This document shows, one piece after another, positions 1 to 60,120 of a stretch of DNA of 60,120 nucleotides; within the stretch, counting starts at the first letter, position 1, and each line of letters opens with the position of its first letter. The notes below the pieces were generated by a model, which was not told where the DNA came from, did not search any database, and saw only the letters and a program-made list of their open reading frames with translations. Both the position numbers and the translations under genes were made by a program. The DNA lies in contig JAISNN010000019.1 of assembly GCA_031276195.1 (NCBI GenBank), forward strand, positions 1 through 60,120, read 5' to 3'. The stretch is from Clostridiales bacterium. GTDB taxonomy: Bacteria > Bacillota > Clostridia > Christensenellales > JAISNN01.

Positions 1-979
1 CCTTACGCACCCCCCATTCCCGCCCACCCCGGGTGTGTTTTTTAGGTAATTCTGCTATTTCGATATAAAATGCGCCGCTTTTTAAGTCATATCATTGTTG
101 ACGTAAAAGGTAAAATATCAAACGGACGTTTCGCCCCACACTTGGAATCGTCACGCCCCACCCCCTAACCCCCTCCCACGGAGGGGAATAGCGGATAATA
201 AGTGAAATGCCGTTAAAATGCGTCGCTTTTTAAGTCATATCATCGTTGACGTAAAAGGTAAAATATCAAACGGACGTTTCGCCCCACCCCCTAACCCCCT
301 CCCACGGAGGGGAATAGCGGATAATAAGTGAAATGTCGTTAAAATGCGTCGCTTTCGTTTCTTATCGGCATTGGCGTAAACAGTCCATATCAAGCCGACG
401 TTACGCCCCGCCCCCTAACCCCCTCCCACGGAGGGGAATTATATGAAACGCTTGCTTTTCGTTTTTTTAAGCGGAACGGAAGTATGGAAACGAAATAAGA
501 ATTTTTTAAGGTTGTTCGCGCTTACTTGAATACATTGATATGCGAAATAAAAAATTTAGAAACGACATTGCGAAATAAAAAGTTACAAGGTTGTTTGCGC
601 TTGCTTGAATACATTAATGTGCGAAATAAAAAATTTAGAAACGACATACGCAATAAAAAGTTACAAGGTTGTTTGCGCTTGCTTGAATACATTGATATAC
701 AAAATAAAAAAATTGAAAGTTCGTCTTTGCCGATACATTAAAATGCCGTATTCTTATGATCTTAACGGAAAATCTAAAACGGAAATAAGTCCGTGTCGGG
801 GTTGAAGTATGATCTTAACGGAAAATTCAAGACTAAGATAGGTCTTAGGGTTAAGGTAGGATCTTAACGGAAAATCTAAACCGGAGATAAGTCCGTGTCG
901 GGGTTGAAGTATGATCTTAACGGAAAATTCAAGACTAAGGTAAATCTAAATCGTGAAATATTTTTTTAAAGAAGGATAG
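1..979. repeat. Gene-free repeat-rich region at window start
   Basis: No credible gene is seen. Three tandem blocks fill it. Positions 60-440 hold three copies of a roughly 125-bp unit, each ending in the GC-rich element CCCCTCCCACGGAGGGG (copies at 154-190, 280-316 and 404-440). Positions 505-715 hold about 2.5 copies of a 78-bp unit built around CTTGAATACATT. Positions 750-945 hold four copies of a roughly 51-bp unit starting GATCTTAACGGAAAAT. Short open frames here are translations of the repeats. Confidence 0.85.
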
Positions 980-2518
980 ATGAAAAAAATGTTTTCAAGT
1001 CTTAAAAAGTATTGGAGCAAGCCCGGCGAGGGGCGGTATCTTTCGATCAAAGAAATCGCTTGTTTCGGCGGCGGCGGAATGGGAATCTATCTCGTTTCCG
1101 CGGTTATGGGGACTTTTATAAGCGCGTTTAAAATCCCCGAAATCTACAGTATCGGCGTCGAACACGGACAGATAATCTTTTTCATCGCAAGCACGGCGGG
1201 GCTTTTCGCTCAACCGCTTTTCGGCAAACTTTTACATAAAACGAAGACGAAATGGGGGAAATATAAGCCCTATTTGATGTTTATGGCTCCCGTCGTCGGC
1301 GTGTTCGTACTCGCGGCGACTTGGCTGCCCGATCCGAATAATTCGCAAGAGGGCTTGCGCGCCCTGCAAGCCTATCTGACCTGCGTTCCCGCGTTGATTT
1401 TGTATAACGTGTGGATCAACCTTTTTAATATGATGCCCGCGGTCATAACGCCCAACCAACAAGAAAGATCTGATATTTGGTCGCCTATCGGTCTTATAAT
1501 CAATCTCGCGCCCTCGCTTTTTAATCCGCTTAGTATGTGGTTTAGGAGCAGTATATTGGGGAGCGATCCGAGTAAGGAATTTTTGGTGATTCGGTTTATG
1601 GGCGCGGTTTCGGTCGCTTTTAGCATCGTTCTCGTTATGCTTATGCTGAAAGTCAAAGAACGCGTCTATGAAACGGAGAAAAAAGTCGAAAAAATTAAAA
1701 TATCCGAAGGGCTGAAATTAGTTTTGCAAAATAAACCGCTGATGATCTTGACGCTCGCGCTGACTTTGGGTTGCCTTAGAAGCGTCGCCGATATGAGTTC
1801 GGAGACCATAGGGCGTTTGAGATACGCCGAAACTTTCAAAGACGGGCTAGAGATATTCGGAACGCTGACGCTCGTTACGGGCTTTGCCGCGACGCCGAAT
1901 ATGATCATTCTGCCCTTATTGGCAAGGAAATTTAACAATCGGACGATTATGCTCGGCTGGCAAATTTTTAGTACGCTGTCGTACGTCGCGCTGGCGGCCG
2001 TCGGATCGGCAAATTTGCAAGTCGGTCTGCAAAGCACTATCGTACTCACAGCCGCGAAATTCTGCGCGGGATTCAACGCGATCGGATCTCTGATTCCGCT
2101 TATGCTGTCCGAAATTTATGACTACCAACAGTGGAAAACGGGCAAACGGCTGGAAGGATTTATACAAACTTTCGCGTATGCCGTCGTCGGGTTCGTCTCT
2201 CAAATCGCGATGTTTATACCCGTCGCAATACAAAAACATATCGGGTATAACCCGAAAGATTACTTTAACGTCGAAAGAGAGTCCGTCGCTCCCGAAGTCT
2301 TGGCGCGCGCGACGGAATATTTCGATATCGCGCTTTTGATATCGGCGGTTTCGGGAATATTGATGATTTTGGCGCTGCTCTTTTATAACCTCGATAAAAA
2401 GAAGTACGCGCAAATTATGGCGGAATTGAAAGCGAGAAAGTTGAATACCGTGGACGGAGAGAAAACCGCGGAAACGACCGCGAATGCCGCGGCGGCTGAG
2501 ACCGGAACCGCCGGGTAG
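980..2518 (+). CDS. GPH-family (MFS_2) sugar transporter-like protein
   Basis: A 512-residue polytopic membrane protein with about 12 hydrophobic segments. It resembles the glycoside-pentoside-hexuronide (GPH, MelB/XylP-like) branch of the major facilitator superfamily, which imports glycosides or sugars by cation symport. The loop after helix II carries a GPH-type motif, TKTKWGKYKPYL, at residues 88-99. The acidic pair expected in helix II (DAxxDP in MelB) is absent: the region reads GLFAQPLFG. Coupling to Na+ or H+ may therefore differ or be lost. The C-terminus is a low-complexity Ala/Thr tail of about 25 residues. The ATG at 980 follows GAAGGA at 971-976. A second GPH gene follows at 3211 and sugar-catabolism genes lie at 10-20 kb, so a carbohydrate substrate is likely; which one cannot be told. 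Confidence 0.85.
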   Translation: MKKMFSSLKKYWSKPGEGRYLSIKEIACFGGGGMGIYLVSAVMGTFISAFKIPEIYSIGVEHGQIIFFIASTAGLFAQPLFGKLLHKTKTKWGKYKPYLMFMAPVVGVFVLAATWLPDPNNSQEGLRALQAYLTCVPALILYNVWINLFNMMPAVITPNQQERSDIWSPIGLIINLAPSLFNPLSMWFRSSILGSDPSKEFLVIRFMGAVSVAFSIVLVMLMLKVKERVYETEKKVEKIKISEGLKLVLQNKPLMILTLALTLGCLRSVADMSSETIGRLRYAETFKDGLEIFGTLTLVTGFAATPNMIILPLLARKFNNRTIMLGWQIFSTLSYVALAAVGSANLQVGLQSTIVLTAAKFCAGFNAIGSLIPLMLSEIYDYQQWKTGKRLEGFIQTFAYAVVGFVSQIAMFIPVAIQKHIGYNPKDYFNVERESVAPEVLARATEYFDIALLISAVSGILMILALLFYNLDKKKYAQIMAELKARKLNTVDGEKTAETTANAAAAETGTAG

Positions 2519-2955
2519 CCGCCGTACCCGCCGCCGATCACGCGGAGGGGGGATTTTGAGGAATTAAACGCGGTACTATACCGCGGATTTTGAGGGGGAA
2601 ACGAGAGTTTTTTAAGCGGTCTCGACGCTGCGCGGAGGGGGATTTTGTAAGGCCGCCCCACCCCCTAACCCCTCCCACGGAGGGGAATTTTCTCTCTCCG
2701 CGCTTTAAACGAAAAATTCACTTTCTCCGAGCGGCCGCTCACCCCTTTTGTCCCATCCCGCGGAGGGGAATAGCGGATAATTAGAGAATTCGCTTTCGTT
2801 GCCGCTTACTGACGGGGGGAGGGATTTTGAGGAATTAAACGCGGTACTATACCGCGTTTTTTTATATAAAAGAAATATTGGATTTTTGTATAGTTTCGCT
2901 ATTGATTTATTTTTTCGGTTTGTTGAAAATATTTTTTATTTTTCGTTTATTTTGC
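2519..2955. repeat. Spacer with palindromic and GC-rich elements
   Basis: This spacer between the two transporter genes contains two copies of the CGCGGTACTATACCGCG palindrome (2569-2586 and 2840-2856). Both lie in the same flank, GAGGAATTAAA. It also has two copies of the CCCC..GGAGGGG element (2654-2688, and a degenerate one at 2738-2770). No gene is seen. Confidence 0.85.
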
Positions 2956-2984
2956 TTGACAACGGTTTGGCTTTGAGATATACT
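2956..2984 (+). promoter_or_regulatory. Sigma-A-type promoter of the second GPH gene
   Basis: TTGACA at 2956-2961, a 17-nt spacer, and TATACT at 2979-2984. It points at the gene starting at 3211 and gives a leader of roughly 220 nt that is full of 39-bp repeats. Confidence 0.75.
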
Positions 2985-3032
2985 ATAAAACATATATATT
3001 TTGTATGTATATATATTATGTATAAAAATCCC

Positions 3033-3190
3033 GTTTTATATAAGCGTATTAGGTTATGTATAAAAATTTGATTTTATATAATGCGGAAAGAGCAATTATA
3101 TGAAACCACGTTTTATATAACGCGGAAAGAATAAGTATATAAAGTTCGGTTTTATATAGGCGAACGGGGTATACAACATTCAAAAGCCAA
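3033..3190 (+). repeat. 39-bp tandem repeats in transporter leader
   Basis: Four copies of an AT-rich unit marked by [GA]TTTTATATA at 3033, 3071, 3110 and 3149 (period 38-39 bp). They lie between the promoter at 2956-2984 and the Shine-Dalgarno AAAAGGAG at 3195-3202, so they are transcribed as 5' UTR. Confidence 0.8.
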
Positions 3191-3210
3191 ACGGAAAAGG
3201 AGAAAAAATT

Positions 3211-4599
3211 ATGAAAAAAACGGCGGGCAACAAGACTCTTTTGATATTTTGTTTGGGAGATTTTTCGCGGTCGGTTTTTAACGCGCTGACGGTTACGTAT
3301 TTGATGTATATTTTTATACCCGCGGAGGGTTCGACGATTCCGTCTTTGCTTCCGCGCGCCGCTTTCGTTTTCGCGCTTGTGCGCGGGCTCGGCGTGATTT
3401 TCGACGCGGTGATCGACCCCTTTATCGCGTCGAGAAGCGATAAAAGTACGAGTAAGCGCGGCGCGCGGATCTCTTTTATGCGGATAGCCGCGATTCCGAT
3501 GTCGGTGTTCGGGGTTTTGCTGGCTTTCGTGCCTTACGGATATCCGCACGCCCTCAACGTCGTTTGGTTCGTCGTTATGCTTTTCGGGTTTAACTTTTTT
3601 TCATCGCTGTATCACATTCCGTATTCCGCTCTCGCGGCGGAGATCGTTACCGATCACAAACGGCGCGTGTTCTTTTATACGATCAATACGGCGGTTTTCG
3701 TCGTCGGGAGCGTCATAATATTCGCCGCGCCGATCATAAAAAACGCCTTTGCCGCGGGAGGAATGTCCGAACTCGCCTCGTGGCGGCTGACGTTCGTTAT
3801 TTTCGGGTTTTTCGCGGCGGTTTTCGCGCTGATTCCCGTCGTTTTTATCAAGGAAAACGACTACGTGGAGCGGAAACCTTGCTACGCGCCCCTATTGCAA
3901 TCCTTTAAGGCGACGTTTAAATATAAAAATTTTTCTATACTCATCGCGGGCTATATCGTGATGTGGATCGCTTTTTCGTTCTTTAACTTTTCGCTGATGT
4001 ATTATATCACCGTGCTGATAGGCTTGAACGAAAGTTTTTCAACCGTCGTTATGGCTTTGACGATCGTCGTCGGCGTGGCGTCGTATCCTCTCGTCAACCG
4101 TTTGGCAAAAAAATTCGGGAAAAAACCTCTGCTCATAGGGGCTTGTATCGCCTATACCGTCATCTATACCGCGATCGCCCTGCACGCCGTGATCGTCCCG
4201 GCGATCGGGGGAACCGCGTTCGCCGTGCTGATAGGGGTCTTTATCGGCTTTCCCATATCGATTACGAATATCATTCCGTCCTCGGCGTTCGCCGATCTCG
4301 CGCAGTACGATACCATCAAAACGGGCGTAAACAGGGCGGGAATGTTCTCGGCGGTGCGTAGTTTTATCCTGCAATTGGCGCAGTCGATCGTTACTTTTAT
4401 CCTGCCCGCGCTGATCTCGAAAGGAAGCGCGGCGGGGAACGCCACGGTCGAAGGAACACGCCTCGTCGCGGTTACGGCGGCGGTCATAATCGGGTTTTCG
4501 CTGGTGTTCTATTTTTTGTATGACGACAAAGAGGTCGCGAAGACGATCAAAGAGGACAACGAGAGAATCGAGAGAGAGGCGAAAAATATAGCGGTATAG
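3211..4599 (+). CDS. GPH-family (MFS_2) cation-coupled sugar transporter
   Basis: A 462-residue, 12-helix transporter of the MelB/XylP (GPH) family in the cytoplasmic membrane. Helix II reads FDAVIDP (Asp65, Asp69). This matches the DAxxDP cation-site motif of MelB and is followed by the loop SDKSTSKRGARISFM, so Na+- or H+-coupled import of a glycoside, pentose or hexuronide is expected. The start at 3211 is set by AAAAGGAG at 3195-3202, and a promoter lies at 2956-2984. The stop codon is unusual: the final Ala-Val-TAG is read from a GCGGTATAGTATCGCGG palindrome (4591-4607). The dispersed element therefore defines the protein's C-terminus. The neighbouring paralogue at 980 lacks the helix II acidic pair. 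Confidence 0.9.
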   Translation: MKKTAGNKTLLIFCLGDFSRSVFNALTVTYLMYIFIPAEGSTIPSLLPRAAFVFALVRGLGVIFDAVIDPFIASRSDKSTSKRGARISFMRIAAIPMSVFGVLLAFVPYGYPHALNVVWFVVMLFGFNFFSSLYHIPYSALAAEIVTDHKRRVFFYTINTAVFVVGSVIIFAAPIIKNAFAAGGMSELASWRLTFVIFGFFAAVFALIPVVFIKENDYVERKPCYAPLLQSFKATFKYKNFSILIAGYIVMWIAFSFFNFSLMYYITVLIGLNESFSTVVMALTIVVGVASYPLVNRLAKKFGKKPLLIGACIAYTVIYTAIALHAVIVPAIGGTAFAVLIGVFIGFPISITNIIPSSAFADLAQYDTIKTGVNRAGMFSAVRSFILQLAQSIVTFILPALISKGSAAGNATVEGTRLVAVTAAVIIGFSLVFYFLYDDKEVAKTIKEDNERIEREAKNIAV

Positions 4600-4860
4600 T
4601 ATCGCGGAAAACGCGGGATAGAAAAGAGGAATGATTTTGGGAACGATGAATGGGAGAATCTGTCGGAAGCGCGGAATAGGAAAGGGGAATTTTTGAGAGG
4701 TAAAGGCGGTATAGTATCGCGGAAAACGCGCGTGAGAACCGGCGGAAAATGCGGAATAGAAAAGAGGAATGATTTTGGGAACGGCGGACGGAAGAAACGG
4801 TCGGAAGCGCGGAATAGGAAAGGGGAATTTTGAGAGGTAAAGGCGGTATAGTATCGCGGA
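4591..4860 (+). repeat. Array of three GCGGTATAGTATCGCGG palindromes
   Basis: Copies at 4591-4607, 4706-4722 and 4843-4859. They are embedded in a repeated block of about 115-137 bp with shared GGAATAGGAAAGGGGAATTT flanks. The first copy overlaps the end of the upstream transporter and supplies its stop codon. Confidence 0.85.
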
Positions 4861-4986
4861 AATTAAGGCGGATCTTAATCCTTACGGCGTACGGGGAAAA
4901 GTTTTAACGGGTATAACAAAAAAGAGTTTTTATTCCCGTCAAAAAAATATCGAAAATTCATAAACAATACATATTTTGCAATTAAA

Positions 4987-5020
4987 ATTGACGTATTCGC
5001 TTTTATTCGTCAATTTTTTT
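4987..5020. terminator. Hairpin with U-run, possible terminator
   Basis: ATTGACG and CGTCAAT form a stem around an AT-rich loop, followed by TTTTTTT on the plus strand. A-runs on the other side make it potentially bidirectional. It would end the transporter transcript before yyaC. Confidence 0.45.
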
Positions 5021-5131
5021 GCTTTTACGCGCGCCTTTTTAATCGGGAATCTTATTTAAAAAATCACGGGAAAGGCAATAATCTTTCGGTATGGAATAAG
5101 TTCGATTCGAGAACGGAGGATATTGAAAATT

Positions 5132-5758
5132 ATGCCGAAAGAAAGAAAAAATAAGTTCGACGCGGATAATCGTATGCCGTTAAACGCGGTTGAAAAAAGC
5201 GAGAGCGTTGCGGAGAACGGAATACCGTTAAATGTGATCGAAAAAAGCGAGAGCGTTTCGGGGGGCGGAATGCCGCAAAATATGTCCCGAAAAAGAGAGG
5301 GAAAACCACTCCCCGTCGTTATGTGCATCGGAAGCGACCGCGTTTCGGGCGACCTTTTGGGTCCCGCGGTGGGCAGAAAACTTATCGAGGAATACAATCT
5401 GAGGGCATATGTCTACGGAACTACCGGACGTAACATAAACGGCGCGAATATAGACTTTTACGACGGCTTTATCAGGGAAATCCATAAGGAAAGTAAGGTC
5501 GTAGCCGTCGACGCTTGCTTAGGATCGGGACGCGAAATCGGAAAAATTAAGATCGGATACCGCGGAGTGGGCGCGGGATACGCCGTCCGAAAGGCGGGAA
5601 AACGGTACGGAGACGTCGGAATCGTCGGAATCGTCGCCGAAAACGCCGAAGATAACGTTATGCAGTTGATATCCGTCGAGGTCTCATTGATCGAAGAGAT
5701 GAGCGGGAGAATCGCCGAATATTTGGCGAATAATCTCGACGCGCTGACGGGAGAATGA
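5132..5758 (+). CDS. yyaC: YyaC/DUF1256-family sporulation protein
   Basis: About 208 residues. The C-terminal 150 match the YyaC (DUF1256) family of sporulation-associated proteins, whose fold resembles HybD/GPR-type peptidases. Family motifs seen are CIGSDRVSGDLLGPAVG near residue 70 and VVAVDACLG near residue 127. The family is found almost only in endospore formers; its molecular role is not settled. The N-terminal 50 residues are unusual: a 48-nt direct repeat encodes two copies of a KSESV-containing 16-residue unit, probably a late addition to the conserved domain. An ATG at 5132 is preferred over an in-frame TTG at 5123, because GGAGGA ends at 5120, only 2 nt from the TTG. Together with spoIIE at 46.5 kb it argues for a spore-forming host. 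Confidence 0.85.
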   Translation: MPKERKNKFDADNRMPLNAVEKSESVAENGIPLNVIEKSESVSGGGMPQNMSRKREGKPLPVVMCIGSDRVSGDLLGPAVGRKLIEEYNLRAYVYGTTGRNINGANIDFYDGFIREIHKESKVVAVDACLGSGREIGKIKIGYRGVGAGYAVRKAGKRYGDVGIVGIVAENAEDNVMQLISVEVSLIEEMSGRIAEYLANNLDALTGE

Positions 5759-6103
5759 ACGGGAATGTGAGGGTTTGGGAGAGCTGAGGATTTAGACCGC
5801 TCCGCCGTTGTCCTTTCGGCGGAGGGGAATATAAGGATAATAAGTGAAATGCCGTTAAAATGCGCCGTTTCCGTTTTCTATCGTCATTGACGTAAAGGGT
5901 AATATTTTAAGCGGTCGCCCCACCCCTACACCCCTCCCACGGAGGGGAATAGCGGATAATAAGGGAAAAATGTCGTTAAAATGCGTCGCTTTTTAAGTCA
6001 TATCATTGTTGACGTAAACGGTAAAATATCAAACGTAACGTTTCGCCCCACCCTTAGAATCGTCGAATAAACTTGAACGAATTTTAGAATGCGTCTTTTT
6101 TGC
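5759..6103. repeat. Spacer with REP-like elements
   Basis: GC-rich elements at 5797-5832 (degenerate) and 5915-5950, plus a partial one near 6047. They are embedded in the same roughly 125-bp unit seen at 60-440 (GTGAAATGCCGTTAAAATGC flank). No gene is seen. Confidence 0.8.
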
Positions 6104-6261
6104 TATACTAATTAAATTTTTAATCCGTATGGTGTACGGATTAAAATCCGCCCGTTTAATGCCGTCATAGCGGTAAACCCGGCAAAATGTAACGGCTTGC
6201 CGCCGCATAATATGCGGTTTTAAATCAAACGTATGATTGATTTAAAAGTTTAACCGCTATA
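6104..6261. mobile_element. MITE-like element, copy 1
   Basis: About 158 bp starting TATACTAATTAAATTTTTAA and ending AAAAGTTTAACCGCTATA, so the ends are imperfect inverted repeats. The interior is homologous in inverted orientation to 9754-9949 and shares CCGTTTAATGCCGTCATAGC with it. It has no coding capacity, as expected of a non-autonomous element; no transposase is in the window. Confidence 0.65.
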
Positions 6262-6330
6262 AAATCTAAAAATTGAAAGCGGCGTGATATTATGATATAT
6301 AAAAAGGTTTGATATTTTTCCGTTTTTATG

Positions 6331-6700
6331 TTAGTATAATAATATAACGGCAATTTCGTAAATATTTTAGGACGACGATATAACCGAAATTACGTAAATG
6401 CGTTAGTATAATGATGTAACCGAAATTGCGTAAATGCGTTAGTATAATGATATAATTGAAATTACGTAAATGCGTTAGTATAATTATATAACCGAAATTG
6501 CGTAAATGCGTTAGTATAATGATATAATTGAAATTACGTAAATACGTTAGTATAATGATATAACCGAAATTGCGTAAATGCGTTAGTATAATGATATAAC
6601 CGAAATTACGTAAATACGTTAGTATAATGATATAATTGAAATTGCGTAAATGCGTTAGTGTAATTATATAACCGAAATTGCGAAAAATAGTATAATATGT
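6331..6700 (+). promoter_or_regulatory. Tandem 36-bp promoter-like array upstream of ftsH
   Basis: About ten to eleven units at exactly 36-bp spacing. TTAGTATAAT starts at 6331, 6403, 6439, 6475, 6511, 6547, 6583 and 6619, with variants near 6367, 6655 and 6689. Each unit holds a -10-like TATAAT. In some units the sequence 17 nt upstream is TTGAAA (6456-6461 to 6479-6484; 6528-6533 to 6551-6556), giving near-consensus sigma-A promoters. A third such unit (6636-6641) has TGTAAT as -10. In the others it is CCGAAA. The array therefore reads as alternating strong and weak promoters aimed at ftsH. The reverse-strand open frame through it is only the repeat translated. Confidence 0.7.
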
Positions 6701-6743
6701 AAAAAACATACTTTGATGTAAAAAACATACTTTGGAGGCCTTA

Positions 6744-8807
6744 GTGAAAAAATACGGTTACTTAAAAAACATCATCGTACTGCTCGTCTTTGTGGGCGCG
6801 GCGGTCCTTATCGCTTTGTCGTTGGGTTCGGGAAAGCCCGAGGAGCGTAAGCCCGACGAGATCATCGCGGGAGTTTTGAGCGGCGAAATCGTCGAAATTC
6901 AAATCACGACGTATAGAGTCGTCTATCGGAAATCGGGTTCCGCGACAAAGGAAAAAGACTTCCCGAAACGTTTCGACGGTTATGCCTACGTTTCGTCGAG
7001 GGTCAACTTTGAAAACGTACTGAGAGAAAGATACGCCGAACATCTTGTCGTGTCCAAAACCGCCGAATGGGAAAAAGACGGAAAAACCGCGGACGAAATC
7101 GCCCTCGAATTGTTGAAACTCGACACGTCGCTCCCCGATTCGCTGATCGAATTTGACGACCCGAACCGCGGCGCGGTCTTTATGAATATCGTTCTGCCGA
7201 TTTTGGGCTTTCTCATCGTGGGCGTCGTCGTGTTTTTTATGTTCCGCCAAACGCAGGGCGCGAACGTCAAGGCGATGAATTTCGGGAAAACCAAGGCGAG
7301 AGTTACAAAAGACGTAAAAATACGATTTTCCGACGTCGCGGGCGTCGAAGAAGAAAAAGAGGAATTGCGCGAAATCGTCGAATTCTTAAAGGCTCCCAAA
7401 AAATTTACGGAGTTGGGCGCGAGAATCCCCAAAGGCGTTCTCTTGGTCGGCGAACCAGGAACGGGAAAAACCCTTTTTGCAAAGGCGGTCGCCGGCGAAG
7501 CGAGAGTTCCGTTTTTTAATATCAGCGGCTCGGATTTCGTCGAAATGTTCGTGGGCGTGGGCGCGTCGAGAGTGCGCGATTTGTTCGAACAGGCAAAACT
7601 CAACAAACCTTGCATAATCTTTATCGACGAAATCGACGCGGTCGGACGGCAGCGCGGCGCGGGACTTGGCGGCGGACACGACGAGAGAGAACAAACGCTA
7701 AATCAATTGCTCGTGCATATGGACGGATTCGAAACCAACGAGGGAATCATCGTTATGGCGGCGACGAACAGAGTGGATATTTTGGATCAGGCTCTGCTCC
7801 GCCCGGGCAGGTTCGACAGACAGATATATATAAACGTCCCCGACGTAAAAGGCAGAGAAGCCATACTCCGCGTCCATAGCAGAAATAAAAAACTCGCCCC
7901 CGACGTGAATTTGCAGCATATCGCAAGGCTGACGGGCGGCTTCACGGGCGCGGATCTCGAAAATCTCCTGAACGAAGCCGCGATATTGACCGCGCGCGCG
8001 GGCAGAGCGCAAACGAATATGGCGGATATCGGCGAGGCCGTGAATAAGGTTACCGCCGGACCGCAGAAAAAAAGCCGCCTCGTTACGGAATTCGATAAAC
8101 GCATTACGGCGTACCACGAGGCGGGACACGCCGTCGTCGCCAGAACCGTGCCGAATCACGACAACGTTCACGAAGTCAGCATAATCCCGCGCGGTCCTAT
8201 GGCGGGATATACCCTTATGCGCCCCGATAACGACGACAACCATATGACAAAGGGCAAATTCATAAGTTCGATCAAAACACTTCTCGCCGGACGCGCCGCG
8301 GAGGAAATCATCCTCGACGATATCAGCGCGGGCGCGTCAAGCGATATCAAACGCGCATCCGGAATCGCAAGAAAAATGATCGCGGAACTCGGAATGAGCG
8401 AAACACTCGGGAATATCTATCTCGGAAGCGATAACGAAGTCTTCTTGGGACGGGACTATCAAGCGCATAAAAATTACAGCGAGGAAATCGCAGCCGTCAT
8501 AGATAACGAAGTCAAAAGATTGATCGACGGGTGCTACGGAGAAGCGAAACGAATCGTTTCGGAAAACCTATCCGTCATAGAAAATATGGTCAAATTGCTA
8601 TATAAACGCGAAACGATCTATACCGCCGAAATCGATATGCTGTTCGCCGGGAAAACCGCCGCCGAAATCGAAGAGTATCTCGCCGGGGAAGAACGCAAAA
8701 AAGCCGAAAAAGCGGAGGATAATACCGCGAAACCGGAGGATAATATAGCCGAAGACGACGGGGGAAACGCCGCCGAAAACGACGGGGAAAAAAGAGATTC
8801 GGAATAG
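6744..8807 (+). CDS. ftsH: ATP-dependent zinc metalloprotease FtsH
   Basis: A 687-residue membrane-anchored AAA+ protease that degrades misfolded membrane proteins and some regulators. Counted from the chosen start: TM helix at about 8-27, extracytoplasmic domain, TM at about 147-167, Walker A GEPGTGKT at 236-243, Walker [10 protein letters not shown] near 290-298, arginine-finger region [10 protein letters not shown], and zinc site HEAGH at 458-462. All key residues are present. The last 40 residues are a charged Glu/Asp/Lys/Asn tail. The start is taken as GTG at 6744, because TTTGGAGG (6731-6738) sits 5 nt before it; an upstream in-frame TTG at 6732 overlaps that site. A direct duplication of about 19 bp (AAAAAACATACTTTG) precedes the Shine-Dalgarno. 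Expression probably comes from the 36-bp promoter array upstream, and a terminator hairpin follows at 8841. Confidence 0.97.
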
Positions 8808-8840
8808 AATACAGAATAAAAAAATAAAGGAATGAAATAT

Positions 8841-8878
8841 GCGGGGAGAAACTTTTTTATAAAAAGTTTTCTCCCCGC
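8841..8878 (+). terminator. Dispersed terminator-type hairpin after ftsH
   Basis: CGGGGAGAAACTTTTT and AAAAAGTTTTCTCCCCG form a long stem 33 bp after the ftsH stop. It is followed by the family's usual tail CTTTTCAAAAACTTTTAGTA. One of about 11 near-identical copies in the window. Confidence 0.75.
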
Positions 8879-8944
8879 GCCTCTTTTCAAAAACTTTTAG
8901 TAAAGTTGTAAGCGCAAAAATAAAAAATAATTTTTTTGAAATAT

Positions 8945-8982
8945 GCGTGAGAGAACTTTTTCATAAAAAGTTTTCTCCCCGT
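8945..8982. repeat. Second, degenerate copy of the terminator-type hairpin
   Basis: GAGAACTTTTT..AAAAAGTTTTCTC with the family's 3' tail CCCCTTTTCAAAAACTTTTA, 100 bp after the first copy. The left arm is mutated relative to other copies. Confidence 0.7.
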
Positions 8983-9087
8983 ACCCCTTTTCAAAAACTT
9001 TTAATAAAGTTAAGGGAATACGCGGTATTGTTCAATAGCGAAAAAATTCTTATTGCGACGGAGGATAAGTATTTTTTTAAAAATGTA

Positions 9088-9116
9088 TTGAAACGCCGCT
9101 CTTTTTGTGTTATACT
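9088..9116 (+). promoter_or_regulatory. Promoter of small membrane protein gene at 9202
   Basis: TTGAAA at 9088-9093, 17-nt spacer, TATACT at 9111-9116. The flanks AAAATGTATTGA and TTTTTGTGTTATA match the promoters at 14924 and 17020 that serve paralogous genes. The -10 coincides with the terminal TATACTAA of a short MITE-like element. Confidence 0.75.
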
Positions 9117-9172
9117 AAATATGCAGTTTTAAATCAAACGTACGTTGGATTTAAAAGTTTAACCGCCGTATA
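9111..9172. mobile_element. Short MITE-like element, about 62 bp
   Basis: Starts TATACTAA and ends AAGTTTAACCGCCGTATA, around the core ATCAAACGTACGTTGGAT. It is a deleted version of the element at 6104-6261. A similar short copy is at 50028-50087. Confidence 0.6.
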
Positions 9173-9201
9173 ATGATAAAAACATAAAAAAGGATTAAAA
9201 A

Positions 9202-9765
9202 ATGTATAAAAAGACGACTATAGCGGGGATATGGTTCGCGCTTTTTTACGCGGCGGCGTTTGTCGGCGCTGTGGGATATTTGATATTATTCGACGGAGAA
9301 ACCGTCGATATTTTGCGCCGCGCGTTCACGTATGTTGCCGAGAGGGTTCGGAGCGGAGAATTCCTTTCGGTCGAATTTGTTCCCGAGATCGCGGCGGCGG
9401 TATATTTGACGGCTATGGTTCTTTTCGGGCTTTTTGCCTTTGCTTTTTCGTTGAAAATCGCCTTTATGAAAAAGGAAACGACGGATGATTATAAACGCCG
9501 CCGCGCCGCCGTGATTTTGTTTTTGCTGTTTCAAATTGCCGTTTTGGGCTTTTTTGTCTATGTTTGGGCGGCGGACGGCTTTGTTGCCGCAAGTTTCCGG
9601 ATAGAATTAGGACACGGAAATTATAGAATTACGGAATACGGAATGGACTTGGACTTATTGAGTTGGCTAATAATTGCCCCCGCCTATGCCGTCGGTTTGA
9701 CGCTTGTCGTTTCGGATATGTTTAAAAAGAAACGGAATAAATTGAAAGGGAAATATAGCGGTTAA
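9202..9765 (+). CDS. Small four-helix membrane protein, paralogous family member 1
   Basis: A 187-residue protein with four hydrophobic segments (about residues 8-30, 65-90, 105-125 and 155-175) and a short basic C-terminus. No known family is recognised. It is a distant member of a window-specific family (15128, 15622, 16200, 17140). The family shares an N-terminus MYKxTxxAGI, a central basic loop after helix 2 with a Tyr-Lys/Arg pattern, and a basic tail. The start at 9202 follows AAAAAGGA at 9186-9194. The promoter at 9088-9116 resembles those of the paralogues. The last codons and stop (AGC GGT TAA) lie inside the terminal repeat of the MITE-like element at 9754-9949, so that element appears to have trimmed the original C-terminus. 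Function unknown. Confidence 0.75.
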   Translation: MYKKTTIAGIWFALFYAAAFVGAVGYLILFDGETVDILRRAFTYVAERVRSGEFLSVEFVPEIAAAVYLTAMVLFGLFAFAFSLKIAFMKKETTDDYKRRRAAVILFLLFQIAVLGFFVYVWAADGFVAASFRIELGHGNYRITEYGMDLDLLSWLIIAPAYAVGLTLVVSDMFKKKRNKLKGKYSG

Positions 9766-9949
9766 ACTTTTAAATCAATCATATGATTGATTTAAAACCG
9801 CTCTATAAAATGCGGCGGCAAACCGGTTTCGTTTTGCCGGGTTTATCGCTATGACGGCATTAAACGGACGGGTTTTCCGCCCTACGCCGTCAAATAGGAC
9901 GGCGGTTTTCAATCCGAACTCCGTACGGATTAAAAGTTTAATTAGTATA
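9754..9949. mobile_element. MITE-like element, copy 2 (inverted)
   Basis: About 196 bp from TATAGCGGTTAAACTTTTAA to AAAAGTTTAATTAGTATA. Its ends are imperfect inverted repeats, and its reverse complement aligns along most of its length with 6104-6261. Its left end overlaps the stop codon of the gene at 9202. Confidence 0.7.
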
Positions 9950-10393
9950 AATAGAGATTAAAAAAACAAAACAATTTTGAATTTTAAAACAAAAAATGCG
10001 GAGATTATGAAATTAAAAAAACGCGGTATAGTACCGTGTTTTTTATATGAGTAGGTATAGTTTTTTTATCGGTCGCCCACCCCTTTGATCCCCCCCCGCG
10101 GAGGGGAATAGCGGAGATTATAGATTAAAAAAACGCGGTATAGTACCGTGTTTTTTATATGGGAAAAAAATTGATTGCAGTATGGCGTTTCCGCGGTGTT
10201 GAGGTGCGAAAAAATCAATCGCGGGGCAGTGTTTTTGCGGTATTGAGATATGAAAAAACCAACCGCGGGGCAGTGTTTTTGCGGTATTGAGATATGAAAA
10301 AACCAACCGCGGGGCAGCGTTTCCGCAGTGTTGAGATATAAAAAATCAATCGCGGGGCAGTGTTTTTGCGGTATTGATTGAGATACGGAAAAA
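9950..10393. repeat. Palindromes, GC-rich element and 44-bp tandem repeat
   Basis: Two CGCGGTATAGTACCGTG palindromes (10022-10038, 10134-10150) flank a GC-rich element (10073-10110). From about 10165 to 10390 runs a tandem repeat of period 43-44 bp (GCGGGGCAG at 10221, 10265, 10309 and 10352) that ends at the stop codon of the aldolase gene. No gene is seen. Confidence 0.85.
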
Positions 10394-11047
10394 TTAATCG
10401 TAGCATATCGGGGTTTCGACCTTTCCGAAAAAGGCTTCCAGCAGGGCTTCGTCGGAAAAGGTTTTGAGTCCCGTCTTTTTCAATACGGTTTTTTCGATAT
10501 GCTCTCTCGCGGCGTTTTCGAGAATACGGCAGGCGTTCAGCGCGTTTTCGAGCGACGTACCCATCGCGATCGCTCCGTGATTCGCCAAAAAACAGCCGTT
10601 TCGGTCTTTTAGAGCCGCGACGGTCGCTTGCGTCATTTTTTTTGTACCGGGAAGGCCGTAGGCGGCGCAGCGGATATTTTGCCCGACGGCGGTTCGCGCG
10701 GCGTTGTCAAGGGAGGGGAAATCGGCGCGCGCGGCGGCGGCGACGGAACAGTATTCGGAATGTGTGTGAATGACCGCGTTTATCTCGCGGCGGTCGGCAT
10801 ATATCGCGGCGTGGAGTTTTTTTTCGCTGGTCGGCTTGTGCGGCCCCGCGTGTTCGAGGCTCTCTATGTCCACGACGACCATATCGTCGGGAGTAAGCAA
10901 AAGATAATCTATTCCGCTGGGAGTAACTATCATCCGCTTTTCGTCGAGGCGCGCGGAGAGGTTTCCCCACGTGCCTTGAACAAGGTTTTCTCTTACCAGA
11001 CGCTTTCCCGCTTCGGTGAGCGCGGTTCTTAATTCTTTTTCCCGCAT
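10394..11047 (-). CDS. Class II aldolase, fuculose-1-phosphate aldolase type
   Basis: A 217-residue zinc-dependent class II aldolase/adducin-fold protein, close in length to E. coli FucA (215). Such enzymes split ketose-1-phosphates into dihydroxyacetone phosphate and an aldehyde. Visible motifs: GNLSAR (29-33), TPSG (42-45), the catalytic Glu75 in KPTSEKKLH, zinc ligands His94 and His96 in HTHS, and His157 in NHG. AGGAG lies about 12 nt before the ATG. An FGGY kinase (13289) and a dead aldolase paralogue (12240) lie downstream of each other on the same strand. Together they suggest a kinase-aldolase route for a deoxy-sugar, pentulose or polyol. The exact substrate (L-fuculose-, L-rhamnulose- or another phosphate) cannot be read from the sequence. 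Confidence 0.88.
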   Translation of the reverse strand: MREKELRTALTEAGKRLVRENLVQGTWGNLSARLDEKRMIVTPSGIDYLLLTPDDMVVVDIESLEHAGPHKPTSEKKLHAAIYADRREINAVIHTHSEYCSVAAAARADFPSLDNAARTAVGQNIRCAAYGLPGTKKMTQATVAALKDRNGCFLANHGAIAMGTSLENALNACRILENAAREHIEKTVLKKTGLKTFSDEALLEAFFGKVETPICYD

Positions 11048-11139
11048 AAGTCAAGGATTCTCCTTTTTTGAGGTTTTTTGCGTTATTTTTTTGAATTATT
11101 TTTTTGACGTTTTCTTTGGTATTTTTATCTTATCGATAT

Positions 11140-11307
11140 TTTCGGAATGCTTTTATTAATATTTTTATCGTATATTGCGTTACGGTTTTAAGTTTTTTTA
11201 TTTTTTTCATGTTTTCGGAATGTTTTTATCAACGTTTTTATCGCGGGCTGTGTTGCGGTTTTAAGTTTTTTTGTTTTTTGCGTATTTTCGGGATATTTTT
11301 ATTGACG
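11140..11307. repeat. 73-bp tandem repeat, right arm (flanks hicAB)
   Basis: Units begin TTTTCGGAATG at 11140 and 11213, with a shorter one near 11283. The same unit recurs at 12087-12190 on the far side of hicAB. Together they make the toxin-antitoxin pair look inserted into, or bracketed by, one array. Confidence 0.8.
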
Positions 11308-11372
11308 TTTCCGCCCGACCGGAAAGTTGCCGCGAAGAGAGATATTTTAAATGCGGAACAATAGGTTTGATA

Positions 11373-11768
11373 TCACGGTCTGATTTCTTGCGTCAGCGCG
11401 TCGCGCAGTAAACGTGAAAAATTGACGCCCAATTCCTCCGCGCGGTCGTTCAAGCCTTTTGGGATATATACGGTTTTTTTAACCGGCTTGTCGTTGACGC
11501 GGCGTTTATATTCGGTCAAATCAACCTTTATGAGATTGATAAACTCGTTTTTGTCGTTGGCGGGGAACGCGGTCAGAGTCGTCGCTTCCGGAAACTTTTT
11601 TTTGTCCGCTTCTATGCCGGCCAAAAGCCCCCCCAAGCAGTCTTCCGCCATATCGAAGGCTTCCTTTAAATCGTCGCCCTCGGTTACCGCGCCGCGGAAA
11701 TCGGGAAAAGTTACCGTATAGCCGCCTTCCTTTGCCGCCGTAAATTTTGCGGGATAAATAAACTCCAT
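11373..11768 (-). CDS. hicB: HicB-family antitoxin
   Basis: A 131-residue protein. Residues 1-60 form the HicB partial RNase H-like fold (YPAKFTAAKEGGYTVTFPDFRGAVTEG, a typical HicB start, shown here only as positions 5-31). The C-terminal 40 residues look like a ribbon-helix-helix or Arc-type DNA-binding domain (KKTVYIPKGLNDRAEELG). HicB binds and neutralises HicA and represses the operon. It is downstream of hicA on the minus strand with a 33-nt gap. AAGGAGG lies 5 nt before the ATG. The likely operator is at 12015-12036. Confidence 0.9.
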   Translation of the reverse strand: MEFIYPAKFTAAKEGGYTVTFPDFRGAVTEGDDLKEAFDMAEDCLGGLLAGIEADKKKFPEATTLTAFPANDKNEFINLIKVDLTEYKRRVNDKPVKKTVYIPKGLNDRAEELGVNFSRLLRDALTQEIRP

Positions 11769-11801
11769 ATGCGCCTCCTTGTTTTCTTATTTGCGGGCGG
11801 A

Positions 11802-11984
11802 TTATTTTAATTCCGCTTCTTTCAAGATCGCGTTTGCCGTTCCCGTTTTTAGATCGCCTTTGTGTTGGGGAACGGTGATGATATGAGCGTAATCTTTATG
11901 CGCGAAATGTTTGTGTCCGCCCGTCGTTCTCAATTCGTACCAACCCGCCTTTTTAAGCGTTTTTTCGATCTCACGTACGGTCAT
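11802..11984 (-). CDS. hicA: HicA-family mRNA interferase toxin
   Basis: A 60-residue double-stranded-RNA-binding-fold toxin that cleaves mRNA and arrests growth when free of HicB. Motifs: KKAGWYELRTTGGHKHF, with the family's catalytic His at residue 24, and the C-terminal TGTANAILKEA helix. The length is normal for HicA. AAGGAG lies 9 nt before the ATG. It is the first gene of the pair; the promoter is at 12014-12042. The pair is flanked by copies of a 73-bp repeat. Confidence 0.93.
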   Translation of the reverse strand: MTVREIEKTLKKAGWYELRTTGGHKHFAHKDYAHIITVPQHKGDLKTGTANAILKEAELK

Positions 11985-12013
11985 TTTTTTGCGCTCCTTG
12001 ACCTTTCAATACT

Positions 12014-12042
12014 ATTATACGTCATACGGCGTATAAATACAA
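12014..12042 (-). promoter_or_regulatory. hicAB promoter with overlapping inverted repeat
   Basis: On the minus strand: TTGTAT (12037-12042), 17-nt spacer, TATAAT (12014-12019). The inverted repeat TTATACG..CGTATAA (12015-12036) covers the spacer and -10, a fitting place for HicB autorepression. Confidence 0.75.
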
Positions 12043-12086
12043 GTATTTTTTGCATTATTTTTTTAATTCTTTATTATTTTATTGTC

Positions 12087-12190
12087 TTTTCGGAATGTTT
12101 TTATTGATATTTTTATCGTATATTACGTTACGGTTTTAAGTTTTTTTGTTTTTTCGGGGTATTTTTATCGACGTTTTCGATATTTTTTGT
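12087..12190. repeat. 73-bp tandem repeat, left arm (flanks hicAB)
   Basis: One full unit from 12087 (TTTTCGGAATG..CGTTACGGTTTTAAG) and a partial one from 12151. It is nearly identical to the unit at 11140-11198. Confidence 0.8.
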
Positions 12191-12239
12191 CGTTTTGTCA
12201 TTTTATCGTTTTGTTTTTAAATTTTTATTATTTTACCGT

Positions 12240-12860
12240 TTATTTTTCGTTCGGGTTTACGGCTTTTTTGCTGTATTTTACTTTATAGACGAAGTTCATA
12301 AGTTTTGTTTCAAAGAGCGAAATCGGGGCGGGGGTGCCGATATACTGCGCGAGGACGTAGGTTTTCGCGGTTTTTTCCGCGACGAGGAGGGCGGTCGCCG
12401 CTTCGTCCGCGGTGCGTCCGAGAACCAGCGCGCCGAGATTTTCGATCATACACCCGTTCCTGCCTTTCAGCGCGGAGAGAATTTTTTGCGCCGCGGCGGT
12501 TTTCATACTCGAACCTATGATTTGCGCGAAGTCGTCCAAAATCGGCGGAATCTCCGCGCCCAATTCGGATAGGCGCGTCAGGTAGGGCGGAGAGGCGAGT
12601 ATCGCGGCGTTTATTTTTTTCTTCGCGGCAAAGACGGTTTCAAAAATTTTCGTTTCTTTACCGCCCTCCGCGCCGCCGCCGCTAAGCGGAACGGGGAATA
12701 CGTCGTTCTCGGACGGCGCGGAAAAATCCGCGGACGGCGCGGTCATAAAAAATCCCGCGTCCGAACGCGCGCATACCGAGAGATTGACGGCAAGACCCTG
12801 CGCCGACAGCCGCGACGCGGCGGAAATGATAGACCGGATTATTCTTGAATTGTCGGACAT
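12240..12860 (-). CDS. Class II aldolase-like protein lacking catalytic residues
   Basis: A 206-residue protein. The section KGRNGCMIENLGALVLG near residue 145 aligns with DRNGCFLANHGAIAMG of the aldolase at 10394, and the following helix also matches, so it is a class II aldolase paralogue. The metal and catalytic residues are gone: HTHS is replaced by an ASPPYL stretch and NHG by NLG. The N-terminal GNLSAR and TPSG motifs are also not recognisable. It is unlikely to be an active aldolase. It could be a regulatory or structural partner, or a decaying gene still kept open. The start at 12860 is chosen because AAGGAG (12870-12875) lies 9 nt upstream; a longer in-frame ATG at 12884 lacks this support. 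Confidence 0.7.
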   Translation of the reverse strand: MSDNSRIIRSIISAASRLSAQGLAVNLSVCARSDAGFFMTAPSADFSAPSENDVFPVPLSGGGAEGGKETKIFETVFAAKKKINAAILASPPYLTRLSELGAEIPPILDDFAQIIGSSMKTAAAQKILSALKGRNGCMIENLGALVLGRTADEAATALLVAEKTAKTYVLAQYIGTPAPISLFETKLMNFVYKVKYSKKAVNPNEK

Positions 12861-13288
12861 ATTAAATAACTCCTTGTTTTTCATTTTTGTTTTATTTCAT
12901 TTTTGTTTTTGTTTTTCTATTTTGGGGAAACTTTTTGAAAAAAGTTTCTCCAAAAACCCCTTTCAAAAACTTTTAATAATTATTGGGAAATAACGGGGAA
13001 CGAAGTTATAATTTTTTTTTACTTTTAGTGATTATGTATAGCGTATGATAATACCGCGCCGTCTAAATCAAAGAGGGATTTTAAATCGACCGCCCCACCC
13101 CTACACCCCTCCCGCGTAGGGGAATTTTTGATATAGAGAGTTTTAGTTGTTTAACGGTACTTTGTCATTCTCAAAATTACTAAAAGTTTTTCGCCGCATA
13201 ATATAGAGGGATTCTAAATCGGGCAAATTTTTAATTTAAAAGTTCTCCGCCTTAGAGTACGGCATAATATAGCGCGCTTAATATTTTA
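12861..13288. repeat. Spacer with terminator-type hairpin and GC-rich element
   Basis: Contains the dispersed hairpin TGGGGAAACTTTTT..AAAAAGTTTCTCCA (12921-12955) and a GC-rich element (13090-13124). The rest is AT-rich without a gene. The hairpin would serve the minus-strand kinase, though it is 330 bp past its stop. Confidence 0.75.
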
Positions 13289-14821
13289 TCAAGTGAATCT
13301 TTCGGAATTGATATTTTTGTATGCTTTTTTTAATCCGGAATATATTTCCTTATAACTTTGGAATAGTTTTTCGTATATTTCCTTATTTTTTCTGTTCGGG
13401 CGGTAGGTTTTGGTCATACGGACGAAGTCGCGCGCGTTCCCGAAACTTTTTATCTCGCCGAGTCCGACGAGCGCGGTGATCGCCGCTCCGAGCGCGCCCG
13501 CGTTGCGCGGATTTTCGCCGATAGAAAACTCCTTTCCCGTTACGTCCGCGATAATTTGCATCCACGCTTCGTCCAGCGCGCCGCCGCCGATAATTCTGAA
13601 ATGTTCGGACGAAAAGCCGTAATCCCTTTGGAGATTCTCTAAAATCCAGCGGAGATTGTAGGCTATTCCCTCGTATACCGCTCTCATAAGGTGGTGTCTG
13701 GTATGTTCGGGATTGATATTAAAGAGAGTCGCTCTGGTCGTCGTCGAACTTACGGGGCATCTTTCGCCCAGCATCCACGGCGTACATACGAGATAGTCCG
13801 AGCCAGGGGGAACGGTTTCGATCAATTCGTCCATATGCGCGAAAATGCCTTCGCCGAATTCCTCCTTTTCGTGCTTAAAAAATTGGTCGATAAGCCATTG
13901 AATATTCGACCCCGCCGCCTCCGTGATCCCGACGATCAGGTTCATATCGGGATCCGCGCTTTGAATCGCCGCCGCACCGTTTTTAAACTGCGTTTTGTCC
14001 TTCGACGAGGCGCAGACCCAGGCGGACGTTCCGAGATATATATGTATGTCGCCGTCCGCGTTCTGCCCCGAACCTATCGCCGCGCTCTGAACGTCGTCCG
14101 AACCGCCGAAAACGGGCGTGTCTTTGAGCAATCCCATAGCGCGCGCCGCGCCGTCCAAAAGTCCGCCTACGATATCGGTGCTTTTGACCAAAGGGGGGAG
14201 GCGGTTCATATCGATTCCGATCAATTTCAAAGCGGAAAGCCACGTCTTTTTTTTGAGATCCAGCCCGTAGGACGACGCGCCAGACAACTCCGCGACGATT
14301 TTCCCCGTGCATTTATATTTGAGATAGCCGTTGACGTCCAAAAAATAGCGCGTGTGATTGTATATATCGGGGCGTTCCTCTTTGATCCATTGAATCTTCG
14401 CCGCAACGTCCTTCCCCATAATCGGCGTTCCCGAAACAAGCGAAAAAATCGTCTTTCCGCCCAACTTTTTCATAAGGGACTGCGCTTGCTTTTCCGCTCT
14501 TCCGTCCACCCACGTGATGTTGTTATATAAGGGGATTCCGTTCGCGTCGACGGGAATCAGTCCCATAGATTGAGTGGAAAAAATCACGCCCTTTACGCTC
14601 GACGGATCGATATCGTTCTTTTCGACGAGTGTTTTGGATGCCTTGCAGACGGCGTTCCAATAGTCGTCGGGAGATTGTTCGACCCAGGCGGGGTAGGGAT
14701 AGTAGGTCTGATAGTCCTCTTTCGAGGCGGCGGCGATCCGTCCGTTGAAGTCGATCAGGACGGCTTTATCGGAACTTGTACCCATATCGTGGGCGATAAT
14801 GTATTTGTCGCTTTTATCCAT
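13289..14821 (-). CDS. FGGY-family carbohydrate kinase
   Basis: A 510-residue sugar kinase of the FGGY family (xylulokinase, L-fuculokinase or gluconokinase type), which phosphorylates a ketose or polyol with ATP in the cytoplasm. The N-terminal phosphate-1 motif is DMGTSSDKAVLID (11-23). The mid-section has FGGSDDVQSAAIGSG and YLGTSAW, and the C-terminal lobe has RIIGGGALDEAWMQIIADVTG. Length and both lobes are complete. AAGGAA lies 8 nt before the ATG. A minus-strand promoter at 14950-14978 overlaps the divergent one for the membrane protein operon. With the class II aldolase downstream on the same strand it likely forms a kinase-aldolase pathway. Confidence 0.9.
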   Translation of the reverse strand: MDKSDKYIIAHDMGTSSDKAVLIDFNGRIAAASKEDYQTYYPYPAWVEQSPDDYWNAVCKASKTLVEKNDIDPSSVKGVIFSTQSMGLIPVDANGIPLYNNITWVDGRAEKQAQSLMKKLGGKTIFSLVSGTPIMGKDVAAKIQWIKEERPDIYNHTRYFLDVNGYLKYKCTGKIVAELSGASSYGLDLKKKTWLSALKLIGIDMNRLPPLVKSTDIVGGLLDGAARAMGLLKDTPVFGGSDDVQSAAIGSGQNADGDIHIYLGTSAWVCASSKDKTQFKNGAAAIQSADPDMNLIVGITEAAGSNIQWLIDQFFKHEKEEFGEGIFAHMDELIETVPPGSDYLVCTPWMLGERCPVSSTTTRATLFNINPEHTRHHLMRAVYEGIAYNLRWILENLQRDYGFSSEHFRIIGGGALDEAWMQIIADVTGKEFSIGENPRNAGALGAAITALVGLGEIKSFGNARDFVRMTKTYRPNRKNKEIYEKLFQSYKEIYSGLKKAYKNINSERFT

Positions 14822-14923
14822 TTTTAAATTCCTTATTTTTTTGTGTTTTTGCGTTTTTGCGAATTATTTTTTACTTTTTATGTCTTTTGCATAAAAGCAA
14901 TTACTTATTTTTTCCAAAATGTA

Positions 14924-14951
14924 TTGACAAAGAATTTTTTTATGTTATAAT
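14924..14951 (+). promoter_or_regulatory. Promoter of small membrane protein operon
   Basis: TTGACA at 14924-14929, 16-nt spacer, TATAAT at 14946-14951. Its surroundings (AAAATGTATTGACAA and TTTTTTATGTTATAAT) are almost the same as the promoter at 17020-17047. Confidence 0.8.
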
Positions 14952-14978
14952 TATAACACATTTAACAATATTATGCAA
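14950..14978 (-). promoter_or_regulatory. Divergent promoter of the FGGY kinase
   Basis: On the minus strand: TTGCAT (14973-14978), 17-nt spacer, TATAAT (14950-14955). The two -10 boxes overlap in the perfect palindrome GTTATAATTATAAC, so only one of the two divergent promoters can be occupied at a time. Confidence 0.65.
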
Positions 14979-15127
14979 TAGCGATTTAATAATATTGTGA
15001 AATATACGGATTAATAATATATAACGGCGGATTTATAATATTACGCAATATACGGATCGATCATATTACTCGGTGCGGATTTGCAATATCAACGTCAAGC
15101 GAAAGCGAAGTTTGAGAGGAGTTTTGT

Positions 15128-15610
15128 ATGTATAAGAGGACGTTAGTGGCGGGGATTTTCACCGCCGTATATTACGCTTTTTTTTGCGGGACGGGAAAGC
15201 TTATGTTCGACGGGATGAAGTCGGTTTCGGTACAAGTGGCGGGGTGCGGCGAAATTGCAGTGTTTTATTGGTTTTTTGCGGCTCTCCTTTATATAATGCT
15301 ATGGTTTGCCGCCTGCGTTGAGGGTCTTTTGTATTCTATATGGCTTATCAAAAAGGGCTTATCTAACGCTAAAAAATACCGGCAAGCGATGTTCTTAACA
15401 CAATTCTTCGTCATATTCCAAGTCGTAATTTTTTTACTATGCGGTATACCGTGGTTTAACGATATTTTTAGGCGTGTGTTTTCGGAGGGAATTTTATGGG
15501 ATATACCGCTATTGTTTTTCCCCATGCTCAGCATAGCTTCGGTCGTGCTTGTAATTCTCGATATTAAGAAAAATAAGAAAGATTTGCAGTCGGAAAATAA
15601 AACGGCATAG
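15128..15610 (+). CDS. Small four-helix membrane protein, family member 2
   Basis: 160 residues with four predicted membrane helices. It starts MYKRTLVAGIFTAVYYA, has the central loop LIKKGLSNAKKYRQAM, and ends VILDIKKNKKDLQ. These three regions define the window's paralogous family. No known family is recognised and no catalytic motif is seen. The repeated basic loop and tail suggest a small integral membrane protein with cytoplasmic basic ends. GAGAGG (15113-15118) precedes the ATG at 15128. It is first in an operon with 15622 and 16200. Confidence 0.8.
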   Translation: MYKRTLVAGIFTAVYYAFFCGTGKLMFDGMKSVSVQVAGCGEIAVFYWFFAALLYIMLWFAACVEGLLYSIWLIKKGLSNAKKYRQAMFLTQFFVIFQVVIFLLCGIPWFNDIFRRVFSEGILWDIPLLFFPMLSIASVVLVILDIKKNKKDLQSENKTA

Positions 15611-15621
15611 GAGAGTTTTGT

Positions 15622-16149
15622 ATGTATAAGAGGACGTTAGCGGCGGGGATTTTACTCACGGTGTGTTATGGCGCGGCGGCGGTTTTCGGCGTCTATGTTT
15701 TTGCGGGCTTGTTAGCGGATATTGCGCAAATGCCGCCGCTCTCGCCGTATGACGATTGCGGCAGCATTATAAACGGGATTGCGCTTAGGTCGGGTTATGC
15801 CGCGGCGGTTACTCTTGTTATTTCGTTTGTCGTCGTGATACTTCTTCCGTTTTTGCTCGCTTCAATGGCACTTATCAAAAGGGGCGGTATGGACGCGAAA
15901 GAATATAAAAATTCACTCGGCAAAACGATAGCGTTTGTCATTTTTCAAGGAATCACCGCTTTTTGTTTGGCGGATTTTGCATTGCTCGGCATACGTTCAT
16001 TGCTCGGGAGGCTTGACCCTCCGCTATTCGGCACGTTAGGTTATTTTTTCGCGTCTTTCGCCGTGCCTTCCGTGATTATTGCGACGGGTGTCGCGCTTAT
16101 TATCCTCGATCTGATTAAGAATTCAAAGGATTTACAGCGTATAGGGTAG
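15622..16149 (+). CDS. Small four-helix membrane protein, family member 3
   Basis: 175 residues with four helices. N-terminus MYKRTLAAGILLTVCYGAAA; central loop LIKRGGMDAKEYKNSLGKTI; tail ALIILDLIKNSKDLQRIG. It begins 11 nt after the previous stop, and its Shine-Dalgarno GGAGAG overlaps that stop codon, so the two are translationally close. It is very similar to the next gene (16200) across the whole length, indicating a recent tandem duplication. Function unknown. Confidence 0.82.
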   Translation: MYKRTLAAGILLTVCYGAAAVFGVYVFAGLLADIAQMPPLSPYDDCGSIINGIALRSGYAAAVTLVISFVVVILLPFLLASMALIKRGGMDAKEYKNSLGKTIAFVIFQGITAFCLADFALLGIRSLLGRLDPPLFGTLGYFFASFAVPSVIIATGVALIILDLIKNSKDLQRIG

Positions 16150-16199
16150 GAAATGATTTACATATTTTAACGTATAATTAATTTTTAAGGAAAATTATT

Positions 16200-16709
16200 A
16201 TGTATAAGAGAACGAAAATAGCGGGAATGTTGATCGAGTTGTGTTATACCGCGGCGGGTGCTTTCAGCATCTATGTTTTCGCGGGCTTGTTAGCGGATAT
16301 GGTGCAAACGCCGCCGCTCTCGCAGTATGACGGCTGCGGCGAAACTATTGGCGGAATTATCGTTAAGTCGGGTCAAGTCATGGGGGTTCTTTTTATTTTT
16401 TCGATTTTTGGTTGTATATGGGCTCCTTCTTTGGTTGCTTCAGTGATCCTTATCAAAAGGGGAGATATGGACGCGAAAGGATATAAAAATTCACGCGGTA
16501 AAACGATAGTGTTTATCGTTGTTCAAGGGATTGCCGCTTTTTGCTTGGCGGATTTTGCATCGATTGGCGTGCTTTCGTTGATCAGGGGGGATGATCATCC
16601 GCTATTCAGCACGTTTTTTGCCGTGCCTTCCGTGATTATTGCGACGGGGGTCGCGCTTATTATCCTCGATCTAATTAAGAATTCAAAGGATTTAAAGCGT
16701 ATAGGGTAG
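16200..16709 (+). CDS. Small four-helix membrane protein, family member 4
   Basis: 169 residues with four helices. It is a close duplicate of the gene at 15622; both contain YVFAGLLADM/I.Q.PPLS.YD and LIKRGxMDAK, and the C-terminal 25 residues are almost identical. TTAAGGA lies before the ATG at 16200. A fragment of yet another copy follows directly after the stop. Function unknown. Confidence 0.82.
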   Translation: MYKRTKIAGMLIELCYTAAGAFSIYVFAGLLADMVQTPPLSQYDGCGETIGGIIVKSGQVMGVLFIFSIFGCIWAPSLVASVILIKRGDMDAKGYKNSRGKTIVFIVVQGIAAFCLADFASIGVLSLIRGDDHPLFSTFFAVPSVIIATGVALIILDLIKNSKDLKRIG

Positions 16710-16711
16710 GT

Positions 16712-16840
16712 TTGCCGTTCCCGAGCGGAATATTCGCGGTTATAGAAGCGTTCGGGTTTGCCGCGCTCATAATTATCGCAATTATTTTTCTTATTCTCGA
16801 CGTCGAAAAAAACCGAAAGGATTTGAAAACGGTGAAGTAG
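16712..16840 (+). pseudogene. C-terminal remnant of a further family member
   Basis: Directly after the stop at 16709, in another frame, an open stretch encodes GIFAVIEAFGFAALIIIAII and then FLILDVEKNRKDLKTVK before TAG at 16838-16840. This matches helix 4 and the tail of the paralogous family (compare ILDIKKNKKDLQ). No start or upstream part is present. It looks like the residue of unequal recombination between tandem copies. Confidence 0.75.
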
Positions 16841-16925
16841 GTTTATTTTTTGTTTCGGTTGTTTGTTTTATACGGGAGAAAACTTTTAATAAACATTTTA
16901 CCAAAAATATTTTCAGATAAAAAAC

Positions 16926-16963
16926 GACGGGGAACACTTTTTTGAAAAAAGTATTTCCCCGTC
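16926..16963. terminator. Dispersed terminator-type hairpin
   Basis: GACGGGGAACACTTTTTT and AAAAAAGTATTTCCCCGTC form an almost perfect stem 85 bp after the pseudogene end. Family member. Confidence 0.7.
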
Positions 16964-17019
16964 ATGAATACAATAAACAAAATAATGCAACAAAAAAATA
17001 AAATATTTTGAAAAATGTA

Positions 17020-17047
17020 TTGACAAGACATTTTTTTGTGTTATAAT
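17020..17047 (+). promoter_or_regulatory. Promoter of membrane protein gene at 17140
   Basis: TTGACA at 17020-17025, 16-nt spacer, TATAAT at 17042-17047. Flanks AAAAATGTATTGACAA and TTTTTTTGTGTTATAAT are nearly the same as at 14924-14951 and similar to 9088-9116. Confidence 0.8.
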
Positions 17048-17139
17048 ATAATTAAGTATCGGGTTAGATACCGTTTGCGCTTGCGTAGGCATTGTTTGAA
17101 TATAAATTTTTTAGGTTTTTAAAAAGGGAGGGTTTTTGT

Positions 17140-17673
17140 ATGTATTTAAAGACAAGAATAGCGGGCATATTGCTCACGATGTTTCACGCCGTGTCGTTAG
17201 TCGGCGGAATCGGGATTTTCGTTTTGGGGATCGTTACGTTCGCCATGGGAAAATCCGCCGCGGAGACCGCGGAAGCGACTCCGGGCGCCGGGTGCGGAGC
17301 GTTGCAAGGAGGATTTATGGCTCTGCTCGGAATCGGTTTGATAATAGTCGCGATTCCCGTGATCATCATCGCGTTTGCGTCCCTGTTCGGATCGGTCAAA
17401 CTGATCAAAAAGGGTTCGATGAACGCGGAACAATATCAAAAATCAATCGGAGGAACGATAGCGTTTGTCGTTTGGCAAAGCATCATATTGACCGCTTTGG
17501 TTGTTTTGACCGTCGTAGGCGGGCTTGTCGCCGGGCAGCCCTTGGAAGCGGAGTTGAGCGGAATTTTGGCAAACGTGCAGTATTTGATTATACCCGCCGC
17601 GTCGTTGCTGACGGGCATAATCTTGACCGCTCTCGATATCTCAAAAAACGCGAAAGATATAAAAGCGGTATAA
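17140..17673 (+). CDS. Small four-helix membrane protein, family member 5
   Basis: 177 residues with four predicted helices. N-terminus MYLKTRIAGILLTMFHA; a Gly/Ala-rich first half; loop LIKKGSMNAEQYQKSIGGTI; tail TALDISKNAKDIKAV. It belongs to the same family as 15128-16709 but is a separate transcription unit with its own copy of the shared promoter. The ATG at 17140 is chosen because GGGAGG lies 7 nt upstream; the frame is open further back to 17092 without a ribosome site. A terminator hairpin follows at 17711. Function unknown. Confidence 0.82.
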   Translation: MYLKTRIAGILLTMFHAVSLVGGIGIFVLGIVTFAMGKSAAETAEATPGAGCGALQGGFMALLGIGLIIVAIPVIIIAFASLFGSVKLIKKGSMNAEQYQKSIGGTIAFVVWQSIILTALVVLTVVGGLVAGQPLEAELSGILANVQYLIIPAASLLTGIILTALDISKNAKDIKAV

Positions 17674-17710
17674 ATATATAATTTTAATGAATATTTTTAG
17701 ATAAGAAACG

Positions 17711-17747
17711 CGGGGAAAAACTTTTTATGAAAAAAGTATTTTCCCCG
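17711..17747 (+). terminator. Dispersed terminator-type hairpin
   Basis: CGGGGAAAAACTTTTT and AAAAAAGTATTTTCCCCG form a stem 37 bp after the stop of the gene at 17140. Family tail CATTTTCAAAAACTTTTAAT follows. Confidence 0.75.
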
Positions 17748-17980
17748 TGCCCATTTTCAAAAACTTTTAATAATTTTAAGCCGTTATAGATTCGTCGTTT
17801 TACGTTTCGCCCCGCCCCTTTAATCCCCTCCCGCGGAGGGGAATTTGCTTTATCTAAATTTTTGTGTGAACGGAATTGTTTTTTACGAGAGATCCGTTAT
17901 TAAAAGTTTTTCCCCCGCGTTTAATTTAAAATATTCCGCGATTAATTTCAAATTATTAAAAGTTTTTCATCCGCGTTTTT
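17748..17980. repeat. Spacer with GC-rich element
   Basis: Contains a GC-rich element at 17808-17844 (CCCCTCCCGCGGAGGGG) and two AT-rich direct repeats ending TTATTAAAAGTTTTTC. No gene. Confidence 0.7.
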
Positions 17981-19477
17981 TTATTCCTCGACGATCACGC
18001 CTTTTTCGACGGTTTGGAACACGTTGTCGAATTTTTCAAGGGCTTCGTTTATCACGTCGTCGGTGTCCGCCATAGAGGTATAGAGGCGGCTGCCCGCCAA
18101 GGTAACTATGCCGTTCGCCATATACGCCGCGCCCATTCTCTCCATCGCGGTTTTTCTTTTCATAACGTTCCCTTTACTTTTCAAAAGTTTCAAAAGAGAT
18201 ATAATTTTTATCGGCGCGGAAACGTCGAAAGCCATCGCCCCCGAGCATTCCAAATGCACGATCGACCCTTGATTGAAGCAGACGAAGGGCAGACCGTATT
18301 TTTTGATCAAATTATTCAAGCCCGCGGTGAGTTTATCGCCCGCAAGCCCCGCTTTTTCGCAGGCGTTAGTTTTTTCGATCTCTTTGATCGTGTAATATCC
18401 CGCTATCGACGAGAGGGGATTCGCGGCGAGAGTGCCGCCTATATACGCTTTTTTACTGCCGCTTTGCAGACCCGCGGCGAGAGTTTTCGTTATGATTTCG
18501 CGGCTGCCTCCGATTCCTCCCGCGGCGGGGTAGCCCCCCGCGATGACCTTTCCGAAAATCGTGAGGTCGGGTCTGACGCCGAAATAGCCCTGCGCGCCGC
18601 CTAAGCCCAAACGAAAGCCCGTTACTACTTCGTCGAATATGAGGAGGGTCTTGTATTTGTCGCAAAGTTCGCGCACGCCCTTATTGTAGTCGAAGTCCAC
18701 GGGGCGCGTTCCGCTTTCGGGACCTACGGGTTCGAGAATCACGCAAGCCGTGCCGCCCCGCGCAAGGTTGAGAATGAGGGCGCGTTCGAGGGCTTTTAAG
18801 TCGTTCGGACGTACTTCTCTTGTGAGGGAAGTGGTTCGGGCGGGAATTCCGTGCGATTCCAGCCTGCCCGAACCCGGGACTTTTTGACCGTATACCATAT
18901 GATCCGACCAGCCGTGGTACGAGCCGCCGACCTTTACGATATTTTTCTTTTTAGTGTAAAGTCTTGACGCTCTGACCGCCGCCATAACCGCCTCCGTCCC
19001 CGAACCCAGCATACGGAACATCTCCACCGCCGGCATATGACGGCTGATCTCACGCGCCAAAAGTAATTCGCCTTCGTGAAAAAGTCCGGTTACGGGACCG
19101 CACGAACCGAGAAGTTTCTCGACTTCTTTTCTGACCGCGGGGTAGTTCGAGCCTAAGATCGTCGGACCGCCCGCCTGCAAAAAGTCAACGTATTTGTTCC
19201 CGTCGACGTCGTAGAGATACGCGCCTTCGGCGCGGTCGAAACAGAGGGGGAAAGGATAGTTGAAGGCGAGATTGTGCTGTACGCCGTTGGGGATATATTG
19301 CTTCGCCTCGTCGTAGAGAGCCTTTGATTTGACGCATTTTTTGCCGTAGTAGTTTTCGAGAACGTCCGTCATCGCGGCGTCCGAAACACACCAAATCGGC
19401 TGAGAGGTGAGGTTGGCAAGTTCCGCGTTTATCGACGCGGCGTCGTCCCACTTTGAGATTGAATATCCGTTGCTCAT
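17981..19477 (-). CDS. Class III PLP aminotransferase, glutamate-1-semialdehyde aminomutase-like
   Basis: A 498-residue fold-type I PLP enzyme of aminotransferase class III, closest in look to HemL-type glutamate-1-semialdehyde aminomutases. Motifs: MLGSGTEAVMAAVRASR (157-172), cofactor ring-stacking SYHGWSDH near 186-193, the IFDEVVTGFR aspartate site (280-289), and the Schiff-base lysine Lys310 in IFGKVIAGGYP. It carries an extra N-terminal stretch of about 50 residues compared with HemL (about 430 residues). No other haem genes are nearby, and it sits among sugar kinase and aldolase genes. An amino-sugar or other aminotransferase role is as likely as tetrapyrrole synthesis. AAGGAG lies 6 nt before the ATG. 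Confidence 0.82.
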   Translation of the reverse strand: MSNGYSISKWDDAASINAELANLTSQPIWCVSDAAMTDVLENYYGKKCVKSKALYDEAKQYIPNGVQHNLAFNYPFPLCFDRAEGAYLYDVDGNKYVDFLQAGGPTILGSNYPAVRKEVEKLLGSCGPVTGLFHEGELLLAREISRHMPAVEMFRMLGSGTEAVMAAVRASRLYTKKKNIVKVGGSYHGWSDHMVYGQKVPGSGRLESHGIPARTTSLTREVRPNDLKALERALILNLARGGTACVILEPVGPESGTRPVDFDYNKGVRELCDKYKTLLIFDEVVTGFRLGLGGAQGYFGVRPDLTIFGKVIAGGYPAAGGIGGSREIITKTLAAGLQSGSKKAYIGGTLAANPLSSIAGYYTIKEIEKTNACEKAGLAGDKLTAGLNNLIKKYGLPFVCFNQGSIVHLECSGAMAFDVSAPIKIISLLKLLKSKGNVMKRKTAMERMGAAYMANGIVTLAGSRLYTSMADTDDVINEALEKFDNVFQTVEKGVIVEE

Positions 19478-19877
19478 ATATTTCTCCTTATAAAAATCGC
19501 GGTTGCGGTTAATTTTTTAGATTGTTTTACGCTTGATTGCGTTTTGTTGTTTTCGTTATGTTTGATTTCATACCGTTGTTTTTGTTGTGTTTAGTTGCGT
19601 TTTGTTATTTTCGCTATGCTTGATTTCATACCGTTGTTTTCGTTATACTTATACTTACGCTTGCGCTTGCGTTTGTTTTTGTTATTTATGTTATTTGCGT
19701 TAGTTATGTTTATTATGCGGTTTTTAATTCGGCGTTCAAATGAAAATACAAAAATATTCCGCGTTCGATCAAAAGCGCAGGATATTTCAGCGTTCAAACA
19801 AAAACGATAAAGATATTCCTCATTCAAATAAAGATATAAAAACATCCGGAATTAAATAAAAAACGCGCGGCGGATGT
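19478..19877. repeat. Low-complexity spacer with 58-bp direct repeat
   Basis: Two copies of a roughly 58-bp T-rich unit (TGATTTCATACCGTTG at 19563 and 19621), then short GTTATTTGCG-like repeats and A-rich near-repeats containing GCGTTCAAA. No gene is supported on either strand. Confidence 0.7.
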
Positions 19878-20477
19878 TCAGCCCTCAACCGAAGGCGCGG
19901 AGATGTTCAGCGTGTCGATATACAAAAACAGCGTGCTTTTTAACTTTTCGATTTCGCCGATTTTTTTTCCGCAAATGAGGTCGCAAAAAACTACCCCGAA
20001 ATACAGCCCCAAAAGCGACCGATAGAGTTCTTTCGGCGTTGCGGCGCGCGGAGTGGGCGGCGACGCATAACGCAAAATTTCGCAAATCGCCTCTTCGATA
20101 TCCGAAAAATTTTTGTTCGTCTTTTCCGCGCTCAAAATGCCCTTGATAAAAAGTTCGACGAAAGTTTTCGGATATTTCGCCGTGTCGTCGATCAGTTTTG
20201 AAACGAGATTCTTTAAAACCGCGTCGTAGGGAAGACCGCGTCCTTTCAAATCTTTCACAACGGCAAGCAAATCCTCGATCTCGCCGACCGAAATCTCGGC
20301 GTAAAGTTCGTCGAGAGCGGTGAAATGCGTGAAAAAAGTGGAACGCGCAATCTCCGATGCGACGGCGATATCCTCGATCGTGGTGCGGGCGATCCCGTTT
20401 TTTTCAAATAGTATTTTGGCTTGATGCAAAATCCGCGCGTGCGTCGCGGCTTTCTTTTTTTTCGATGAGTTTTCCAT
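19878..20477 (-). CDS. TetR-family transcriptional regulator
   Basis: About 199 residues. The N-terminal helix-turn-helix of TetR type is clear (ARILHQAKILFEKNGIARTT, then IEDIAVASEIARSTFFTHF at roughly 30-50), followed by an all-helical ligand or dimer domain. It probably represses a neighbouring gene; the acyl-CoA ligase at 20892, upstream on the same strand, is the natural candidate, since many TetR proteins sense acyl-CoAs. The ATG at 20477 is 6 nt after a strong -10 (TATGAT, 20484-20489) and no Shine-Dalgarno is present, so the mRNA is predicted to be leaderless. An in-frame TTG at 20495 would lie upstream of the transcription start. A 44-bp tandem repeat lies just upstream. Confidence 0.88.
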   Translation of the reverse strand: MENSSKKKKAATHARILHQAKILFEKNGIARTTIEDIAVASEIARSTFFTHFTALDELYAEISVGEIEDLLAVVKDLKGRGLPYDAVLKNLVSKLIDDTAKYPKTFVELFIKGILSAEKTNKNFSDIEEAICEILRYASPPTPRAATPKELYRSLLGLYFGVVFCDLICGKKIGEIEKLKSTLFLYIDTLNISAPSVEG

Positions 20478-20483
20478 AGGGAT

Positions 20484-20512
20484 ATCATAGCACAAATCGG
20501 AAAAATTGTAAA
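20484..20512 (-). promoter_or_regulatory. Promoter giving a leaderless tetR mRNA
   Basis: On the minus strand: TTTACA (20507-20512), 17-nt spacer, TATGAT (20484-20489), then 6 nt and the ATG. Transcription would start at or within a base or two of the start codon. Confidence 0.75.
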
Positions 20513-20548
20513 TAGTTTTCCCGAAAAAAATTATACTTTATTACAATT

Positions 20549-20755
20549 TTTTAGAATGCCGGTTGAACGGTCGTTGAATACGATATTAAATTTTTTAAAA
20601 TGAGGATAGAACCGCCCATGAATACGGTATTAAATTTTTTAAAATACGGATCGAACCGTCTATGAATACGGTATTAAATTTTTTAGAACGCAGATCGAAC
20701 CGCCTATGAATACGGTATTAAAATGTTTTAAAATGAGTATTGCGTTGTCGGCGGA
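20549..20755. repeat. 44-bp tandem repeat upstream of tetR
   Basis: Four units marked by GAATACGRTATTAAA at 20576, 20620, 20664 and 20708 (period exactly 44 bp), each with GAACCG between. Their place just upstream of the regulator's promoter would suit an operator array, but nothing proves binding. Confidence 0.8.
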
Positions 20756-20793
20756 TGCGGCATTGAAATTATTAAAAATTTTTGAAAAGAGGC

Positions 20794-20829
20794 GCGGAGA
20801 AAAACTTTTTATAAAAAGTTTTTCTCCGC
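20794..20829 (-). terminator. Dispersed terminator-type hairpin after acyl-CoA ligase
   Basis: GCGGAGAAAAACTTTTT and AAAAAGTTTTTCTCCGC, a perfect 17-bp stem with a 2-nt loop, 62 bp past the minus-strand ligase stop. Confidence 0.75.
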
Positions 20830-20891
20830 ATAAAAAAATAAAATAAAAAAACAAAAATAAAAATAAAGTAAAAACAAAGATAATTTAAACT

Positions 20892-22751
20892 TTAACGGTT
20901 TTCGTCCTTTTTTCTGATGTCTTTTCTCATAACTTTTCCGCTGACCGTTTTCGGGAGCGCGTCGACGAATTCGATAATGCGCGGATATTTATAGGGCGCG
21001 GTGGCTTTTTTGACGTGTTCTTGAAGTTCTTTTTTGAGTCCGTCGGAGGGAGTGAAGCCTTTCGCGAGGACGATCGTCGCCTTGACTATTTGTCCGCGCA
21101 GCGGGTCGGGGACGGCGGTTATCGCGCATTCTAAGACGGACGGGTGTTCGTGCAGCGCGCTTTCCACTTCGAAAGGTCCGATCCGATATCCCGAACTTTT
21201 GATGATGTCGTCTTTGCGTCCGACGAACCAGAGATACCCGTCGGCGTCGGCGTAGGCGAGGTCGCCCGTTCCGTAATATTTGCCCGCCAAGGCGGCGTCC
21301 GTCTTTTCTTTGTCTTTGTGATATCCCATAAGGAGGCTGAAATTGTCTTTTTTGTTGAGAATGGCGAGTTCGCCGATCGCGCCGTTCGGTACGGGTTCGC
21401 CGTCGTCGCCGATCAAATCGACCTTATAGACGGGCGAGGGACGCCCCATCGAGCCTTGTTTCGGGGTGAGGCAGGTGAAAGTTCCGGCGATGACCGCGCT
21501 CTCAGACTGCCCGAAACCTTCGTGAATTTTTAAGCCCGTTATGCGGTCGAATTGATTGAAAATTTCGGCGTTTAAAGGTTCGCCCGCCGTGGAACAATGC
21601 TTGACGGAGGAGAGGTCGAATCCCGAAAGATCTTCCTTGACCAAAAAACGGTATATCGTCGGCGGAGCGCAAAAAGTCGTGATTTTATATTTCGAGAGGA
21701 GGGGGAGGATGTCGGTCGGGGTAAACCTACCGTAGTAGTCGTAGCCGAAAACCGCGCTTCCCGCGATCCATTGCCCGTATATTTTGCCCCACGAAAATTT
21801 CGCCCAGCCCGTCTCCGCCATCGTGAAATGCAAGCCGTCGTCGAGAACGCCGTGCCAATATTTCGCGTTTATGATATGCCCCAGAGGGTAGGTGAAGTCG
21901 TGAGCGACCATTTTGGGATAACCCGTCGTCCCCGAAGTAAAATATACCAGCATCATATCGGAATTTTTGTTGACGATTTTTTGGTATTTCGCGGGGGCGG
22001 CTTGAAGTTCGGCTTTTAGGCTGATGAAACCGCCGCCGGTGTTTTCGGAATTCGCATTTTGCGGTATAGAGCCGCCGTTTTGCCGGGTTTTATCCGTTTC
22101 GTTTTGAGCGTTTTCGGGGTTAGTATTTTGCGGTATAGAACCGCCGGTTTGCCGGGTTTTATCCGTTTCGTTTTGAGCGTTTTCGGAATTCGTATTTTGC
22201 GGTATAGAACCGCCGGTTGTTTGAGTTTTATCCGTTTTATTATGCGGTTCTTCGGTTATAAAAATATGTTTCAGCGTCGGGCAGTCGGGCAGCGAAGTTT
22301 TGAGATGCGAAAGAATTTCCTCTTCGTTGACCGAAAAAATCATCTTTACGTCCGCGCTGTTGCAGCGGTAGATTATGTCCTTCGGAGTGAGCATACACGT
22401 GGCGGGAATGATGACCGCGCCGATCTTGTGGGCGGCGACCGCGACGACCCAATATTCATAGCGGCGGTTTAGCATCGTCATAATAAAATCGCCCTTTTCC
22501 GCGCCGTATTTTTGCATTACGGCGGCGGCTTTGTCCGAAAGTTCGGCGAGTTCCTTAAAGGTTATGATTTTCTCCGCGCCTTTGTCGTCGCACCAAACCA
22601 ACGCGCGCTTTTCGGGAGCGAGGGCGGCGTATTTGTCAACTACGTCGTAGCCGAAATTGAAGCCGTCTTTGACGGAAATTTTTAGATTCTTGGAAAAATC
22701 GTCGTAGTCTTTAAATTCGATTTCGTTTAAAAAGTCGCCGAGTAAATTCAT
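20892..22751 (-). CDS. AMP-forming acyl-CoA synthetase with repeat insertion
   Basis: A 619-residue ANL-superfamily adenylating enzyme that activates a carboxylate with ATP and CoA, like acetyl- or medium-chain acyl-CoA synthetases. Motifs: phosphate loop YFTSGTTGYPK (270-280), GQSES in the A5 region, YGTGDLA, GRKDDIIKSSGYRIGPFEVE, and the C-terminal catalytic lysine in PKTVSGKVMRKDI. Residues about 171-240 are an insertion absent from the family: three copies of a 23-residue (69-nt) unit beginning GGSIPQN. Each encodes a GCGGTATAGARCCGCC palindrome (22061-22076, 22130-22145, 22199-22214). It lies in a surface loop just before the phosphate-loop strand and keeps the frame. The gene is downstream of thyA and folA on the same strand. 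GGAG lies 14 nt before the ATG. Confidence 0.9.
   Translation of the reverse strand: MNLLGDFLNEIEFKDYDDFSKNLKISVKDGFNFGYDVVDKYAALAPEKRALVWCDDKGAEKIITFKELAELSDKAAAVMQKYGAEKGDFIMTMLNRRYEYWVVAVAAHKIGAVIIPATCMLTPKDIIYRCNSADVKMIFSVNEEEILSHLKTSLPDCPTLKHIFITEEPHNKTDKTQTTGGSIPQNTNSENAQNETDKTRQTGGSIPQNTNPENAQNETDKTRQNGGSIPQNANSENTGGGFISLKAELQAAPAKYQKIVNKNSDMMLVYFTSGTTGYPKMVAHDFTYPLGHIINAKYWHGVLDDGLHFTMAETGWAKFSWGKIYGQWIAGSAVFGYDYYGRFTPTDILPLLSKYKITTFCAPPTIYRFLVKEDLSGFDLSSVKHCSTAGEPLNAEIFNQFDRITGLKIHEGFGQSESAVIAGTFTCLTPKQGSMGRPSPVYKVDLIGDDGEPVPNGAIGELAILNKKDNFSLLMGYHKDKEKTDAALAGKYYGTGDLAYADADGYLWFVGRKDDIIKSSGYRIGPFEVESALHEHPSVLECAITAVPDPLRGQIVKATIVLAKGFTPSDGLKKELQEHVKKATAPYKYPRIIEFVDALPKTVSGKVMRKDIRKKDENR
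22061..22214. repeat. Palindromic element, three in-frame copies in acyl-CoA synthetase
   Basis: Copies at 22061-22076, 22130-22145 and 22199-22214, period exactly 69 bp. On the coding strand they are read as Gly-Gly-Ser-Ile-Pro-Gln. The spacer sequence between copies is itself conserved, encoding ENAQNETDKTRQ. Confidence 0.9.
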
Positions 22752-22829
22752 TTTTTTGCTTTATCTCCGTAGTTTTTTGTGTATGCCGCGCGATAGTTTT
22801 TTGTGTATGCCGCGCGATTGCGGGTCGTT

Positions 22830-23636
22830 TTATGCTTGCGGTTGTTTTACGTCGTTGTTTTTGTACTTGCAAAAGGTGTATGTTATTCCTTCGAATTCCT
22901 TTTTTTCGGAGCGGAAAACAAGCGTCCAGCGCGGAGGGATTAAAAAATTGATAAAGGTATCCGCGGCGGAGTCGCCGTCGATTTCGGTAATGAACGCGTA
23001 TTCGCAATAGCGTTCCAGCAATTCGTATACCGCGCCGCCGCCGATGACAAATACGCTTTCCGATTCGTGATTTTCCGGCGGCGATATACCGCCGTTTTCG
23101 GGGGTATTTAAGCATTGTTCAAAATTGTTTTTCATATTATCTAACCGCGGTACTATACCGCCGTTTTCGGGGATATTTAAGCATTGTTCAAAATTGTTTT
23201 TCATATTATCTAACCGCGGTACTATACCGCCGTTTCCGGGGATATTTAAGCATTGTTCAAAATTGTTTTTCATATTGTCTAACCGCGGTACTATACCGTC
23301 GTTTTCTGGGATATTTAAGGGGCGTTCCGAATTGTTTTCCGTATTGTTTAACCGCGGTACTATACCGTCGTTTTTAAGTAATTCAAAGAGTTCCTCCGCC
23401 GAACGGCACACCTCCGCGTTTTCGATTTTCAGGCTCGGATCGCGCGAGAGAACGATATTCCTGCGGTTCGGCAAGGGCTTCCCGTCCTTAAAAGATTTTA
23501 GGGTCGAATGTCCGACGACGACGGTTTTTCCCTCCGTCGTTCCGCGAAAAAACCGCATATCCTCTGGAATGCGGAAAAGAAGTTTATTTTTGTAACCTAT
23601 TCCGTTGTTTTTGTTTTTTGCGGCGATTAAGATCAT
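22830..23636 (-). CDS. folA: Dihydrofolate reductase with 100-residue repeat insertion
   Basis: A 268-residue DHFR (NADPH-dependent reduction of dihydrofolate), about 100 longer than the normal 160-170. N-terminal half: MILIAAKNKNNGIGYKNKLL, substrate Asp26 in FRIPEDMRFF, VVVGHSTLKSF and RNIVLSRD. The C-terminal half resumes at SVFVIGGGAVYELL (193-206) and ends normally. Between them, residues 89-190 are 4.5 copies of a 23-residue repeat (NGGIVPRLDNMKNNFEQCL and four more residues). Each copy encodes a CGGTATAGTACCGCGG palindrome. The insertion lies in the loop before the conserved nucleotide-binding strand, so the fold could survive. GAAGGA lies 7 nt before the ATG. It is downstream of thyA, the functional partner that makes dihydrofolate. 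Confidence 0.93.
   Translation of the reverse strand: MILIAAKNKNNGIGYKNKLLFRIPEDMRFFRGTTEGKTVVVGHSTLKSFKDGKPLPNRRNIVLSRDPSLKIENAEVCRSAEELFELLKNDGIVPRLNNTENNSERPLNIPENDGIVPRLDNMKNNFEQCLNIPGNGGIVPRLDNMKNNFEQCLNIPENGGIVPRLDNMKNNFEQCLNTPENGGISPPENHESESVFVIGGGAVYELLERYCEYAFITEIDGDSAADTFINFLIPPRWTLVFRSEKKEFEGITYTFCKYKNNDVKQPQA
23067..23372. repeat. Palindromic element, four in-frame copies in folA
   Basis: CCGCGGTACTATACCGYCG at 23145-23163, 23214-23232, 23283-23300 and 23352-23370, period exactly 69 bp. A decayed copy is near 23078-23096. Read on the coding strand as Gly-Ile-Val-Pro-Arg-Leu. Confidence 0.92.
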
Positions 23637-23805
23637 TTTTTCCTTCTTATTTTTCGCTGTATCGGTTGATATATTTCAGGTTTCGTATGTTTGTATGCCG
23701 ATTCCTTTAAAAGGGAATTTACGGAATGGAGTCTTTATTCCGCTATTCTTTAAAAGGTTTTTAAATCGATACGGTATTTTTTAAATTCCGAAATAGTTAT
23801 ATTTT

Positions 23806-24636
23806 TTAAATCGCGACGGGAATTTTTTCGCCGAGTTCCGTAAAGCGGTATTCTTCCAACGAAAAACTGTCCTTTGTAAAGGCGTAAAAGTCGGTTATAT
23901 TTTTGTCGATTACGAATTTCGGGGCGGGATACGCCGGGTTTTTTAATATTCTTTCGACGATGGGGACGTGGCGGTCGTAGATATGCGCGTCGGCGATGAC
24001 GTGAATCAATTCGCCCGTTTCAAGCCCCGAAACCTGCGCGAACATATGCGTCAAAACCGCGTACTGACACACGTTCCAATTGTTCGCGACAAGCATATCC
24101 TGCGAACGCTGATTCAAAATCGCGTTGAGTTTGCCGCCGCAGACGTTCAAGGTCAGGCTGTACGCGCAAGGATATAAATTCATCTCCTTTAAATCGGAAA
24201 AATTGTACATCGAGGCGATTATACGGCGGCTGTAAGGGTTGTTTTTCAAGTCGAAAAGGATCTTGTCAACTTGGTCGAAACGCCCCTCTTTAAAGTCGTA
24301 TTTAATGCCCAACTGATAGCCGTACGCCTTGCCGATCGTGCCGTTTTCGTCCGCCCAACTGTTCCAAATCTTGCTGCTAAGTTCCGAAATGCGGTTGGAT
24401 TTCTTTTGCCAAATCCAAAGAAGTTCGTCGACGGACGCTTTGAAAAAAGTCTTTCTAAGCGTTATGACCGGGAATTCACGGGAGAGATCGTAGCGGTTTA
24501 CTATGCCGAATTTTTTGACGGTGTAAGCCTTTTCGCCGTCCTCCCAAACGGTGCGCACGGGAAGACCGTCGTCCTTGAATCCGAAGGAAAGAATGTCCTT
24601 GCAATTTTGAATGAATATTTCGTCGGCTATGCTCAT
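23806..24636 (-). CDS. thyA: Thymidylate synthase
   Basis: A 276-residue ThyA-type thymidylate synthase, which methylates dUMP to dTMP using methylene-tetrahydrofolate. Motifs: the SRRIIASMYN phosphate-binding arginines, catalytic Cys in LYPCAYSL, QRSQDMLVANNWNVCQYA and ADAHIYDRHV. Full length. The start at 24636 (MSIADEIF) is preferred; GAGGT lies 13 nt upstream. A further 19 in-frame codons upstream run through the promoter region. It precedes folA by about 170 bp on the same strand, a usual pairing. Confidence 0.95.
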   Translation of the reverse strand: MSIADEIFIQNCKDILSFGFKDDGLPVRTVWEDGEKAYTVKKFGIVNRYDLSREFPVITLRKTFFKASVDELLWIWQKKSNRISELSSKIWNSWADENGTIGKAYGYQLGIKYDFKEGRFDQVDKILFDLKNNPYSRRIIASMYNFSDLKEMNLYPCAYSLTLNVCGGKLNAILNQRSQDMLVANNWNVCQYAVLTHMFAQVSGLETGELIHVIADAHIYDRHVPIVERILKNPAYPAPKFVIDKNITDFYAFTKDSFSLEEYRFTELGEKIPVAI

Positions 24637-24663
24637 ATCTGTCTTTTTTACCTCGATGCCGAT

Positions 24664-24693
24664 ATAATAACACAAATCACCCCCGAAAGTCAA
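24664..24693 (-). promoter_or_regulatory. Probable thyA promoter
   Basis: On the minus strand: TTGACT (24688-24693), 18-nt spacer, TATTAT (24664-24669), 28 bp before the chosen ATG. Confidence 0.55.
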
Positions 24694-25048
24694 AGAATTT
24701 TTTGTTTTTTTAAGATTTTTAAAATTTCGGGAATATGAGGATAAGGGGGGGGCTTTATTTGTTTTTGGGGAAAACTTTTTGAAAAACTTTCAATAATTTT
24801 AATAAATTCAATAGAATACATTTGCGAGAAGACACGAGCGTCTTTAAAATAGAAAAAAATTATACTATTCGGTATAATCGTTAAAAGTTTTTCACCGCAT
24901 TCCCTATCAAAGTTTAAAGTTTAAAATTCAAAAAAAAATAAAACAAGACGGAACAAATCGTTAAAAGTTTTTGAAAAGGGGTACGGGGAAAAATCTTTTT
25001 TCAAAAAGTTTTTCCCCGCATTCTCCATTGAAATTCTTTATCAAAAAA
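24694..25048. repeat. Spacer with terminator-type hairpin
   Basis: A truncated copy of the hairpin family at about 24762-24800 (left arm only) and a full one at 24984-25018. AT-rich in between, no gene. Confidence 0.7.
24984..25018 (-). terminator. Dispersed terminator-type hairpin after DUF1624 gene
   Basis: CGGGGAAAAATCTTTTTT and AAAAAGTTTTTCCCCG, 30 bp past the minus-strand stop at 25049. The reverse-orientation tail TTAAAAGTTTTTGAAAAGGG is at 24961. Confidence 0.75.
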
Positions 25049-25942
25049 CTAAAACATATTTATAGCGTCGGTTATCCATTCGACGCCTATGAATATTACC
25101 CCGAAGAGGATAAGCAGCAGTATCGACGCGATTATGTTAAAGGCATAGAAGAATACGGGGTGCCGTCCGATAAAGTTTATTGGCTTGACTACGGCTTTCA
25201 GGAGTATGTTTTTCAGTTTTAAGGGGGCGTTCAGTTCGGCGTTGAGGCGCGGCAGCAGGCTTGTTTTATGCGGATAGAGGAGGGGCGACGCCGCCGCGCC
25301 GAGCAGAAAAAAGCCCGCCCAAGGGATTATAAACACGTTGTCCATCCACGATATAAAATATATCTTGTCGACGAAAAGCGCGGAGATAAAACTGTCGTTC
25401 CAGACGAGCAGTCCGTTTTCCGTCCAAACGTGCAAGAGGATAAAGAAAGTTCCGCCCGTTAAGAATATCGCCGAACGGATAAACTTGTCCTTGACGGCGG
25501 AGACGGTGATAAAATAAAAGAGATAGCAGACGGCGAAAATGTGAAAAACGCCGTGCGTTACCAAAAATTGATCGCTGCCCGTTATTTCGGACACAATGAA
25601 AGTAACGAGAGTCAAGCCTCCCGCGAAAAGCGAGGTTTTCAAAAGCCCGTTGTATTTCTTGCGCGAAAAGGCGGCGGACAACCCCGCGACGATAAAAAAC
25701 ACCGCGATAACGTAACCGCGGAGGGTTTCTTTCCAAGGTGAAAGATAGATTTTGTCGCCGATTGAGAGGAGTTTGAATATAATCCCGTCGCGCGGAATGT
25801 AGTCCCACCAGAAATCCCAAAAAACTAAGCAGGCGGCGACGAGGAAATGTTCCAGCATCATAAGGCTTATGCAAAGCCCGCGAACGAAGTCCAACTCGAA
25901 TGCGCGGTCTTTTATCGGGCGTTTAGCCGTTCTTTTTTTCAT
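25049..25942 (-). CDS. DUF1624-type (heparan-glucosaminide acetyltransferase-like) membrane protein
   Basis: A 297-residue polytopic membrane protein with about seven hydrophobic segments. The N-terminus RAFELDFVRGLCISLMMLEH fits the DUF1624/HGSNAT-like acyltransferase family (LDxxRG followed by a helix ending in His). Related proteins transfer acetyl groups across membranes to sugars of the envelope; the substrate here is unknown. A later segment, FIGRHPVFFYAFNI, resembles the usual terminal helix. GAAGGA lies 15 nt before the ATG, a long gap. It lies directly downstream of the S4-domain gene. Confidence 0.75.
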   Translation of the reverse strand: MKKRTAKRPIKDRAFELDFVRGLCISLMMLEHFLVAACLVFWDFWWDYIPRDGIIFKLLSIGDKIYLSPWKETLRGYVIAVFFIVAGLSAAFSRKKYNGLLKTSLFAGGLTLVTFIVSEITGSDQFLVTHGVFHIFAVCYLFYFITVSAVKDKFIRSAIFLTGGTFFILLHVWTENGLLVWNDSFISALFVDKIYFISWMDNVFIIPWAGFFLLGAAASPLLYPHKTSLLPRLNAELNAPLKLKNILLKAVVKPINFIGRHPVFFYAFNIIASILLLILFGVIFIGVEWITDAINMF

Positions 25943-25993
25943 ATCGAATTTAAATATCCTTCCGTTTTAGGGTTGAGTTTCGTGCGTGTTTAT

Positions 25994-26221
25994 TTATATC
26001 AATTTATACGGTTCTTCGTCTTTTCGGAAAAGCGTGGAGAGGACTTCTACTTGAACTTTTTTTTCGCCGAAAGAGATTTCGATTTTGTCGCCGGTTTTGA
26101 GTTCTTTTGAGGGTTTCGCGGGCTTTCCGTTTACGCAGACGCGCGAGGCGTTGCACGCGCCGTTCGCGGCGGAGCGGCGTTTTATGAGGCGCGAAACCTT
26201 TAAAAATTTGTCTAAGCGCAT
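25994..26221 (-). CDS. rqcP: RqcP-like S4-domain RNA-binding protein
   Basis: A 75-residue single S4 domain ([20 protein letters not shown] at the N-terminus, then [18 protein letters not shown]), the size and form of RqcP/YabO and HslR proteins. RqcP helps RqcH add alanine tails to nascent chains on stalled 50S subunits. The start is taken at 26221, where AAAGGT lies 10 nt upstream; the longer in-frame ORF extends over an AT-rich stretch with no ribosome site. The divergent rpoB promoter lies about 60 bp further on. Confidence 0.85.
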
Positions 26222-26281
26222 AAAAACAGATACCTTTTTTAAGGATTTTAAAAATTTTTTTAAAAAACACCGCGAAAACTC

Positions 26282-26310
26282 TTGACGGTTGACGAAAAAG
26301 AGTTTATAAT
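26282..26310 (+). promoter_or_regulatory. Promoter of rpoBC
   Basis: TTGACG at 26282-26287, 17-nt spacer, TATAAT at 26305-26310. A second overlapping set (TTGACG at 26290, TATAAT 18 nt later) is also present. The leader to rpoB is about 540 nt. Confidence 0.75.
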
Positions 26311-26850
26311 AATATAATGTGTTAATATCTATAATGGTGGTTTTCACCTTTCGTTTCCGCTTTGTTTCGGGGGAAAGGGGAAACTTTTGTCCGTTTATGT
26401 TTAAGACACAAAAATAGACAATCTCGGCAACCGATGTTTGACGGAGGACTCCGCTTGTAATAATTATATCCGCTTATTAAACGATTTAGTATATACGCGC
26501 TTAAATTTTTGCGTTGTACATAATTTTTTTGGGTTTAAGCGGTTTTTTTATCGGTCGGTTAATATATACGTTCGGATTTAAATTATGTATAATTTATCGG
26601 CTTGAAAGAGACTTTTTGCCGCTTGACTAATATATATACGTTAGGATTTGAATTATGTATAATTTATCGGGTTGAAAGAGGCTTTTTGCCGCCGGATTGA
26701 CACGTATATAGGTTTGGATTTGAGATATAGGCAACTTTCCGCTTGAAAGCGGTTTTTGCCGCCGGAAATATTATATCACGGATTTTAAAAAATTTCAAGA
26801 TATATTTTAATAAATTTTATATTTTCTTAAAACCCTAAGGAGAAGATTGC
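26311..26850 (+). repeat. Long rpoB leader with repeated 70-80-bp units
   Basis: From about 26490 to 26770 run four related units, each an ATATACGTT..GGATTT.AATTATGTATAATTTATCGG section followed by TTGAAAG..CTTTTTGCCG. The last, CCGCTTGAAAGCGGTTTTTG (26738-26757), is a hairpin plus U-run and could act as an attenuator. The first 150 nt (26311-26460) may be structured; no known ribosomal-protein leader motif is recognised. No rplJ or rplL genes precede rpoB here. Confidence 0.6.
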
Positions 26851-29800
26851 ATGCCTTCAAAAATTCACAAGATTTTATGCGGCGGAACCGAGCGTATGTC
26901 GTTCGGCAAGATTAAGGACATTTTGCCGATTCCTTATCTCGTTGAAATTCAAAAAAATTCTTTCCAAAACTTCATCGATCACGGAATCAAAGAGGTTTTG
27001 GAAGATTTTTCGCCGATGACGGATTTCAGCAACAGGCTCGAACTGCATTTTTTGAACTGCCGTTTTGACGGAGAGCCGAAATACGGCATCAAGGAATGCA
27101 AAGACCGCGACGCGACTTACGCCGTGCCTTTAAAGGTAACCGTCCGTTTGGAAAACAAGGACAACAAAGACGGCGTCGGCGGAGAGATGCTCCAAAGCGA
27201 GGTCTTTATGGGCGATTTTCCGCTTATGACCGACAACGGCTCCTTTATCATCAACGGAGCGGAAAGGGTGGTCGTCAGTCAGTTGGTCAGAAGTCCCAGC
27301 GTCTATTGCGAGGTCGTAAAGGACAAAAACGGAATCGACAGATTTAATACCACGGTTATTCCGGGGCGCGGCGCGTGGCTGGAATTCGAGCAGGACGCGA
27401 ACGGAATCCTCTGGGTACACGTCGACCGCGGACGCAAAATCACGGCGACGACGCTTTTGCGCGCTTTGGGGCTGGGCGGCGACGAAAAATTGAAAGAACT
27501 TTTCGGAGAGGACGACGAGATGATCAAAATCACCGCCGAAAAGGATATGATAAACGGAAAGGAAAAGAGCGAGGACGAGGCGAAAATCGAATTGTACAAG
27601 AGATTGCGTCCGGGCGAAGTCCCCACGATGGACGGCATCACGTCGACGATATACAACCTCTTTTTCAGCAAAAACCGCTATGATATCGCGAGAGTGGGCA
27701 GGTATAAATTCAACAAAAAACTCTCTATCGCGACCAGAATCACCGATAAAAAACTCGCGGAAAATATCGTAGACCCCGAAACGGGCGAAATTCTCGCCGA
27801 AAAAGGACAGTCCGTCGGACGCGAGGACGCGAGAAAAATCCAGGATCTCGGCATAAACGAAGTTTGGTTGGAGAGAGCGGACGGCAAGAAATGCAAGATT
27901 ATCGGAAACAACCGCGTCAACGCCGCGAAATATATACCCGAAATAGTAGACTGCGCTCCTAAGGATTTGGGCGTACTCGAAGACGTGTACCTCCCCGCCT
28001 TAAAAGCCTTTTTAGCCGAAAACGAGGGCAAATCAAACGCCGAAATCAAAGAGGCAATCAAGGAAAAAGCGGACGCGCTGGTCGGGAAAACCATCACGAT
28101 AGACGATATAATTTCTATCGTTTCGTATAACTTGGGGCTTGTCCACGGCTTCGGCAAGACGGACAATATCGACCACTTGGCGAACAGGCGCGTGCGTTCG
28201 GTCGGAGAACTCTTGCAGGCGCAGTTAAGAATCGGCTTGACAAGACTTGAACGCGTCGTCAAAGAGCGTATGTCGATCTCGCAAGACCTTTCGCAGGTTA
28301 CGCCGCAGGGGCTTATCAACGTCAGACCCGTTTCCAGCGCGATCAAAGAGTTTTTCGGTTCGTCGCAGTTGTCGCAGTTTATGGATCAGCCCAACCCGAT
28401 CGCCGAATTGACGCATAAAAGAAAACTTTCCGCCTTAGGACCGGGCGGTTTGAACAGAGAACGCGCCGGCTTTGAAGTCCGCGACGTTCACCACTCGCAC
28501 TACGGCAGAATGTGTCCGATAGAAACCCCCGAAGGACAGAATATCGGTCTTATCACGTCTTTGAGTTCGTTCGCGCGCGTCAACGAATACGGCTTTATCG
28601 AATCGCCTTATAGGAGAGTGGATCAAGAAAAGGGAATCGTAACGGAAATTATAGACTATTTGGACGCGGACGAGGAAGATAAATATATCGTCGCTCAGGC
28701 GAACGAACCCCTCACGGAGGACGGTCATTTCGTCAACAAGAGGGTAACGGTCAGAATCAAAGAGGACATAAGAGAGGTCAATAACGAACTTGTCCACTAT
28801 ATGGACGTTTCGCCCAAACAACTTATCTCCGTCGCGACCGCGCTCATTCCATTCCTTGAAAACGACGACACCAACAGAGCGTTGATGGGATCGAATATGC
28901 AGCGGCAGGCGGTTCCTCTCCTGAAACCCGAAGCCCCCATAATCGGAACGGGCATAGAACACAAAATCGCCTACGACAGCGGCGTTATGGTTTTGTCTAA
29001 GACGGAAGGGAAGGTTTCCTACGTTTCGGCGGACAAGATCATAGTAACGTCGGCGGCGGGCGAGACGGAATACGTTTTGCAAAAGTTTTCAAAGAGCAAT
29101 CAAGGCACTTGCGTAAACCAAAAACCTATCGTAAGAGTCGGGGATGCCGTCAAAGAGGGAAGCATCTTGGCGGACGGGCATTCGACGCAAAACGGAGAAC
29201 TCGCGCTCGGCAGAAATATTTTGATCGGCTTTATGGCGTTCGAGGGATACAACTTTGAGGACGCGATTTTGATAAGCGAAGATCTCGTAAAAGACGACGT
29301 TTTTACGTCGATCCATATCGAAGAACACGAAATAGACGCGCGCGACACAAAACTCGGGCCCGAAATCATAACGCGGGATATACCGAATCTCGGCGAAGAC
29401 GTTTTGAGATATCTGAACGAAGACGGCGTAGTTATGGTCGGCGCGGAAGTCCGTTCGGGGGATATATTGGTCGGAAAGGTTACGCCGAAGGGCGAGGCGG
29501 ATTTGACTCCCGAAGAAAGACTGTTGAGAGCGATATTCGGCGAAAAGGCGAGAGAGGTCAGAGATACGTCTTTGCGCGTTCCCCACGGAGAGGGCGGAAT
29601 CGTCGTGGACGTAAAGACTTTCACGAGAGAAAACAAAGACGAATTGTCGCCCGGCGTAAATAAATTGATCAGAGTCTATATCGCCCAAAAGAGAAAAATT
29701 TCCGTCGGCGACAAAATGGCGGGACGGCACGGGAATAAGGGCGTTATATCGCGCATTATGCCCAAAGAGGATATGCCCTTTATGGCGGACGGCACTCCGC

Positions 29801-30822
29801 TCCAAATCGTTTTGAATCCTTTGGGCGTTCCGTCGCGTATGAATATCGGACAGGTCTTGGAGGTTCACTTGGGGCTTGTCGCGAAACTTCTCGATTGGAA
29901 GGTCGCCACGCCCGTCTTTGACGGCGCGACGGAAAACGACATCAAAATGCTGTTCAAAGAAAACGGACTGCCCGACGACGGAAAAATCCAACTCTACGAC
30001 GGGAGAACGGGGCAGCCTTTCGAGAACCGCGTTACGGTCGGATATATGTATATGCTGAAACTCGTCCACTTGGTCGACGACAAAATCCACGCGAGAAGCA
30101 CGGGGCCGTATTCTTTGGTTACGCAGCAGCCTCTCGGCGGAAAAGCGCAGTTCGGCGGGCAGAGATTCGGCGAAATGGAGGTTTGGGCTTTGGAGGCTTA
30201 CGGCGCGGCGAATATCTTGCAGGAGATTTTGACCGTCAAGTCCGACGACGTAGTGGGCAGAGTCAAGACATACGAGTCGATCGTAAAGGGAAACAACATA
30301 AGCGACCCGGGAATCCCAGAGGCGTTCAGAGTTTTGATCAAAGAATTCCAAAGTCTCGCGCTGGACGTAAGGCTGTTGACGGAGGATATGAGAGAGATCA
30401 AAGTTTCCAGCCTCAACGAGGAGGACAGAGATTCCGCGCCCGATATCACCGATATCAGAGAAATCGAATTGGACTTCGACAAAATAGCCGCCGATGAAAA
30501 ATCGGTCAGTTTGTTCGACGACGACGGCGACGAGGAGGACGAAGAGGAAACGGGAGATATCTTTGCCGATCTTTTCGGAGAGGAAACCGATCTTTCGGAG
30601 ATAACGGGAATGTCCGAAGTCAAAGAGCCTAAGGGCAAAAAGGCGAAAAAGGAAGAAGATCCTTTCGCGTCGCTGTTCGCCGATATCGTCGGCAAGGGCG
30701 GCAAAGAGACGGACGCTTTCGGAATCGGAGAGGAAGAGGACGAAGAAGAGGATTCGTTTAAGACGTCGATTGCGGATGCCGCGGAAGAGGACGGCGCGGA
30801 AGACGAAGACGGCGGAAAATAA
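26851..30822 (+). CDS. rpoB: RNA polymerase beta subunit
   Basis: A 1323-residue complete RpoB. The rifampicin pocket reads [20 protein letters not shown] followed by [11 protein letters not shown], with the sensitive-type Asp, His and Ser in place. The catalytic-domain motifs [35 protein letters not shown] and [14 protein letters not shown] follow. After the normal C-terminus (about residue 1215) comes a tail of roughly 105 residues that is strongly acidic (Asp/Glu runs) with two repeated [16 protein letters not shown]-type segments; it is longer than usual. TAAGGAG lies 8 nt before the ATG. rpoC follows after an unusually long 362-bp gap. Confidence 0.99.
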
Positions 30823-31184
30823 AGAAAAAACGCGGTACTATACCGCGGAAAAAGTTATATTTAAAGCGTATTTAAACGAAAAAACATCACACAAAAACGC
30901 GGTACTATACCGCGGAAAAAACGTAAAGCATTACACTAAACGCCGCTTATAGTTAGATTAAAGCAAAGCAAAAAAACGGCTCTATACCGTTTGTAAGCAT
31001 CACGCAAAAACGCGGTACTATACCGCGGAAAAAAACGTAAAGCATTACACTAAACGCGGCTTATAGTTGGATTAAAGCAAAGCAAAAAAACGGCTCTATA
31101 CCGTTTGTAAACATCACACAAAAACGCGGTACTATACCGCGGAAAAAGCCATAAAAAACGCCATATTAAATTCGGAGATAGCAT
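30823..31184 (+). repeat. Palindromic-element array between rpoB and rpoC
   Basis: Four perfect CGCGGTACTATACCGCGG copies at 30831-30848, 30898-30915, 31011-31028 and 31125-31142. The last three are 113-114 bp apart in a duplicated block that also holds two decayed copies (CGGCTCTATACCGT). The array fills the whole gap of an operon in which rpoB and rpoC normally lie close together. No promoter or terminator is evident in it. Confidence 0.92.
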
Positions 31185-34100
31185 ATGTTTGAATTGAACA
31201 ATTTTGAAGCGATGCAAATCGGCGTCGCCTCGCCCGAAAAAATCAGAGAATGGTCGCACGGCGAGGTTACGAAGCCCGAAACCATCAATTACAGAACCCA
31301 AAAGCCCGAGCGCGACGGTCTTTTTTGCGAAAGGATTTTCGGGCCGACGCACGATTGGGAATGCTATTGCGGAAAGTATAAGAGGATTCGCTACAAGGGC
31401 GTAATCTGCGACAAATGCGGCGTCGAAGTTACGAAAGCAAAGGTCAGACGCGAGAGAATGGGGCATATAGAATTAGCGGCGTCCGTTTCGCATATTTGGT
31501 ATTTCCGCGGCGTTCCGTCGCGTATCAGTATCGCTCTCGATATGTCGCCCAAAGACGTGGAGCAGGTTTTGTATTTCGTCGCCTACGTCGTTATGGATCC
31601 GGGCAAAACCACGTTACAGAAAAAACAGGTCCTCATCGAAAAGGAATACAGAGAACTGATAGAACTACACGGCGCAAATGCGTTTACGGTCGGTATGGGC
31701 GCGGAGTCGATCAAAAAACTCCTCTCCGAAATCGATCTTGAAGCGGAGGCGAGGGCGATAAGAAAAGTTATCACGGAGGCCACGGGGCAAAAACGCTTAA
31801 AAGCGGTCAAAAGATTGGATATAATCGAGTCGTTCAAAAGGAGCGGCAACCGTCCCGAATGGATGATTTTGGACGTGCTGCCCGTCATTCCCCCCGAAAT
31901 CCGTCCTATGGTTCAATTGGACGGCGGGAGATTCGCGACGAGCGACCTAAACGACCTTTACAGACGCGTCATAAACAGAAACAACCGCCTGAAAAGGCTT
32001 TTGGAACTGAGCGCGCCCGATATCATCATCAGAAACGAAAAGAGAATGCTGCAAGAGGCGGTGGACGCTCTTATCGACAACGGCAGACGCGGCAAAGCCG
32101 TTTCGGGAGCGGGCAACAGAGAATTGAAATCGCTGTCCGGGATGTTGAGAGGAAAGCAGGGGAGATTCCGTCAAAACCTTTTGGGGAAACGCGTGGACTA
32201 TTCGGGACGTTCGGTTATCGTCGTAGGTCCCGAATTGAAACTCTATCAATGCGGACTGCCCAAAGAAATGGCGTTGGAATTGTTTAAACCCTTCGTTATG
32301 AAAGAACTCGTGTCGCAGAATCACTGCCACAATATAAAGAGCGCGAAACGTTTCGTCGAGAGGAGCAAACCCGTCGTTTGGGACATTCTCGAAAACGTCA
32401 TCAAAGATCACCCCGTCCTTTTGAACCGCGCGCCCACCCTTCACAGACTCGGCATTCAAGCCTTCGAACCCGTGTTGGTCGAGGGGAGAGCCTTGAAAAT
32501 TCACCCTCTCGTCTGTTCCGCGTTTAACGCGGACTTCGACGGCGACCAAATGGCGGTTCACGTTCCGTTGTCCGTCGAGGCGCAGGTTGAAGCGAGATTT
32601 TTGATGCTTTCCACAAACAACATCTTGAAACTGTCCGACGGAAAACCGATCGTTTCGCCCACGCAAGATATGGTTATCGGAATCTATTACCTCACCATAG
32701 ACAAGCCGGGCGCGAAGGGCGAGGGCAGAAAATTTAAATCGACAAACGAGGCGCGTATGGCATACGAGATCGGGGAGATCTCTTTGCAAGCCAAGGTTAC
32801 GATCAGAAAAACGGAGATTATAGACGGCGTTAAAGTTACTAAAAACCTAAATACCACGGTCGGACGCATAATCTTCAACGAAAATATTCCGCAGGATCTC
32901 GGTATGGCGCCGCGTGATACGCCCGAACAAATGTTGGATCTCGAAGTCGACAGGCTGGTCGACAAAAAAATGCTCAGTAAAATCATCGATTTGGTCTATA
33001 AATCCAAAGGTTCGACGGGAACGGCGGAGGTTTTGGACAAAATCAAACAGATGGGTTTCAAATATTCCACGCTGGGAGCGATTACGGCGAGCGTATTCGA
33101 TATGACGATACCGGGAGTCAAAAAACAGGTCGTCGGAGAGGCGGAAGAAAAGATTTTAGATATCGAAAAGAGGTTCAAGAGAGGATTTTTGACCGAAGAA
33201 TTGAGGTATAACGAGGTCGTCAAGACGTGGAGAGATACCACCGCGAAGGTCGAAGAAGCGCTCTTTAACGCTCTCGACGAATTTAACCCGATCAGAATGA
33301 TGAGCAAATCGGGCGCGAGAGGAAACTCCGCGCAGATAAGACAACTTGCGGGTATGAGAGGCTTGATGTCCGATCCGACCGGAAAAGTTATGGAACTGCC
33401 CGTTAAATCGAGTTTCAGAGAGGGCTTGACCGTTTTGGAATATTTTATTTCCTCCCACGGCGGCAGAAAAGGTCTTGCCGATACGGCGTTGAAAACCGCC
33501 GACTCGGGATATTTGACGAGAAGACTCGTCGACGTAGCCCAAGAGATGATCGTCAGAAGCGAGGACTGCCGCGACGTAAAGGGTACGGCGGTGCAGGCGA
33601 TCAGAGGCGCGAAAAACGAAATCATCGAACCGCTCCGCGACAGAATCGCGGGCAGATATACCGTCGGCGAGGTCGTAAACCCCCAAACGGGCGTGATAAT
33701 CGTCGGAAACGACGAAATGATAAGCGACGAGCAAGCGGCGGAGATCGAAGCGGCGGGAATCGGGGAAGTTACGATAAGAAGCGTCTTGACGTGCAAGGCG
33801 AGATACGGAGTCTGCGCCAAGTGCTACGGCAGGGATATGGCGAGCGGAAAAACGGTCAGAATCGGCGAAGCGGTCGGCACGATCGCCGCGCAGTCGATCG
33901 GCGAGCCGGGAACGCAGTTGACAATGAGAACTTTCCATACGGGCGGCGTCGCGACGAGCGACGACATCACGCAAGGTTTGCCGCGCGTCGAGGAACTTTT
34001 CGAGGCGAGGAAGCCGAAAGGTATGGCGATCGTGTCCGAAGTCGCGGGGACGGTCAAACTCACCGACGTCGAAAACCGCAAACAAATAGATATTACCACG

Positions 34101-34805
34101 CCCGAGGGCGAAGTAAAGGAAATCTTGCTCCCGTTCGGGGCAAAACCGATCGTTTCGGACGGCGACAAGGTGGAGCCGGGAACGCCGTTCACGCAGGGTT
34201 CTATCAACCCTCAGGACATTTTGAGAACGAGGGGCGTCAAGGGCGTTCAAGATTATATCGCCAAAGAAGTGCAGGCGGCTTACAGAATTTCGGGCGTCGA
34301 GATCAACGACAAACACGTCGAAGTCATCGTCAAACAGATGCTCAGAAAGGTCAAGATCGAGTCGGAGGGCGATACGGATATGCTGCCCGGCGAGTTGGTC
34401 GACATCTTTACCTATGAGGAAAAGATCGAAAAAACGCTTGCGGACGGCGGCGTACCCGCGACGGCGAAAAGAACCCTTTTGGGGATCACAAAGGCGTCTC
34501 TTGCCACCGAATCTTTCCTTGCCGCGGCGTCTTTCCAAGAGACCGCGAGAGTTTTGACCGACGCGGCGATCAAAAACAAGACCGATAAACTGATCGGACT
34601 CAAAGAAAACGTCATTATCGGAAAACTCATTCCCGCCGGAACGGGTATGAAATGCTATCGGAACGTTACCACCGTTCCCGTAAATCAGCCGAAACCCGCG
34701 TTTGAACCCGACGCGAACCCCTCCTACGACGGAGAAGGAAAAATCGAGGAATTGGAAATCGAGAGTATCGACGTTTTCGCGGACGGCAACGACGATTTGT
34801 ATTGA
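31185..34805 (+). CDS. rpoC: RNA polymerase beta' subunit
   Basis: A 1206-residue complete RpoC. N-terminal zinc ribbon [20 protein letters not shown] (about 60-80), RIVDYSG-type lid and rudder region ([21 protein letters not shown]), catalytic [12 protein letters not shown] near 447-458 with the three Asp residues, bridge and trigger-helix segments, and the second zinc site [13 protein letters not shown] near 870. Everything essential is present. GGAG at 31174-31177 lies 7 nt before the ATG. It is co-transcribed with rpoB through the palindrome array. Confidence 0.99.
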
Positions 34806-35060
34806 GCGGCTTTCGTATTCAAAAACGCGGGGATTCAAAACGGGGAACCGGAATTTAAGAGTTTAAGAATTCAATAATACGGAATCAAGAATTTAAGAAC
34901 GTAAAATCGGGAATTTAAGAATTCAAGAATTTAAGAACGCGGAATCGAAAATCAAAATTCAAAAATAAAGAATCGAACCCCGAAAGAAAAAAACAAACGG
35001 CATAAAACGGTAAATTTAAGAATTCAAAAAATCTAAATTCGGGAGATAACGGAAATAATA
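34806..35060. repeat. AT-rich spacer with short AAGAATTTAAGAAC repeats
   Basis: Direct near-repeats of AAGAATTTAAGAACG and GGAATCAAGAATTTAAG fill the gap between rpoC and purM. No gene, promoter or clear terminator is seen. Confidence 0.6.
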
Positions 35061-36116
35061 ATGGATAAATCGAACGAAAAGAGCGATACCGTCATAACTT
35101 ACGGCAAGTCGGGCGTGGACATCGGAACGGCGGACGCCGCAAAGAAAAAAATGGCGGGCTATATCGACGGCGGCAATCCGCGCGTTTTGAACAAAACCGG
35201 CGCGTTCGCGTCCGTCTACGACATAAAATTCCCCAAAATGAAAAACCCCGTTCTCGTCCTGAAAACCGAAGAACCCGGCTCGAAACAAAAACTCGCCGTC
35301 GAATACAACGTCGTGGAAAACGTCTGCTACGATATGATAAATCACTTGACGAACGACATTTTGGTTATGGGCGCGACGCCCCTGACCGTTCAAGACGCGA
35401 TCATATGCGGAAAAATAGAACCCGATATCGTCGACCGGATCGTAAAAACCGTGGCGAAAGCCTGCAAGGAAAACGGAAGCGTTTTGACGGGCGGCGAAAC
35501 GTCCGAACAGCCGAACGTCGTCGAAAAAGGAACGTATATTTTGACTTCGAGTATCGTCGGAATCGCCGAAAAAGACGAGATTATAGACGGTTCTAAGATC
35601 AAAGAGGGCGATACCGTGCTTGCTCTCGCCTCGAACGGCGTTCACACGAACGGGTATTCTTTCCTCAGAATGCTGATGAAAGAAAGACCCGGGATCACCG
35701 AGGCGTTAGTGGGCGGAGAGAGGTTTATCGACGTGATTTTAAAGCCGCATAAGTCATATTATAAAGAACTTATATGGCTGTTCAAAAACCCGAATTTGAA
35801 AGGAATGGCGCACATTACGGGCGGCGGAATCAAGGGCAACCTAAACAGAATCCTCCCCGACGGACTGTCCGCGGAAATCGACCTTTTTAAAATCCGTCCG
35901 CTTCCGATTTTTTCGTTCATCAAAGAAACTACGCGCACGCCCGACGAAGAACTTTTGAAAACCTTTAATATGGGCGTAGGAATGACGATCGTCGTTTCGC
36001 CCGGCGCGGAAAAATTCTTTATCGACCGTATGAAAACTTTCGGAACTGATTGCTACGAAATAGGCAAAATTATAAAAGGCGATAAAACGGTCAAGTTTAC
36101 GGGAAAATTAATGTAA
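35061..36116 (+). CDS. purM: Phosphoribosylformylglycinamidine cyclo-ligase
   Basis: A 351-residue PurM (AIR synthetase), fifth step of purine synthesis, which closes the imidazole ring using ATP. Features: N-terminal TYGKSGVDIGTADAAKKKM, GVGAFAS-like GAFASVYDIK, MINHLTNDILVMGATPL, TGGETSEQPNVV, SNGVHTNGYSFLR and HITGGGIKGNLNRILP. Length is normal. No other pur gene is next to it. GGGAGA at 35041 and a weak GGA closer by precede the ATG. It ends before a GC-rich hairpin and a terminator-type repeat. Confidence 0.96.
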   Translation: MDKSNEKSDTVITYGKSGVDIGTADAAKKKMAGYIDGGNPRVLNKTGAFASVYDIKFPKMKNPVLVLKTEEPGSKQKLAVEYNVVENVCYDMINHLTNDILVMGATPLTVQDAIICGKIEPDIVDRIVKTVAKACKENGSVLTGGETSEQPNVVEKGTYILTSSIVGIAEKDEIIDGSKIKEGDTVLALASNGVHTNGYSFLRMLMKERPGITEALVGGERFIDVILKPHKSYYKELIWLFKNPNLKGMAHITGGGIKGNLNRILPDGLSAEIDLFKIRPLPIFSFIKETTRTPDEELLKTFNMGVGMTIVVSPGAEKFFIDRMKTFGTDCYEIGKIIKGDKTVKFTGKLM

Positions 36117-36123
36117 AAAACGG

Positions 36124-36156
36124 TTAGGGCGTGTTCGTTTATGTGAACGCGCCCTA
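36124..36156 (+). terminator. Hairpin after purM
   Basis: TTAGGGCGTGTTC and GAACGCGCCCTAA form a 13-bp stem (one G-U) 8 nt after the purM stop. It lacks a strong U-run and is backed up by the next hairpin. Confidence 0.5.
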
Positions 36157-36193
36157 ATATATAGCGGTATTACCGAAAGTTTTTGAAAGAGGG

Positions 36194-36232
36194 TACGGGG
36201 GAAAACTTTTTACGAAAAAGTTTTCCCCCGTA
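36194..36232. terminator. Bidirectional terminator-type hairpin between purM and DUF3592 gene
   Basis: TACGGGGGAAAACTTTTT and AAAAAGTTTTCCCCCGTA form a perfect 18-bp stem followed by TTTTTT. It lies between two convergent genes, 77 bp and 23 bp from their stops. Confidence 0.85.
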
Positions 36233-36255
36233 TTTTTTCAAAAATTCTTTATTTT

Positions 36256-36846
36256 TTATTTATACAAATCGGACGGGAAGGTATAGTGTTTTTCGATTCG
36301 GTCGTTCGATTTGTCGTAGGAGCGCGAGAACGGTTTCCAAAAGGCGGCGCAGACGATTCCGGATCCGAGAGGGATTACGGCGGCGAGGAGAAGCCCCAAA
36401 GCGGGACGGCGGTCGCCGTCGAAAGTTTCGGCGTAGTCCTCAAAGACGGCTTTATAATTTTCGTCGTAGCGGATCGCGATAGTTTTGCGCGGCAGATATC
36501 TTTCAAAAACCTTTTGGTTGACGGTTTGGGAGCGTTGGATAGTTTTGCCGTCTTTCGCGGTGAAGCGGTATGCGATTGTGAATTCCGTGTCTTTCGGCCG
36601 GCGGTATCCGCCGTTTTCGCGCGTCCAATCATATGTACGGGAGGACGACGCGGACATACTTATAATTACGGCTTCGGCGGGCGTTCCGTTTTTTAGGATT
36701 TCCAGATTTTTTTTATCGGGGTAGGACGAGAGCCAAAGACTTGAACCGATTGCAAGGAGCATTACGCCCGCGAAAAAAAGACATACGGTCAGCAGTTTTT
36801 TTGACGGGACGGACACGTGAACGTCCGAAGGAATACGCTTTGACAT
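36256..36846 (-). CDS. DUF3592-like membrane protein
   Basis: 196 residues. TM1 at about 18-40, an extracytoplasmic segment (about 45-145), TM2 near 147-167 and a basic tail. The layout, the start of the outer domain (ILKNGTPAEAVIISMSASSS) and a later IAIRYDENYKAVFE strand pair fit DUF3592-type proteins, whose role is unknown. The start at 36846 is fixed by GAGGTG 6 nt upstream; a short in-frame extension to 36855 overlaps it. A pair of 44-bp direct repeats (CGTTTTGCCGGAATA at 36863 and 36907) lies upstream. Confidence 0.6.
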   Translation of the reverse strand: MSKRIPSDVHVSVPSKKLLTVCLFFAGVMLLAIGSSLWLSSYPDKKNLEILKNGTPAEAVIISMSASSSRTYDWTRENGGYRRPKDTEFTIAYRFTAKDGKTIQRSQTVNQKVFERYLPRKTIAIRYDENYKAVFEDYAETFDGDRRPALGLLLAAVIPLGSGIVCAAFWKPFSRSYDKSNDRIEKHYTFPSDLYK

Positions 36847-36982
36847 AATAAACACCTCGTACCGTTTTGCCGGAATAACCGGAACAATAAGTTTATTATC
36901 CCGTATCGTTTTGCCGGAATAATTAAGTTTATTATACGGAATAATTTGAGAATATTTTTACCGGAAGTTTTTGAAAACGGGC

Positions 36983-37018
36983 GCGCGGAAAAACTTTTTT
37001 CAAGAAATTTTTCCGCGC
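36983..37018 (-). terminator. Dispersed terminator-type hairpin after hppA
   Basis: GCGCGGAAAAACTTTTTT and GAAATTTTTCCGCGC, 43 bp past the minus-strand hppA stop, with the family tail AAGTTTTTGAAAACGGGC at 36966. Confidence 0.75.
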
Positions 37019-37061
37019 ATATTTTCTATTTAAAAATTTTAATTTATTTCAAAAAAAGGAT

Positions 37062-39230
37062 TTACATACCGAGCAGGGCGAGGAGGTTGAACTGTCCGAA
37101 AATCGAAACGCCGATCAGCGAAACCGTCGCCATAATTTTGATCAGGATATCGAGCGACGGTCCGACGGTATCTTTCAGCGGATCGCCCACCGTATCGCCG
37201 ACGATTGCCGAGTCGTGTTCGGGCGAGCCTTTTCCGATTCCGGGGATGATGCCTTGTTCGATGGCTTTTTTGGCGTTGTCCCACGCGCCGCCCGAATTCG
37301 CGGTAAATATCGCGAGCATAATCGCCGTTATCGTCGCGCCGATAAGGATTCCGCCGACGAATTCCGCGCCGAGGATAAATCCGCCGATAAGGGGCAGACC
37401 GATTGAGATCAGGACGGGCAGTTTCATTTCTTTGATTGCGCCCGCGGCGGAGATTTTGATACATTGTTTATAATCGGGGCGTTCGTCGCCCGTCAATATA
37501 CCGGGGTGTTCTTTGAATTGACGGCGGACTTCCTTGACCATATACTGCGCGCTTTTTGCGACGGCGTCCGTCAAAAGCCCCGAAAAGAAGAAGGGGAGCG
37601 CGCCGCCGATAAACGCGCCGGCGAGAGTGAAACTGTTTATGATATCGAGAACGGTGTCCGCGCCGCCCTGACTGTGCATAAAGGAGATCAAAAGGCTGAG
37701 AGCCGCGAGCGCGCCGCTTCCGATTGCGAATCCTTTTCCGATCGCCGCGGTCGTGTTGCCTACGGAGTCTAATTTATCGGTTATGCGTCTGACTTCGGGA
37801 TCGAGTTTACTCATTTCGCTGATTCCGCCCGCGTTATCGGCGATCGGTCCGTAGGTATCGACCGACACGGTGGACGAAACGAAAGAGAGCATTCCGACCG
37901 CCGCCATAGTTACGCCGTAGACTCCGGCGGCGGCGTACGCGCCCAAGACCGAAAGTCCCAAGACGATGACGGGGAGAAAACAACTTTTCATACCGAGGGC
38001 AAGCCCTTTCGTAATGGTCAGAGCCGTTCCTTCCGAGGCGATTTTTGCAATCGCTTGCGTAGGTTTGTAGTCCGCGCTGGTATAGTATTCGGCGAGTAGA
38101 CCGATGAGAATTCCGCACGCGATACCGATGACCGCGCCGATCCATGGCGACCAAGCCCCCGCTTTAAAGCCTAAAAGTTCCAGCCCTTGCACGCCGTTAA
38201 AGAACAGGTGCGACAAAAACGCGCCGCCGATTATGATGATTGCGGCGGAGGACCACAGCGCGATATTTAATTCTCTGTGCGGCTTGTCGCTGTCTTTTTT
38301 AAAGAGGACGTAGGCGATTCCCAAAACGCAGGCGACGATTCCGAGACCCGCGAACGCCATGGGGAAAAGCATTAAGCGTTCCAAGAGCGCGGTAGGTACG
38401 GGTTGTTCTCCGTGAACCATACTTGTAAAATATGTATACGCCGCCAAAATGACCGCCGCTATGATCGCGCCTACGTAACTTTCCAAAAGGTCGCTGCCGA
38501 GTCCGGCGACGTCGCCCACGTTGTCGCCCACGTTATCCGCTATCGTCGCGGGATTTCTCGCGTCGTCTTCGGGGATATGCGCTTCGGTTTTTCCGACGAG
38601 ATCCGCGCCCATATCCGCGGCTTTCGTATAGATTCCGCCGCCGATACGGTTGAAAAGCGCGACCATAGAGCAGCCGAGCGCGTAGCAGGAAACGATCATC
38701 GTGAACGGGATATAACTTATGCCCGCCCAATTTTTTGTTTCTGTGATATTTTCGGATTCGATCAAGCCCGCGCCTTTTCCGAATATTAAAAAGCATATCA
38801 AAAGCCCGAGGAGGGCGAACCCTCCGACGCAAAGCCCCATAACGCTTCCTCCGCGGAAGGCGACTTTGAGAGTTTTGCCGAGGCTTTTTTGTTCGCGCGC
38901 GGTGTTTGCGACGCGGACGTTCGCGATCGTGGCGATTTTCATACCGACGAATCCGGCGAGCGCGGAAAGCGAAACGCCGATCACGAAGGCTATGGCGGAA
39001 AGCGGATCGAGAACGACGGCGAGAATGACGGCGACTACGGCGGCGGTGATCGCTATGATTTTGTATTCGTGCGAGATAAAGGCGGACGCGCCTTCGGATA
39101 TCGCTCCCGCGATTTCTTTCATAGCGTCCGTCCCGGCTTTAAGCCGCTTGACGTGAAAAAAGTTGTAAGCCGCGAAAGCCAAAGAAAGAACGATCGCGCT
39201 TACGGCGAGGACAATGAAGGGAGTAATCAT
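37062..39230 (-). CDS. hppA: Membrane-bound ion-pumping pyrophosphatase
   Basis: A 722-residue, about 16-helix M-PPase that hydrolyses PPi and pumps H+ and/or Na+ out of the cell. Hallmarks: KAADMGADLVGKTEAHIPED and ARNPATIADNVGDNVGDVAG, DTYGPIADNAGGISEM, and the C-terminal GDTVGDPLKDTVGPSLDILI. The segment VGNTTAAIGKG has Ala where K+-independent enzymes have Lys, so it is predicted K+-dependent. The transported ion cannot be decided by eye. AAGGAG lies 8-9 nt before the ATG, and a promoter is at 39276-39303. Such pumps are common in energy-limited anaerobes. Confidence 0.97.
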   Translation of the reverse strand: MITPFIVLAVSAIVLSLAFAAYNFFHVKRLKAGTDAMKEIAGAISEGASAFISHEYKIIAITAAVVAVILAVVLDPLSAIAFVIGVSLSALAGFVGMKIATIANVRVANTAREQKSLGKTLKVAFRGGSVMGLCVGGFALLGLLICFLIFGKGAGLIESENITETKNWAGISYIPFTMIVSCYALGCSMVALFNRIGGGIYTKAADMGADLVGKTEAHIPEDDARNPATIADNVGDNVGDVAGLGSDLLESYVGAIIAAVILAAYTYFTSMVHGEQPVPTALLERLMLFPMAFAGLGIVACVLGIAYVLFKKDSDKPHRELNIALWSSAAIIIIGGAFLSHLFFNGVQGLELLGFKAGAWSPWIGAVIGIACGILIGLLAEYYTSADYKPTQAIAKIASEGTALTITKGLALGMKSCFLPVIVLGLSVLGAYAAAGVYGVTMAAVGMLSFVSSTVSVDTYGPIADNAGGISEMSKLDPEVRRITDKLDSVGNTTAAIGKGFAIGSGALAALSLLISFMHSQGGADTVLDIINSFTLAGAFIGGALPFFFSGLLTDAVAKSAQYMVKEVRRQFKEHPGILTGDERPDYKQCIKISAAGAIKEMKLPVLISIGLPLIGGFILGAEFVGGILIGATITAIMLAIFTANSGGAWDNAKKAIEQGIIPGIGKGSPEHDSAIVGDTVGDPLKDTVGPSLDILIKIMATVSLIGVSIFGQFNLLALLGM

Positions 39231-39275
39231 AGTTTTTGTCTCCTTATGATGTGTACGGAATAATTTCCAAGATAT

Positions 39276-39303
39276 ATTATAACATAAAATATAAAAAAGT
39301 CAA
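39276..39303 (-). promoter_or_regulatory. hppA promoter
   Basis: On the minus strand: TTGACT (39298-39303), 16-nt spacer, TATAAT (39276-39281), about 45 bp before the ATG. Divergent from the promoter at 39325. Confidence 0.75.
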
Positions 39304-39324
39304 GAGAGAAAAAATAAAAAAGTA

Positions 39325-39353
39325 TTGTAAACGCCGAACGGTTGTGATATAAT
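39325..39353 (+). promoter_or_regulatory. Extended -10 promoter upstream of lipoprotein gene
   Basis: TTGTAA (39325-39330), 17-nt spacer, TATAAT (39348-39353) with an extended TGA before it. The stretch GTTGTGATATAATG is identical to that at the promoter at 59519-59547, which also lies before a lipoprotein gene. Confidence 0.7.
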
Positions 39354-39852
39354 GTATTTGAAAAGGCGGATATAACCGTTCGGCACGGTTCATATTGAAT
39401 TAAAATTAAATATATAAAATATATACGACGCTTAATTATACTTACGAGGGAAATTATCGGGGAATTGACCTCTTTGCCCCGGCGCGTAAGATAAGTTTAA
39501 CGAGGATTAATATTCGCTTGCCCGTAAAGGGAAATTTAGGGGAATTGACCTCTTTGCCGCAGCGCGCGGTATATGTTTTAAAAACCGAATACGGCAAAAA
39601 GATACGCTTTGAAATCGAAATAATATGATATTAAGTATAATCGATAACGGCGTTTTAATCAACCGCAGGTTTTTATTATATGTCGGTTAAACGACCGAAC
39701 GCAAAAAGAGACGGCTATTTTATAGTTTACCGCGGCGGCGTTAAACGGGCGGATTTTGATCCGCATACCGTTACGGATTATACGGATTATAAAGTTTAAT
39801 TAACATAGGCATAGATATAGATATAAAAATTAAAAAAAGGAGATTTACTAAA
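39354..39852 (+). promoter_or_regulatory. 500-nt leader with duplicated RNA-like motif
   Basis: The 20-mer GGGGAATTGACCTCTTTGCC occurs at 39459-39478 and 39539-39558, 80 bp apart, each after a GGGAAATT segment. In the first copy CGGGG/CCCCG and an outer CTTACG/CGTAAG can pair around it, suggesting a structured RNA element in tandem. No known riboswitch class is recognised. Positions about 39640-39807 hold a MITE-like segment. Confidence 0.45.
39640..39807. mobile_element. MITE-like element, diverged copy 3
   Basis: Its right half (GTTAAACGGGCGGATTTTGA, a CCGTTACGGATTAT stretch, and AAAGTTTAATTA at the end) matches the corresponding part of the element at 9754-9949 in the same orientation. 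The left half is more diverged and the left boundary is uncertain. Confidence 0.5.
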
Positions 39853-41448
39853 ATGATGAAAAAAACAAAAAAATTCTTTAGTTTGGCGTTCGTGTGCGTT
39901 CTAATCGCCGCTACGCTTACGTCGTGTCAATGGGTTACCGACTTTTTTGACAAGGACAAAAACAATATCTACGACGTCGAATTCGTCTATCCCGACGGTT
40001 CGGAATACGCCGTTTTAAGGGTCAGGCACAAAGACAAAGTCGTCTTAACGCCCAAAAAAGAGGGCTATACTTTTGAGGAATATTACTATTTCGACGATCC
40101 CGGCCGCGTTTTCGACATCAAAAATACGAAAATCACGGGCAATATAAAAATCATCGTCAAATTTACGGCGAACGAATATACTTTGACCGTCGTTACGTCG
40201 CCTTTCGGGACACCCTCCCTCCAAAGCGGAACGTATAAAACGGACGAGATCGTTTCGCTCGCCGCGGAAGGGGATAATTTTGTCGGCTGGTACAACGGCG
40301 ACATATTTATTTCGCTCGGGAATCCCTCCGACGCGCTCAGAATGCCCCCGTATAATATAACGTTGAAAGCGGTGTACGCGGACGGCGCGAACATAGGGGA
40401 AAGCGTATTCCCCGCTATCGGTTTCGACTCGGGCGAGGGTTCGCAAGAAAATCCTTACGTCGTAACGAACGCGGAGGAACTTTCCTTTTTCGCCTCTTAT
40501 ATAGGACGCGGCGAATCTAACGGCGAATATTTCTCTCTTTTAGCCGATATCGATCTCAAAGGCGCGGATTGGACGCCTATCGGGACGGTTGCCGCGCCCT
40601 TTAAAGGCGTATTCGACGGAAACGGACACAAAATTTCAAATTTCGGATTTTCGGCTTCCGCGGCTTACGCGGACTACGGTCTTTTCGGATACGCGGAGAA
40701 CGCGGAGATCAAAAATCTCGGAGTTTCGGACGTCAGATTTACGGTGAACGGAGCGCAGTCCGGAACGGTGAGCGCGGGCGCGGTCGCCGGCAGAGCGGTT
40801 GGAATTAAAATGTCGAAAGTCTTTTCGGCGGGCGTGATAGACGTTTTGAGCGCGGGCGCGGACTTGTACGCGGGCGGTTTGATCGGAAAAGCGGAGGGTA
40901 CGGACACTCACGCTCTCATAACCGACTCGTATTCCACGGTCAGACTTTACGCGGCGATAGAGAACGCGGCGGAAAACTCGAAACTTTACGCGGGCGGCTT
41001 GATCGGCTATACGGATTTTGACGTATCGAAAGTGTACGCCGCGGGGAACGTCTATGCGGCGGGCGAAAACGGAAACGCCTACGTTTCGGGGTTGATCGGT
41101 CTTTTGAACGGCAGTCTTGAAACCGCGTTCGCGACGGGGGACGTGAGCGTTTCGGGCGGTATGCCGCTGTTCGCGAAAGCGGCTTACATCGCGGTTCCGG
41201 GAGAAAACGCGCCCTCGGACTATCTCGCAAACGGCGTGTGCCGCGTCTACGGACAGAAAATCAAAGAGAGCGAGAGAACGACGATATACGACGGCGGAGC
41301 GAACACGCTTGCCGTTTGGTTCGGAACGCCCGAACTGTATAATAAGATCGTCAAATTGGACGCGGAGGTTTGGGACTTGGACTACTTGACGGGTACGGAC
41401 GGAAAAGCCTTCGAGGAGAGGGGCATACTGCCGAAATTAAGGTTTTAA
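39853..41448 (+). CDS. Cell-surface lipoprotein with InlB-type and GLUG-type repeats
   Basis: 531 residues. A lipoprotein signal peptide ends in the lipobox LTSC (Cys25), so the mature protein is tethered to the outer face of the membrane. Next come two beta-rich segments resembling Listeria-Bacteroides (InlB B) repeats: VEFVYPDGSEYAVLRVRHKD and NEYTLTVVTSPFG..VGWYNGDI. From about residue 200 there is a right-handed-helix-like region with GLUG-type motifs (DYGLFGYAENAEIKNLGV, YAGGLIGKAEG, YAGGLIGYTD, YVSGLIGLLNGS). The architecture is that of adhesins or surface-binding proteins. AAGGAGA precedes the ATG. A second lipoprotein with a similar start begins at 59990. Confidence 0.82.
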   Translation: MMKKTKKFFSLAFVCVLIAATLTSCQWVTDFFDKDKNNIYDVEFVYPDGSEYAVLRVRHKDKVVLTPKKEGYTFEEYYYFDDPGRVFDIKNTKITGNIKIIVKFTANEYTLTVVTSPFGTPSLQSGTYKTDEIVSLAAEGDNFVGWYNGDIFISLGNPSDALRMPPYNITLKAVYADGANIGESVFPAIGFDSGEGSQENPYVVTNAEELSFFASYIGRGESNGEYFSLLADIDLKGADWTPIGTVAAPFKGVFDGNGHKISNFGFSASAAYADYGLFGYAENAEIKNLGVSDVRFTVNGAQSGTVSAGAVAGRAVGIKMSKVFSAGVIDVLSAGADLYAGGLIGKAEGTDTHALITDSYSTVRLYAAIENAAENSKLYAGGLIGYTDFDVSKVYAAGNVYAAGENGNAYVSGLIGLLNGSLETAFATGDVSVSGGMPLFAKAAYIAVPGENAPSDYLANGVCRVYGQKIKESERTTIYDGGANTLAVWFGTPELYNKIVKLDAEVWDLDYLTGTDGKAFEERGILPKLRF

Positions 41449-41710
41449 AGAGCGGCAGGCGGAATGTTAGTTATTAGTGATTAGCAATCGGCGGCGGAAT
41501 ATTATTGATTGATTAGTGATCGGCGGTTATTGAATGTTATTGATCGGTGTAATTTAGCGGTCGGCGGCGGAATATTAGTGATTAATTATTGATTAGCGGT
41601 TATTGAGTATTATTGATTAGCGGTTATTATACGGCGGACGGCGGTTAGAGGCATATTGCCAACCGCCGTCCGCTATTTTTTTTAAAAATTTTTCAACTTT
41701 TTTTTAAATA
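41449..41710. repeat. 7-bp degenerate repeat tract
   Basis: Runs of TTAGTGA, TTAGCGG, TTATTGA and TCGGCGG-type heptads after the lipoprotein gene, the same family as at 58319-58620. An inverted repeat (GGCGGACGGCGGTT..AACCGCCGTCCGC) followed by TTTTTTT, about 41631-41682, can act as terminator. Confidence 0.65.
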
Positions 41711-41714
41711 GGTA

Positions 41715-41743
41715 TGTACAAACGGGTTTTTTTATGATATAAT
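41715..41743 (+). promoter_or_regulatory. Extended -10 promoter before gene at 41859
   Basis: TGTACA (41715-41720), 17-nt spacer, TATAAT (41738-41743) with TGA just before it. Confidence 0.65.
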
Positions 41744-41858
41744 AACTAAGGATAAAAGTCTAAGAGGGGATTTTTATGTTCCGCGCGGCTTTTCGCGTTA
41801 GGTTTTTTATCCGAAAATCAAAATTTTGGCTTCAAAAAGCGTTTTTGCAAGGTGAATT

Positions 41859-42740
41859 ATGAACGAAGACGAATTGTTGGCGCGGCAGGTTTTGGCGGAC
41901 GATCCGAAAGCCGGCAAAAAAATGAAAAAAATCAACGGATCGAAGGCGGGCAAGAGGAGAAAATCCGGAGCCGCCGTTCGGTCGTATAACAAAAAGCGGG
42001 CGAGAGCGGAGCAGGTTCGCGGCGCGCAGCCGCAGATGATGCACGTCCCCGCGCAACTTCCGGACGGAGGGCAGGACGCCGACATATACAATATGGTCAA
42101 GGGCGGCGGGAGTGGTCTTAGCGGAAAGAAAACTTATTATTCTCCGATGTCGAGGGTAATTTTGAAGATCATATGTTTCATTTTGATTCCGCTTATCGCG
42201 GTTTTCGCGGCGGCGGAGTTTGCGAAGAGCGGCTACTATCCGACCTACGGAGATTTCAAGATTGAAATGTACCATGCGGACAGCCAAACGGAGAGAGGAA
42301 CGTATTATATAAAGTCAAAGGACACAAAGCGTTTCCCGATCCGCCGCGCCGCCGTAAAGACAAAGGACAAGAACACGGGCAAGGAGATCGAGGAGATCTA
42401 CGAGGGCTATCTTTTGAGCGATCTTGTGAGCGTTTCGGGTTTTGAGGGCAAAGAGGGGCATTTCGACTATTTTAGGCTAGTCAAGGCGGACGGGAGCGCG
42501 TACGGCGAAAACGAAACCGCGCATCTCGACAACTATATGGTCTTTGTGTTCAAAATCGTAACCGTAAAAGGAAAAGAAACGAGAGCGGACGTCAACGGCG
42601 TTTCGATCCAAACGAACAGACAGCCTTCGGCTTATATGCTGACCGACCCGGCTTATATGTCCGCGGAGAAAAGGTATTTCGGCGATAAAGTCTCTCCGCT
42701 AATCATACAATTCGGAATTATCGCGGACGATTACGAATAA
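41859..42740 (+). CDS. Bitopic membrane protein of unknown function
   Basis: 293 residues. A highly basic N-terminal cytoplasmic region (residues 20-55 rich in Lys/Arg), a single TM helix at about 99-120 (ILKIICFILIPLIAVFAAAE), and an extracytoplasmic domain of about 170 residues with beta-strand-like pattern and no recognised family. AAGGTG precedes the ATG at 41859. It is the first gene of a likely group with the two decapeptide-repeat proteins; the spacing (175 bp) leaves co-transcription open. Confidence 0.75.
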   Translation: MNEDELLARQVLADDPKAGKKMKKINGSKAGKRRKSGAAVRSYNKKRARAEQVRGAQPQMMHVPAQLPDGGQDADIYNMVKGGGSGLSGKKTYYSPMSRVILKIICFILIPLIAVFAAAEFAKSGYYPTYGDFKIEMYHADSQTERGTYYIKSKDTKRFPIRRAAVKTKDKNTGKEIEEIYEGYLLSDLVSVSGFEGKEGHFDYFRLVKADGSAYGENETAHLDNYMVFVFKIVTVKGKETRADVNGVSIQTNRQPSAYMLTDPAYMSAEKRYFGDKVSPLIIQFGIIADDYE

Positions 42741-42915
42741 ATAATTTAAATGAAATATCTAAATTAGAGCGGATTTAATCCGAACCGAATATAATGAAAT
42801 TCGGCGCTAAAACGAAACGACCGAAAAATTCAACGCCGGGCAAAATGAAACGAAAACGAAGAAAAAATAAAAACGAAATACAAAAAAATAATAAAGACAG
42901 AGAGGAAATTAGATT

Positions 42916-43767
42916 ATGGCGGACAATAACAATTTTGAAGACGGGTTTTATCGCGCCGCTCCGACTGCGGACGCGAATATAAGTCGCGGCTTTGTCTATG
43001 AAAAGCCCGAGCCGGCGGCATATTCCGCACCCGACCGCGCGCCGCATAAAAATACGCTGCCGAGAAGGGCGTCGCATAAGGACACGGTTCCGAAGCCCGC
43101 CCCCTATAAGGATACGATCCCGAAGCCCGCGCCGTATAAGGAATTGAAACCGCAGGCGGCTCCCTATAAAGAACTTAGACCGCAAGCGGCTCCGTATAAG
43201 GAATTGAGGCCGCCCGTTTCTCCGTATAAAAACACCCTTCCTTCGGTCGCGCCGCATAAAAATTATATGCCCGCGCTTGCGCCCGAAAAGGAATACGACG
43301 CGGCGGAGTCCGTAACGCTGATCGCCGCCTCATCTCATAAAGACGTTATTCCCAAACCCGCGCCGCATAAAGACAGCAAGCCGAAACGCGCGCCGCATAA
43401 AAATTATATGCCCGCGCTTGCCCCTCATAAGGACAATAGGCCGATCGAGGCGGAGCCGAAACCTCTTGATCCGACGGCTTCGAGATATTTAGGGCCGGGC
43501 GTCGCGCCGTACAAAAACACGCTGCCGCCCGTCGCGCCGTATGTAAATTTGACGCCGCCCGTCGAGCCGTATAAAGAGTTAAGACCTCCGCGCGCTCCCC
43601 ATAAAGACGTCGCGCCGAAACCCGCGCCGAAAGCGTATAACTTCTTTGCGGACTACAATCCGAATTTCACGCCCGACGAACCCGTTATGCCGCCCGACCC
43701 GTACGCCGGCGACAAGAGAACGAAAAAAATGCTGAAAAAATTGAAAAAGAAAAACCGTAAAAAATAA
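42916..43767 (+). CDS. Pro/Lys decapeptide-repeat protein 1
   Basis: 283 residues, no signal peptide and no membrane helix. Residues about 35-240 are mostly ten-residue repeats of the form APYKELRPQA / APHKDTKPSV (x-Ala-Pro-His/Tyr-Lys-Asp/Glu-x-x-Pro-x). A different segment, EKEYDAAESVTLIAASSHKD, interrupts them. The C-terminus is YNFFADYNPNFTPDEPVMPP, then a Lys-rich end (MLKKLKKKNRKK). The composition (Pro, Lys, Ala) predicts an extended polyproline-like rod. It is paralogous to the next gene. No homologue family is recognised. A GAGAGAGGA stretch lies before the ATG at 42916. Confidence 0.8.
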   Translation: MADNNNFEDGFYRAAPTADANISRGFVYEKPEPAAYSAPDRAPHKNTLPRRASHKDTVPKPAPYKDTIPKPAPYKELKPQAAPYKELRPQAAPYKELRPPVSPYKNTLPSVAPHKNYMPALAPEKEYDAAESVTLIAASSHKDVIPKPAPHKDSKPKRAPHKNYMPALAPHKDNRPIEAEPKPLDPTASRYLGPGVAPYKNTLPPVAPYVNLTPPVEPYKELRPPRAPHKDVAPKPAPKAYNFFADYNPNFTPDEPVMPPDPYAGDKRTKKMLKKLKKKNRKK

Positions 43768-44061
43768 CGGCGGATAAAAAGCCGCTTAAACGTGATTACC
43801 GCATACAAAAAACGGATAAAAAGCCGCTAAACGTGATTACCGCATACAAAAAAACGGATAAAAAGCCGCTAAACGTAATTACCGCATACAAAAAAACGGA
43901 TAAACGCCCGTTAAATTTCGGCAAACGAATAAAAAACGGACAAAAAGTCATTTAACATATATAAACGGCTATAAACGGCATACCGGAGAAATAAAAAGAC
44001 AACCGAAAAAAAATAATAAATTAGGCGAAATTAATTTGTGTCGAAAAGGAAGGGTATAATA
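43768..44061. repeat. 42-bp tandem repeat between the two repeat-protein genes
   Basis: GGATAAAAAGCCGCT units at 43772, 43814 and 43856, with a decayed one at 43898; period 42 bp. No hairpin terminator is evident. Confidence 0.75.
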
Positions 44062-45069
44062 ATGGATGCTTTTAAAAAAGACGGAAAAAACATCGGCAAA
44101 TACGTAACTTCGTTGCGTTCGGTCGCGCCGCACAAGGACACCAAGCCTTCGGTCGCGCCGTATAAAGATACAAAACCCGCGGTCGAGCCCTATAAGGACA
44201 CCAAGCCTTCGGTCGAACCGCATAAGGACAATAAGCCTTCGGTCGCGCCGCACAAAAACACCCAACCCTCTGTCGCGCCCCATAAGGATACCAAACCCGT
44301 CCGCGTCCCCCATAAGGACGTCAAGCCTTCGCGCGCGCCCTTTAAAGACACCAAGCCTCCGCGCGCTCCGCGCAAAAAATATGACCCGACGGAAAACGTT
44401 TCTATGGGCATAGAAACCGCGCCGCATAAGGACGTAAGTCCTAAGCCCGCGCCCTATAAAGACACAAAACCGAAACGCGAACCTTTTTTTGACATAAGAC
44501 CGAAGCGCGCGCCGCATAAAGACTTAAAGCCCAAACGCGCGCCGCATAAGGACAACAGACCGAAACTCGCGCCCGAAAAGGAATACGACGCGGCGGAGTC
44601 CGTGATGCTGATCGCTTCCGCGCCGCATAAGGACGTGATCCCTCAGCCCGCGCCCTACAAAGACACAAAGCCCAAACGCGTTCCGCATAAGGACAAAAAA
44701 CCAAGACGCGACCCGGATAAGGAACATTCCGCGACGGATACGATTACGATCATCACGTCCGCGCCGCCGAAAGACGTAAAACCTAAACGCGCGCCGCACA
44801 AAAACAGACTTCCGTCCGTCGCGCCCTATAAAGACACCAAACCGCCGCGCGCGCCCCACAAGGACAACAAACCGAAACGCGCGCCGCATAAGGACAATAA
44901 GCCGCAAAGGGATCCCGACGCGTATAATATGTTCGCGGACTACGATCCGAATTTCGTTCCGGACGAACCCGTTATGCCGAGCGATCCCTACGCGAACGAC
45001 AAGAGAGCCAAAAAATTGCAAAAAAAGTTGAAAAAACTTGAAAAGAAACAAAAAAAACGGAAAAAATAA
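44062..45069 (+). CDS. Pro/Lys decapeptide-repeat protein 2
   Basis: 335 residues, soluble. About 25 ten-residue repeats (APHKDTKPSV, APYKDTKPAV, RAPHKDNKPK) run from residue 20 to 290. They are divided into blocks by KKYDPTENVSMGIETAPHKD, EKEYDAAESVMLIASAPHKD and DKEHSATDTITIITSAPPKD. The C-terminus YNMFADYDPNFVPDEPVMPS and the Lys-rich end match the paralogue at 42916. AGGAAGGG precedes the ATG at 44062; an in-frame GTG at 44038 lies before that site. Basic, proline-rich and non-membrane, so perhaps a scaffold or a nucleic-acid- or envelope-associated rod. Function unknown. Confidence 0.82.
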   Translation: MDAFKKDGKNIGKYVTSLRSVAPHKDTKPSVAPYKDTKPAVEPYKDTKPSVEPHKDNKPSVAPHKNTQPSVAPHKDTKPVRVPHKDVKPSRAPFKDTKPPRAPRKKYDPTENVSMGIETAPHKDVSPKPAPYKDTKPKREPFFDIRPKRAPHKDLKPKRAPHKDNRPKLAPEKEYDAAESVMLIASAPHKDVIPQPAPYKDTKPKRVPHKDKKPRRDPDKEHSATDTITIITSAPPKDVKPKRAPHKNRLPSVAPYKDTKPPRAPHKDNKPKRAPHKDNKPQRDPDAYNMFADYDPNFVPDEPVMPSDPYANDKRAKKLQKKLKKLEKKQKKRKK

Positions 45070-45495
45070 AATAGAAAACGCCGTTTTCGGTTGAACTTTT
45101 TAAGAATTCAAGCCGGCGCGGAAAAGCCTGAAAAACGAAAAAGGTAAAACGCCGCTTTCGGTTGAACTTTTTAAGAATTCAAACCGGCGCGGAAAAGCCT
45201 GAAAAACGAAAAAGGTAAAACGCCGCTTTCGGTTGAACTTTTTAAGAATTCGAACCGACGCGGAAAAGCCTGAAAAATGAAAAAGGTAAAACGCCGCTTT
45301 CGGTTGAACTTTTTAAGAATTCGAACCGACGCGGAAAAGCCGGAAAACGAAAAAGGTAAGACGCCGTTTTCGGTTGAACTTTTTAAGAATTCAAATCGGC
45401 GCGGAAAAGCCGGAAAACGAAAAAGGCAAAGTATCGCTTTTGTCCGGCGCGCTCTCCTTATTCGTCCGATTCAAAAAAACGGAAAAATAAAAATA
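45070..45495. repeat. 71-bp tandem repeat, five copies
   Basis: GGTTGAACTTTTTAAGAATT at 45089, 45160, 45231, 45302 and 45372 (period 71, last 70). The period is not a multiple of three, so the open frame through it is not a repeat protein. Confidence 0.9.
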
Positions 45496-46008
45496 ATGAA
45501 ATATATGCCGGATAAAAAACAACCTCGATATGCCATGACTCCCGGTATCGGCGTCGCTTTAAGTTACGCCGTTACGGTAGTTGTGTGCGTTGCGGGGTTG
45601 ATTTTTTATTACGACAAATCTTCGGGAACGTTTTCGTTCTCGCCGAATTCCGACGCGAAAACGATTTTGATTTTATTCGCCGCGTTTTTCGCGCTTACGG
45701 GCGCGGTTTTTCTTCCGAAATGGCTGGCGCGCTATACGTTCGACGAACGGGGAGTCAAGGAGTCCGCCGCCGGGATCGCGAAAAAATTCGTCGCATGGGA
45801 GAACGTCAAGGAAGTACGCTATTCCGTGTACGGAACGAAACCGCTCCTTTTTATATCCGAATACCCCTTGGACGGGCTTAGTTATTCCGAAATCAAAAAA
45901 ATTAAAGCGCAAATCACCGTCATATGCTCGATGAAAACGCTGGAAGCGGTTAGGGCGTTCTATAAAGAAAAGATAGTCAATTATCCCGAAAATTCCGTGG
46001 TGGTTTAA
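45496..46008 (+). CDS. Small membrane protein with PH-like C-terminal domain
   Basis: 170 residues. Two membrane helices (about 18-42 and 57-80), then a cytoplasmic domain of about 85 residues (ARYTFDERGVKESAAGIAKK, FVAWENVKEVRYSVYG) with the strand pattern of small bacterial PH or YcxB-like domains; this assignment is tentative. The frame is open back to 45277, but that part lies in a 71-bp tandem repeat whose period breaks the frame, so the ATG at 45496 is chosen. Its ribosome site is weak. A terminator hairpin follows 40 bp after the stop. Confidence 0.65.
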   Translation: MKYMPDKKQPRYAMTPGIGVALSYAVTVVVCVAGLIFYYDKSSGTFSFSPNSDAKTILILFAAFFALTGAVFLPKWLARYTFDERGVKESAAGIAKKFVAWENVKEVRYSVYGTKPLLFISEYPLDGLSYSEIKKIKAQITVICSMKTLEAVRAFYKEKIVNYPENSVVV

Positions 46009-46048
46009 AAGTTTTTAAACTTAAAATAAAATATGAGAATAAAGGATG

Positions 46049-46084
46049 CGGGGAGAAACTTTTTTGTAAAAAGTTTTCTCCCCG
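46049..46084 (+). terminator. Dispersed terminator-type hairpin
   Basis: CGGGGAGAAACTTTTTT and AAAAAGTTTTCTCCCCG, 40 bp after the stop at 46008. Almost identical to 8841-8878. Confidence 0.75.
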
Positions 46085-46465
46085 TACCCCTTTTCAAAAA
46101 CTTTTAGTAATTTTAATGCTATGCAAATTGCCGTTAAGTTCGGGATTTTCGGTAATTCACATGGAAACAAACTACGGTTAAAGCGGCGTAAAAATTCCCC
46201 TCCGGGGGAGGGGTAGGGGTGGGGCGGCTCTTTTTTTTTCAAAAACTTTTAGTAATTTTAATGCTATGTAAATTACAGTTAAATTCGGGATTTTCGGTAA
46301 TTCAAAAGGAAACAAACTGCGGTTAAACCGGCGTAAAAATTCCCCTCCGTGGGAGGGGTAGGGGTGGGGCGGTTCTTTTTTTCAAAAACTTTCGGTAATT
46401 TTGAGGAAAACAAACTACGGTTAAACAAGGGTAAAAATAATTACTAAAAGTTTTTGAAAGAGGGT

Positions 46466-46502
46466 GCGGGAGAAAAACTTTTTTCAAAAAGTTTTCTCCC
46501 GC
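46466..46502 (-). terminator. Dispersed terminator-type hairpin after spoIIE
   Basis: GCGGGAGAAAAACTTTTTT and AAAAAGTTTTCTCCCGC, 32 bp past the minus-strand spoIIE stop. Confidence 0.75.
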
Positions 46503-46534
46503 AATTTTTCATTCAAAGCAAAAAACGCCTAAAT

Positions 46535-48565
46535 CTAATTTATTTTTTCAAAGATCCGCAAAACGATGACGGAGAGGTCGTCGCGCACGCCGTTTTCGAC
46601 CGCTTTACTCATTATCAAATCCGCCAAGAGTTGCGGATTTTTTGTTTTCGAGGCGGCGACGAGGTTTTTGAGTCCGTCGCCGTCGAACGCTTCTCCCACG
46701 CCGTCGCTGACCATAACGACGAGATCGTCCGGCAAAAGCGTTTTTTCGCTTGCGACGGGTGTTGCCGCATCGGAAGTCCCGAGGGGAAGGGCGCGGCTTT
46801 CGATTATTTCGGCTTGACCTTTACGTCTTATATATCCGTCGTGCGAACCCATTTTAATGAAATTCGCCGCGCCGTTTTTCAGGTCGATAACGCACATATC
46901 CAGCGTCGCGAATCCCCCGTCGTTTACGCCGCAGAGGAGGCGGTTCACGAGGTATAGAAGCGCGTCGTCCGTGAAGCCCGCGCGGTAAAAATTTTCGATC
47001 AGACCGATTGCGTTTTCGCTCAGTCTGCCCGCTTTTTCGCCGTGTCCCATACCGTCGGACAGCGCGGCGATAAACTTATCGCCCCCGACTTTCATCGCGC
47101 TTTTCGCGTCGCCGTTGACGCGTTCGCGCGCGAGAGAAGCCTCGCCGTATATAACGTCGAAACGGTTCGCGGCTTTCAGCCCGACCGCCGCCGCGCCCTT
47201 ATACGGAATATCGGCGTATGCCGCGGTGAGTTTTTGTCCGACCGCTCCCCCGACCGTCTTTATCAGGGCGGGATTGCACGCGTCGAGTTCGTTTACGACG
47301 ACGAAAACGTCTATGTTTTCTCCCTCTCCGCATATCGCCGCGCCGAGGCACGGAATGCCGGCGGCGTCGAGCGATTCGGAAATACTCCGTTCAAAATCCC
47401 TTTCGAACGAAACGCCGGAGCGTTCGAGCGAGAGTTTTTTGAATATCTCCGCGACGCCTCCGAACTGCGCCGCCATAAGGATTTTCTTTTCGTCGCCGTC
47501 CTCCGCCATACGCAAAATGAGCGACGTTATATCGGCGAAAGCGCGGTATAGACCCTCCGTTTTGAGCGATGCGGCAAGGCGGCAGCCGTTGACCATAGAG
47601 CGTTCGGGCGCGTCCTTTTTGCCGTCCCCGAACATAACGGACGAAAGGGATAAAGCCGCTTTTTTGGGAATGGCGGCGGCGGAAGCGGAGCCTATCAGCA
47701 CGGCGCAATTTTCAATAATATTCAGTTCGGAAAAGCCGTTCATAACCCCCGCCTGAATGAAAAACGCGAAAAAGACAGCGAAAGCCGAGAGATAGACCGA
47801 CACGGGGCGGACGAACGCGCCCGCCGCCGCCATAACGACGAGACAGGCGAGGGGAAACATATCCGCATCGAAAAAAGCCGCGCCTATACCCGCGGCGGCG
47901 GCGGCGTAAAAGGCGGTATGCGCGCCGCGGGACACCCCTCCGGTATGCAAAAAAAAGCAGATCAAAAAGGCGGCGGCGGCATAAAAAACGCCCTTAGATC
48001 CGAGAAATTCAAAGGCGTAAAGACCGAGGAAAAACACGGAAAAAAGAAGGTACAGAGCCGCCCTTTCGTCTGCGGAAAATCCCCCTTCGTACCGCTTTAC
48101 GCGGCGGACGGAAAGGGCGCGCGAAAGCACGCAAAAAGCGTATGTAAAAAAGGCGGCGAGGAGGACGGTCAGGGCGGCTTTTACGAGCGCGCCGCCGTCG
48201 CCGTGAGAAAAAAACAGGACGGGCAGACGGCAGAGAGCGGCGGCGAAGCAGATCGAAAAAACGGGGGGCTTTCTTTTTATTTTATAGCATACGTAATACA
48301 GCGGAATGAATACCGCCGCCGGCAGAGCCGCGGAGAAAAGGTTTGCGAACGACGCGCCGCCGACCGCCGCCGCCGCGAAATAGACGGGCGCTAAGACGAC
48401 GAGGTTTTCACCCGAAAAGACGAGCGAGGAAAAGAACGCGATCGACGCGGGTTCATAGTCCAGCCCCGATTTCGCGCGTGAAAGTACGGCGAAAAAAATA
48501 AAAAAAATCGGGTATTTTATCAGTTTTTTTAGGAATCCGTTTTTTTTTGCGTTCGGTTTTTTCAT
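46535..48565 (-). CDS. spoIIE: Stage II sporulation protein E (PP2C-type phosphatase)
   Basis: 676 residues. The N-terminal half has about ten membrane helices (residues 15-320). A linker domain follows (about 325-470), then a C-terminal PP2C/SpoIIE phosphatase (about 470-676) with the metal-binding LSDGMGHGEKAGRLSENAI and VMVSDGVGEAFDGDGL motifs and the final RDDLSVIVLRI. SpoIIE dephosphorylates SpoIIAA and so releases sigma-F in the forespore; it also acts at the polar septum. The protein is shorter than B. subtilis SpoIIE (827), mainly in the middle. AAAGGT lies 8 nt before the ATG. With yyaC it supports sporulation in this organism. Confidence 0.93.
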   Translation of the reverse strand: MKKPNAKKNGFLKKLIKYPIFFIFFAVLSRAKSGLDYEPASIAFFSSLVFSGENLVVLAPVYFAAAAVGGASFANLFSAALPAAVFIPLYYVCYKIKRKPPVFSICFAAALCRLPVLFFSHGDGGALVKAALTVLLAAFFTYAFCVLSRALSVRRVKRYEGGFSADERAALYLLFSVFFLGLYAFEFLGSKGVFYAAAAFLICFFLHTGGVSRGAHTAFYAAAAAGIGAAFFDADMFPLACLVVMAAAGAFVRPVSVYLSAFAVFFAFFIQAGVMNGFSELNIIENCAVLIGSASAAAIPKKAALSLSSVMFGDGKKDAPERSMVNGCRLAASLKTEGLYRAFADITSLILRMAEDGDEKKILMAAQFGGVAEIFKKLSLERSGVSFERDFERSISESLDAAGIPCLGAAICGEGENIDVFVVVNELDACNPALIKTVGGAVGQKLTAAYADIPYKGAAAVGLKAANRFDVIYGEASLARERVNGDAKSAMKVGGDKFIAALSDGMGHGEKAGRLSENAIGLIENFYRAGFTDDALLYLVNRLLCGVNDGGFATLDMCVIDLKNGAANFIKMGSHDGYIRRKGQAEIIESRALPLGTSDAATPVASEKTLLPDDLVVMVSDGVGEAFDGDGLKNLVAASKTKNPQLLADLIMSKAVENGVRDDLSVIVLRIFEKIN

Positions 48566-49244
48566 ATAAAAATACCTTTTTAACCGGGATTTTTTCTTTG
48601 AGGCTTTTTTGAATACGGCTTGTTTTTTTCGGTTGAATCCGTGAGTTTTTTGAATTCGTGAATTTTCGGCTTTAAATTTTTCCGTTTCGGCATTTTTTTG
48701 GTTTTAAATTTTTTTGGATTCACGGATTTAGCGTTTTTTGAATCCGGCGGTTTAGGCATCGCTGCATTTTTTTGAATTTCTTAAATTCAACGTCAAAATT
48801 TAACTAACGGCGGTCAAAAAATTATATCAACGTCAAAATTCAACTAACGGCAGTCAAAAAATTATATCAGCGTCAAAATTCAACTAACGGCGGTCAAAAA
48901 ATTATAGCAAAAAAACTCCGCGTATAGTTTCCGCTTTTGTTGTTTTTTGAGGAATTAAAAAATATACGGCGGCAATAAAAACACCCCTTCGCAGGAGGGG
49001 GTTAATGGACGTGGCGGTTGATAATAAATAGTGGTCAGTGATTAGTGGTCGGCATTCCAAAATTCCCCTCCGTGGGAGGGGATAAAGGGGTGGGGCGACC
49101 GAATAGAAAAAAGCAATGGATTTAATTAAAAGCAAAGAGAGATGAAATTCCCCTCCGCGGGAGGGGTGTAGGAGTGGGTGGCAATTCGGAAAGGATAAAA
49201 CGAAAAAAGAAGAGTTTTTACAAGGATACCGTTCATACATTTAT
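48566..49244. repeat. Spacer with 40-bp repeats and GC-rich elements
   Basis: Three exact-period 40-bp units (CGTCAAAATT at 48791, 48831 and 48871). Three reverse-oriented GC-rich elements follow at 48981-49016 (degenerate), 49061-49098 and 49147-49181. No gene is supported. Confidence 0.85.
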
Positions 49245-49736
49245 TTACACTTTTCGCCACAATTCGTAAATTTCGCAATCGGCGTGGTCGTCGTAAGGGA
49301 ATTTTCCGTGTAAGATTTTTTGTATTTCCACGGCTTTTTCGCGCGAAGAAAATATCCCGTATTCGTTCAAATCGGCGGGGTTTATCACTCCGTCAAATCC
49401 GCCGCAGTTTGTAACCGCGCTTATCATAGTCGTCGTCTCGCTCAAATCGTAGCCGCAAAACTCGAAGTCTTTGCCGGGAGTATGCGCGGTTTTCGGGGTA
49501 TTTTTAAAAGCGGCGATAATTTGTTCGTCTTTACGCAAAGGTTTTTTGCGGCTTTGTGGCGAAACTTTGGGACACAAACAACAGTCGTAAGTTACTATTT
49601 CTTTTCGTCCTTTAATCGAAGAAAATTTTTCGTAGCGTTCCGTTGGATAAAATCTTTCGGCAACGTAGTATTCGGGAACGCCGTCGGTTTCCCGTTCATC
49701 GGTAGGGGGAAATGTTTCGCGTCCATTATGTTTCAT
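49245..49736 (-). CDS. Hypothetical cytoplasmic protein
   Basis: 163 residues, not recognised. It is acidic to neutral, with no signal peptide or membrane helix. It contains a Cys-rich patch, YDCCLCPKVSPQSRKKP, near residue 50, and further Cys in FCGYDL and NCGGFDG. The start at 49736 is chosen because GAGGAA lies 9 nt upstream. A minus-strand promoter at 49877-49906 leaves a leader of about 140 nt. It stands alone between spoIIE and the divergent MetRS-like gene. Confidence 0.75.
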   Translation of the reverse strand: MKHNGRETFPPTDERETDGVPEYYVAERFYPTERYEKFSSIKGRKEIVTYDCCLCPKVSPQSRKKPLRKDEQIIAAFKNTPKTAHTPGKDFEFCGYDLSETTTMISAVTNCGGFDGVINPADLNEYGIFSSREKAVEIQKILHGKFPYDDHADCEIYELWRKV

Positions 49737-49876
49737 AATGTATAATTCCTCGTTTATTATCCGCATTTTAGTGAAAAAAGACCGTAAACCCGCCGTGCGT
49801 TGAAATCTATATACCCGTTAAATTTTCAAATTCGGAGTCGCGGGGATTGAAGCACGCCATTTAACCTTACGCAATC

Positions 49877-49906
49877 ATTATATACCATATACGGAAATAA
49901 TGTCAA
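49877..49906 (-). promoter_or_regulatory. Promoter of hypothetical gene at 49245
   Basis: On the minus strand: TTGACA (49901-49906), 18-nt spacer, TATAAT (49877-49882). Confidence 0.7.
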
Positions 49907-49994
49907 TAGGAATATACGGGAATTTTAGGGGAGATTTTTTATTGTCGAAAGGCGCGGTTTGCCGATAAATATACGGAAAGCGTGGCATAAAAAC

Positions 49995-50023
49995 TTGCCA
50001 AAAGGCCGGTAAAGTGGTACAAT
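49995..50023 (+). promoter_or_regulatory. Possible promoter of MetRS-like gene
   Basis: TTGCCA (49995-50000), 17-nt spacer, TACAAT (50018-50023). The gene starts 850 bp downstream, so a second promoter inside the repeats is possible. Confidence 0.5.
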
Positions 50024-50027
50024 ATTA

Positions 50028-50087
50028 TATAATGGTTAAACTTTTCAATCAAACGTACGCTGGATTAAAAAGTTTAATCAGTATAAT
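50028..50087. mobile_element. Short MITE-like element
   Basis: TATAATGGTTAAACTTTT and AAAAGTTTAATCAGTATAAT as imperfect inverted ends around TCAATCAAACGTACGCTGGA, the same core as at 9111-9172. Confidence 0.6.
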
Positions 50088-50129
50088 AGGAATAGTTTTA
50101 TCAATTTAAAAACAATATAAAGAACGCAA

Positions 50130-50600
50130 AAACACGGCAAAGATAATTAAAAACGGGATAAAAATAGGGCAAAAACAAGGTAAAAACACGCTAAAAATAG
50201 GGCAAAAACAAGGCGAAAACAGGGCGAAAACACGCTAAAATACGCTAAAAACACGGCAAAAACGGGATAAAAACAAGGCAAAAATAGGGCGAAAACACGC
50301 TAAAAACGGGGTAAAAATAGGGCAAAAACGGGATAAAAATAGGGCAAAAACAAGGCAAAAACAAGGCAAAAACGGGATAAAAATAGGGCAAAAATAGGGC
50401 AAAAACGGGATAAAAACAAGGCAAGAATAGGGCGAAAACAAGGTGAAAACACGCTAAAATACGCTAAAAACACGGCAAAAACACGCTAAAAATAGGGTAA
50501 AAATAGGGTGAAAATAGGGCGAAAACAAAGTAAAAACAAGGCAAAAACATGGTAAAAACAAGGCAAAAACGTGGTAAAAATAGGGCAAAAATAAAATAAA
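50130..50600. repeat. 11-bp phased A-tract array
   Basis: About 40 units such as AAAAATAGGGC, AAAAACAAGGC, AAAAACGGGAT and AAAAACACGCT. Starts fall every 11 bp (for example 50160, 50171, 50182, 50193). A-tracts repeated at the helical pitch should produce strongly curved DNA. The long minus-strand open frame across it is only the repeat translated. Confidence 0.8.
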
Positions 50601-50639
50601 AAAACATCAAAATACGATAAAAACAGAATGCGAAATGCA

Positions 50640-50865
50640 AAAGAACACAAGAAAAATAGGCAAAAATAGAGTATAAAAACGTAAAAAAAAACGGTAAGAA
50701 CCATAGGAAATAAAGCATAAAAACGTAAAAAAAACGGTGAAAACCATAGGAAATAAAGCATAAAAACGTAAAAAAAACGGTAAAAACCGTAGGAAATAAA
50801 ATATATAAAAACGTAAAAAAAACGGTAAAAACCGTAGGAAATAAAATATATAAAAACGGAGAACG
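50640..50865. repeat. 43-bp tandem repeat before MetRS-like gene
   Basis: AGGAAATAAA units at 50705, 50748, 50791 and 50836, each with AAAACGGTRAAAACC. They run up to the start of the gene at 50870, whose Shine-Dalgarno (CGGAGAACGGA) is weak. Confidence 0.8.
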
Positions 50866-50869
50866 GAAT

Positions 50870-53104
50870 ATGGCGCACTACAAAAGACCCGAATTTCCCA
50901 AAAGGATTGTCATTACGGCGGGAATGCCGAACGGAAACAAGCCCTTGCATATCGGCCATGTCGGCGCGATTTTTCTCTGGGCGGACGCTTACGCGCGCTA
51001 TATGCGCGACAATATCGGGAACGAAAACGTCATTTTTGTGTCGGGAACGGACGGCTTCGGCTCGGTCGCGGAGGAAAAATACAGAAAACTCCGCGAGGCG
51101 GGAGAATATGACGGCACGATCGCCGATTACGTCGGCGGATATCACGAAATTCAAAAAAACACCTTGAAAAAATACGGCGTTTCTTTGAATCTTTTCGCCG
51201 CGTCGTGCTTCGGAAAATCCTACGAACATCACAAAAAAATGTCCGATTATTTCTTTGAAACTATGTTGAAAAACGGTTATATGGAGAAAAAAACGGGCGA
51301 ACAATTCTATGATAAAGACGCCGATATGATCCTGAACGGCAGGCAGGTAGAGGGAAAATGCCCCATCGACGGTTGCAAATCGGAGGTCGGCTATGCGGAC
51401 GAATGCTCTCTCGGGCATCAATATTCGCCGTCGGAACTTATCGATCCGGTCAGTACGCTTACGGGGAAAAAACCCGAAATGATCGCCGTCAATAACTACT
51501 ATTTGAGGTTGGAAGCCTTCCGCGAAGAGATCAGGGCTTGGTGCGACAAGTTGGAAAAAACGGGCTCGGCGCGGAAATTTATGATTCGCGATATGCGCGA
51601 CTTTTTGCAGCCGCCTATGCTTTTCATCTCCGAATCGGCAAAGGACGAAATCGACAAAATCACGGGGAAATTGCCGACGCATTCCTATTTTCACGACGAA
51701 AAAAACAAGCGCGTACAGTTGAAATTCGCGTCCGTCGAGGAGCGCGACAAGGCGTGCGGCGTTTTGAAGGAATCGGGGATAAGATACCGCTCGAATAAAA
51801 CTCTCGCGCCTTTCAGAATCTCGGGGAACGCCAAATGGGGAATCCCTCTGCCCGCCGTCCCCGACGGCTCGACGGACGGACTGACCTTTTATGTCTGGCC
51901 CGAATCGCTTTGGGCTCCGATTTCGTTCACGGATACCTACCTTTCGGGGGAGGGAGAGCGGACGGGAGAGGGTTCCGGCTGGCGCGATTGGTGGTGCGAA
52001 AAGGACGCTAAGGTCGTGCAGTTCATAGGCGAGGACAACGTGTTTTTTTACTGTCTCGCGCAGACGGGGCTTTTTCTCGCGATGCAGGGCAAGGATTACG
52101 GCATAGAAGCCGCGGACGGCAAACTCAATCTTACCTACGTCGCCGCGAATAAGCACCTCTTGACGAATAACGCGAAGGCAAGCAGCAGCGGAGTTTATAA
52201 AGCCCCGACCGCGGACAGCCTCTTGGAACACTATACCGTCGAACAGTTGAGAATGCACTTTTTGGGGCAGGGGATCAGTACGGCGACGGCGAATTTCCGC
52301 TCGAAGGTCTTTTCGCCCGAAGAATGCCAAAAGGGGGGCGACCCCGTTTTGTTGCAGGGGAATATATTGACGAATATTTTTAACCGAATCGTGCGTTCGG
52401 TTTTCTATTCATTGCAACAGTATTTCGGAGGGAAACTGCCGTCGTCGGAGTATGCCGAAAAGGGCGTGAAAGAGGGCTTGGAAGCGAGGTATAGTACCGC
52501 GTTAAATGGCGGGGGAAAAGAGGATAAAGGGAATGCGGAATGCGCGGCGGAAAAGCCAGGAAATAGTACAGGAAACGGTTGTAAAGAGAGTGCGGAAGCG
52601 CGGTATAGCGCCGCGTTAAATGGCGGGGAATGCGCGGTTAGAAACAATACGGAAAACGGTTGTAAAGAGGGGGCGGAAGCGCGGTACAGTACCGCGTTGA
52701 AACCGTCTGAGGACGCGATAGACAGGGCGGCGGCGGCGTTGGAAAAATACGAGGAGTTTTTTGCGAAATATGAATTTAATAACGCGGTCGGAGTGATCGA
52801 CGAATATTTCCGTTCGGCAAATCAATATTGGGCGGAAAAGTCGAAAACCGACGATTTGTCCGCGCGCGCGCGGCTGATCGCGGACACGGTTCACGTCGTC
52901 AAGACGGGCGTTTTGATGCTGCACGCGCTCGCGCCGGACGGCGCGGAACTCGTCGCGGAATATATGAACGCGGGGAATAGGCTTTTTGATTGGAACAACG
53001 CCTTGAAAACCTTTGACGAGGTTTGCCCGGACGTCGAAGGATTTAGATTTATAGAGCCGCGGTTCGACTTCTTTAAAAAACACGAAAGTCAACTCGGAAC
53101 GTGA
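50870..53104 (+). CDS. Methionyl-tRNA synthetase-like class I ligase with repeat insertion and altered KMSKS
   Basis: 744 residues. Class I catalytic domain with the HIGH motif in NKPLHIGHVGA (27-30) and a MetRS-type zinc knuckle CPIDGC..ADECSLGHQYSPSEL (164-190). The KMSKS loop is NNAKASSSGVYKA (436-440 KASSS), so the second lysine is missing. The alpha-helical anticodon-binding region begins after about 490. Residues about 531-613 are an insertion of three repeats starting EARYSTALNGG. Each encodes a CGCGGTATAGTACCGCG-type palindrome (52485-52501, 52599-52615, 52680-52696; spacings 114 and 81 nt). The C-terminal tRNA-binding domain of some MetRS is absent. Either the cell's MetRS or a class I tRNA ligase paralogue of changed function. 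Confidence 0.85.
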   Translation: MAHYKRPEFPKRIVITAGMPNGNKPLHIGHVGAIFLWADAYARYMRDNIGNENVIFVSGTDGFGSVAEEKYRKLREAGEYDGTIADYVGGYHEIQKNTLKKYGVSLNLFAASCFGKSYEHHKKMSDYFFETMLKNGYMEKKTGEQFYDKDADMILNGRQVEGKCPIDGCKSEVGYADECSLGHQYSPSELIDPVSTLTGKKPEMIAVNNYYLRLEAFREEIRAWCDKLEKTGSARKFMIRDMRDFLQPPMLFISESAKDEIDKITGKLPTHSYFHDEKNKRVQLKFASVEERDKACGVLKESGIRYRSNKTLAPFRISGNAKWGIPLPAVPDGSTDGLTFYVWPESLWAPISFTDTYLSGEGERTGEGSGWRDWWCEKDAKVVQFIGEDNVFFYCLAQTGLFLAMQGKDYGIEAADGKLNLTYVAANKHLLTNNAKASSSGVYKAPTADSLLEHYTVEQLRMHFLGQGISTATANFRSKVFSPEECQKGGDPVLLQGNILTNIFNRIVRSVFYSLQQYFGGKLPSSEYAEKGVKEGLEARYSTALNGGGKEDKGNAECAAEKPGNSTGNGCKESAEARYSAALNGGECAVRNNTENGCKEGAEARYSTALKPSEDAIDRAAAALEKYEEFFAKYEFNNAVGVIDEYFRSANQYWAEKSKTDDLSARARLIADTVHVVKTGVLMLHALAPDGAELVAEYMNAGNRLFDWNNALKTFDEVCPDVEGFRFIEPRFDFFKKHESQLGT
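52460..52708 (+). repeat. Palindromic element, three in-frame copies in MetRS-like gene
   Basis: Copies at 52485-52501, 52599-52615 and 52680-52696, read as Ala-Arg-Tyr-Ser-Thr/Ala-Ala-Leu. The intervals of 114 and 81 nt are both multiples of three. Confidence 0.9.
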
Positions 53105-53993
53105 AAAAGGTTAAAAAAATCAGATCGTGAAAAAATTAAACGAATAAGACCGCAGACAAAGAACGGCGGAAATAAACCGCGAAAAAATTACGCGGTAGAT
53201 GACGCAAGAAAAATTACGCGGTAGATAACGCGCGAAAAAATTAGGCTGTGGATAACGTAAAGGAAAAATTTTACGGATTTTCGTGAAAAATTCAAAAAAC
53301 GGCTCAAAAACGCTTGACATAGACGACGACGACGACGACGTATACTTAATTATTCAAGGCATATTGTGGATATCGGGATAAAACGCGGCGGATAAGTCTG
53401 TTTTTTTGAAGAGAAAGGATGAAAATTTAAGAAAAAGAGGAAAGTTCGCCCCACCCCTTGTTCCCCTCCCACGGAGGGGAATATAACGTAGATAGTACGC
53501 ACAAAACACAAACGAAATTTAAAACGCCAAAATGACTTAGAATTCGGAAATACAAAAAAGTTTTAAGGGCAGACGGAGTATAAATAAAATAAGGTCAAAA
53601 AAAGTATAAAGAGAATTATGAGGATAATAAGAGGTCGCCCCACCCCTTGCCCCTCCCACGGAGGGGAATATAACGTAAATAGTACGCACAAAACACAAAC
53701 GAAATTTAAAACGTCAAAATGACTTAGAATTCGGCAATACAAAAAAGTTTTAAGGGCAGGCGGAGTATAAATAAAATAAGGTCAAATAGAGTATAAAGAG
53801 AATTCGGAAATACAAAAGAAACTTAAAAAATGTTGAACGAAATTTAAGATACAAAAAGATTTCAAACGTCAAAAAAAATTCTCAAAAAAGTTTTAAGGGC
53901 AGACGGAGTATAAATAAAATAAGGTCAAACGGAGTATAAAGAGAATCCGGAAATACAAAAAAATCCAAAAAAAAGTTCAAAACGGTGAAAAAA
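53105..53993. repeat. Spacer with 190-bp duplicated block
   Basis: GC-rich elements at 53447-53482 and 53636-53670 head two copies of a roughly 190-bp block (ATAACGTARATAGTACGCACA flank, given here in part). Its AAAGTTTTAAGGGCAG.CGGAGTATAAATAAAATAAGG section appears a third time near 53890. A promoter with microsatellite spacer is at 53314-53346. No gene. Confidence 0.8.
53314..53346 (+). promoter_or_regulatory. Promoter with (GAC)6 microsatellite spacer
   Basis: TTGACA (53314-53319) and TATACT (53341-53346) are separated by 21 nt made of TA, six GAC triplets and a final G. Loss of one triplet would give 18 nt, close to the optimum, so strength should change stepwise with repeat number. It points toward the ABC transporter genes. 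Confidence 0.65.
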
Positions 53994-55829
53994 ATGGCTA
54001 AGCGAACCGATAAAAAGCCGATTTACGGCGACGGCGCGAACATCGCTTATATGTTCAAAAACTGGTGGAATTTTGACAAGCGCAGTTTTTTTCTCTATGC
54101 TATGATGATTCCGCCGCTGATCGTGATGCCGATCTTGACCGCCCTCATTCCGAAACTCATAATCGACGAGATTAGCGGCGGCGCGGATCTTTGGCATATG
54201 ATTTTACTGATCGGGCTGATGTCGGTCTTGATCGCTTTGATCACGTGGATCAACCCGTTTTTTGACTCGAAAAGCGACGCGGTCGCCGAAAATATCAACA
54301 CCGACTACCGTATCCGCGCTTTCAAAAAAATGATGCGCGCGGACTACGAATATATCGAAAGCGCGGAGGGCAGGCTGGCTTTCGAACAAAGTAAATCCTT
54401 TACTCAGGGGTGGGGGTGGGGCGCGCGCGGTTTTTTTAAGGCGGTCGTCGATTTCGTTTCCAACGTCATCGGGCTTTTTACTTATACCGTCATTTTAACC
54501 GCCGTCGATCCCGCGCTTATCGCGATCGTTTTGGCGTGCGGCGCGGTCAATTTTGTTTCGGAATATTTCTTCATCAAAAAAAATAACAAACTTAACGACG
54601 AAAGCCGCTATCTTCACCTCAAAACAAACTATATTTTTAAAACGGCGAACGACTACGCCGCGGGAAAAGACGTCCGTATATACGGCTTCCGCGATTTTTT
54701 TAAGACCGCCTCAAACGACGTTATTCGCGGCGTAAATAAGTTCGCGGCGCGCTTTTTCGGGCTGGAAACCGCTATGAACGGTATACAAATCCTTATGACC
54801 GCGGTTTGCGAGGGCGCGGCGTTCTTCTACCTTTTGAAAGGCGCGGTCGGGGGAGAACTTTCCGCGTCTGATTTCATATTCTATTTCGCGCTGGTTACGG
54901 GCTTTTTCGTATGGATTTTCACACTGACGAATACGCTTATGAGAATCAAAAAAATCTCGCATAACTGCGGGAAATACCGCGAATTCGTCGGGGGAAACGA
55001 GGACGAAAAAGAGGGAATCCCCCTGCCGGGAAAAGAGGAATTTCCCTGCGGAATCGAGTTTCGGGACGTAACCTTTACGTATAAGGGCGGCGAGGAACCG
55101 ACGGTGAAAAATATGTCGTTCAAGATAAAACCGGGCGAAAAAATCGCCGTCGTGGGCGAGAACGGCGCGGGAAAAACTACATGCGTTAAACTGCTTTGCG
55201 GCTTTTATAAACCGCAGTCGGGACGGATTTTGCTGAACGGCAAAGACATTTCGGAATTCAACGAAAAGGAATATTTTAAACTCTTCGCCGCCGTTTTTCA
55301 AGACTATATCCTGCTCCCGATGAGCATAAAGAAAAATATCGCCCTAAAAGAAAACGACGCGGATATCGATGCGGAAAAATTGGAAAGAGTCATAAAAGAG
55401 GCGGGACTGTACGAAAAAATCCGCGCCCTGCCCGAAGGAAAAGAAACAAAATTGGTCAAAAAAGTTTTCGACGACGCGGTCAATCTCTCGGGCGGCGAAA
55501 TCCAAAAACTCCTCCTTGCGCGCGCGCTCTATAAAGACGCGGAAATTTTGATTCTGGACGAGCCGACCGCCGCGCTCGATCCCATCGCCGAAAACGATAT
55601 GTATCTGAAATATAACGGCTTCGCGGGAAACAAAACCTCCTTCTTTATATCGCACCGCCTGTCGTCGACGCGCTTTTGCGACAGAATTTTCTTTATTCGG
55701 GACGGGAGAATTTTGGAGGCGGGGACGCACGGCGAATTGATGGAGAAAAAGGGAGCGTATTATAAAATGTACGAGATACAAAGTTATTACTATAAAAACG
55801 GATTGAAAAATGAAAACGGCGCGGTATAG
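53994..55829 (+). CDS. ABC exporter half-transporter 1
   Basis: About 611 residues: N-terminal membrane domain with about six helices (residues 25-330), then an ATPase domain. ATPase motifs: Walker A GENGAGKT, Q-loop AAVFQDYI, signature LSGGE, Walker B ILILDEPTAALD, and the switch His in SHRLSS. It exports an unknown substrate (lipid, peptide or drug), probably as a heterodimer with the next gene, which has the same layout. GGTGA, 5 nt before the ATG at 53994, serves as a weak ribosome site; an in-frame GTG at 53985 is the alternative. The stop is formed by a CGCGGTATAGAACCGCGG palindrome (55820-55837), which gives the terminal Ala-Val-TAG. Confidence 0.9.
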   Translation: MAKRTDKKPIYGDGANIAYMFKNWWNFDKRSFFLYAMMIPPLIVMPILTALIPKLIIDEISGGADLWHMILLIGLMSVLIALITWINPFFDSKSDAVAENINTDYRIRAFKKMMRADYEYIESAEGRLAFEQSKSFTQGWGWGARGFFKAVVDFVSNVIGLFTYTVILTAVDPALIAIVLACGAVNFVSEYFFIKKNNKLNDESRYLHLKTNYIFKTANDYAAGKDVRIYGFRDFFKTASNDVIRGVNKFAARFFGLETAMNGIQILMTAVCEGAAFFYLLKGAVGGELSASDFIFYFALVTGFFVWIFTLTNTLMRIKKISHNCGKYREFVGGNEDEKEGIPLPGKEEFPCGIEFRDVTFTYKGGEEPTVKNMSFKIKPGEKIAVVGENGAGKTTCVKLLCGFYKPQSGRILLNGKDISEFNEKEYFKLFAAVFQDYILLPMSIKKNIALKENDADIDAEKLERVIKEAGLYEKIRALPEGKETKLVKKVFDDAVNLSGGEIQKLLLARALYKDAEILILDEPTAALDPIAENDMYLKYNGFAGNKTSFFISHRLSSTRFCDRIFFIRDGRILEAGTHGELMEKKGAYYKMYEIQSYYYKNGLKNENGAV

Positions 55830-56287
55830 AACCGCGGAAAAAACGGATTGAAATTAAGGGATTTTAAACCGAATTAAATATAGTTTTGACGCGTGAAAAA
55901 ACGGATTCAAAAGACTAAAAACGCGGTATAGTACCGCGTGAAAAAACGGATTGAAAAACGGACAATTCTAAAAATGAGTGATAAAAATCGGTATAAATCC
56001 GAATCGGCCGCCCCACCCCTTTGATCCCCTCCCACGGAGGGGAATATAAGGAACGGAGTTTACGATAACTACCGCTTTATTTCGCCTTTTTAGAAATATC
56101 AAAAAACGGATTCAAAAAAATAAAAAACGCGGCATAGAACCGCGGAAAACAACGGATTCAAAAAAATAAAAAACGCGGCATAGAACCGCGTGAAAAACGG
56201 ATTCAAGAAACCGAAAAAACGCGGTATAGAACCGCTAAAAAAAGATTATATTACCGCGAAAAAGTCGGCGCGGAGGGAGGGCTTGAA
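55820..56287 (+). repeat. Palindromic elements and GC-rich element between ABC genes
   Basis: Palindromes at 55820-55837 (overlapping the upstream stop), 55922-55939, 56128-56145, 56174-56190 and 56220-56235, and a GC-rich element at 56009-56046. Five palindromes in 420 bp is the densest cluster in the window. Confidence 0.9.
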
Positions 56288-58318
56288 ATGCCGAAAATAA
56301 AAAAAACAAAAACTTCAAAATTGTTTTTTAGAACCTTAAAAGAAATTTTTTCGTTTTCGCCGAGTATTCTGCCCTTGCAGTTTTTCGCCGCGTTGACGGG
56401 AGCCGTCAAGCCGTTCATAAACGTCGTCTTGACGGCGAAAATCGTCGGCGAACTGCTCGTTTTAGACGGGAAAAACGTCGGAAATCTCGTCCTTTACGCC
56501 GCTCTTGCCGTGGGGCTGAATTTTTTATCGTCGGCGTTGACGACGGTTATTCAATCGGCGTCGGCAAACGCGATATATCCGTCGACGTATTTTAAAGAAA
56601 AATTGAAAGCCGCCGAAAAACTCTTTTCCGTAGACTACGCGAAACTCGAAGATAAAGAATTCGACGGCAAGGCGCGGAAATTCAAGGAGAGTACGGAAAC
56701 AATCGGCAGCCATTTCGGCTATTTTGCATTCGCCGTTTCAAAACTTTTTTTCGGGGCGGTTTCCGTCGCTTCCGCCGCCGTCGTTTTGACCCCTCTGTTT
56801 AAAATCAGTTTCGTAAAAACGGGCGAGGGCTTCGCAAACTCTCCCTACTTCGCGGTCTTTGTCTTCGGACTTATGGCGGTTTTGGTCCTCGCCGTGTTTT
56901 TTCTCAACAAGAGAACGCAAAAATTGTATTTCCATCTGAAAGATCAATACCTGAATTTGAGCAAAATTTTTGAATATTATCTCGAAACCGTAACGGATTA
57001 TAAGAACGGAAAAGAGATACGCATATTCGGCGAACAGGAACTTATCGAGCGCGACGCATACCATAATTTGATCGAAAAAGGCGTCAAAATCAGGAAAAAA
57101 GTCGCCGACGCCACGGGGCTGAATTCGTCGTTTATCGCGATCATAGGCGCGATCGCGGGCTTCGGAGTCTATTCGTTCATAGGCGTCAAGGGACACGCGG
57201 GAGCGATAAAAATCGACGAGTTGGTTATGTATACGGGCAGTTTTATGATCATCGTCAACGGCTTGATAGAAATCTTTACGCAGATCGGAAGTTTCGTCGA
57301 AATTTTCGGGACGGTCGGGTATTATTTCGACGTGATAGATACGGAAAATCAGCCGTGCGGCGATCGGAAAATCAGCGGTATAGATCTCGGAAATCTCGTC
57401 ATAGAATACCGCAGCGTCAGTTTTAAATATCCCGGGAGCGACGTCTACGCCCTGAAAGACCTCAGTATGACAATCCGCCCGAACGACAGACTTGCGATCG
57501 TCGGCAGGAACGGTTCGGGAAAGACGACATTTATCAAACTTTTGACAAAAATGTATGACAATTATGAGGGCGAAATCTTGATCAACGGAATCGAAATGCG
57601 CGAATTTGATACCGACGATTATAGGAAAATATTCGCGGTGGTCTTTCAGGATTATAAAATATTCGCGTTTACGGCGGCGGAAAACGTCGCTTGCGCAGTC
57701 GACCGGAACGATGATGAAAAAGAGAAAAAAACGCGGTATAGAAGCGCGGAAAATCCGGAATATAAAGAGGAAAAAGAGATTGATAAAAAAGAAATAGCGG
57801 AACTTTATAATGCCGGCGGAAAAGACGCAAAAACGCGGTATAGAGCCGCGGAAAATCCGGAATATAAAGAGGAAAAAGAGATTGACAAAAAGAGGGTTTT
57901 CGAATGCCTCGACGCCGCGGGCATAGGCGGACGCGTAAGGCGTATGCCGAATGGCGCGGACACATTTATGTATAAGGATTGCAGCAAGGACGGCGTGGAA
58001 ATCTCGGGCGGCGAATCTCAAAAACTCGCTCTCGCACGCGCGCTCTATAAAGACGCTTCGTTCATAATCTTGGACGAACCGACCGCCTCCCTCGACCCCG
58101 TCGCGGAATATGAATTGTATTCAAAATTTGACGGCTTGGTCGGAGGCAAAACCGCGATATATATTTCACACCGCCTTTCGTCCTGCCGCTTTTGCGAAAA
58201 AATCGCCGTGTTCGACAAAGGGCGGCTGATTCAATACGGGACGCACGGAGAATTGATCAAGGACGAGAATAATAAATATTATGAATTGTGGAACGCGCAA
58301 GCAAAATATTATGTGTAG
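56288..58318 (+). CDS. ABC exporter half-transporter 2 with repeat insertion
   Basis: 676 residues: membrane domain (about 20-340) and ATPase domain with Walker A GRNGSGKTT, Q-loop FAVVFQDYK, signature ISGGES, Walker B FIILDEPTASLD and switch His in SHRLSS. All ATPase residues are present. Between Q-loop and signature, in the helical subdomain, sit two copies of a 34-residue repeat (KTRYRSAENPEYKEEKEIDK and onward), each encoding a CGCGGTATAGARSCGCGG palindrome (57732-57749 and 57834-57851, 102 nt apart). Half-transporter 1 has about 60 residues fewer there, so this is an insertion. GGAGGGAGG lies 8 nt before the ATG. It likely pairs with the preceding gene product. Confidence 0.92.
   Translation: MPKIKKTKTSKLFFRTLKEIFSFSPSILPLQFFAALTGAVKPFINVVLTAKIVGELLVLDGKNVGNLVLYAALAVGLNFLSSALTTVIQSASANAIYPSTYFKEKLKAAEKLFSVDYAKLEDKEFDGKARKFKESTETIGSHFGYFAFAVSKLFFGAVSVASAAVVLTPLFKISFVKTGEGFANSPYFAVFVFGLMAVLVLAVFFLNKRTQKLYFHLKDQYLNLSKIFEYYLETVTDYKNGKEIRIFGEQELIERDAYHNLIEKGVKIRKKVADATGLNSSFIAIIGAIAGFGVYSFIGVKGHAGAIKIDELVMYTGSFMIIVNGLIEIFTQIGSFVEIFGTVGYYFDVIDTENQPCGDRKISGIDLGNLVIEYRSVSFKYPGSDVYALKDLSMTIRPNDRLAIVGRNGSGKTTFIKLLTKMYDNYEGEILINGIEMREFDTDDYRKIFAVVFQDYKIFAFTAAENVACAVDRNDDEKEKKTRYRSAENPEYKEEKEIDKKEIAELYNAGGKDAKTRYRAAENPEYKEEKEIDKKRVFECLDAAGIGGRVRRMPNGADTFMYKDCSKDGVEISGGESQKLALARALYKDASFIILDEPTASLDPVAEYELYSKFDGLVGGKTAIYISHRLSSCRFCEKIAVFDKGRLIQYGTHGELIKDENNKYYELWNAQAKYYV
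57706..57895 (+). repeat. Palindromic element, two in-frame copies in ABC ATPase domain
   Basis: Copies at 57732-57749 and 57834-57851, period 102 bp, read as Thr-Arg-Tyr-Arg-Ser/Ala-Ala. Confidence 0.9.
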
Positions 58319-58640
58319 CATTATTTAGCGGTCGGCGGTTAGCGGTTAGTGATCGGCGGTTAGTGATTAGTGATTAATGATTAGTGATTAGTGATTAATG
58401 ATTAGTGGTTAGTGATTAGTGATTAGCGGTTAATGATTAGCGGTTAGTGATCGGCGGTTAATGATTAGTGGTTAATGATTAGCGGTTAGTGATCGGTGAT
58501 TAGTGATTAGTGATCGGTGGTTAGTGATTAGTGATTAGCGGTTAGTGATCGGCGGTCGGTGATTAGTAAGCGGCGGTTAGTAAACAGCGATCTGCGGTTA
58601 ACGGTCGGCGACGGCGGTTATACATAGCGATTAATTGTTG
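58319..58640. repeat. Heptad tandem repeat tract
   Basis: About 40 degenerate 7-bp units (TTAGTGA, TTAGCGG, TTAATGA, TCGGCGG) directly after the ABC gene stop. Similar tracts occur at 41449-41640 and briefly near 49030. Confidence 0.85.
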
Positions 58641-58690
58641 ATTTGCAAAAAAAAAACGTTATGCTCATAAGGTATCGATATTAAACTTGA

Positions 58691-58720
58691 AGCGGTTAGG
58701 AAAAATCCTATCCGCTTTCG
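58691..58720 (+). terminator. Hairpin, possible terminator of the ABC genes
   Basis: AAGCGGTTAGGA and TCCTATCCGCTT form a stem with one mismatch and a 4-nt A loop; only a short T-run follows. Confidence 0.45.
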
Positions 58721-58737
58721 ATTATACCCGCGCATTC

Positions 58738-58765
58738 TTGGGAATTCGTAACGAAATACTATAAA
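58738..58765 (+). promoter_or_regulatory. Possible promoter of gene at 58826
   Basis: TTGGGA (58738-58743), 16-nt spacer, TATAAA (58760-58765). Confidence 0.4.
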
Positions 58766-58825
58766 ATTCCGTATTATGTTTTTGAAGGGTTTGTCATCCA
58801 AAGATTAAAAATAGGAGCGGCAGGT

Positions 58826-59365
58826 ATGGCGTCGGAACGTGAAATCATCAATTTGTATTGCGGAATGGAAAAAGTTTTCGGCGAATATTCGTTTTGGATC
58901 AGGGAAATGACCGTCTTTACGGTCAGCGGCGTCAAGGGCAGAGCCGCCGTCATCGAGAGATTCCGCCATACCGCGAACAACATCGCAGACAATTTCAAGA
59001 GTTACTATCCGGTTTCGATTTGCGATAGGATCAGAGATCTTTACGCGGAAAGGGCGTTGATCATAATCGAGGCGGTGCGGGCGTATACGTATGAAAATTC
59101 CGCGCTGTACGACGACGCGCTCCTTATGCTGACCGACAATAACCGCGGCATCGCTTCGTATTTTTTTGAAATCGACCCCGTTTACGGCGCGGACGCAATC
59201 CGAAATTACCTCGGACGCAATACGGAATATATCGTTCAACAGTTGAAACGCCGCTTCGCCGGCGAATTCGACGGGGAGATCGCGTCGTTCGACTTGTGCT
59301 ATTCAAATATGATCGATATGGCGGACTACGTTTCGGCGGCAATACTCCAAACGGTTTTGGAATGA
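58826..59365 (+). CDS. Hypothetical helical protein
   Basis: 179 residues, not recognised. Predicted almost wholly alpha-helical and soluble, without signal peptide or membrane segment. Landmarks are FGEYSFWIREMTVFTVSG near the N-terminus, RAAVIERFRHTANNIADNFK, and a C-terminal NMIDMADYVSAAILQTVLE helix. TAGGAG at 58811 precedes the ATG at 58826 by about 10 nt. It may be a stand-alone gene; no operon partner is close. Confidence 0.7.
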   Translation: MASEREIINLYCGMEKVFGEYSFWIREMTVFTVSGVKGRAAVIERFRHTANNIADNFKSYYPVSICDRIRDLYAERALIIIEAVRAYTYENSALYDDALLMLTDNNRGIASYFFEIDPVYGADAIRNYLGRNTEYIVQQLKRRFAGEFDGEIASFDLCYSNMIDMADYVSAAILQTVLE

Positions 59366-59518
59366 CAAAAAAACGGATTAAAAAACGATTTTAAATATGT
59401 TTTTGAATGACGGAATTTGAAACTATTTTTAATTATTTCCTATTTTAATTATTTGCTAAACTATTTTTAACTATTTTTCAAAAAAATAAAAAGTTTTAAG
59501 TTTTCTATTTATAAACGG
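59366..59518. other. AT-rich spacer
   Basis: Near-repeats of TAATTATTT and AACTATTTTT only; no gene or clear signal. Confidence 0.5.
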
Positions 59519-59547
59519 TTTACAAAGGGTCAAAGTTGTGATATAAT
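59519..59547 (+). promoter_or_regulatory. Extended -10 promoter of short transcript
   Basis: TTTACA (59519-59524), 17-nt spacer, TATAAT (59542-59547) with TGA before it. It shares GTTGTGATATAATG with the promoter at 39325-39353. Confidence 0.75.
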
Positions 59548-59553
59548 GGAACT

Positions 59554-59718
59554 ATGGAAAATTTGGAAAAAGGACTTAATAATAATATAACCTACGTTAC
59601 GGCATATATTATATCAGATGTTATACGGGGGGGGGGGGCAAATTTAGCCCTTAAATGCCTCTTTTCCGGCTATAAAAAATTTTCACAAAAAACTTTAAAA
59701 CGGTCGCGTACGGCTTGA
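59554..59718 (+). CDS. Possible leaderless 54-residue ORF with G12 tract
   Basis: The ATG lies 6 nt after the -10 box, so translation would be leaderless, as predicted for tetR at 20477. The ORF (MENLEKGLNNNITYVTAYII at its start) contains a run of 12 G (59627-59638) read as Gly. One G fewer or more stops the frame within a few codons. The stop codon lies inside the 5' arm of the terminator hairpin. It may be a real small protein, a phase-variable switch, or an untranslated RNA. No homology is recognised. Confidence 0.35.
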   Translation: MENLEKGLNNNITYVTAYIISDVIRGGGANLALKCLFSGYKKFSQKTLKRSRTA

Positions 59719-59756
59719 AATTGCTTAAATTTCGAGGTGTGCGCGGTCGTTTTTTG
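59698..59756 (+). terminator. Long hairpin with U-run
   Basis: AAACGGTCGCGTACGGCTTG pairs, with several G-U pairs, with CGAGGTGTGCGCGGTCGTTT, closed by AAATT/AATTT and followed by TTTTTT. It ends a transcript of about 205 nt from the promoter at 59519, or attenuates it before the lipoprotein gene. Confidence 0.75.
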
Positions 59757-59792
59757 ACGTTTAGAGAAAGGAATAAAAAGGAGGTATAATTT

Positions 59793-59828
59793 ATGAGAAA
59801 AACGCAAAAGAGGGCAACGAAAAATTAA
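59793..59828 (+). CDS. Possible 11-residue leader peptide
   Basis: MRKTQKRATKN then TAA, with AAAAGGAGG ending 8 nt before the ATG, a near-perfect ribosome site. The first codons resemble the start of the lipoprotein at 59990 (MKKIQK). It may be a decayed duplicate start or a leader peptide. Confidence 0.3.
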   Translation: MRKTQKRATKN

Positions 59829-59989
59829 AAAAAATCGGTGAAAAACATAGGCGGAATAGGTGAAAAAAAACAAAAGAGGATAACAAAAAGGTAAGAAAAT
59901 CGATAAAAAACAAAGCGAAAAACAATAAAAAAAAGTAAAAAAACAATAAAAAACAAAGCGAAAAATAATAAAATATGGAGGAGCAATTA

Positions 59990-60120
59990 ATGAAAAAGAT
60001 ACAAAAATTGATAGCGGTATTAGCCGTTGTCTTTTCGGCGGCGTTGTTCTTGACTTCGTGCGAAATGGTGAAAGGCTATTTTGGCGGCGGCAAAGTAAGT
60101 TTTACCGTAACTTTTATGGC
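59990..60120 (+). CDS. Lipoprotein, N-terminal part (cut by window end)
   Basis: 43 residues are visible. The signal peptide MKKIQKLIAVLAVVFSAALF ends in the lipobox LTSC (Cys24), followed by EMVKGYFGGGKVSFTVTFMA. The last part looks like the start of an InlB-type beta repeat, as in the lipoprotein at 39853. GGAGGAG (59977-59983) precedes the ATG by 6 nt. The stop lies beyond the window. Confidence 0.8.
   Translation, partial: MKKIQKLIAVLAVVFSAALFLTSCEMVKGYFGGGKVSFTVTFM

Follow-up and report, generated by a model that had tools for sequence, protein, structure and literature searches.

The genome of a Clostridiales bacterium analyzed here carries a strongly over-represented 17-bp near-palindrome, for which we use the working name E (GCGGTATAGTACCGC, usually flanked by C before and G after). 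Neighboring copies keep a regular spacing phase, and this phase is shared by the A/T tracts which flank them. The reading that we favor, with about even confidence, is that E is the site of a putative DNA-binding protein. The site would have spread through local tandem duplication, with selection for spacings that place the copies on the same helix face.

The window, i.e., the whole 60,120-nucleotide stretch that was analyzed, contains 36 match rows at 28 distinct places when the 17-mer is searched with up to three mismatches, compared to 0.30 expected. The 28 places listed by the original prediction are all real: 27 are recovered by this search and the 28th (22061) by the 15-mer core with two mismatches. 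At 4591, 4706, and 4843, the 17-mer begins one base earlier than the positions given there. An extra three-mismatch match at 46948 is taken for a chance occurrence. In the genome as a whole (completeness 93.84%), E is hugely over-represented, with 278 forward matches and 274 reverse ones when two mismatches are allowed (some variant places may be counted twice), versus one forward and one reverse match for the reversed pattern used as control. The five congeners have 3–19 matches each (up to one mismatch), and E is abundant in one of the six species of the genus. In the order outside the genus, 5 of 55 genomes have one 1-mismatch match each. The exact 17-mer occurs in 11 stretches of the genome_contigs collection, with one match apiece (this collection may leave out entries from the genome of the window itself); two of these are Clostridiales MAGs taken as congeners and nine are scattered single matches. 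A wider taxonomic home for E was rejected because the matches outside the genus are scattered singles, and a viral origin because the exact 17-mer is absent from the viral contigs collection. In congener stretches selected independently of the motif, the octamer CGGTATAG is not enriched (56 occurrences vs. up to 75 for its neighbors), while the longer CGGTATAGNNCCG shows a slight excess (6 vs. 0–3 for seven altered patterns). A highest-order Markov model for over-represented words gave nothing useful, and our literature searches found neither a mention of the 15-mer core nor a report of tandem repeats in termite gut Clostridia.

Our sample comprises 443,714 of the 2,273,851 bases, namely the window and 20 further stretches. 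The latter were picked for exact copies of E, so that the density of E in the sample does not represent that of the genome. The window itself was not chosen on the motif; some of the congener stretches were. Genes were called with our own hexamer-based script and not with a standard caller. The sample contains 107 E clusters, 44 of which hold two to four copies. The core contains two inverted GCGGT, and the TAG at its center, which interrupts the palindrome, is retained in 91–100% of the clusters. Conservation across clusters stops at about 17 bp plus the A/T tracts. Within genes lie 44 of the 180 sampled copies, compared to 72% coding DNA.

Apart from the twelve in-frame copies, the window has two exact intergenic copies on the minus strand (2569..2585 and, 271 bp beyond, 2840..2856), a three-copy array on the plus strand (4590..4858; copies at 4590, 4705, and 4842), two intergenic plus-strand copies spaced 112 bp apart (10022..10150), and five plus-strand copies at 55820..56236 (55820, 55922, 56128, 56174, and 56220), the last three with a 46-bp period. 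As had been predicted, the TAG within E is used as a stop in two genes: the first copy of the 4590..4858 array terminates a major facilitator superfamily (MFS) transporter ORF (3211–4599), and the copy at 55820 terminates an ABC transporter ORF at 55829. The 362-bp intergenic region between rpoB and rpoC (30823..31184, minus strand) carries four exact copies (30831, 30898, 31011, and 31125) and two decayed ones (30976–30990 and 31090–31104); in three congeners this region is about 3–30 bp long.

Twelve copies lie in frame within four genes, in agreement with the original prediction. The AMP-binding gene of the acyl-CoA ligase type (20892..22751, minus strand) has three, located in a 71-codon inserted segment (22035..22247, plus strand) which consists of three 69-bp units with E at 22061, 22130, and 22199; the sequences of four congeners are uninterrupted, or almost uninterrupted, at this position. 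The DHFR gene (22830..23636, minus strand) has four, in an insert of about 100 codons (23070..23369, minus strand) made up of four 69-bp units, with E 15-mers at 23147, 23216, 23285, and 23354, and a decayed fifth copy at 23078. This insert is missing from five congeners. Three copies (52485, 52599, and 52680) lie in the gene for a Met-type class I aminoacyl-tRNA synthetase (50870..53104, plus strand), within an insert of about 83–86 codons (52457..52705, plus strand, limits approximate) that four congeners lack. An ABC transporter gene (56288..58318, plus strand) has two, 102 bp apart at 57732 and 57834; their insert (57698..57890, plus strand, limits approximate) is missing from three congeners. 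The predicted protein readings GIVPR, GGSIP, and ARYST were verified, as were the within-gene spacings of 69, 69, 114, 81, and 102 bp, all of which are multiples of three. Over the sample, 11 of 11 spacings in genes are divisible by three versus 20 of 65 between genes.

The alignment with orthologues gave a divided answer to the claim that E adds segments to proteins. The E arrays of the four genes do lie in segments which congeners lack, and inserts with E are missing from the compared congeners in six genes in total (four of the window and two of stretch L009). However, among the 20 of the 44 in-gene copies that were compared with an orthologue, 15 are within inserted segments and five align without any indel at the motif. 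Two of these five are exact: that at L027:2424 is aligned without indel in four congeners, and that at L024:16118 is also exact in one congener, so that this copy may simply be old. The weaker no-indel copies may be chance GIEPR-type codon runs. For some single copies, congeners carry similar residues at the corresponding position; for the arrays they do not. Of nine genes with inserts of at least 15 codons, three are devoid of E.

Local tandem duplication is rampant in this genome. The sample contains 311 tandem arrays, which account for 11.1% of 444 kb compared to 0.6–2.1% in congener stretches. The window alone (10.8%) agrees with the whole sample on this coverage as well as on the spacing phase. 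E is absent from 281 of the arrays; 37 such E-free arrays with a period of 30–160 bp are in coding DNA, and the period of 36 of these is divisible by three. The motif-free inserts and coding arrays indicate that inserts are a general habit of this genome. Intergenic regions are also long, with a median of 436 versus 150.5 bp in congeners for those with E (12 regions) and 308 versus 175.5 bp for those without (24 regions). Congener intergenic regions are too diverged to show the origin of the intergenic E copies. A second species-specific palindrome is present at 106 copies.

The spacings between neighboring E copies have a period of 11.35–11.45 bp (R = 0.61, 78 spacings). When each of 45 arrays contributes only its first spacing, R is 0.67, while 2000 random trials reach at most 0.53. 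At 11.35 bp, R is 0.86 for 11 in-gene spacings and 0.58 for 65 intergenic ones, and it is 0.90 for 18 spacings from the window and 0.53 for 60 from the other stretches. The phase is a property of arrays with E: among tandem arrays, R(11.35) is 0.72 for 24 which contain E versus 0.15 for 123 noncoding ones which do not (0 of 20,000 draws). The A/T tracts flank the core on both sides and are centered about 11.5 and 23 bp out. Like the spacing phase and the richness of the genome in other tandem repeats, they were not part of the original prediction. Outward of the outermost copies, A/T content oscillates at 11.2–11.4 bp for about 100 bp, in phase with the E spacing. After masking of E-like sequence and removal of tandem arrays, its amplitude is 0.068, compared to a maximum of 0.048 in 200 random anchor sets. 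The 33 single copies, again without arrays, have a flank amplitude of 0.071 at a period of 11.05, which barely exceeds the control maximum of 0.064. Intergenic regions with E (E masked) peak at 11.3–11.5 and those without E at 10.6–11.0, the mean of the latter being driven by a few A-tract arrays. A genome-wide 11-bp signal was rejected as source of the phase because E-free regions do not peak at 11.35. Within arrays, an ungapped comparison of 25 unit pairs from 16 arrays shows matching bases for 92% of the core, 96–100% at the positions 11–12 bp to either side (A/T runs match easily), and 69% of the spacer beyond 22 bp.

In the explanation that we favor, a putative sequence-specific protein would bind E and wrap or bridge the DNA, with a full site that would consist of the 15–17 bp core and the A/T tracts about 11.5 and 23 bp to either side. 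E and its neighboring DNA would be copied mainly by local tandem duplication, and duplications would preferentially be retained if the new copy is on the same helix face, giving spacings near n × 11.35 bp. This value would be near the helical repeat that negatively supercoiled DNA has within living bacteria; the loops of such bacterial domains are described as having about 11 bp per turn (PMC8501960). Some copies would originate in place by substitution, and the in-gene arrays would be by-products, tolerated if the unit length is divisible by three as well and the unit lies in a variable loop or linker. We infer that selection caused the phasing. The duplication mechanism itself could instead be its source, which counts against our preferred explanation. 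A role of the putative protein in nucleoid organization is a guess, and abundance in one of six species would be odd for a core nucleoid function. An extra ParB-family protein was not found, PF02195 having one match here, one in four of the congeners, and none in the fifth. The location of 15 of the 20 comparable in-gene copies within inserts was also counted on the opposing side.

The original prediction raised the possibility of a mobile or self-amplifying element, reminiscent of Rickettsia palindromic elements (RPEs), that adds segments to proteins. In a rival explanation of this kind, a short hairpin would transpose into genes and intergenic DNA, and slippage would then generate the arrays. 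The inserts in six E-holding genes are consistent with this, as is the greater length of E-bearing intergenic regions relative to those of congeners, although E-free regions are longer too. However, a longer mobile body common to the loci was rejected because the flanks of 76 clusters are no more alike than random noncoding DNA (45 linked pairs out of 2850, where three control sets of random noncoding DNA gave 53, 33, and 43). A search for the Y1 transposase/RAYT (PF01797) gave no match in this 93.84% complete genome and was positive in 5 of 14 control genomes. In addition, transposition leaves the copies without indel, the phased spacing, and the A/T tracts unaccounted for, and the E-free arrays with their codon-compatible periods speak against it as well. 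We thus consider transposition unlikely, and the claim of a protein-extending mobile element is not upheld. Neutral origin, where a single repair or replication defect drives tandem duplication and E is merely prone to start it, is suggested by the array coverage and by the second palindrome. It explains neither the phase nor the recurrence of one 15-mer at 107 clusters whose flanks are no more alike than random, and we regard it as improbable.

It is improbable that E serves as a DNA uptake signal like the USS of Pasteurellaceae, built up by uptake-biased natural transformation. The USS is described as a GCGG(T) inner core accompanied by AT-rich regions positioned by helical turns (PMC12616744), which resembles the two inverted GCGGT of E with A/T tracts one and two turns off. 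The in-gene copies without indel would fit, and a ComEC competence-domain gene was detected in all six genus genomes searched. Against this, ComEC occurs widely (in 10 of 14 control genomes) and proves little, its match in this genome is split in two pieces, the five-base likeness may be chance, and the copies are clustered. Phased tandem arrays are not known among uptake signals. Highly improbable, in our view, is an action of E at the RNA level as an intercistronic hairpin, either a terminator or an mRNA-stabilizing element of REP type. Exact copies can form a 7-bp stem, as read from the sequence, and of the 131 intergenic copies with called genes on both sides, 120 are between codirectional genes and only four in divergent regions. 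Yet, a sense-strand T run follows E in just 16 of these 120 cases and A tracts are on both sides in 75, so that E is not terminator-like; the GC-rich hairpin followed by a T run of intrinsic terminators is not what is found. Furthermore, E shows no clear preference for either orientation (37 to 22 per region), substitutions in its arms frequently disrupt pairing, E sits between rpoB and rpoC, and Rfam has no match anywhere in the window. Covariation of the arms was rejected as evidence for a hairpin: changes on both sides are few, and the outer pair is A-T in 5 cases versus G-T in 24 and A-C in 11.

Going beyond the binding-site explanation, we tentatively raise the possibility that E arrays are a new chromosome-architecture element, in which a dedicated protein would assemble on same-face E sites and phased A/T tracts. 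Its demand for such sites would have driven E through the whole chromosome of one species and lengthened proteins via a DNA-shape constraint. Equally tentative is the part of this proposal by which E spread into operons such as rpoB-rpoC and across the genes for DHFR and a tRNA synthetase. If this holds, the helical repeat of the chromosome within a living uncultured bacterium is recorded in the spacing of a dispersed motif. E would also offer a natural test of whether palindromes in genes move by themselves or are binding sites of a protein that tandem duplication has spread. Should the binding protein be found, the sequence could reveal part of the folding of this chromosome, and essential enzymes, DHFR among them, would show the effects of DNA-driven in-frame insertions.

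Among known systems, RPEs share with E the palindromic character, the many copies both in frame in conserved genes and between genes, and the narrow host range. In-frame insertion in conserved protein genes is indeed found for E. However, RPEs are described as 105–146 bp long with terminal inverted repeats of 12 bp (PMC2229807), while the unit here measures about 17 bp, has no shared body enclosed by such repeats, forms tandem helix-phased arrays, and has some copies without any insertion. Membership of E in this family is therefore unsupported. REPs and BIMEs are likewise short palindromes with hundreds of copies, chiefly intergenic and often clustered. The Y1 transposase is the enzyme linked to GTAG-type REPs. 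REPs are defined by a GTAG or CGTC tag at one palindrome end, the CGTC type being described as without a dedicated transposase (PMC3733652). Neither tag is present in the profile of the 107 E clusters, and E differs further by the lack of a detected RAYT, by same-orientation tandem units, by its A/T tracts, and by the 11.35-bp phase. Uptake sequences (USS/DUS) have in common with E the GCGGT core and the AT-rich regions at helical-turn distance; E has two inverted cores, tracts on both sides, and phased tandem arrays. HIP1, the highly iterated palindrome GCGATCGC of cyanobacteria, is also a strongly over-represented short palindrome which seemingly arises in place (for E, compare the 44 of 180 sampled copies within genes, at 72% coding DNA, and the 5 of 20 comparable ones without indel), but E is longer, with an asymmetric center, tandem arrays, and phased flanks. 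Mitochondrial GC clusters and the palindromes of Volvox are examples of short palindromes multiplied as organelle hairpins. PARCEL, a 25-residue amphipathic protein repeat (PMC2996958), resembles E in having short palindromes in coding tandem repeats. Finally, phased A-tracts with a repeat of about 10–11 bp are taken to mark curved DNA in supercoiled loops (PMC3940949), whereas the periodicity described here is tied to a specific motif of 15–17 bp at 11.35 bp.

The near-palindromic motif of about 17 bp (element E) is highly overrepresented. With up to three mismatches, its 17-mer CGCGGTATAGTACCGCG yields 36 match rows in the window, falling on 28 places, where shuffled sequences predict 0.30. 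The original prediction had listed 28 places, 27 of which were recovered with this 17-mer and one (22061) with the 15-mer core. The genome-wide count proposed there as a check showed an excess: with up to two mismatches, the 15-mer matches the genome of the window (G000; 2,273,851 bases in 93 contigs) 278 times in forward and 274 times in reverse orientation, compared to 1 and 1 for the reversed pattern. With up to one mismatch, there are 168 + 158 matches in G000 but totals of only 19, 3, 6, 17, and 10 in the five congeners (G001 to G005) and a single match in each of 5 among 55 other genomes of the order. When any base is allowed at the two central positions, the counts are 261 for G000 and 22, 4, 3, 18, and 6 for G001 to G005 (controls 0–1). 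These counts indicate that the genus has E at low copy and that it has multiplied in the species of the window.

A 443,714-base sample of G000 (the window and 20 stretches picked for exact copies) contains 180 copies with up to two mismatches (79 exact). They form 107 clusters, 63 with a single copy and 44 with two to four copies, the latter having a single orientation in 42 cases. The core is GCGGTATAG[T/A]ACCGC. Its central TAG breaks the symmetry and is retained in 91–100% (107 clusters); the site is therefore directional, and only its arms are palindromic. According to our own gene calls, 134 of the 180 copies are intergenic, 44 are within genes, and 2 are at gene edges, while genes make up 72% of the sample. 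Between called genes are 131 intergenic copies, of which 120 have codirectional neighbours, 7 convergent ones, and 4 divergent ones; intergenic regions of these three classes total 93.8, 8.5, and 13.3 kb. Codirectional intergenic regions of G000 are A-rich on the sense strand (A 0.38–0.41, T 0.24–0.27), with runs of at least five A about three times as frequent as those of T; this is weaker in the congeners (A 0.32, T 0.28).

Spacings between adjacent copies bunch near 46, 57, 68, 79, 90, 102, 114, 125, and 137 bp, with some in between. The best period is 11.35 bp (phase strength R 0.61, 78 spacings); when only one spacing per array is used, the first (45 arrays), it is 11.45 bp, and R is 0.67 compared to at most 0.53 in 2000 random trials. 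The window, which was not chosen on E, has R 0.90 (n = 18), compared to 0.53 (n = 60) in the other 20 stretches. The phase extends into the flanks: outward of the outermost copies, A/T content peaks at about 11.5, 23, 34, 46, and 57 bp from the centre and onward, to at least about 100 bp. With E-like sequence masked, the amplitude is 0.085 (maximum of 200 random anchor sets 0.039), and with tandem arrays also removed 0.068 (maximum 0.048). Restricted to 33 single copies, arrays again removed, the signal is marginal (0.071 vs. 0.064, best period 11.05). The spectrum of E-bearing intergenic regions, with E masked, has a sharp peak at 11.3–11.5, which was found neither in E-less intergenic regions of G000 nor in congener regions.

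In alignments of the host genes with congener orthologues, a check proposed originally, the segments with E arrays are absent from the congeners. The acyl-CoA ligase is longer by 71 codons (in four congeners, residue 168 joins about 240), DHFR by about 100 (in five congeners, residue 89 joins about 190; a solved DHFR aligns on either side of this break), and the Met-type tRNA synthetase by about 83–86 compared to four congeners; the extra segment of the ABC transporter is in two pieces compared to three congeners. The rpoB-rpoC gap spans 362 bp and contains six copies of E, four of them exact and two decayed; three congeners have gaps of about 3, 21, and 30 bp. Spacings within genes are all multiples of three, as originally noted (11 of 11; intergenic 20 of 65), and despite this constraint they also follow the 11.35-bp period (R 0.86, n = 11). 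The TAG frame of E, correctly predicted to end two window ORFs, is used by 0 of 32 same-strand copies within genes, which holds by construction because it ends the gene. Frame keeping is therefore selection on the host gene.

Inserts of at least 15 codons relative to some congener occur in 9 of 61 compared genes (deletion in 1); six of the nine carry E and three do not. At L009:17063–18565, a 126-codon insert consists largely of 45-bp units (4 x 11.25), only one with a perfect E; graded likeness in others (NGIESQN, KSIAPQN) hints at gain or decay of E unit by unit. A ComEC competence-domain match (G000, C47:79144–80520) is single-piece in five congeners but here falls into two pieces about 189 codons apart in a 709-aa open frame, probably another large in-frame insert.

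A comparable orthologue was available for 20 of the 44 within-gene copies; 15 of these are in inserts, and at the other 5 the alignment runs through E without an indel. The exact copy at L027:2424 encodes NSRYSTAVK, with equal-length congener peptides NSRYNAS, NSRYTAS, DSRYRST, and NARYYAA and only substitutions in the DNA of four congeners. That at L024:16118 encodes an AVLYR ending common to the G001 orthologue and is probably old, because G001 has an exact copy at the same place.

G000 is exceptionally rich in tandem arrays: 311 of them occupy 11.1% of the sample (10.8% when the window is taken alone), compared to 0.6–2.1% of congener stretches (5 to 19x). Noncoding arrays have R(11.35) 0.72 with E (n = 24) but 0.15 without (n = 123; 0 of 20000 draws). 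Coding arrays without E (periods 30–160 bp) also keep the frame (36 of 37). In-frame insertion thus characterizes this genome as a whole, not E in particular. Much of one ORF (44038–45069) is taken up, at 44118–44904, by E-less tandem 30-bp units and their multiples. A second palindromic repeat, about CCCCTCCCACGGAGGGGAAT and often following CGCCCCACCCC, has 106 copies in the 444-kb sample, none in coding DNA, and was not found in 642 kb of congener DNA; window copies are at 171, 297, 421, 2670, 5932, 17826, 46198, 46343, 49066, 49151, 53464, 53651, and 56027. About 40 strongly phased copies of the 11-bp A-tract unit AAAAACAGGGC at 50149–50591 presumably form curved DNA; similar arrays (L017:16613–17213, L023:5554–6514, L027:15294–15810) have periods of 10.75–11.0, not 11.35.

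A longer element hidden around E was rejected: among 2850 pairs of flanks from different E clusters, 45 are linked, no excess over random noncoding controls (53, 33, and 43). Within arrays (25 unit pairs, 16 arrays, ungapped), matches are 92% in the core, 96–100% at ±11–12 bp, and 69% in distant spacer. This preservation while the spacer drifts, a core that is conserved yet asymmetric, A/T tracts at a distance of one and two helical turns, and same-face spacing near the in vivo helical repeat together point most likely to a candidate E-binding protein, which would wrap or bridge DNA. New sites would arise mostly by tandem duplication, sometimes by substitution. Loops in bacterial domains with negative supercoiling have a helical turn of about 11 bp (PMC8501960), and nucleoid folding has been linked to A-tract periodicity of 10–11 bp (PMC3940949). 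G000 has a single ParB-family match, the same number as each of four of the five congeners; a search of G000 for Y1 transposase found none. A role as an uptake signal is a live rival to the binding protein because the USS combines a core of GCGGT with AT-rich regions positioned by helical turns (PMC12616744).

No paper containing the 15-mer was found within the open-access literature searched. The proposed likeness to Rickettsia palindromic elements stands for some shared features, but a tested defining one (PMC2229807) does not apply to E. The same is true for REP (PMC3733652), and some features are common to E and to HIP1 (PMC4390886) and PARCEL (PMC2996958). We rate E as a dispersed short repeat, the new part being its phased arrangement.

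Follow-up and report, generated by a model that had tools for sequence, protein, structure and literature searches.

A 36-bp minisatellite beside a conserved promoter, probably within the ftsH leader, in a repeat-rich Clostridiales genome

In Mycobacterium tuberculosis, the promoter tandem repeats (PTR/VNTR) include a 58-bp repeat located 12 bp upstream of lpdA (PMC12817950), and in Escherichia coli a VNTR occupies the 5' UTR of clbR (PMC7364221). Synthetic clusters of multiple core-tac promoters have been built for E. coli by authors who, writing in 2012, were aware of no tandem repetitive promoter occurring naturally in a prokaryote (PMC3293061). The locus described here, in a window of 60,120 nucleotides from a Clostridiales genome, resembles each of these in part. 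As with the M. tuberculosis PTR, a tandem repeat with a unit of tens of bases stands directly upstream of a gene, ftsH, and its copy number could alter expression. As with the clbR VNTR, the repeat falls in the interval between promoter and start codon, in what would be transcribed leader. As with the core-tac clusters, in which core promoters of about 40 bp follow one another head to tail, promoter-like units are arrayed before a gene. We conclude that the locus is probably a minisatellite specific to this lineage that lies in the 5' leader of ftsH, the gene being transcribed mainly from a conserved distal promoter at 6309-6337.

The array, its gene, and the promoter at its upstream edge

Tandem Repeats Finder (TRF) and a table of the units in register define a forward-strand array at 6330-6686 with the unit GTTAGTATAATGATATAACCGAAATTRCGTAAATGC (period 36, 9.9 copies, score 511, 85% matches). 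The array ends 57 bp short of the GTG start of ftsH (6744-8807, forward strand), which has GGAGG just upstream, lies in a context conserved in congeners, and opens a gene encoding the Pfam domains AAA (PF00004) and Peptidase M41 (PF01434). A preliminary description made from the sequence had placed about ten exact 36-bp units before ftsH; the position, the period, and the copy number hold, but the exactness does not, given the 85% matches. The units at the edges (1, 2, and 10) each carry 6 mismatches to the consensus and the inner units 0 to 4, and self-identity of the array is greater at a 72-bp lag (93%) than at a 36-bp lag (88%). Decayed edge units around a homogenised centre are the trace expected of repeat turnover. 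No exact repeat within the array is longer than 55 bp, a length that ordinary short reads can resolve; the copy number in the assembly is accordingly credible for such reads, and a collapsed or chimeric assembly was rejected.

The 36-bp unit occurs in its own genome at the ftsH array only, and none of the four congeners with ftsH upstream sequence (G001, G003, G004, and G005) has a tandem array at this gene. The locus thus consists of head-to-tail copies of a unit in the 10- to 100-bp range of minisatellites (36 bp x 9.9), and it is lineage specific, the corresponding site in relatives having no array. Named relatives are Clostridiales MAGs, of termite-gut style as we read their isolate codes.

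Between the array and the ftsH ribosome-binding site, TRF also found a perfect 19-bp duplication on the forward strand (ATGTAAAAAACATACTTTG x2, 6697-6734), each copy of which contains ATGT-AAAAA-ACAT. A structured RNA leader or riboswitch was considered and rejected, as the fold of the ftsH leader RNA was not unusual (z = +1.29) and Rfam gave no match in it. An opposite-strand ORF (6326-6709, 127 aa) was likewise rejected as a gene after Pfam gave no match; its frame stays open since the 36-bp period is divisible by 3.

Directly upstream of the array stands the block TTTGATATTTTTCCGTTTTTATGTTAGTATAAT, and at this edge lies a forward-strand promoter (6309-6337) that the preliminary description missed although it adjoins the array. 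It comprises a -35 element TTGATA (6309-6314), a 17-nt spacer ending in TGT (an extended -10), and a -10 element TAGTAT (6332-6337) that overlaps a TATAAT at 6335-6340. The sequence TTTGATATTTTT ... TNTGNTARTATAAT is invariant before ftsH in the window and in G001, G003, G004, and G005, while the flanks have diverged; the -10 reads TAATAT in the congeners versus TAGTAT in the window. The pattern TTGANA-N14-TGN-TARTAT has 22 matches versus 1 for the reversed control across six genomes, and 5 versus 0 in the genome of the window. Both hexamers, the 17-nt spacer, the TGn motif, and conservation across species are thus as found in promoters of SigA type. The array as delimited by TRF starts (6330) within the conserved block, in the -10 region of this promoter. 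Judged from sequence, the distal promoter appears sufficient for ftsH in the array-less congeners. Their ftsH leaders range from about 67 to 475 nt; this length varies freely and is therefore not constrained. Just upstream of the conserved promoter, another promoter-like site was observed at 6273-6301 (TTGAAA-N17-TATATA, with TGA before the -10).

Promoter-like sites in the array and promoter habits of the genome

An in-register TATAAT is present in 8 of the 10 units, having been lost in unit 2 (TTTAGGACGACG) and replaced by TGTAAT in unit 10. At 17 nt upstream of these eight stand ATATTT (unit 1), CCGAAA (five cases), or TTGAAA (two cases), and the third TTGAAA, in unit 9, leads into TGTAAT. 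The earlier statement that each unit places TATAAT 17 nt after TTGAAA or CCGAAA is therefore incorrect. The two TTGAAA-N17-TATAAT sites (6456-6484 and 6528-6556, forward strand) are candidate internal promoters that match 11 of 12 consensus positions and lack TG. The CC-to-TT change that makes TTGAAA also converts TATAAC to the extended -10 TGATATAAT, which had been overlooked. This motif lies on the forward strand in unit 4 (6448-6456, TATAAT at 6451), unit 6 (6520-6528, TATAAT at 6523), and unit 9 (6628-6636, TATAAT at 6631), each time with a poor -35 (2/6). Between 5750 and 6800 there are 14 promoter-like sites scoring at least 9/12 versus 5.2 ± 2.2 in shuffles, a comparison in which the array copies are not independent; eight of the 14 are a single weak antisense match (9/12) repeated once per unit.

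These sites can be read against the promoter habits of the genome, for which patterns were counted across the whole genome of the window with the reversed pattern as control. TTGAAA-N17-TATAAT occurs 24 times versus 4 for the control, TTGACA-N17-TATAAT 67 times versus 0, and TTGANA-N14-TGN-TATAAT 34 times versus 0. Of the 67 TTGACA-N17-TATAAT sites, 53 lack TG; of the TTGAAA-N17-TATAAT sites, the array aside, 14 of 22 have it, whereas the TTGAAA sites of the array have TAG instead; we infer that weaker -35 elements lean on TG. Strand counts were made in 33 kb of non-array DNA upstream of genes. They replaced an EM-trained weight matrix (98 upstream regions), which had overfitted bases flanking TG. 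In this DNA, TATAAT lacking TG and with a -35 of at most 3/6 is found 39 times sense and 42 times antisense, and the CCGAAA units look like this background. TATAAT lacking TG but with a 5/6 -35 occurs 7 times sense versus 2 antisense, and sites with TG 21 times versus 3. TTGANA-N17-TATAAT lacking TG has some sense bias (6 versus 2), and TG-TATAAT upstream of genes counts 20 to 21 sense versus 3 antisense. The two TTGAAA-N17-TATAAT sites are accordingly plausible as good candidate promoters, and the three TGATATAAT sites are possible ones.

If a serial promoter array requires a -35 and a -10 separated by 16 to 18 nt in each unit, this array falls outside the definition because most units lack a -35: two of 10 units combine a 5/6 -35 with TATAAT, while five have CCGAAA (3/6) and two are without TATAAT. 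These counts do not support the picture of about ten serial promoters, the five CCGAAA units belonging to a class without sense bias.

Tandem repeats across the genome

We sampled the genome of the window in 20 stretches (L079-L098) totaling 429 kb, taking plain ORFs as gene calls, with a minimum length of 100 aa for the intergenic figures and 150 aa for counts of orientation and promoter density in 105 intergenic arrays. The sample holds 300 arrays (70 per 100 kb) that cover 30% of intergenic bp, versus 0 to 33 arrays per 100 kb and 0 to 6% of intergenic bp in small samples of five congeners. Intergenic tandem repeats have undergone a massive expansion specific to this lineage. Coverage by arrays is 39% in convergent and 18% in divergent intergenic DNA, whereas promoter function would predict the opposite, and promoter matches of at least 11/12 number 1.25 per 10 kb within arrays versus 6.6 outside. 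Arrays here are thus a general, mostly promoter-poor phenomenon. The position of the ftsH array is ordinary, since 39 of the 105 are found in the 100 bp preceding an ORF start; in its sequence it is unusual, since it alone among the 105 has two sites of at least 11/12. Loss of mismatch repair was rejected as the source of the arrays, as MutS and MutL are both found in this genome and their loss therefore does not explain the expansion. No relevant reports emerged from a literature search for intergenic tandem repeats in the genomes of termite-gut bacteria. That lineage-specific tandem repeats make up 30% of the intergenic DNA sampled seems to us the more interesting question.

Several further repeats were observed. 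The dispersed intergenic repeat CGCCCCACCCCTNNNCCCCTCCCACGGAGGGGAAT has 108 copies in the 429 kb, 0 of them in called genes and 52 within tandem arrays, and none in 233 kb of congeners; in the window it is found at 5813-6055, 46091-46402, and 53446-53804. Many arrays, including those at 20539-20735, 22041-22237, 30882-31147, and 56101-56242 of the window, contain the short palindrome GCGGT-N5-ACCGC, which has 104 strand-hits in the 429 kb versus 2 in 233 kb of congeners. At 50126-50591 lies a long degenerate array with an 11/22/33-bp unit (AAAAACAGGGC) and about 40 copies of 11 bp, among the window's longest by copy number. Two adjacent ORFs at 42916-45069 (283 and 343 aa) consist of degenerate HKDTKP-type 10-residue repeats with a 30-bp period, so repeats occur in coding DNA too.

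Origin of the array and comparison with described systems

In the account that we consider probable, slippage or unequal recombination would have copied, head to tail, a 36-bp segment made up of the -10 overlap of the conserved promoter (TAGTATAAT) together with the first transcribed positions, and the copies would then have been homogenised. The seed would have lain at the promoter end, and every copy would carry TATAAT because the seed held the -10 overlap. Transcription of ftsH mainly from 6309-6337 would yield a leader of about 400 nt containing the repeat. A CC-to-TT variant that spread to three units may then have created the two TTGAAA-N17-TATAAT sites and the three TGATATAAT sites, which might fire weakly as by-products and contribute a minor share of starts.

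The view taken in the preliminary description, that several units start ftsH transcription and that copy number tunes its level, strikes us as unlikely. The two 11/12 sites, whose pattern exceeds its control in this genome, and the three TGATATAAT sites, with the sense bias of TG-TATAAT upstream of genes, speak for it, as does the finding that in E. coli synthetic tandem core-tac promoters increase expression step by step until five copies are reached (PMC3293061). Against it, most units belong to the class without sense bias, the -10 has decayed in two of 10, the TG seen in most TTGAAA-N17-TATAAT sites elsewhere is absent from those of the array, and the conserved distal promoter accounts for expression without the array. 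Moreover, the 36-bp spacing is smaller than the roughly 80 bp that RNA polymerase covers at initiation (PMC3293061), so neighbouring units would exclude each other. A fuller version holds that tandem duplication of the conserved promoter's -10, and then a CC-to-TT variant giving its own unit an extended -10 and the following unit a -35, produced several working promoters, a natural serial-promoter array, while the ancestral -10 weakened (TAGTAT for TAATAT), with unit turnover now setting ftsH expression. We think this improbable. The following tells against the leader reading: the change of the -10 from the congeners' TAATAT to TAGTAT may have made the distal promoter weaker and moved transcription into the repeat, the ftsH array is the one among 105 with two sites of at least 11/12, and TTGANA-N17-TATAAT has some sense bias even without TG.

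The repeat might also act after initiation, its -10-like TATAATs serially pausing sigma-retaining polymerase or the leader altering mRNA stability or translation, which seems to us very improbable. Sigma-dependent pausing acts at -10-like elements near the start site. Twelve TATAATs lie in a span of about 360 nt that takes in the promoter and the sequence downstream of it, sigma70-dependent promoter-proximal pausing is widespread in E. coli (PMC7876045), and the clbR repeat shifts expression about two-fold from the 5' UTR (PMC7364221). Yet most units lie more than 60 nt from the start site, and the leader offers an ordinary fold, no Rfam match, and no conservation. Least probable of all, we believe, is a binding array for a putative regulator that binds the palindrome TTACGTAA. 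This palindrome is present in four units, and the 429-kb sample has just three copies elsewhere, a scarcity that speaks against a regulon; the remaining units read TTGCGTAA or are decayed, so that the palindrome is broken, and a 36-bp period does not correspond to an integral number of helical turns.

Under the minisatellite reading, the ftsH locus departs from the systems that it resembles. For the M. tuberculosis PTR, copy-number variation and an effect on expression are documented, whereas the ftsH array is known from one genome and sits downstream of a conserved promoter. The clbR unit is 8 bp long with a measured effect of roughly two-fold, and its units are not promoter-like as described. 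The core-tac clusters are engineered from complete, strong units, unlike the ftsH array, most of whose units lack a -35; if the internal sites do fire, the array would be their natural counterpart and an example of tandem duplication giving rise to new promoters. With bacterial minisatellites and intergenic VNTRs it shares a homogenised centre, decayed edges, lineage specificity, and an intergenic position, differing in that it appears to have been seeded on a promoter -10, in a genome of exceptional array density. On this reading, the locus illustrates that promoter-like arrays need no selection for promoters to arise: a genome prone to slippage duplicates a -10 box, and the resulting copies resemble regulatory DNA.

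Follow-up and report, generated by a model that had tools for sequence, protein, structure and literature searches.

To our knowledge, few bacterial systems have been found to use disordered repeat scaffolds. CsoS2 of the alpha-carboxysome and EPYC1 of the pyrenoid are described in PMC10614612 as disordered chains whose repeated short linear motifs engage one partner many times over. In the attachment organelle of Mycoplasma pneumoniae, the acidic proline-rich (APR) proteins P65, HMW1, HMW3, P30, and P200 are presented in PMC11940719 as internal or membrane proteins with proline-rich disordered regions and a DPN(Q)AY motif. A further point of reference, for the membrane protein encoded next to the genes described here, is provided by the PruR proteins, which in the account of PMC13259868 are without the Mo-ligating Cys and have Trp and Tyr as pterin-binding residues.

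In the window (the whole stretch of 60,120 nucleotides that was analyzed; features lie on its plus strand unless noted), we identified two neighboring ORFs, at 42916 to 43767 and 44062 to 45069, which encode paralogues of 283 (protein A) and 335 (protein B) residues with 51% identity in alignment. On sequence grounds they are real genes, since a single homologue is present in all five remaining genomes of the genus; a second copy is found in only one of the six genomes, that of the window. The preliminary description had reported two Pro/Lys decapeptide-repeat paralogues here, with a shared C-terminus and a Lys-rich end, and our analysis confirms this: both are built from Pro/Lys decapeptides, a second module (KEYDAAESV...HKD), a common C-terminal module (43636 to 43707 in A, 44923 to 44994 in B), and a polybasic tail (43708 to 43764 in A, with a predicted helix at residues 267 to 282; 44995 to 45066 in B). 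The tail is Lys/Arg rich in all seven family proteins. The second module, also reported earlier, is present once in A (KEYDAAESVTLIAASSHKD, residues 125 to 143, 43288 to 43344) and three times in B, as KEYDAAESVMLIASAPHKD at residues 173 to 191 (44578 to 44634) and as two diverged copies at residues 105 to 124 (44374 to 44433) and 220 to 238 (44719 to 44775). Alignment further reveals an N-terminal motif in A, FVYEKPEPAAYSAP (42991 to 43032), whose general form YxKPxPAxYxAP is seen by eye in five of the seven proteins, being degenerate in that of genome G003 and absent from B. The likely ribosome-binding site of gene A is GAGAGG (42900 to 42905), and the most likely start of gene B is the ATG at 44062 rather than the alternative GTG at 44038; AAAGGAAGG sits just upstream of the ATG.

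The decapeptide period is pronounced. Self-identity has maxima at lags 10, 20, and 30, and the lag-10 value is 0.33 in A and 0.40 in B, against top values of 0.18 and 0.17 over lags 2 to 30 in 1,000 residue shuffles. The strict motif AP[HY]K[DE]..P is found 7 times in A and 12 times in B (shuffle mean, 0.002 to 0.003; largest value, 1; 2,000 shuffles); relaxing the motif raises the counts to 14 and 19. Cutting by regular expression gives 16 units for A (14 canonical) and 19 for B (18 canonical), so the array itself stands as first described and the original estimate of about 20 to 25 repeats was somewhat high. Across the family, six of the seven proteins have their highest self-identity at lag 10, exceeding every shuffle. 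The exception, the 186-residue protein of genome G004, contains few units and shows no significant period, and a long array is therefore not essential.

The sequence of the unit drifts between genomes, from PSVAPYKDTK and PKRAPHKDNK in the window to PAVSPYTERR in G005, PSVAPYTERR in G001, and PQVAAPKYGG in G002. From six proteins (that of G004 was left out) we cut 91 units by regular expression and kept the 81 canonical ones. Of these 81, 78 contain one or more aromatic residues (Tyr, His, or Phe) and 69 contain exactly one; with the ten irregular units restored by eye, the counts become 87 and 76 of 91. Position 6 is His in 27 and Tyr in 33 of the 81 units, and the G002 unit carries its Tyr at position 8 instead. 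Mean net charge per canonical unit ranges from +0.46 to +1.89 across the six proteins. The one-aromatic regularity is suggestive and not proven beyond shuffle controls: protein A has exactly one aromatic in 12 of 14 units (residues shuffled among units, mean 5.5 and maximum 12), and the G002 protein in 11 of 16 (mean 6.5, maximum 14). It partly follows from the common descent of the units.

Homology searches return the genus and little else. The order and phylum genomes were samples drawn evenly from larger groups, and the taxonomic family in the collection comprises the same six genomes as the genus. Searched with the C-terminal module alone, 7 of 392 order genomes match, six being the genus and one, genome G063, a chance match (E 2.2e-4) that lies antisense to a peptidase-like gene; in the phylum sample only the window's own genome does (1 of 398). 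Protein B finds 6 of 386 order genomes, all from the genus. For the seven repeat proteins, Pfam gives no match above cut-off (best, Extensin_1, PF02095, E 0.004, and DUF7675, E 0.16, in one protein each), and for proteins A and B, neither does NCBIfam or PHROGs, the latter judged by E value as it has no curated cut-offs. No relative of protein B was found in the phage collection or among solved structures, and of 30 stretches matched by one pattern in viral contigs, none is a relative. A match of protein B to a Streptomyces plasmid (26% identical across 30% of the query; E 2e-3) was taken as composition. Literature searches likewise yielded no bacterial decapeptide or Pro/Lys repeat family. 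The initial impression that nothing similar is known thus survives in all libraries searched (families, viruses, phages, plasmids, and structures); judged by these and by the literature, the family is not yet catalogued, and within the samples searched it appears confined to one genus of uncultured gut bacteria. As to habitat, a profile of the adjacent bitopic membrane protein recovers five loci from a one-genome-per-species collection of 84,980 species, all in MAGs recorded as "Clostridiales bacterium", the isolate prefix being Iy174 in one, Kf353 in two, and Po218 in two. Kf353 denotes a sample of the lower termite Kalotermes flavicollis in the sample description of PMC11707648, and by their naming Iy174 and Po218 are probably termite samples as well; none of the isolate names occurs in PMC13067680. 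Among order genomes this profile matches 9 of 396, the six of the genus and three weakly (E 9e-4 to 8e-3); of the weak matches, L025 has no related gene at its locus, and those in L024 and L026, being short and partial, were attributed to chance.

The genomic setting of the repeat genes is constant. In all six genomes of the genus the order is a bitopic membrane protein (41859 to 42740 in the window), the repeat protein (two here), and a small PH-like membrane protein (45496 to 46008), all on one strand, while the repeat unit varies. Order, strand, and spacing suggest that these genes form an operon. Adjacency in six related genomes is linkage, not binding; as linkage, it strengthens the partnership with the bitopic protein that had been proposed from the window alone. 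The preliminary description did not include the PH-like protein as a third partner, nor did it note that the genus carries spore genes or that the promoter described below is conserved. Rfam at gathering threshold has no match in the window.

The bitopic protein comprises a basic, low-confidence (probably disordered) N-terminal tail, one transmembrane (TM) helix, and a predicted SUOX/PruR-like domain at about residues 131 to 288. In alignment, the tail keeps the invariant residues MMHxP.Q...GQD...Y...KG. The AlphaFold2 model has a mean pLDDT of 66 and a pTM of 0.51, with pLDDT values of 64 to 88, in blocks of ten, over residues 131 to 290. In VIA-align, whose own guide gives a best Z of 7 to 8 as typical without a clear match, the domain scores Z 9.7 against SoxCD (rmsd 3.5, 128 aligned) and Z 8.4 against PruR (rmsd 3.2, 117 aligned); rows 1 to 21 consist entirely of SUOX-family or PruR chains (Z 9.7 to 6.0, 117 to 134 residues aligned), after which Z drops to 5.4 in row 22. 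Foldseek alone finds nothing significant with this model (best E 0.34), and Pfam has no match above cut-off. We speak of a predicted sulfite-oxidase/PruR-like fold for the ectodomain. The only invariant Cys of the protein, C106, falls within the TM helix, and the alignment contains no conserved Cys in the SUOX-like domain, so the protein does not belong with the molybdenum SUOX enzymes.

The third gene of the cluster encodes a protein of 170 residues in which we discern, by eye, a hydrophobic N-terminal part followed by a PH-like domain. It resembles the STM3941 family NF041635 (E 1.5e-6), but its 28.2 bits fall short of the curated cut-off, 40. Pfam gives weak matches in one or two of the six PH-like proteins (TauE, E 2e-4; PrgI, E 0.0018), which we took as TM-composition matches. 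Relatives occur in other families of the order; matches at an E value of at most 0.01 are seen in 23 of 297 order genomes, 6 of them from this genus; four non-genus genomes lie below 1e-10 (loci L061 to L064), and the remainder are weaker and partly chance. Beside the PH-like gene at these four loci we saw no repeat or bitopic gene among ORFs of at least 90 residues inspected by eye, the L063 locus showing only 438 bases upstream.

For the repeat protein, AlphaFold2 predicts no fold save the short C-terminal helix (mean pLDDT 57, pTM 0.14), and this low-confidence model fits a disordered chain, whether flexible or of polyproline II type. Our preferred reading, held tentatively and falling just short of probable, is that the repeat proteins are disordered, multivalent cytoplasmic scaffolds, or linkers, in a three-component membrane-associated assembly. 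Most decapeptides present a single aromatic residue and a net charge of about +1 at fixed spacing, so that the array may act as a series of weak binding sites, held extended by the intervening prolines. Specific docking is likely the role of the conserved C-terminal module, with the polybasic tail adding a possible electrostatic attachment to the inner face of the membrane or to nucleic acid. The chain would be kept under the membrane by the PH-like protein and the bitopic protein, the latter with its invariant short motif on a presumably cytoplasmic tail and, outside, a domain that is predicted to resemble sulfite-oxidase/PruR-type pterin-binding domains. The earlier interpretation (a cytoplasmic scaffold, or a nucleoid, cytoskeleton, or membrane linker, possibly working with the bitopic protein) is partly supported, by the lack of any relative in the libraries searched, the lack of a TM segment or evident signal peptide, the lack of a predicted fold, and the bitopic linkage; its rod shape and the choice among these roles go beyond these findings. 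A rapidly changing, apparently unstructured protein encoded between the same two membrane-protein genes suggests a flexible submembrane scaffold. A more elaborate and decidedly doubtful version would be a transmembrane sensing platform, in which the outside PruR/SUOX-like domain, perhaps binding a pterin, acts with a condensate-forming repeat protein and the PH-like protein; equally doubtful is its detail, that one membrane helix and the short cytoplasmic motif join that domain to a membrane-attached condensate. If true, such a platform would not have been described before and would be peculiar to one genus of gut Clostridia.

In the scaffold reading, growing cells would express the three-gene unit from a sigma-A-type promoter. 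At the head of the cluster, before the bitopic gene, a consensus match reveals a sigma-A-like extended -10 promoter, TGTACA-17-TATAAT (41715 to 41743), with TG before the -10 hexamer. The element, its spacer of 17, and the poly-T in that spacer are kept in all five genomes whose contig reaches it (the sixth contig stops 57 bases upstream of the bitopic gene and is outside this count), and the -35-like hexamer is TGTACA in four genomes and TATACA in G004. This promoter counts against the best rival, in which the repeat proteins are spore coat or spore morphogenesis proteins, made in the mother-cell cytoplasm, assembled on the forespore, and perhaps cross-linked through Tyr and Lys. Many coat proteins are fast evolving, lineage restricted, and of low complexity, and those of the CotG/CotC type are also repetitive and rich in Lys, Tyr, and His; the Pro-, Lys-, and Tyr/His-rich composition of A and B and their restriction to the genus would suit such a role. 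The rival is live because the genus carries spore genes, and it is the best one because SpoIVA is present in all six genomes above the curated cut-off (among controls, in B. subtilis alone) and SpoIIIAA-like proteins in all six, each below cut-off (the same search is positive in 8 of 14 control genomes). In addition, a gene for a SpoIIE-like PP2C phosphatase (46535 to 48565, minus strand) converges on the cluster in four of the five genomes whose contig extends there; TIGR02865 matches below its curated cut-off in all six genomes, G002 having only a weak match elsewhere. Spo0A-box-like heptamers are found in 2 of the 13 upstream regions of bitopic and repeat genes, against 0.3 expected, at unrelated positions.

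The regulatory sites nevertheless speak against a coat protein. A sigma-E-like site, by a pattern defined after reading these very sequences, precedes spoIVA in all five genomes fetched and is not conserved before the cluster genes, where isolated high scores are seen, one for gene A of G000 (p 0.06) and one in G005 (p 0.02). Consensus scans, which divergent sites may escape, show no sigma-K-like or sigma-G/F-like site in any of the 13 regions. The partners, moreover, look like membrane proteins, and SASP (PF00269) is found in none of the six genomes, for which reason ordinary spores are themselves in doubt. We consider a coat function unlikely.

As an improbable alternative, the basic chain, rich in Pro and Lys, would bind the nucleoid or RNA in the manner of bacterial histone-H1-like or KPAA-repeat proteins. 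Net charge is positive throughout the family, from +8 to +41 (+20 in A and +41 in B), and the basic tail of all seven proteins could serve such binding. However, acidic residues are frequent (19 to 44 per protein), many units combine Lys or Arg with Asp or Glu, the protein of G005 has a net charge of only +8, and the linkage to two membrane-protein genes is conserved.

The Pro, Lys, and Tyr of the decapeptide, the envelope proteins encoded alongside, and the weak Extensin_1 match in one of the seven proteins bring to mind an exported wall or adhesive polymer, extensin- or mussel-foot-like, released nonclassically and cross-linked through Tyr and Lys. The decapeptide repeat of the mussel foot protein and the PEVK segments of titin are Pro/Lys-rich extended short repeats, both of animal proteins. 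Such an export is quite improbable here. We observe no TM-like segment in any of the seven proteins (best 19-residue Kyte-Doolittle mean, 0.34 in A and 0.43 in B) and, by eye and hydropathy, no apparent signal peptide, in agreement with the lack of secretion signals noted at the outset; A and B are presumably cytoplasmic, and they contain no Cys and no Trp. Besides, matches to low-complexity profiles come cheap, and His often replaces Tyr at position 6.

Finally, the decapeptide repeats are under selection at the peptide level, because copies of one and the same peptide use different codons. Within each of four proteins examined, identical decapeptides always differ in DNA, by 1 to 7 of 30 bases; the four copies of PAVSPYTERR have four DNA versions and the five of PQVAAPKYGG have five. 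Over all pairs of units in six proteins, with a small number of irregular units and some fragments of the C-terminal module among them, pS is 0.59 to 0.70 and pN 0.28 to 0.43, and pS exceeds pN in all 21 pairs of the 24-residue C-terminal module. The repeats are thus old duplications maintained at the peptide level, unlike two adjacent arrays, a noncoding 42-bp tandem repeat between genes A and B (43771 to 43904, 96% matches), which is separate from the peptide repeats, and a 71-bp intergenic array (45075 to 45430, 94% matches). A neutral minisatellite expansion within a coding region, its repeats having no specific function, is accordingly most improbable even in a window with 69 tandem-repeat rows (overlapping rows counted), these two flanking arrays of gene B included, since the arrays keep 94 to 96% matches whereas the peptide repeats have diverged synonymously (pS about 0.6) with the peptide kept, and since homologues occur in all five other genomes of the genus.

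The six genomes form a natural series that keeps the period, the positive charge, and, in most units, a single aromatic despite sequence drift, and thereby shows what such a scaffold may need. An orphan disordered protein is here tied to a receptor-like membrane protein whose outside fold is recognizable, which makes function testable. If the repeat proteins were coat proteins instead, they would represent a new coat family in a genus with SpoIVA and no detectable SASP.

Set against the described systems, the domain of the bitopic protein recalls PruR in its predicted fold, in having no conserved Cys, and in its presumed location outside the membrane, but the protein differs in being membrane anchored, with a disordered N-terminal tail, and we noticed no DcpA-type gene alongside. 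Proteins A and B are, like CotG and CotC, repetitive, rich in Lys, Tyr, and His, and lineage restricted, in a genus with spore genes; unlike them, they have a sigma-A-like promoter, membrane-protein partners, and no shared sigma-E/K-like site that we could find. The mussel foot protein is secreted, contrary to our reading of A and B, and we claim no homology with it or with titin. The C-terminal module of A and B contains DPNF...DPYA, reminiscent of the APR motif DPN(Q)AY; the repeats of A and B, however, are basic where the APR regions are acidic, and P65 has predicted coiled coils in addition. As in CsoS2 and EPYC1, a chain that is predicted with low confidence and probably disordered carries repeated short motifs, here of ten residues and rich in Pro and Lys, in a membrane setting rather than with Rubisco, the two being likened by description and not by sequence. 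Because no homology is shown, and the APR charge is opposite, no membership in either group is claimed or follows; the likeness would be one of mode of action.

Ahead of the cluster, the promoter stretch at 41715-41760, which consists of TGTACAA, a poly-T spacer, TGnTATAATA and then CTAA, is kept in all five genomes compared, with G004 carrying TATACAA in place of TGTACAA. This conservation reaches past the hexamers, which hints at a regulator or a leader element. The bitopic protein (41859-42740) is predicted, by structure modeling and fold comparison, to combine a PruR/sulfite-oxidase-like ectodomain with a disordered N-tail; a Pfam search of this protein returned nothing above the cut-off.

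Minisatellites are very abundant in the window, with 69 Tandem Repeats Finder rows over its 60 kb, overlapping rows counted in (e.g., 6330-6686, 23085-23374, 45075-45430, and 50126-50591). We also observe a long antisense open reading frame (ORF) (50486-52330) that extends into a Tandem Repeats Finder array of 11/22-bp AAAAACAGGGC repeats (50149-50591) and opposes a gene at 50870-53104, named methionyl-tRNA-synthetase-like by eye.

Bearing on a spore-coat role for the repeat proteins, SpoIVA was found above the cut-off in all six genomes of the genus, and SASP alpha/beta (PF00269) in none of the six, with the Bacillus subtilis control positive. SpoIVA without detected SASP points either to unusual spores or to an endospore programme serving another purpose.

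In the genome of the window, the protein encoded ahead of the cluster (39853-41448) carries both GLUG repeats and repeats of the Listeria-Bacteroides/InlB-like kind; its Flg_new match is below the cut-off. By eye, a similar GLUG/InlB-like repeat protein lies ahead of the cluster in G002 (7360-8865 of locus L016). In G004, upstream of the bitopic gene at a distance of approximately 3 kb, we observe a collagen-like GPTGAT repeat protein (2512-4632 of locus L017, minus strand) that is BclA-like by look.
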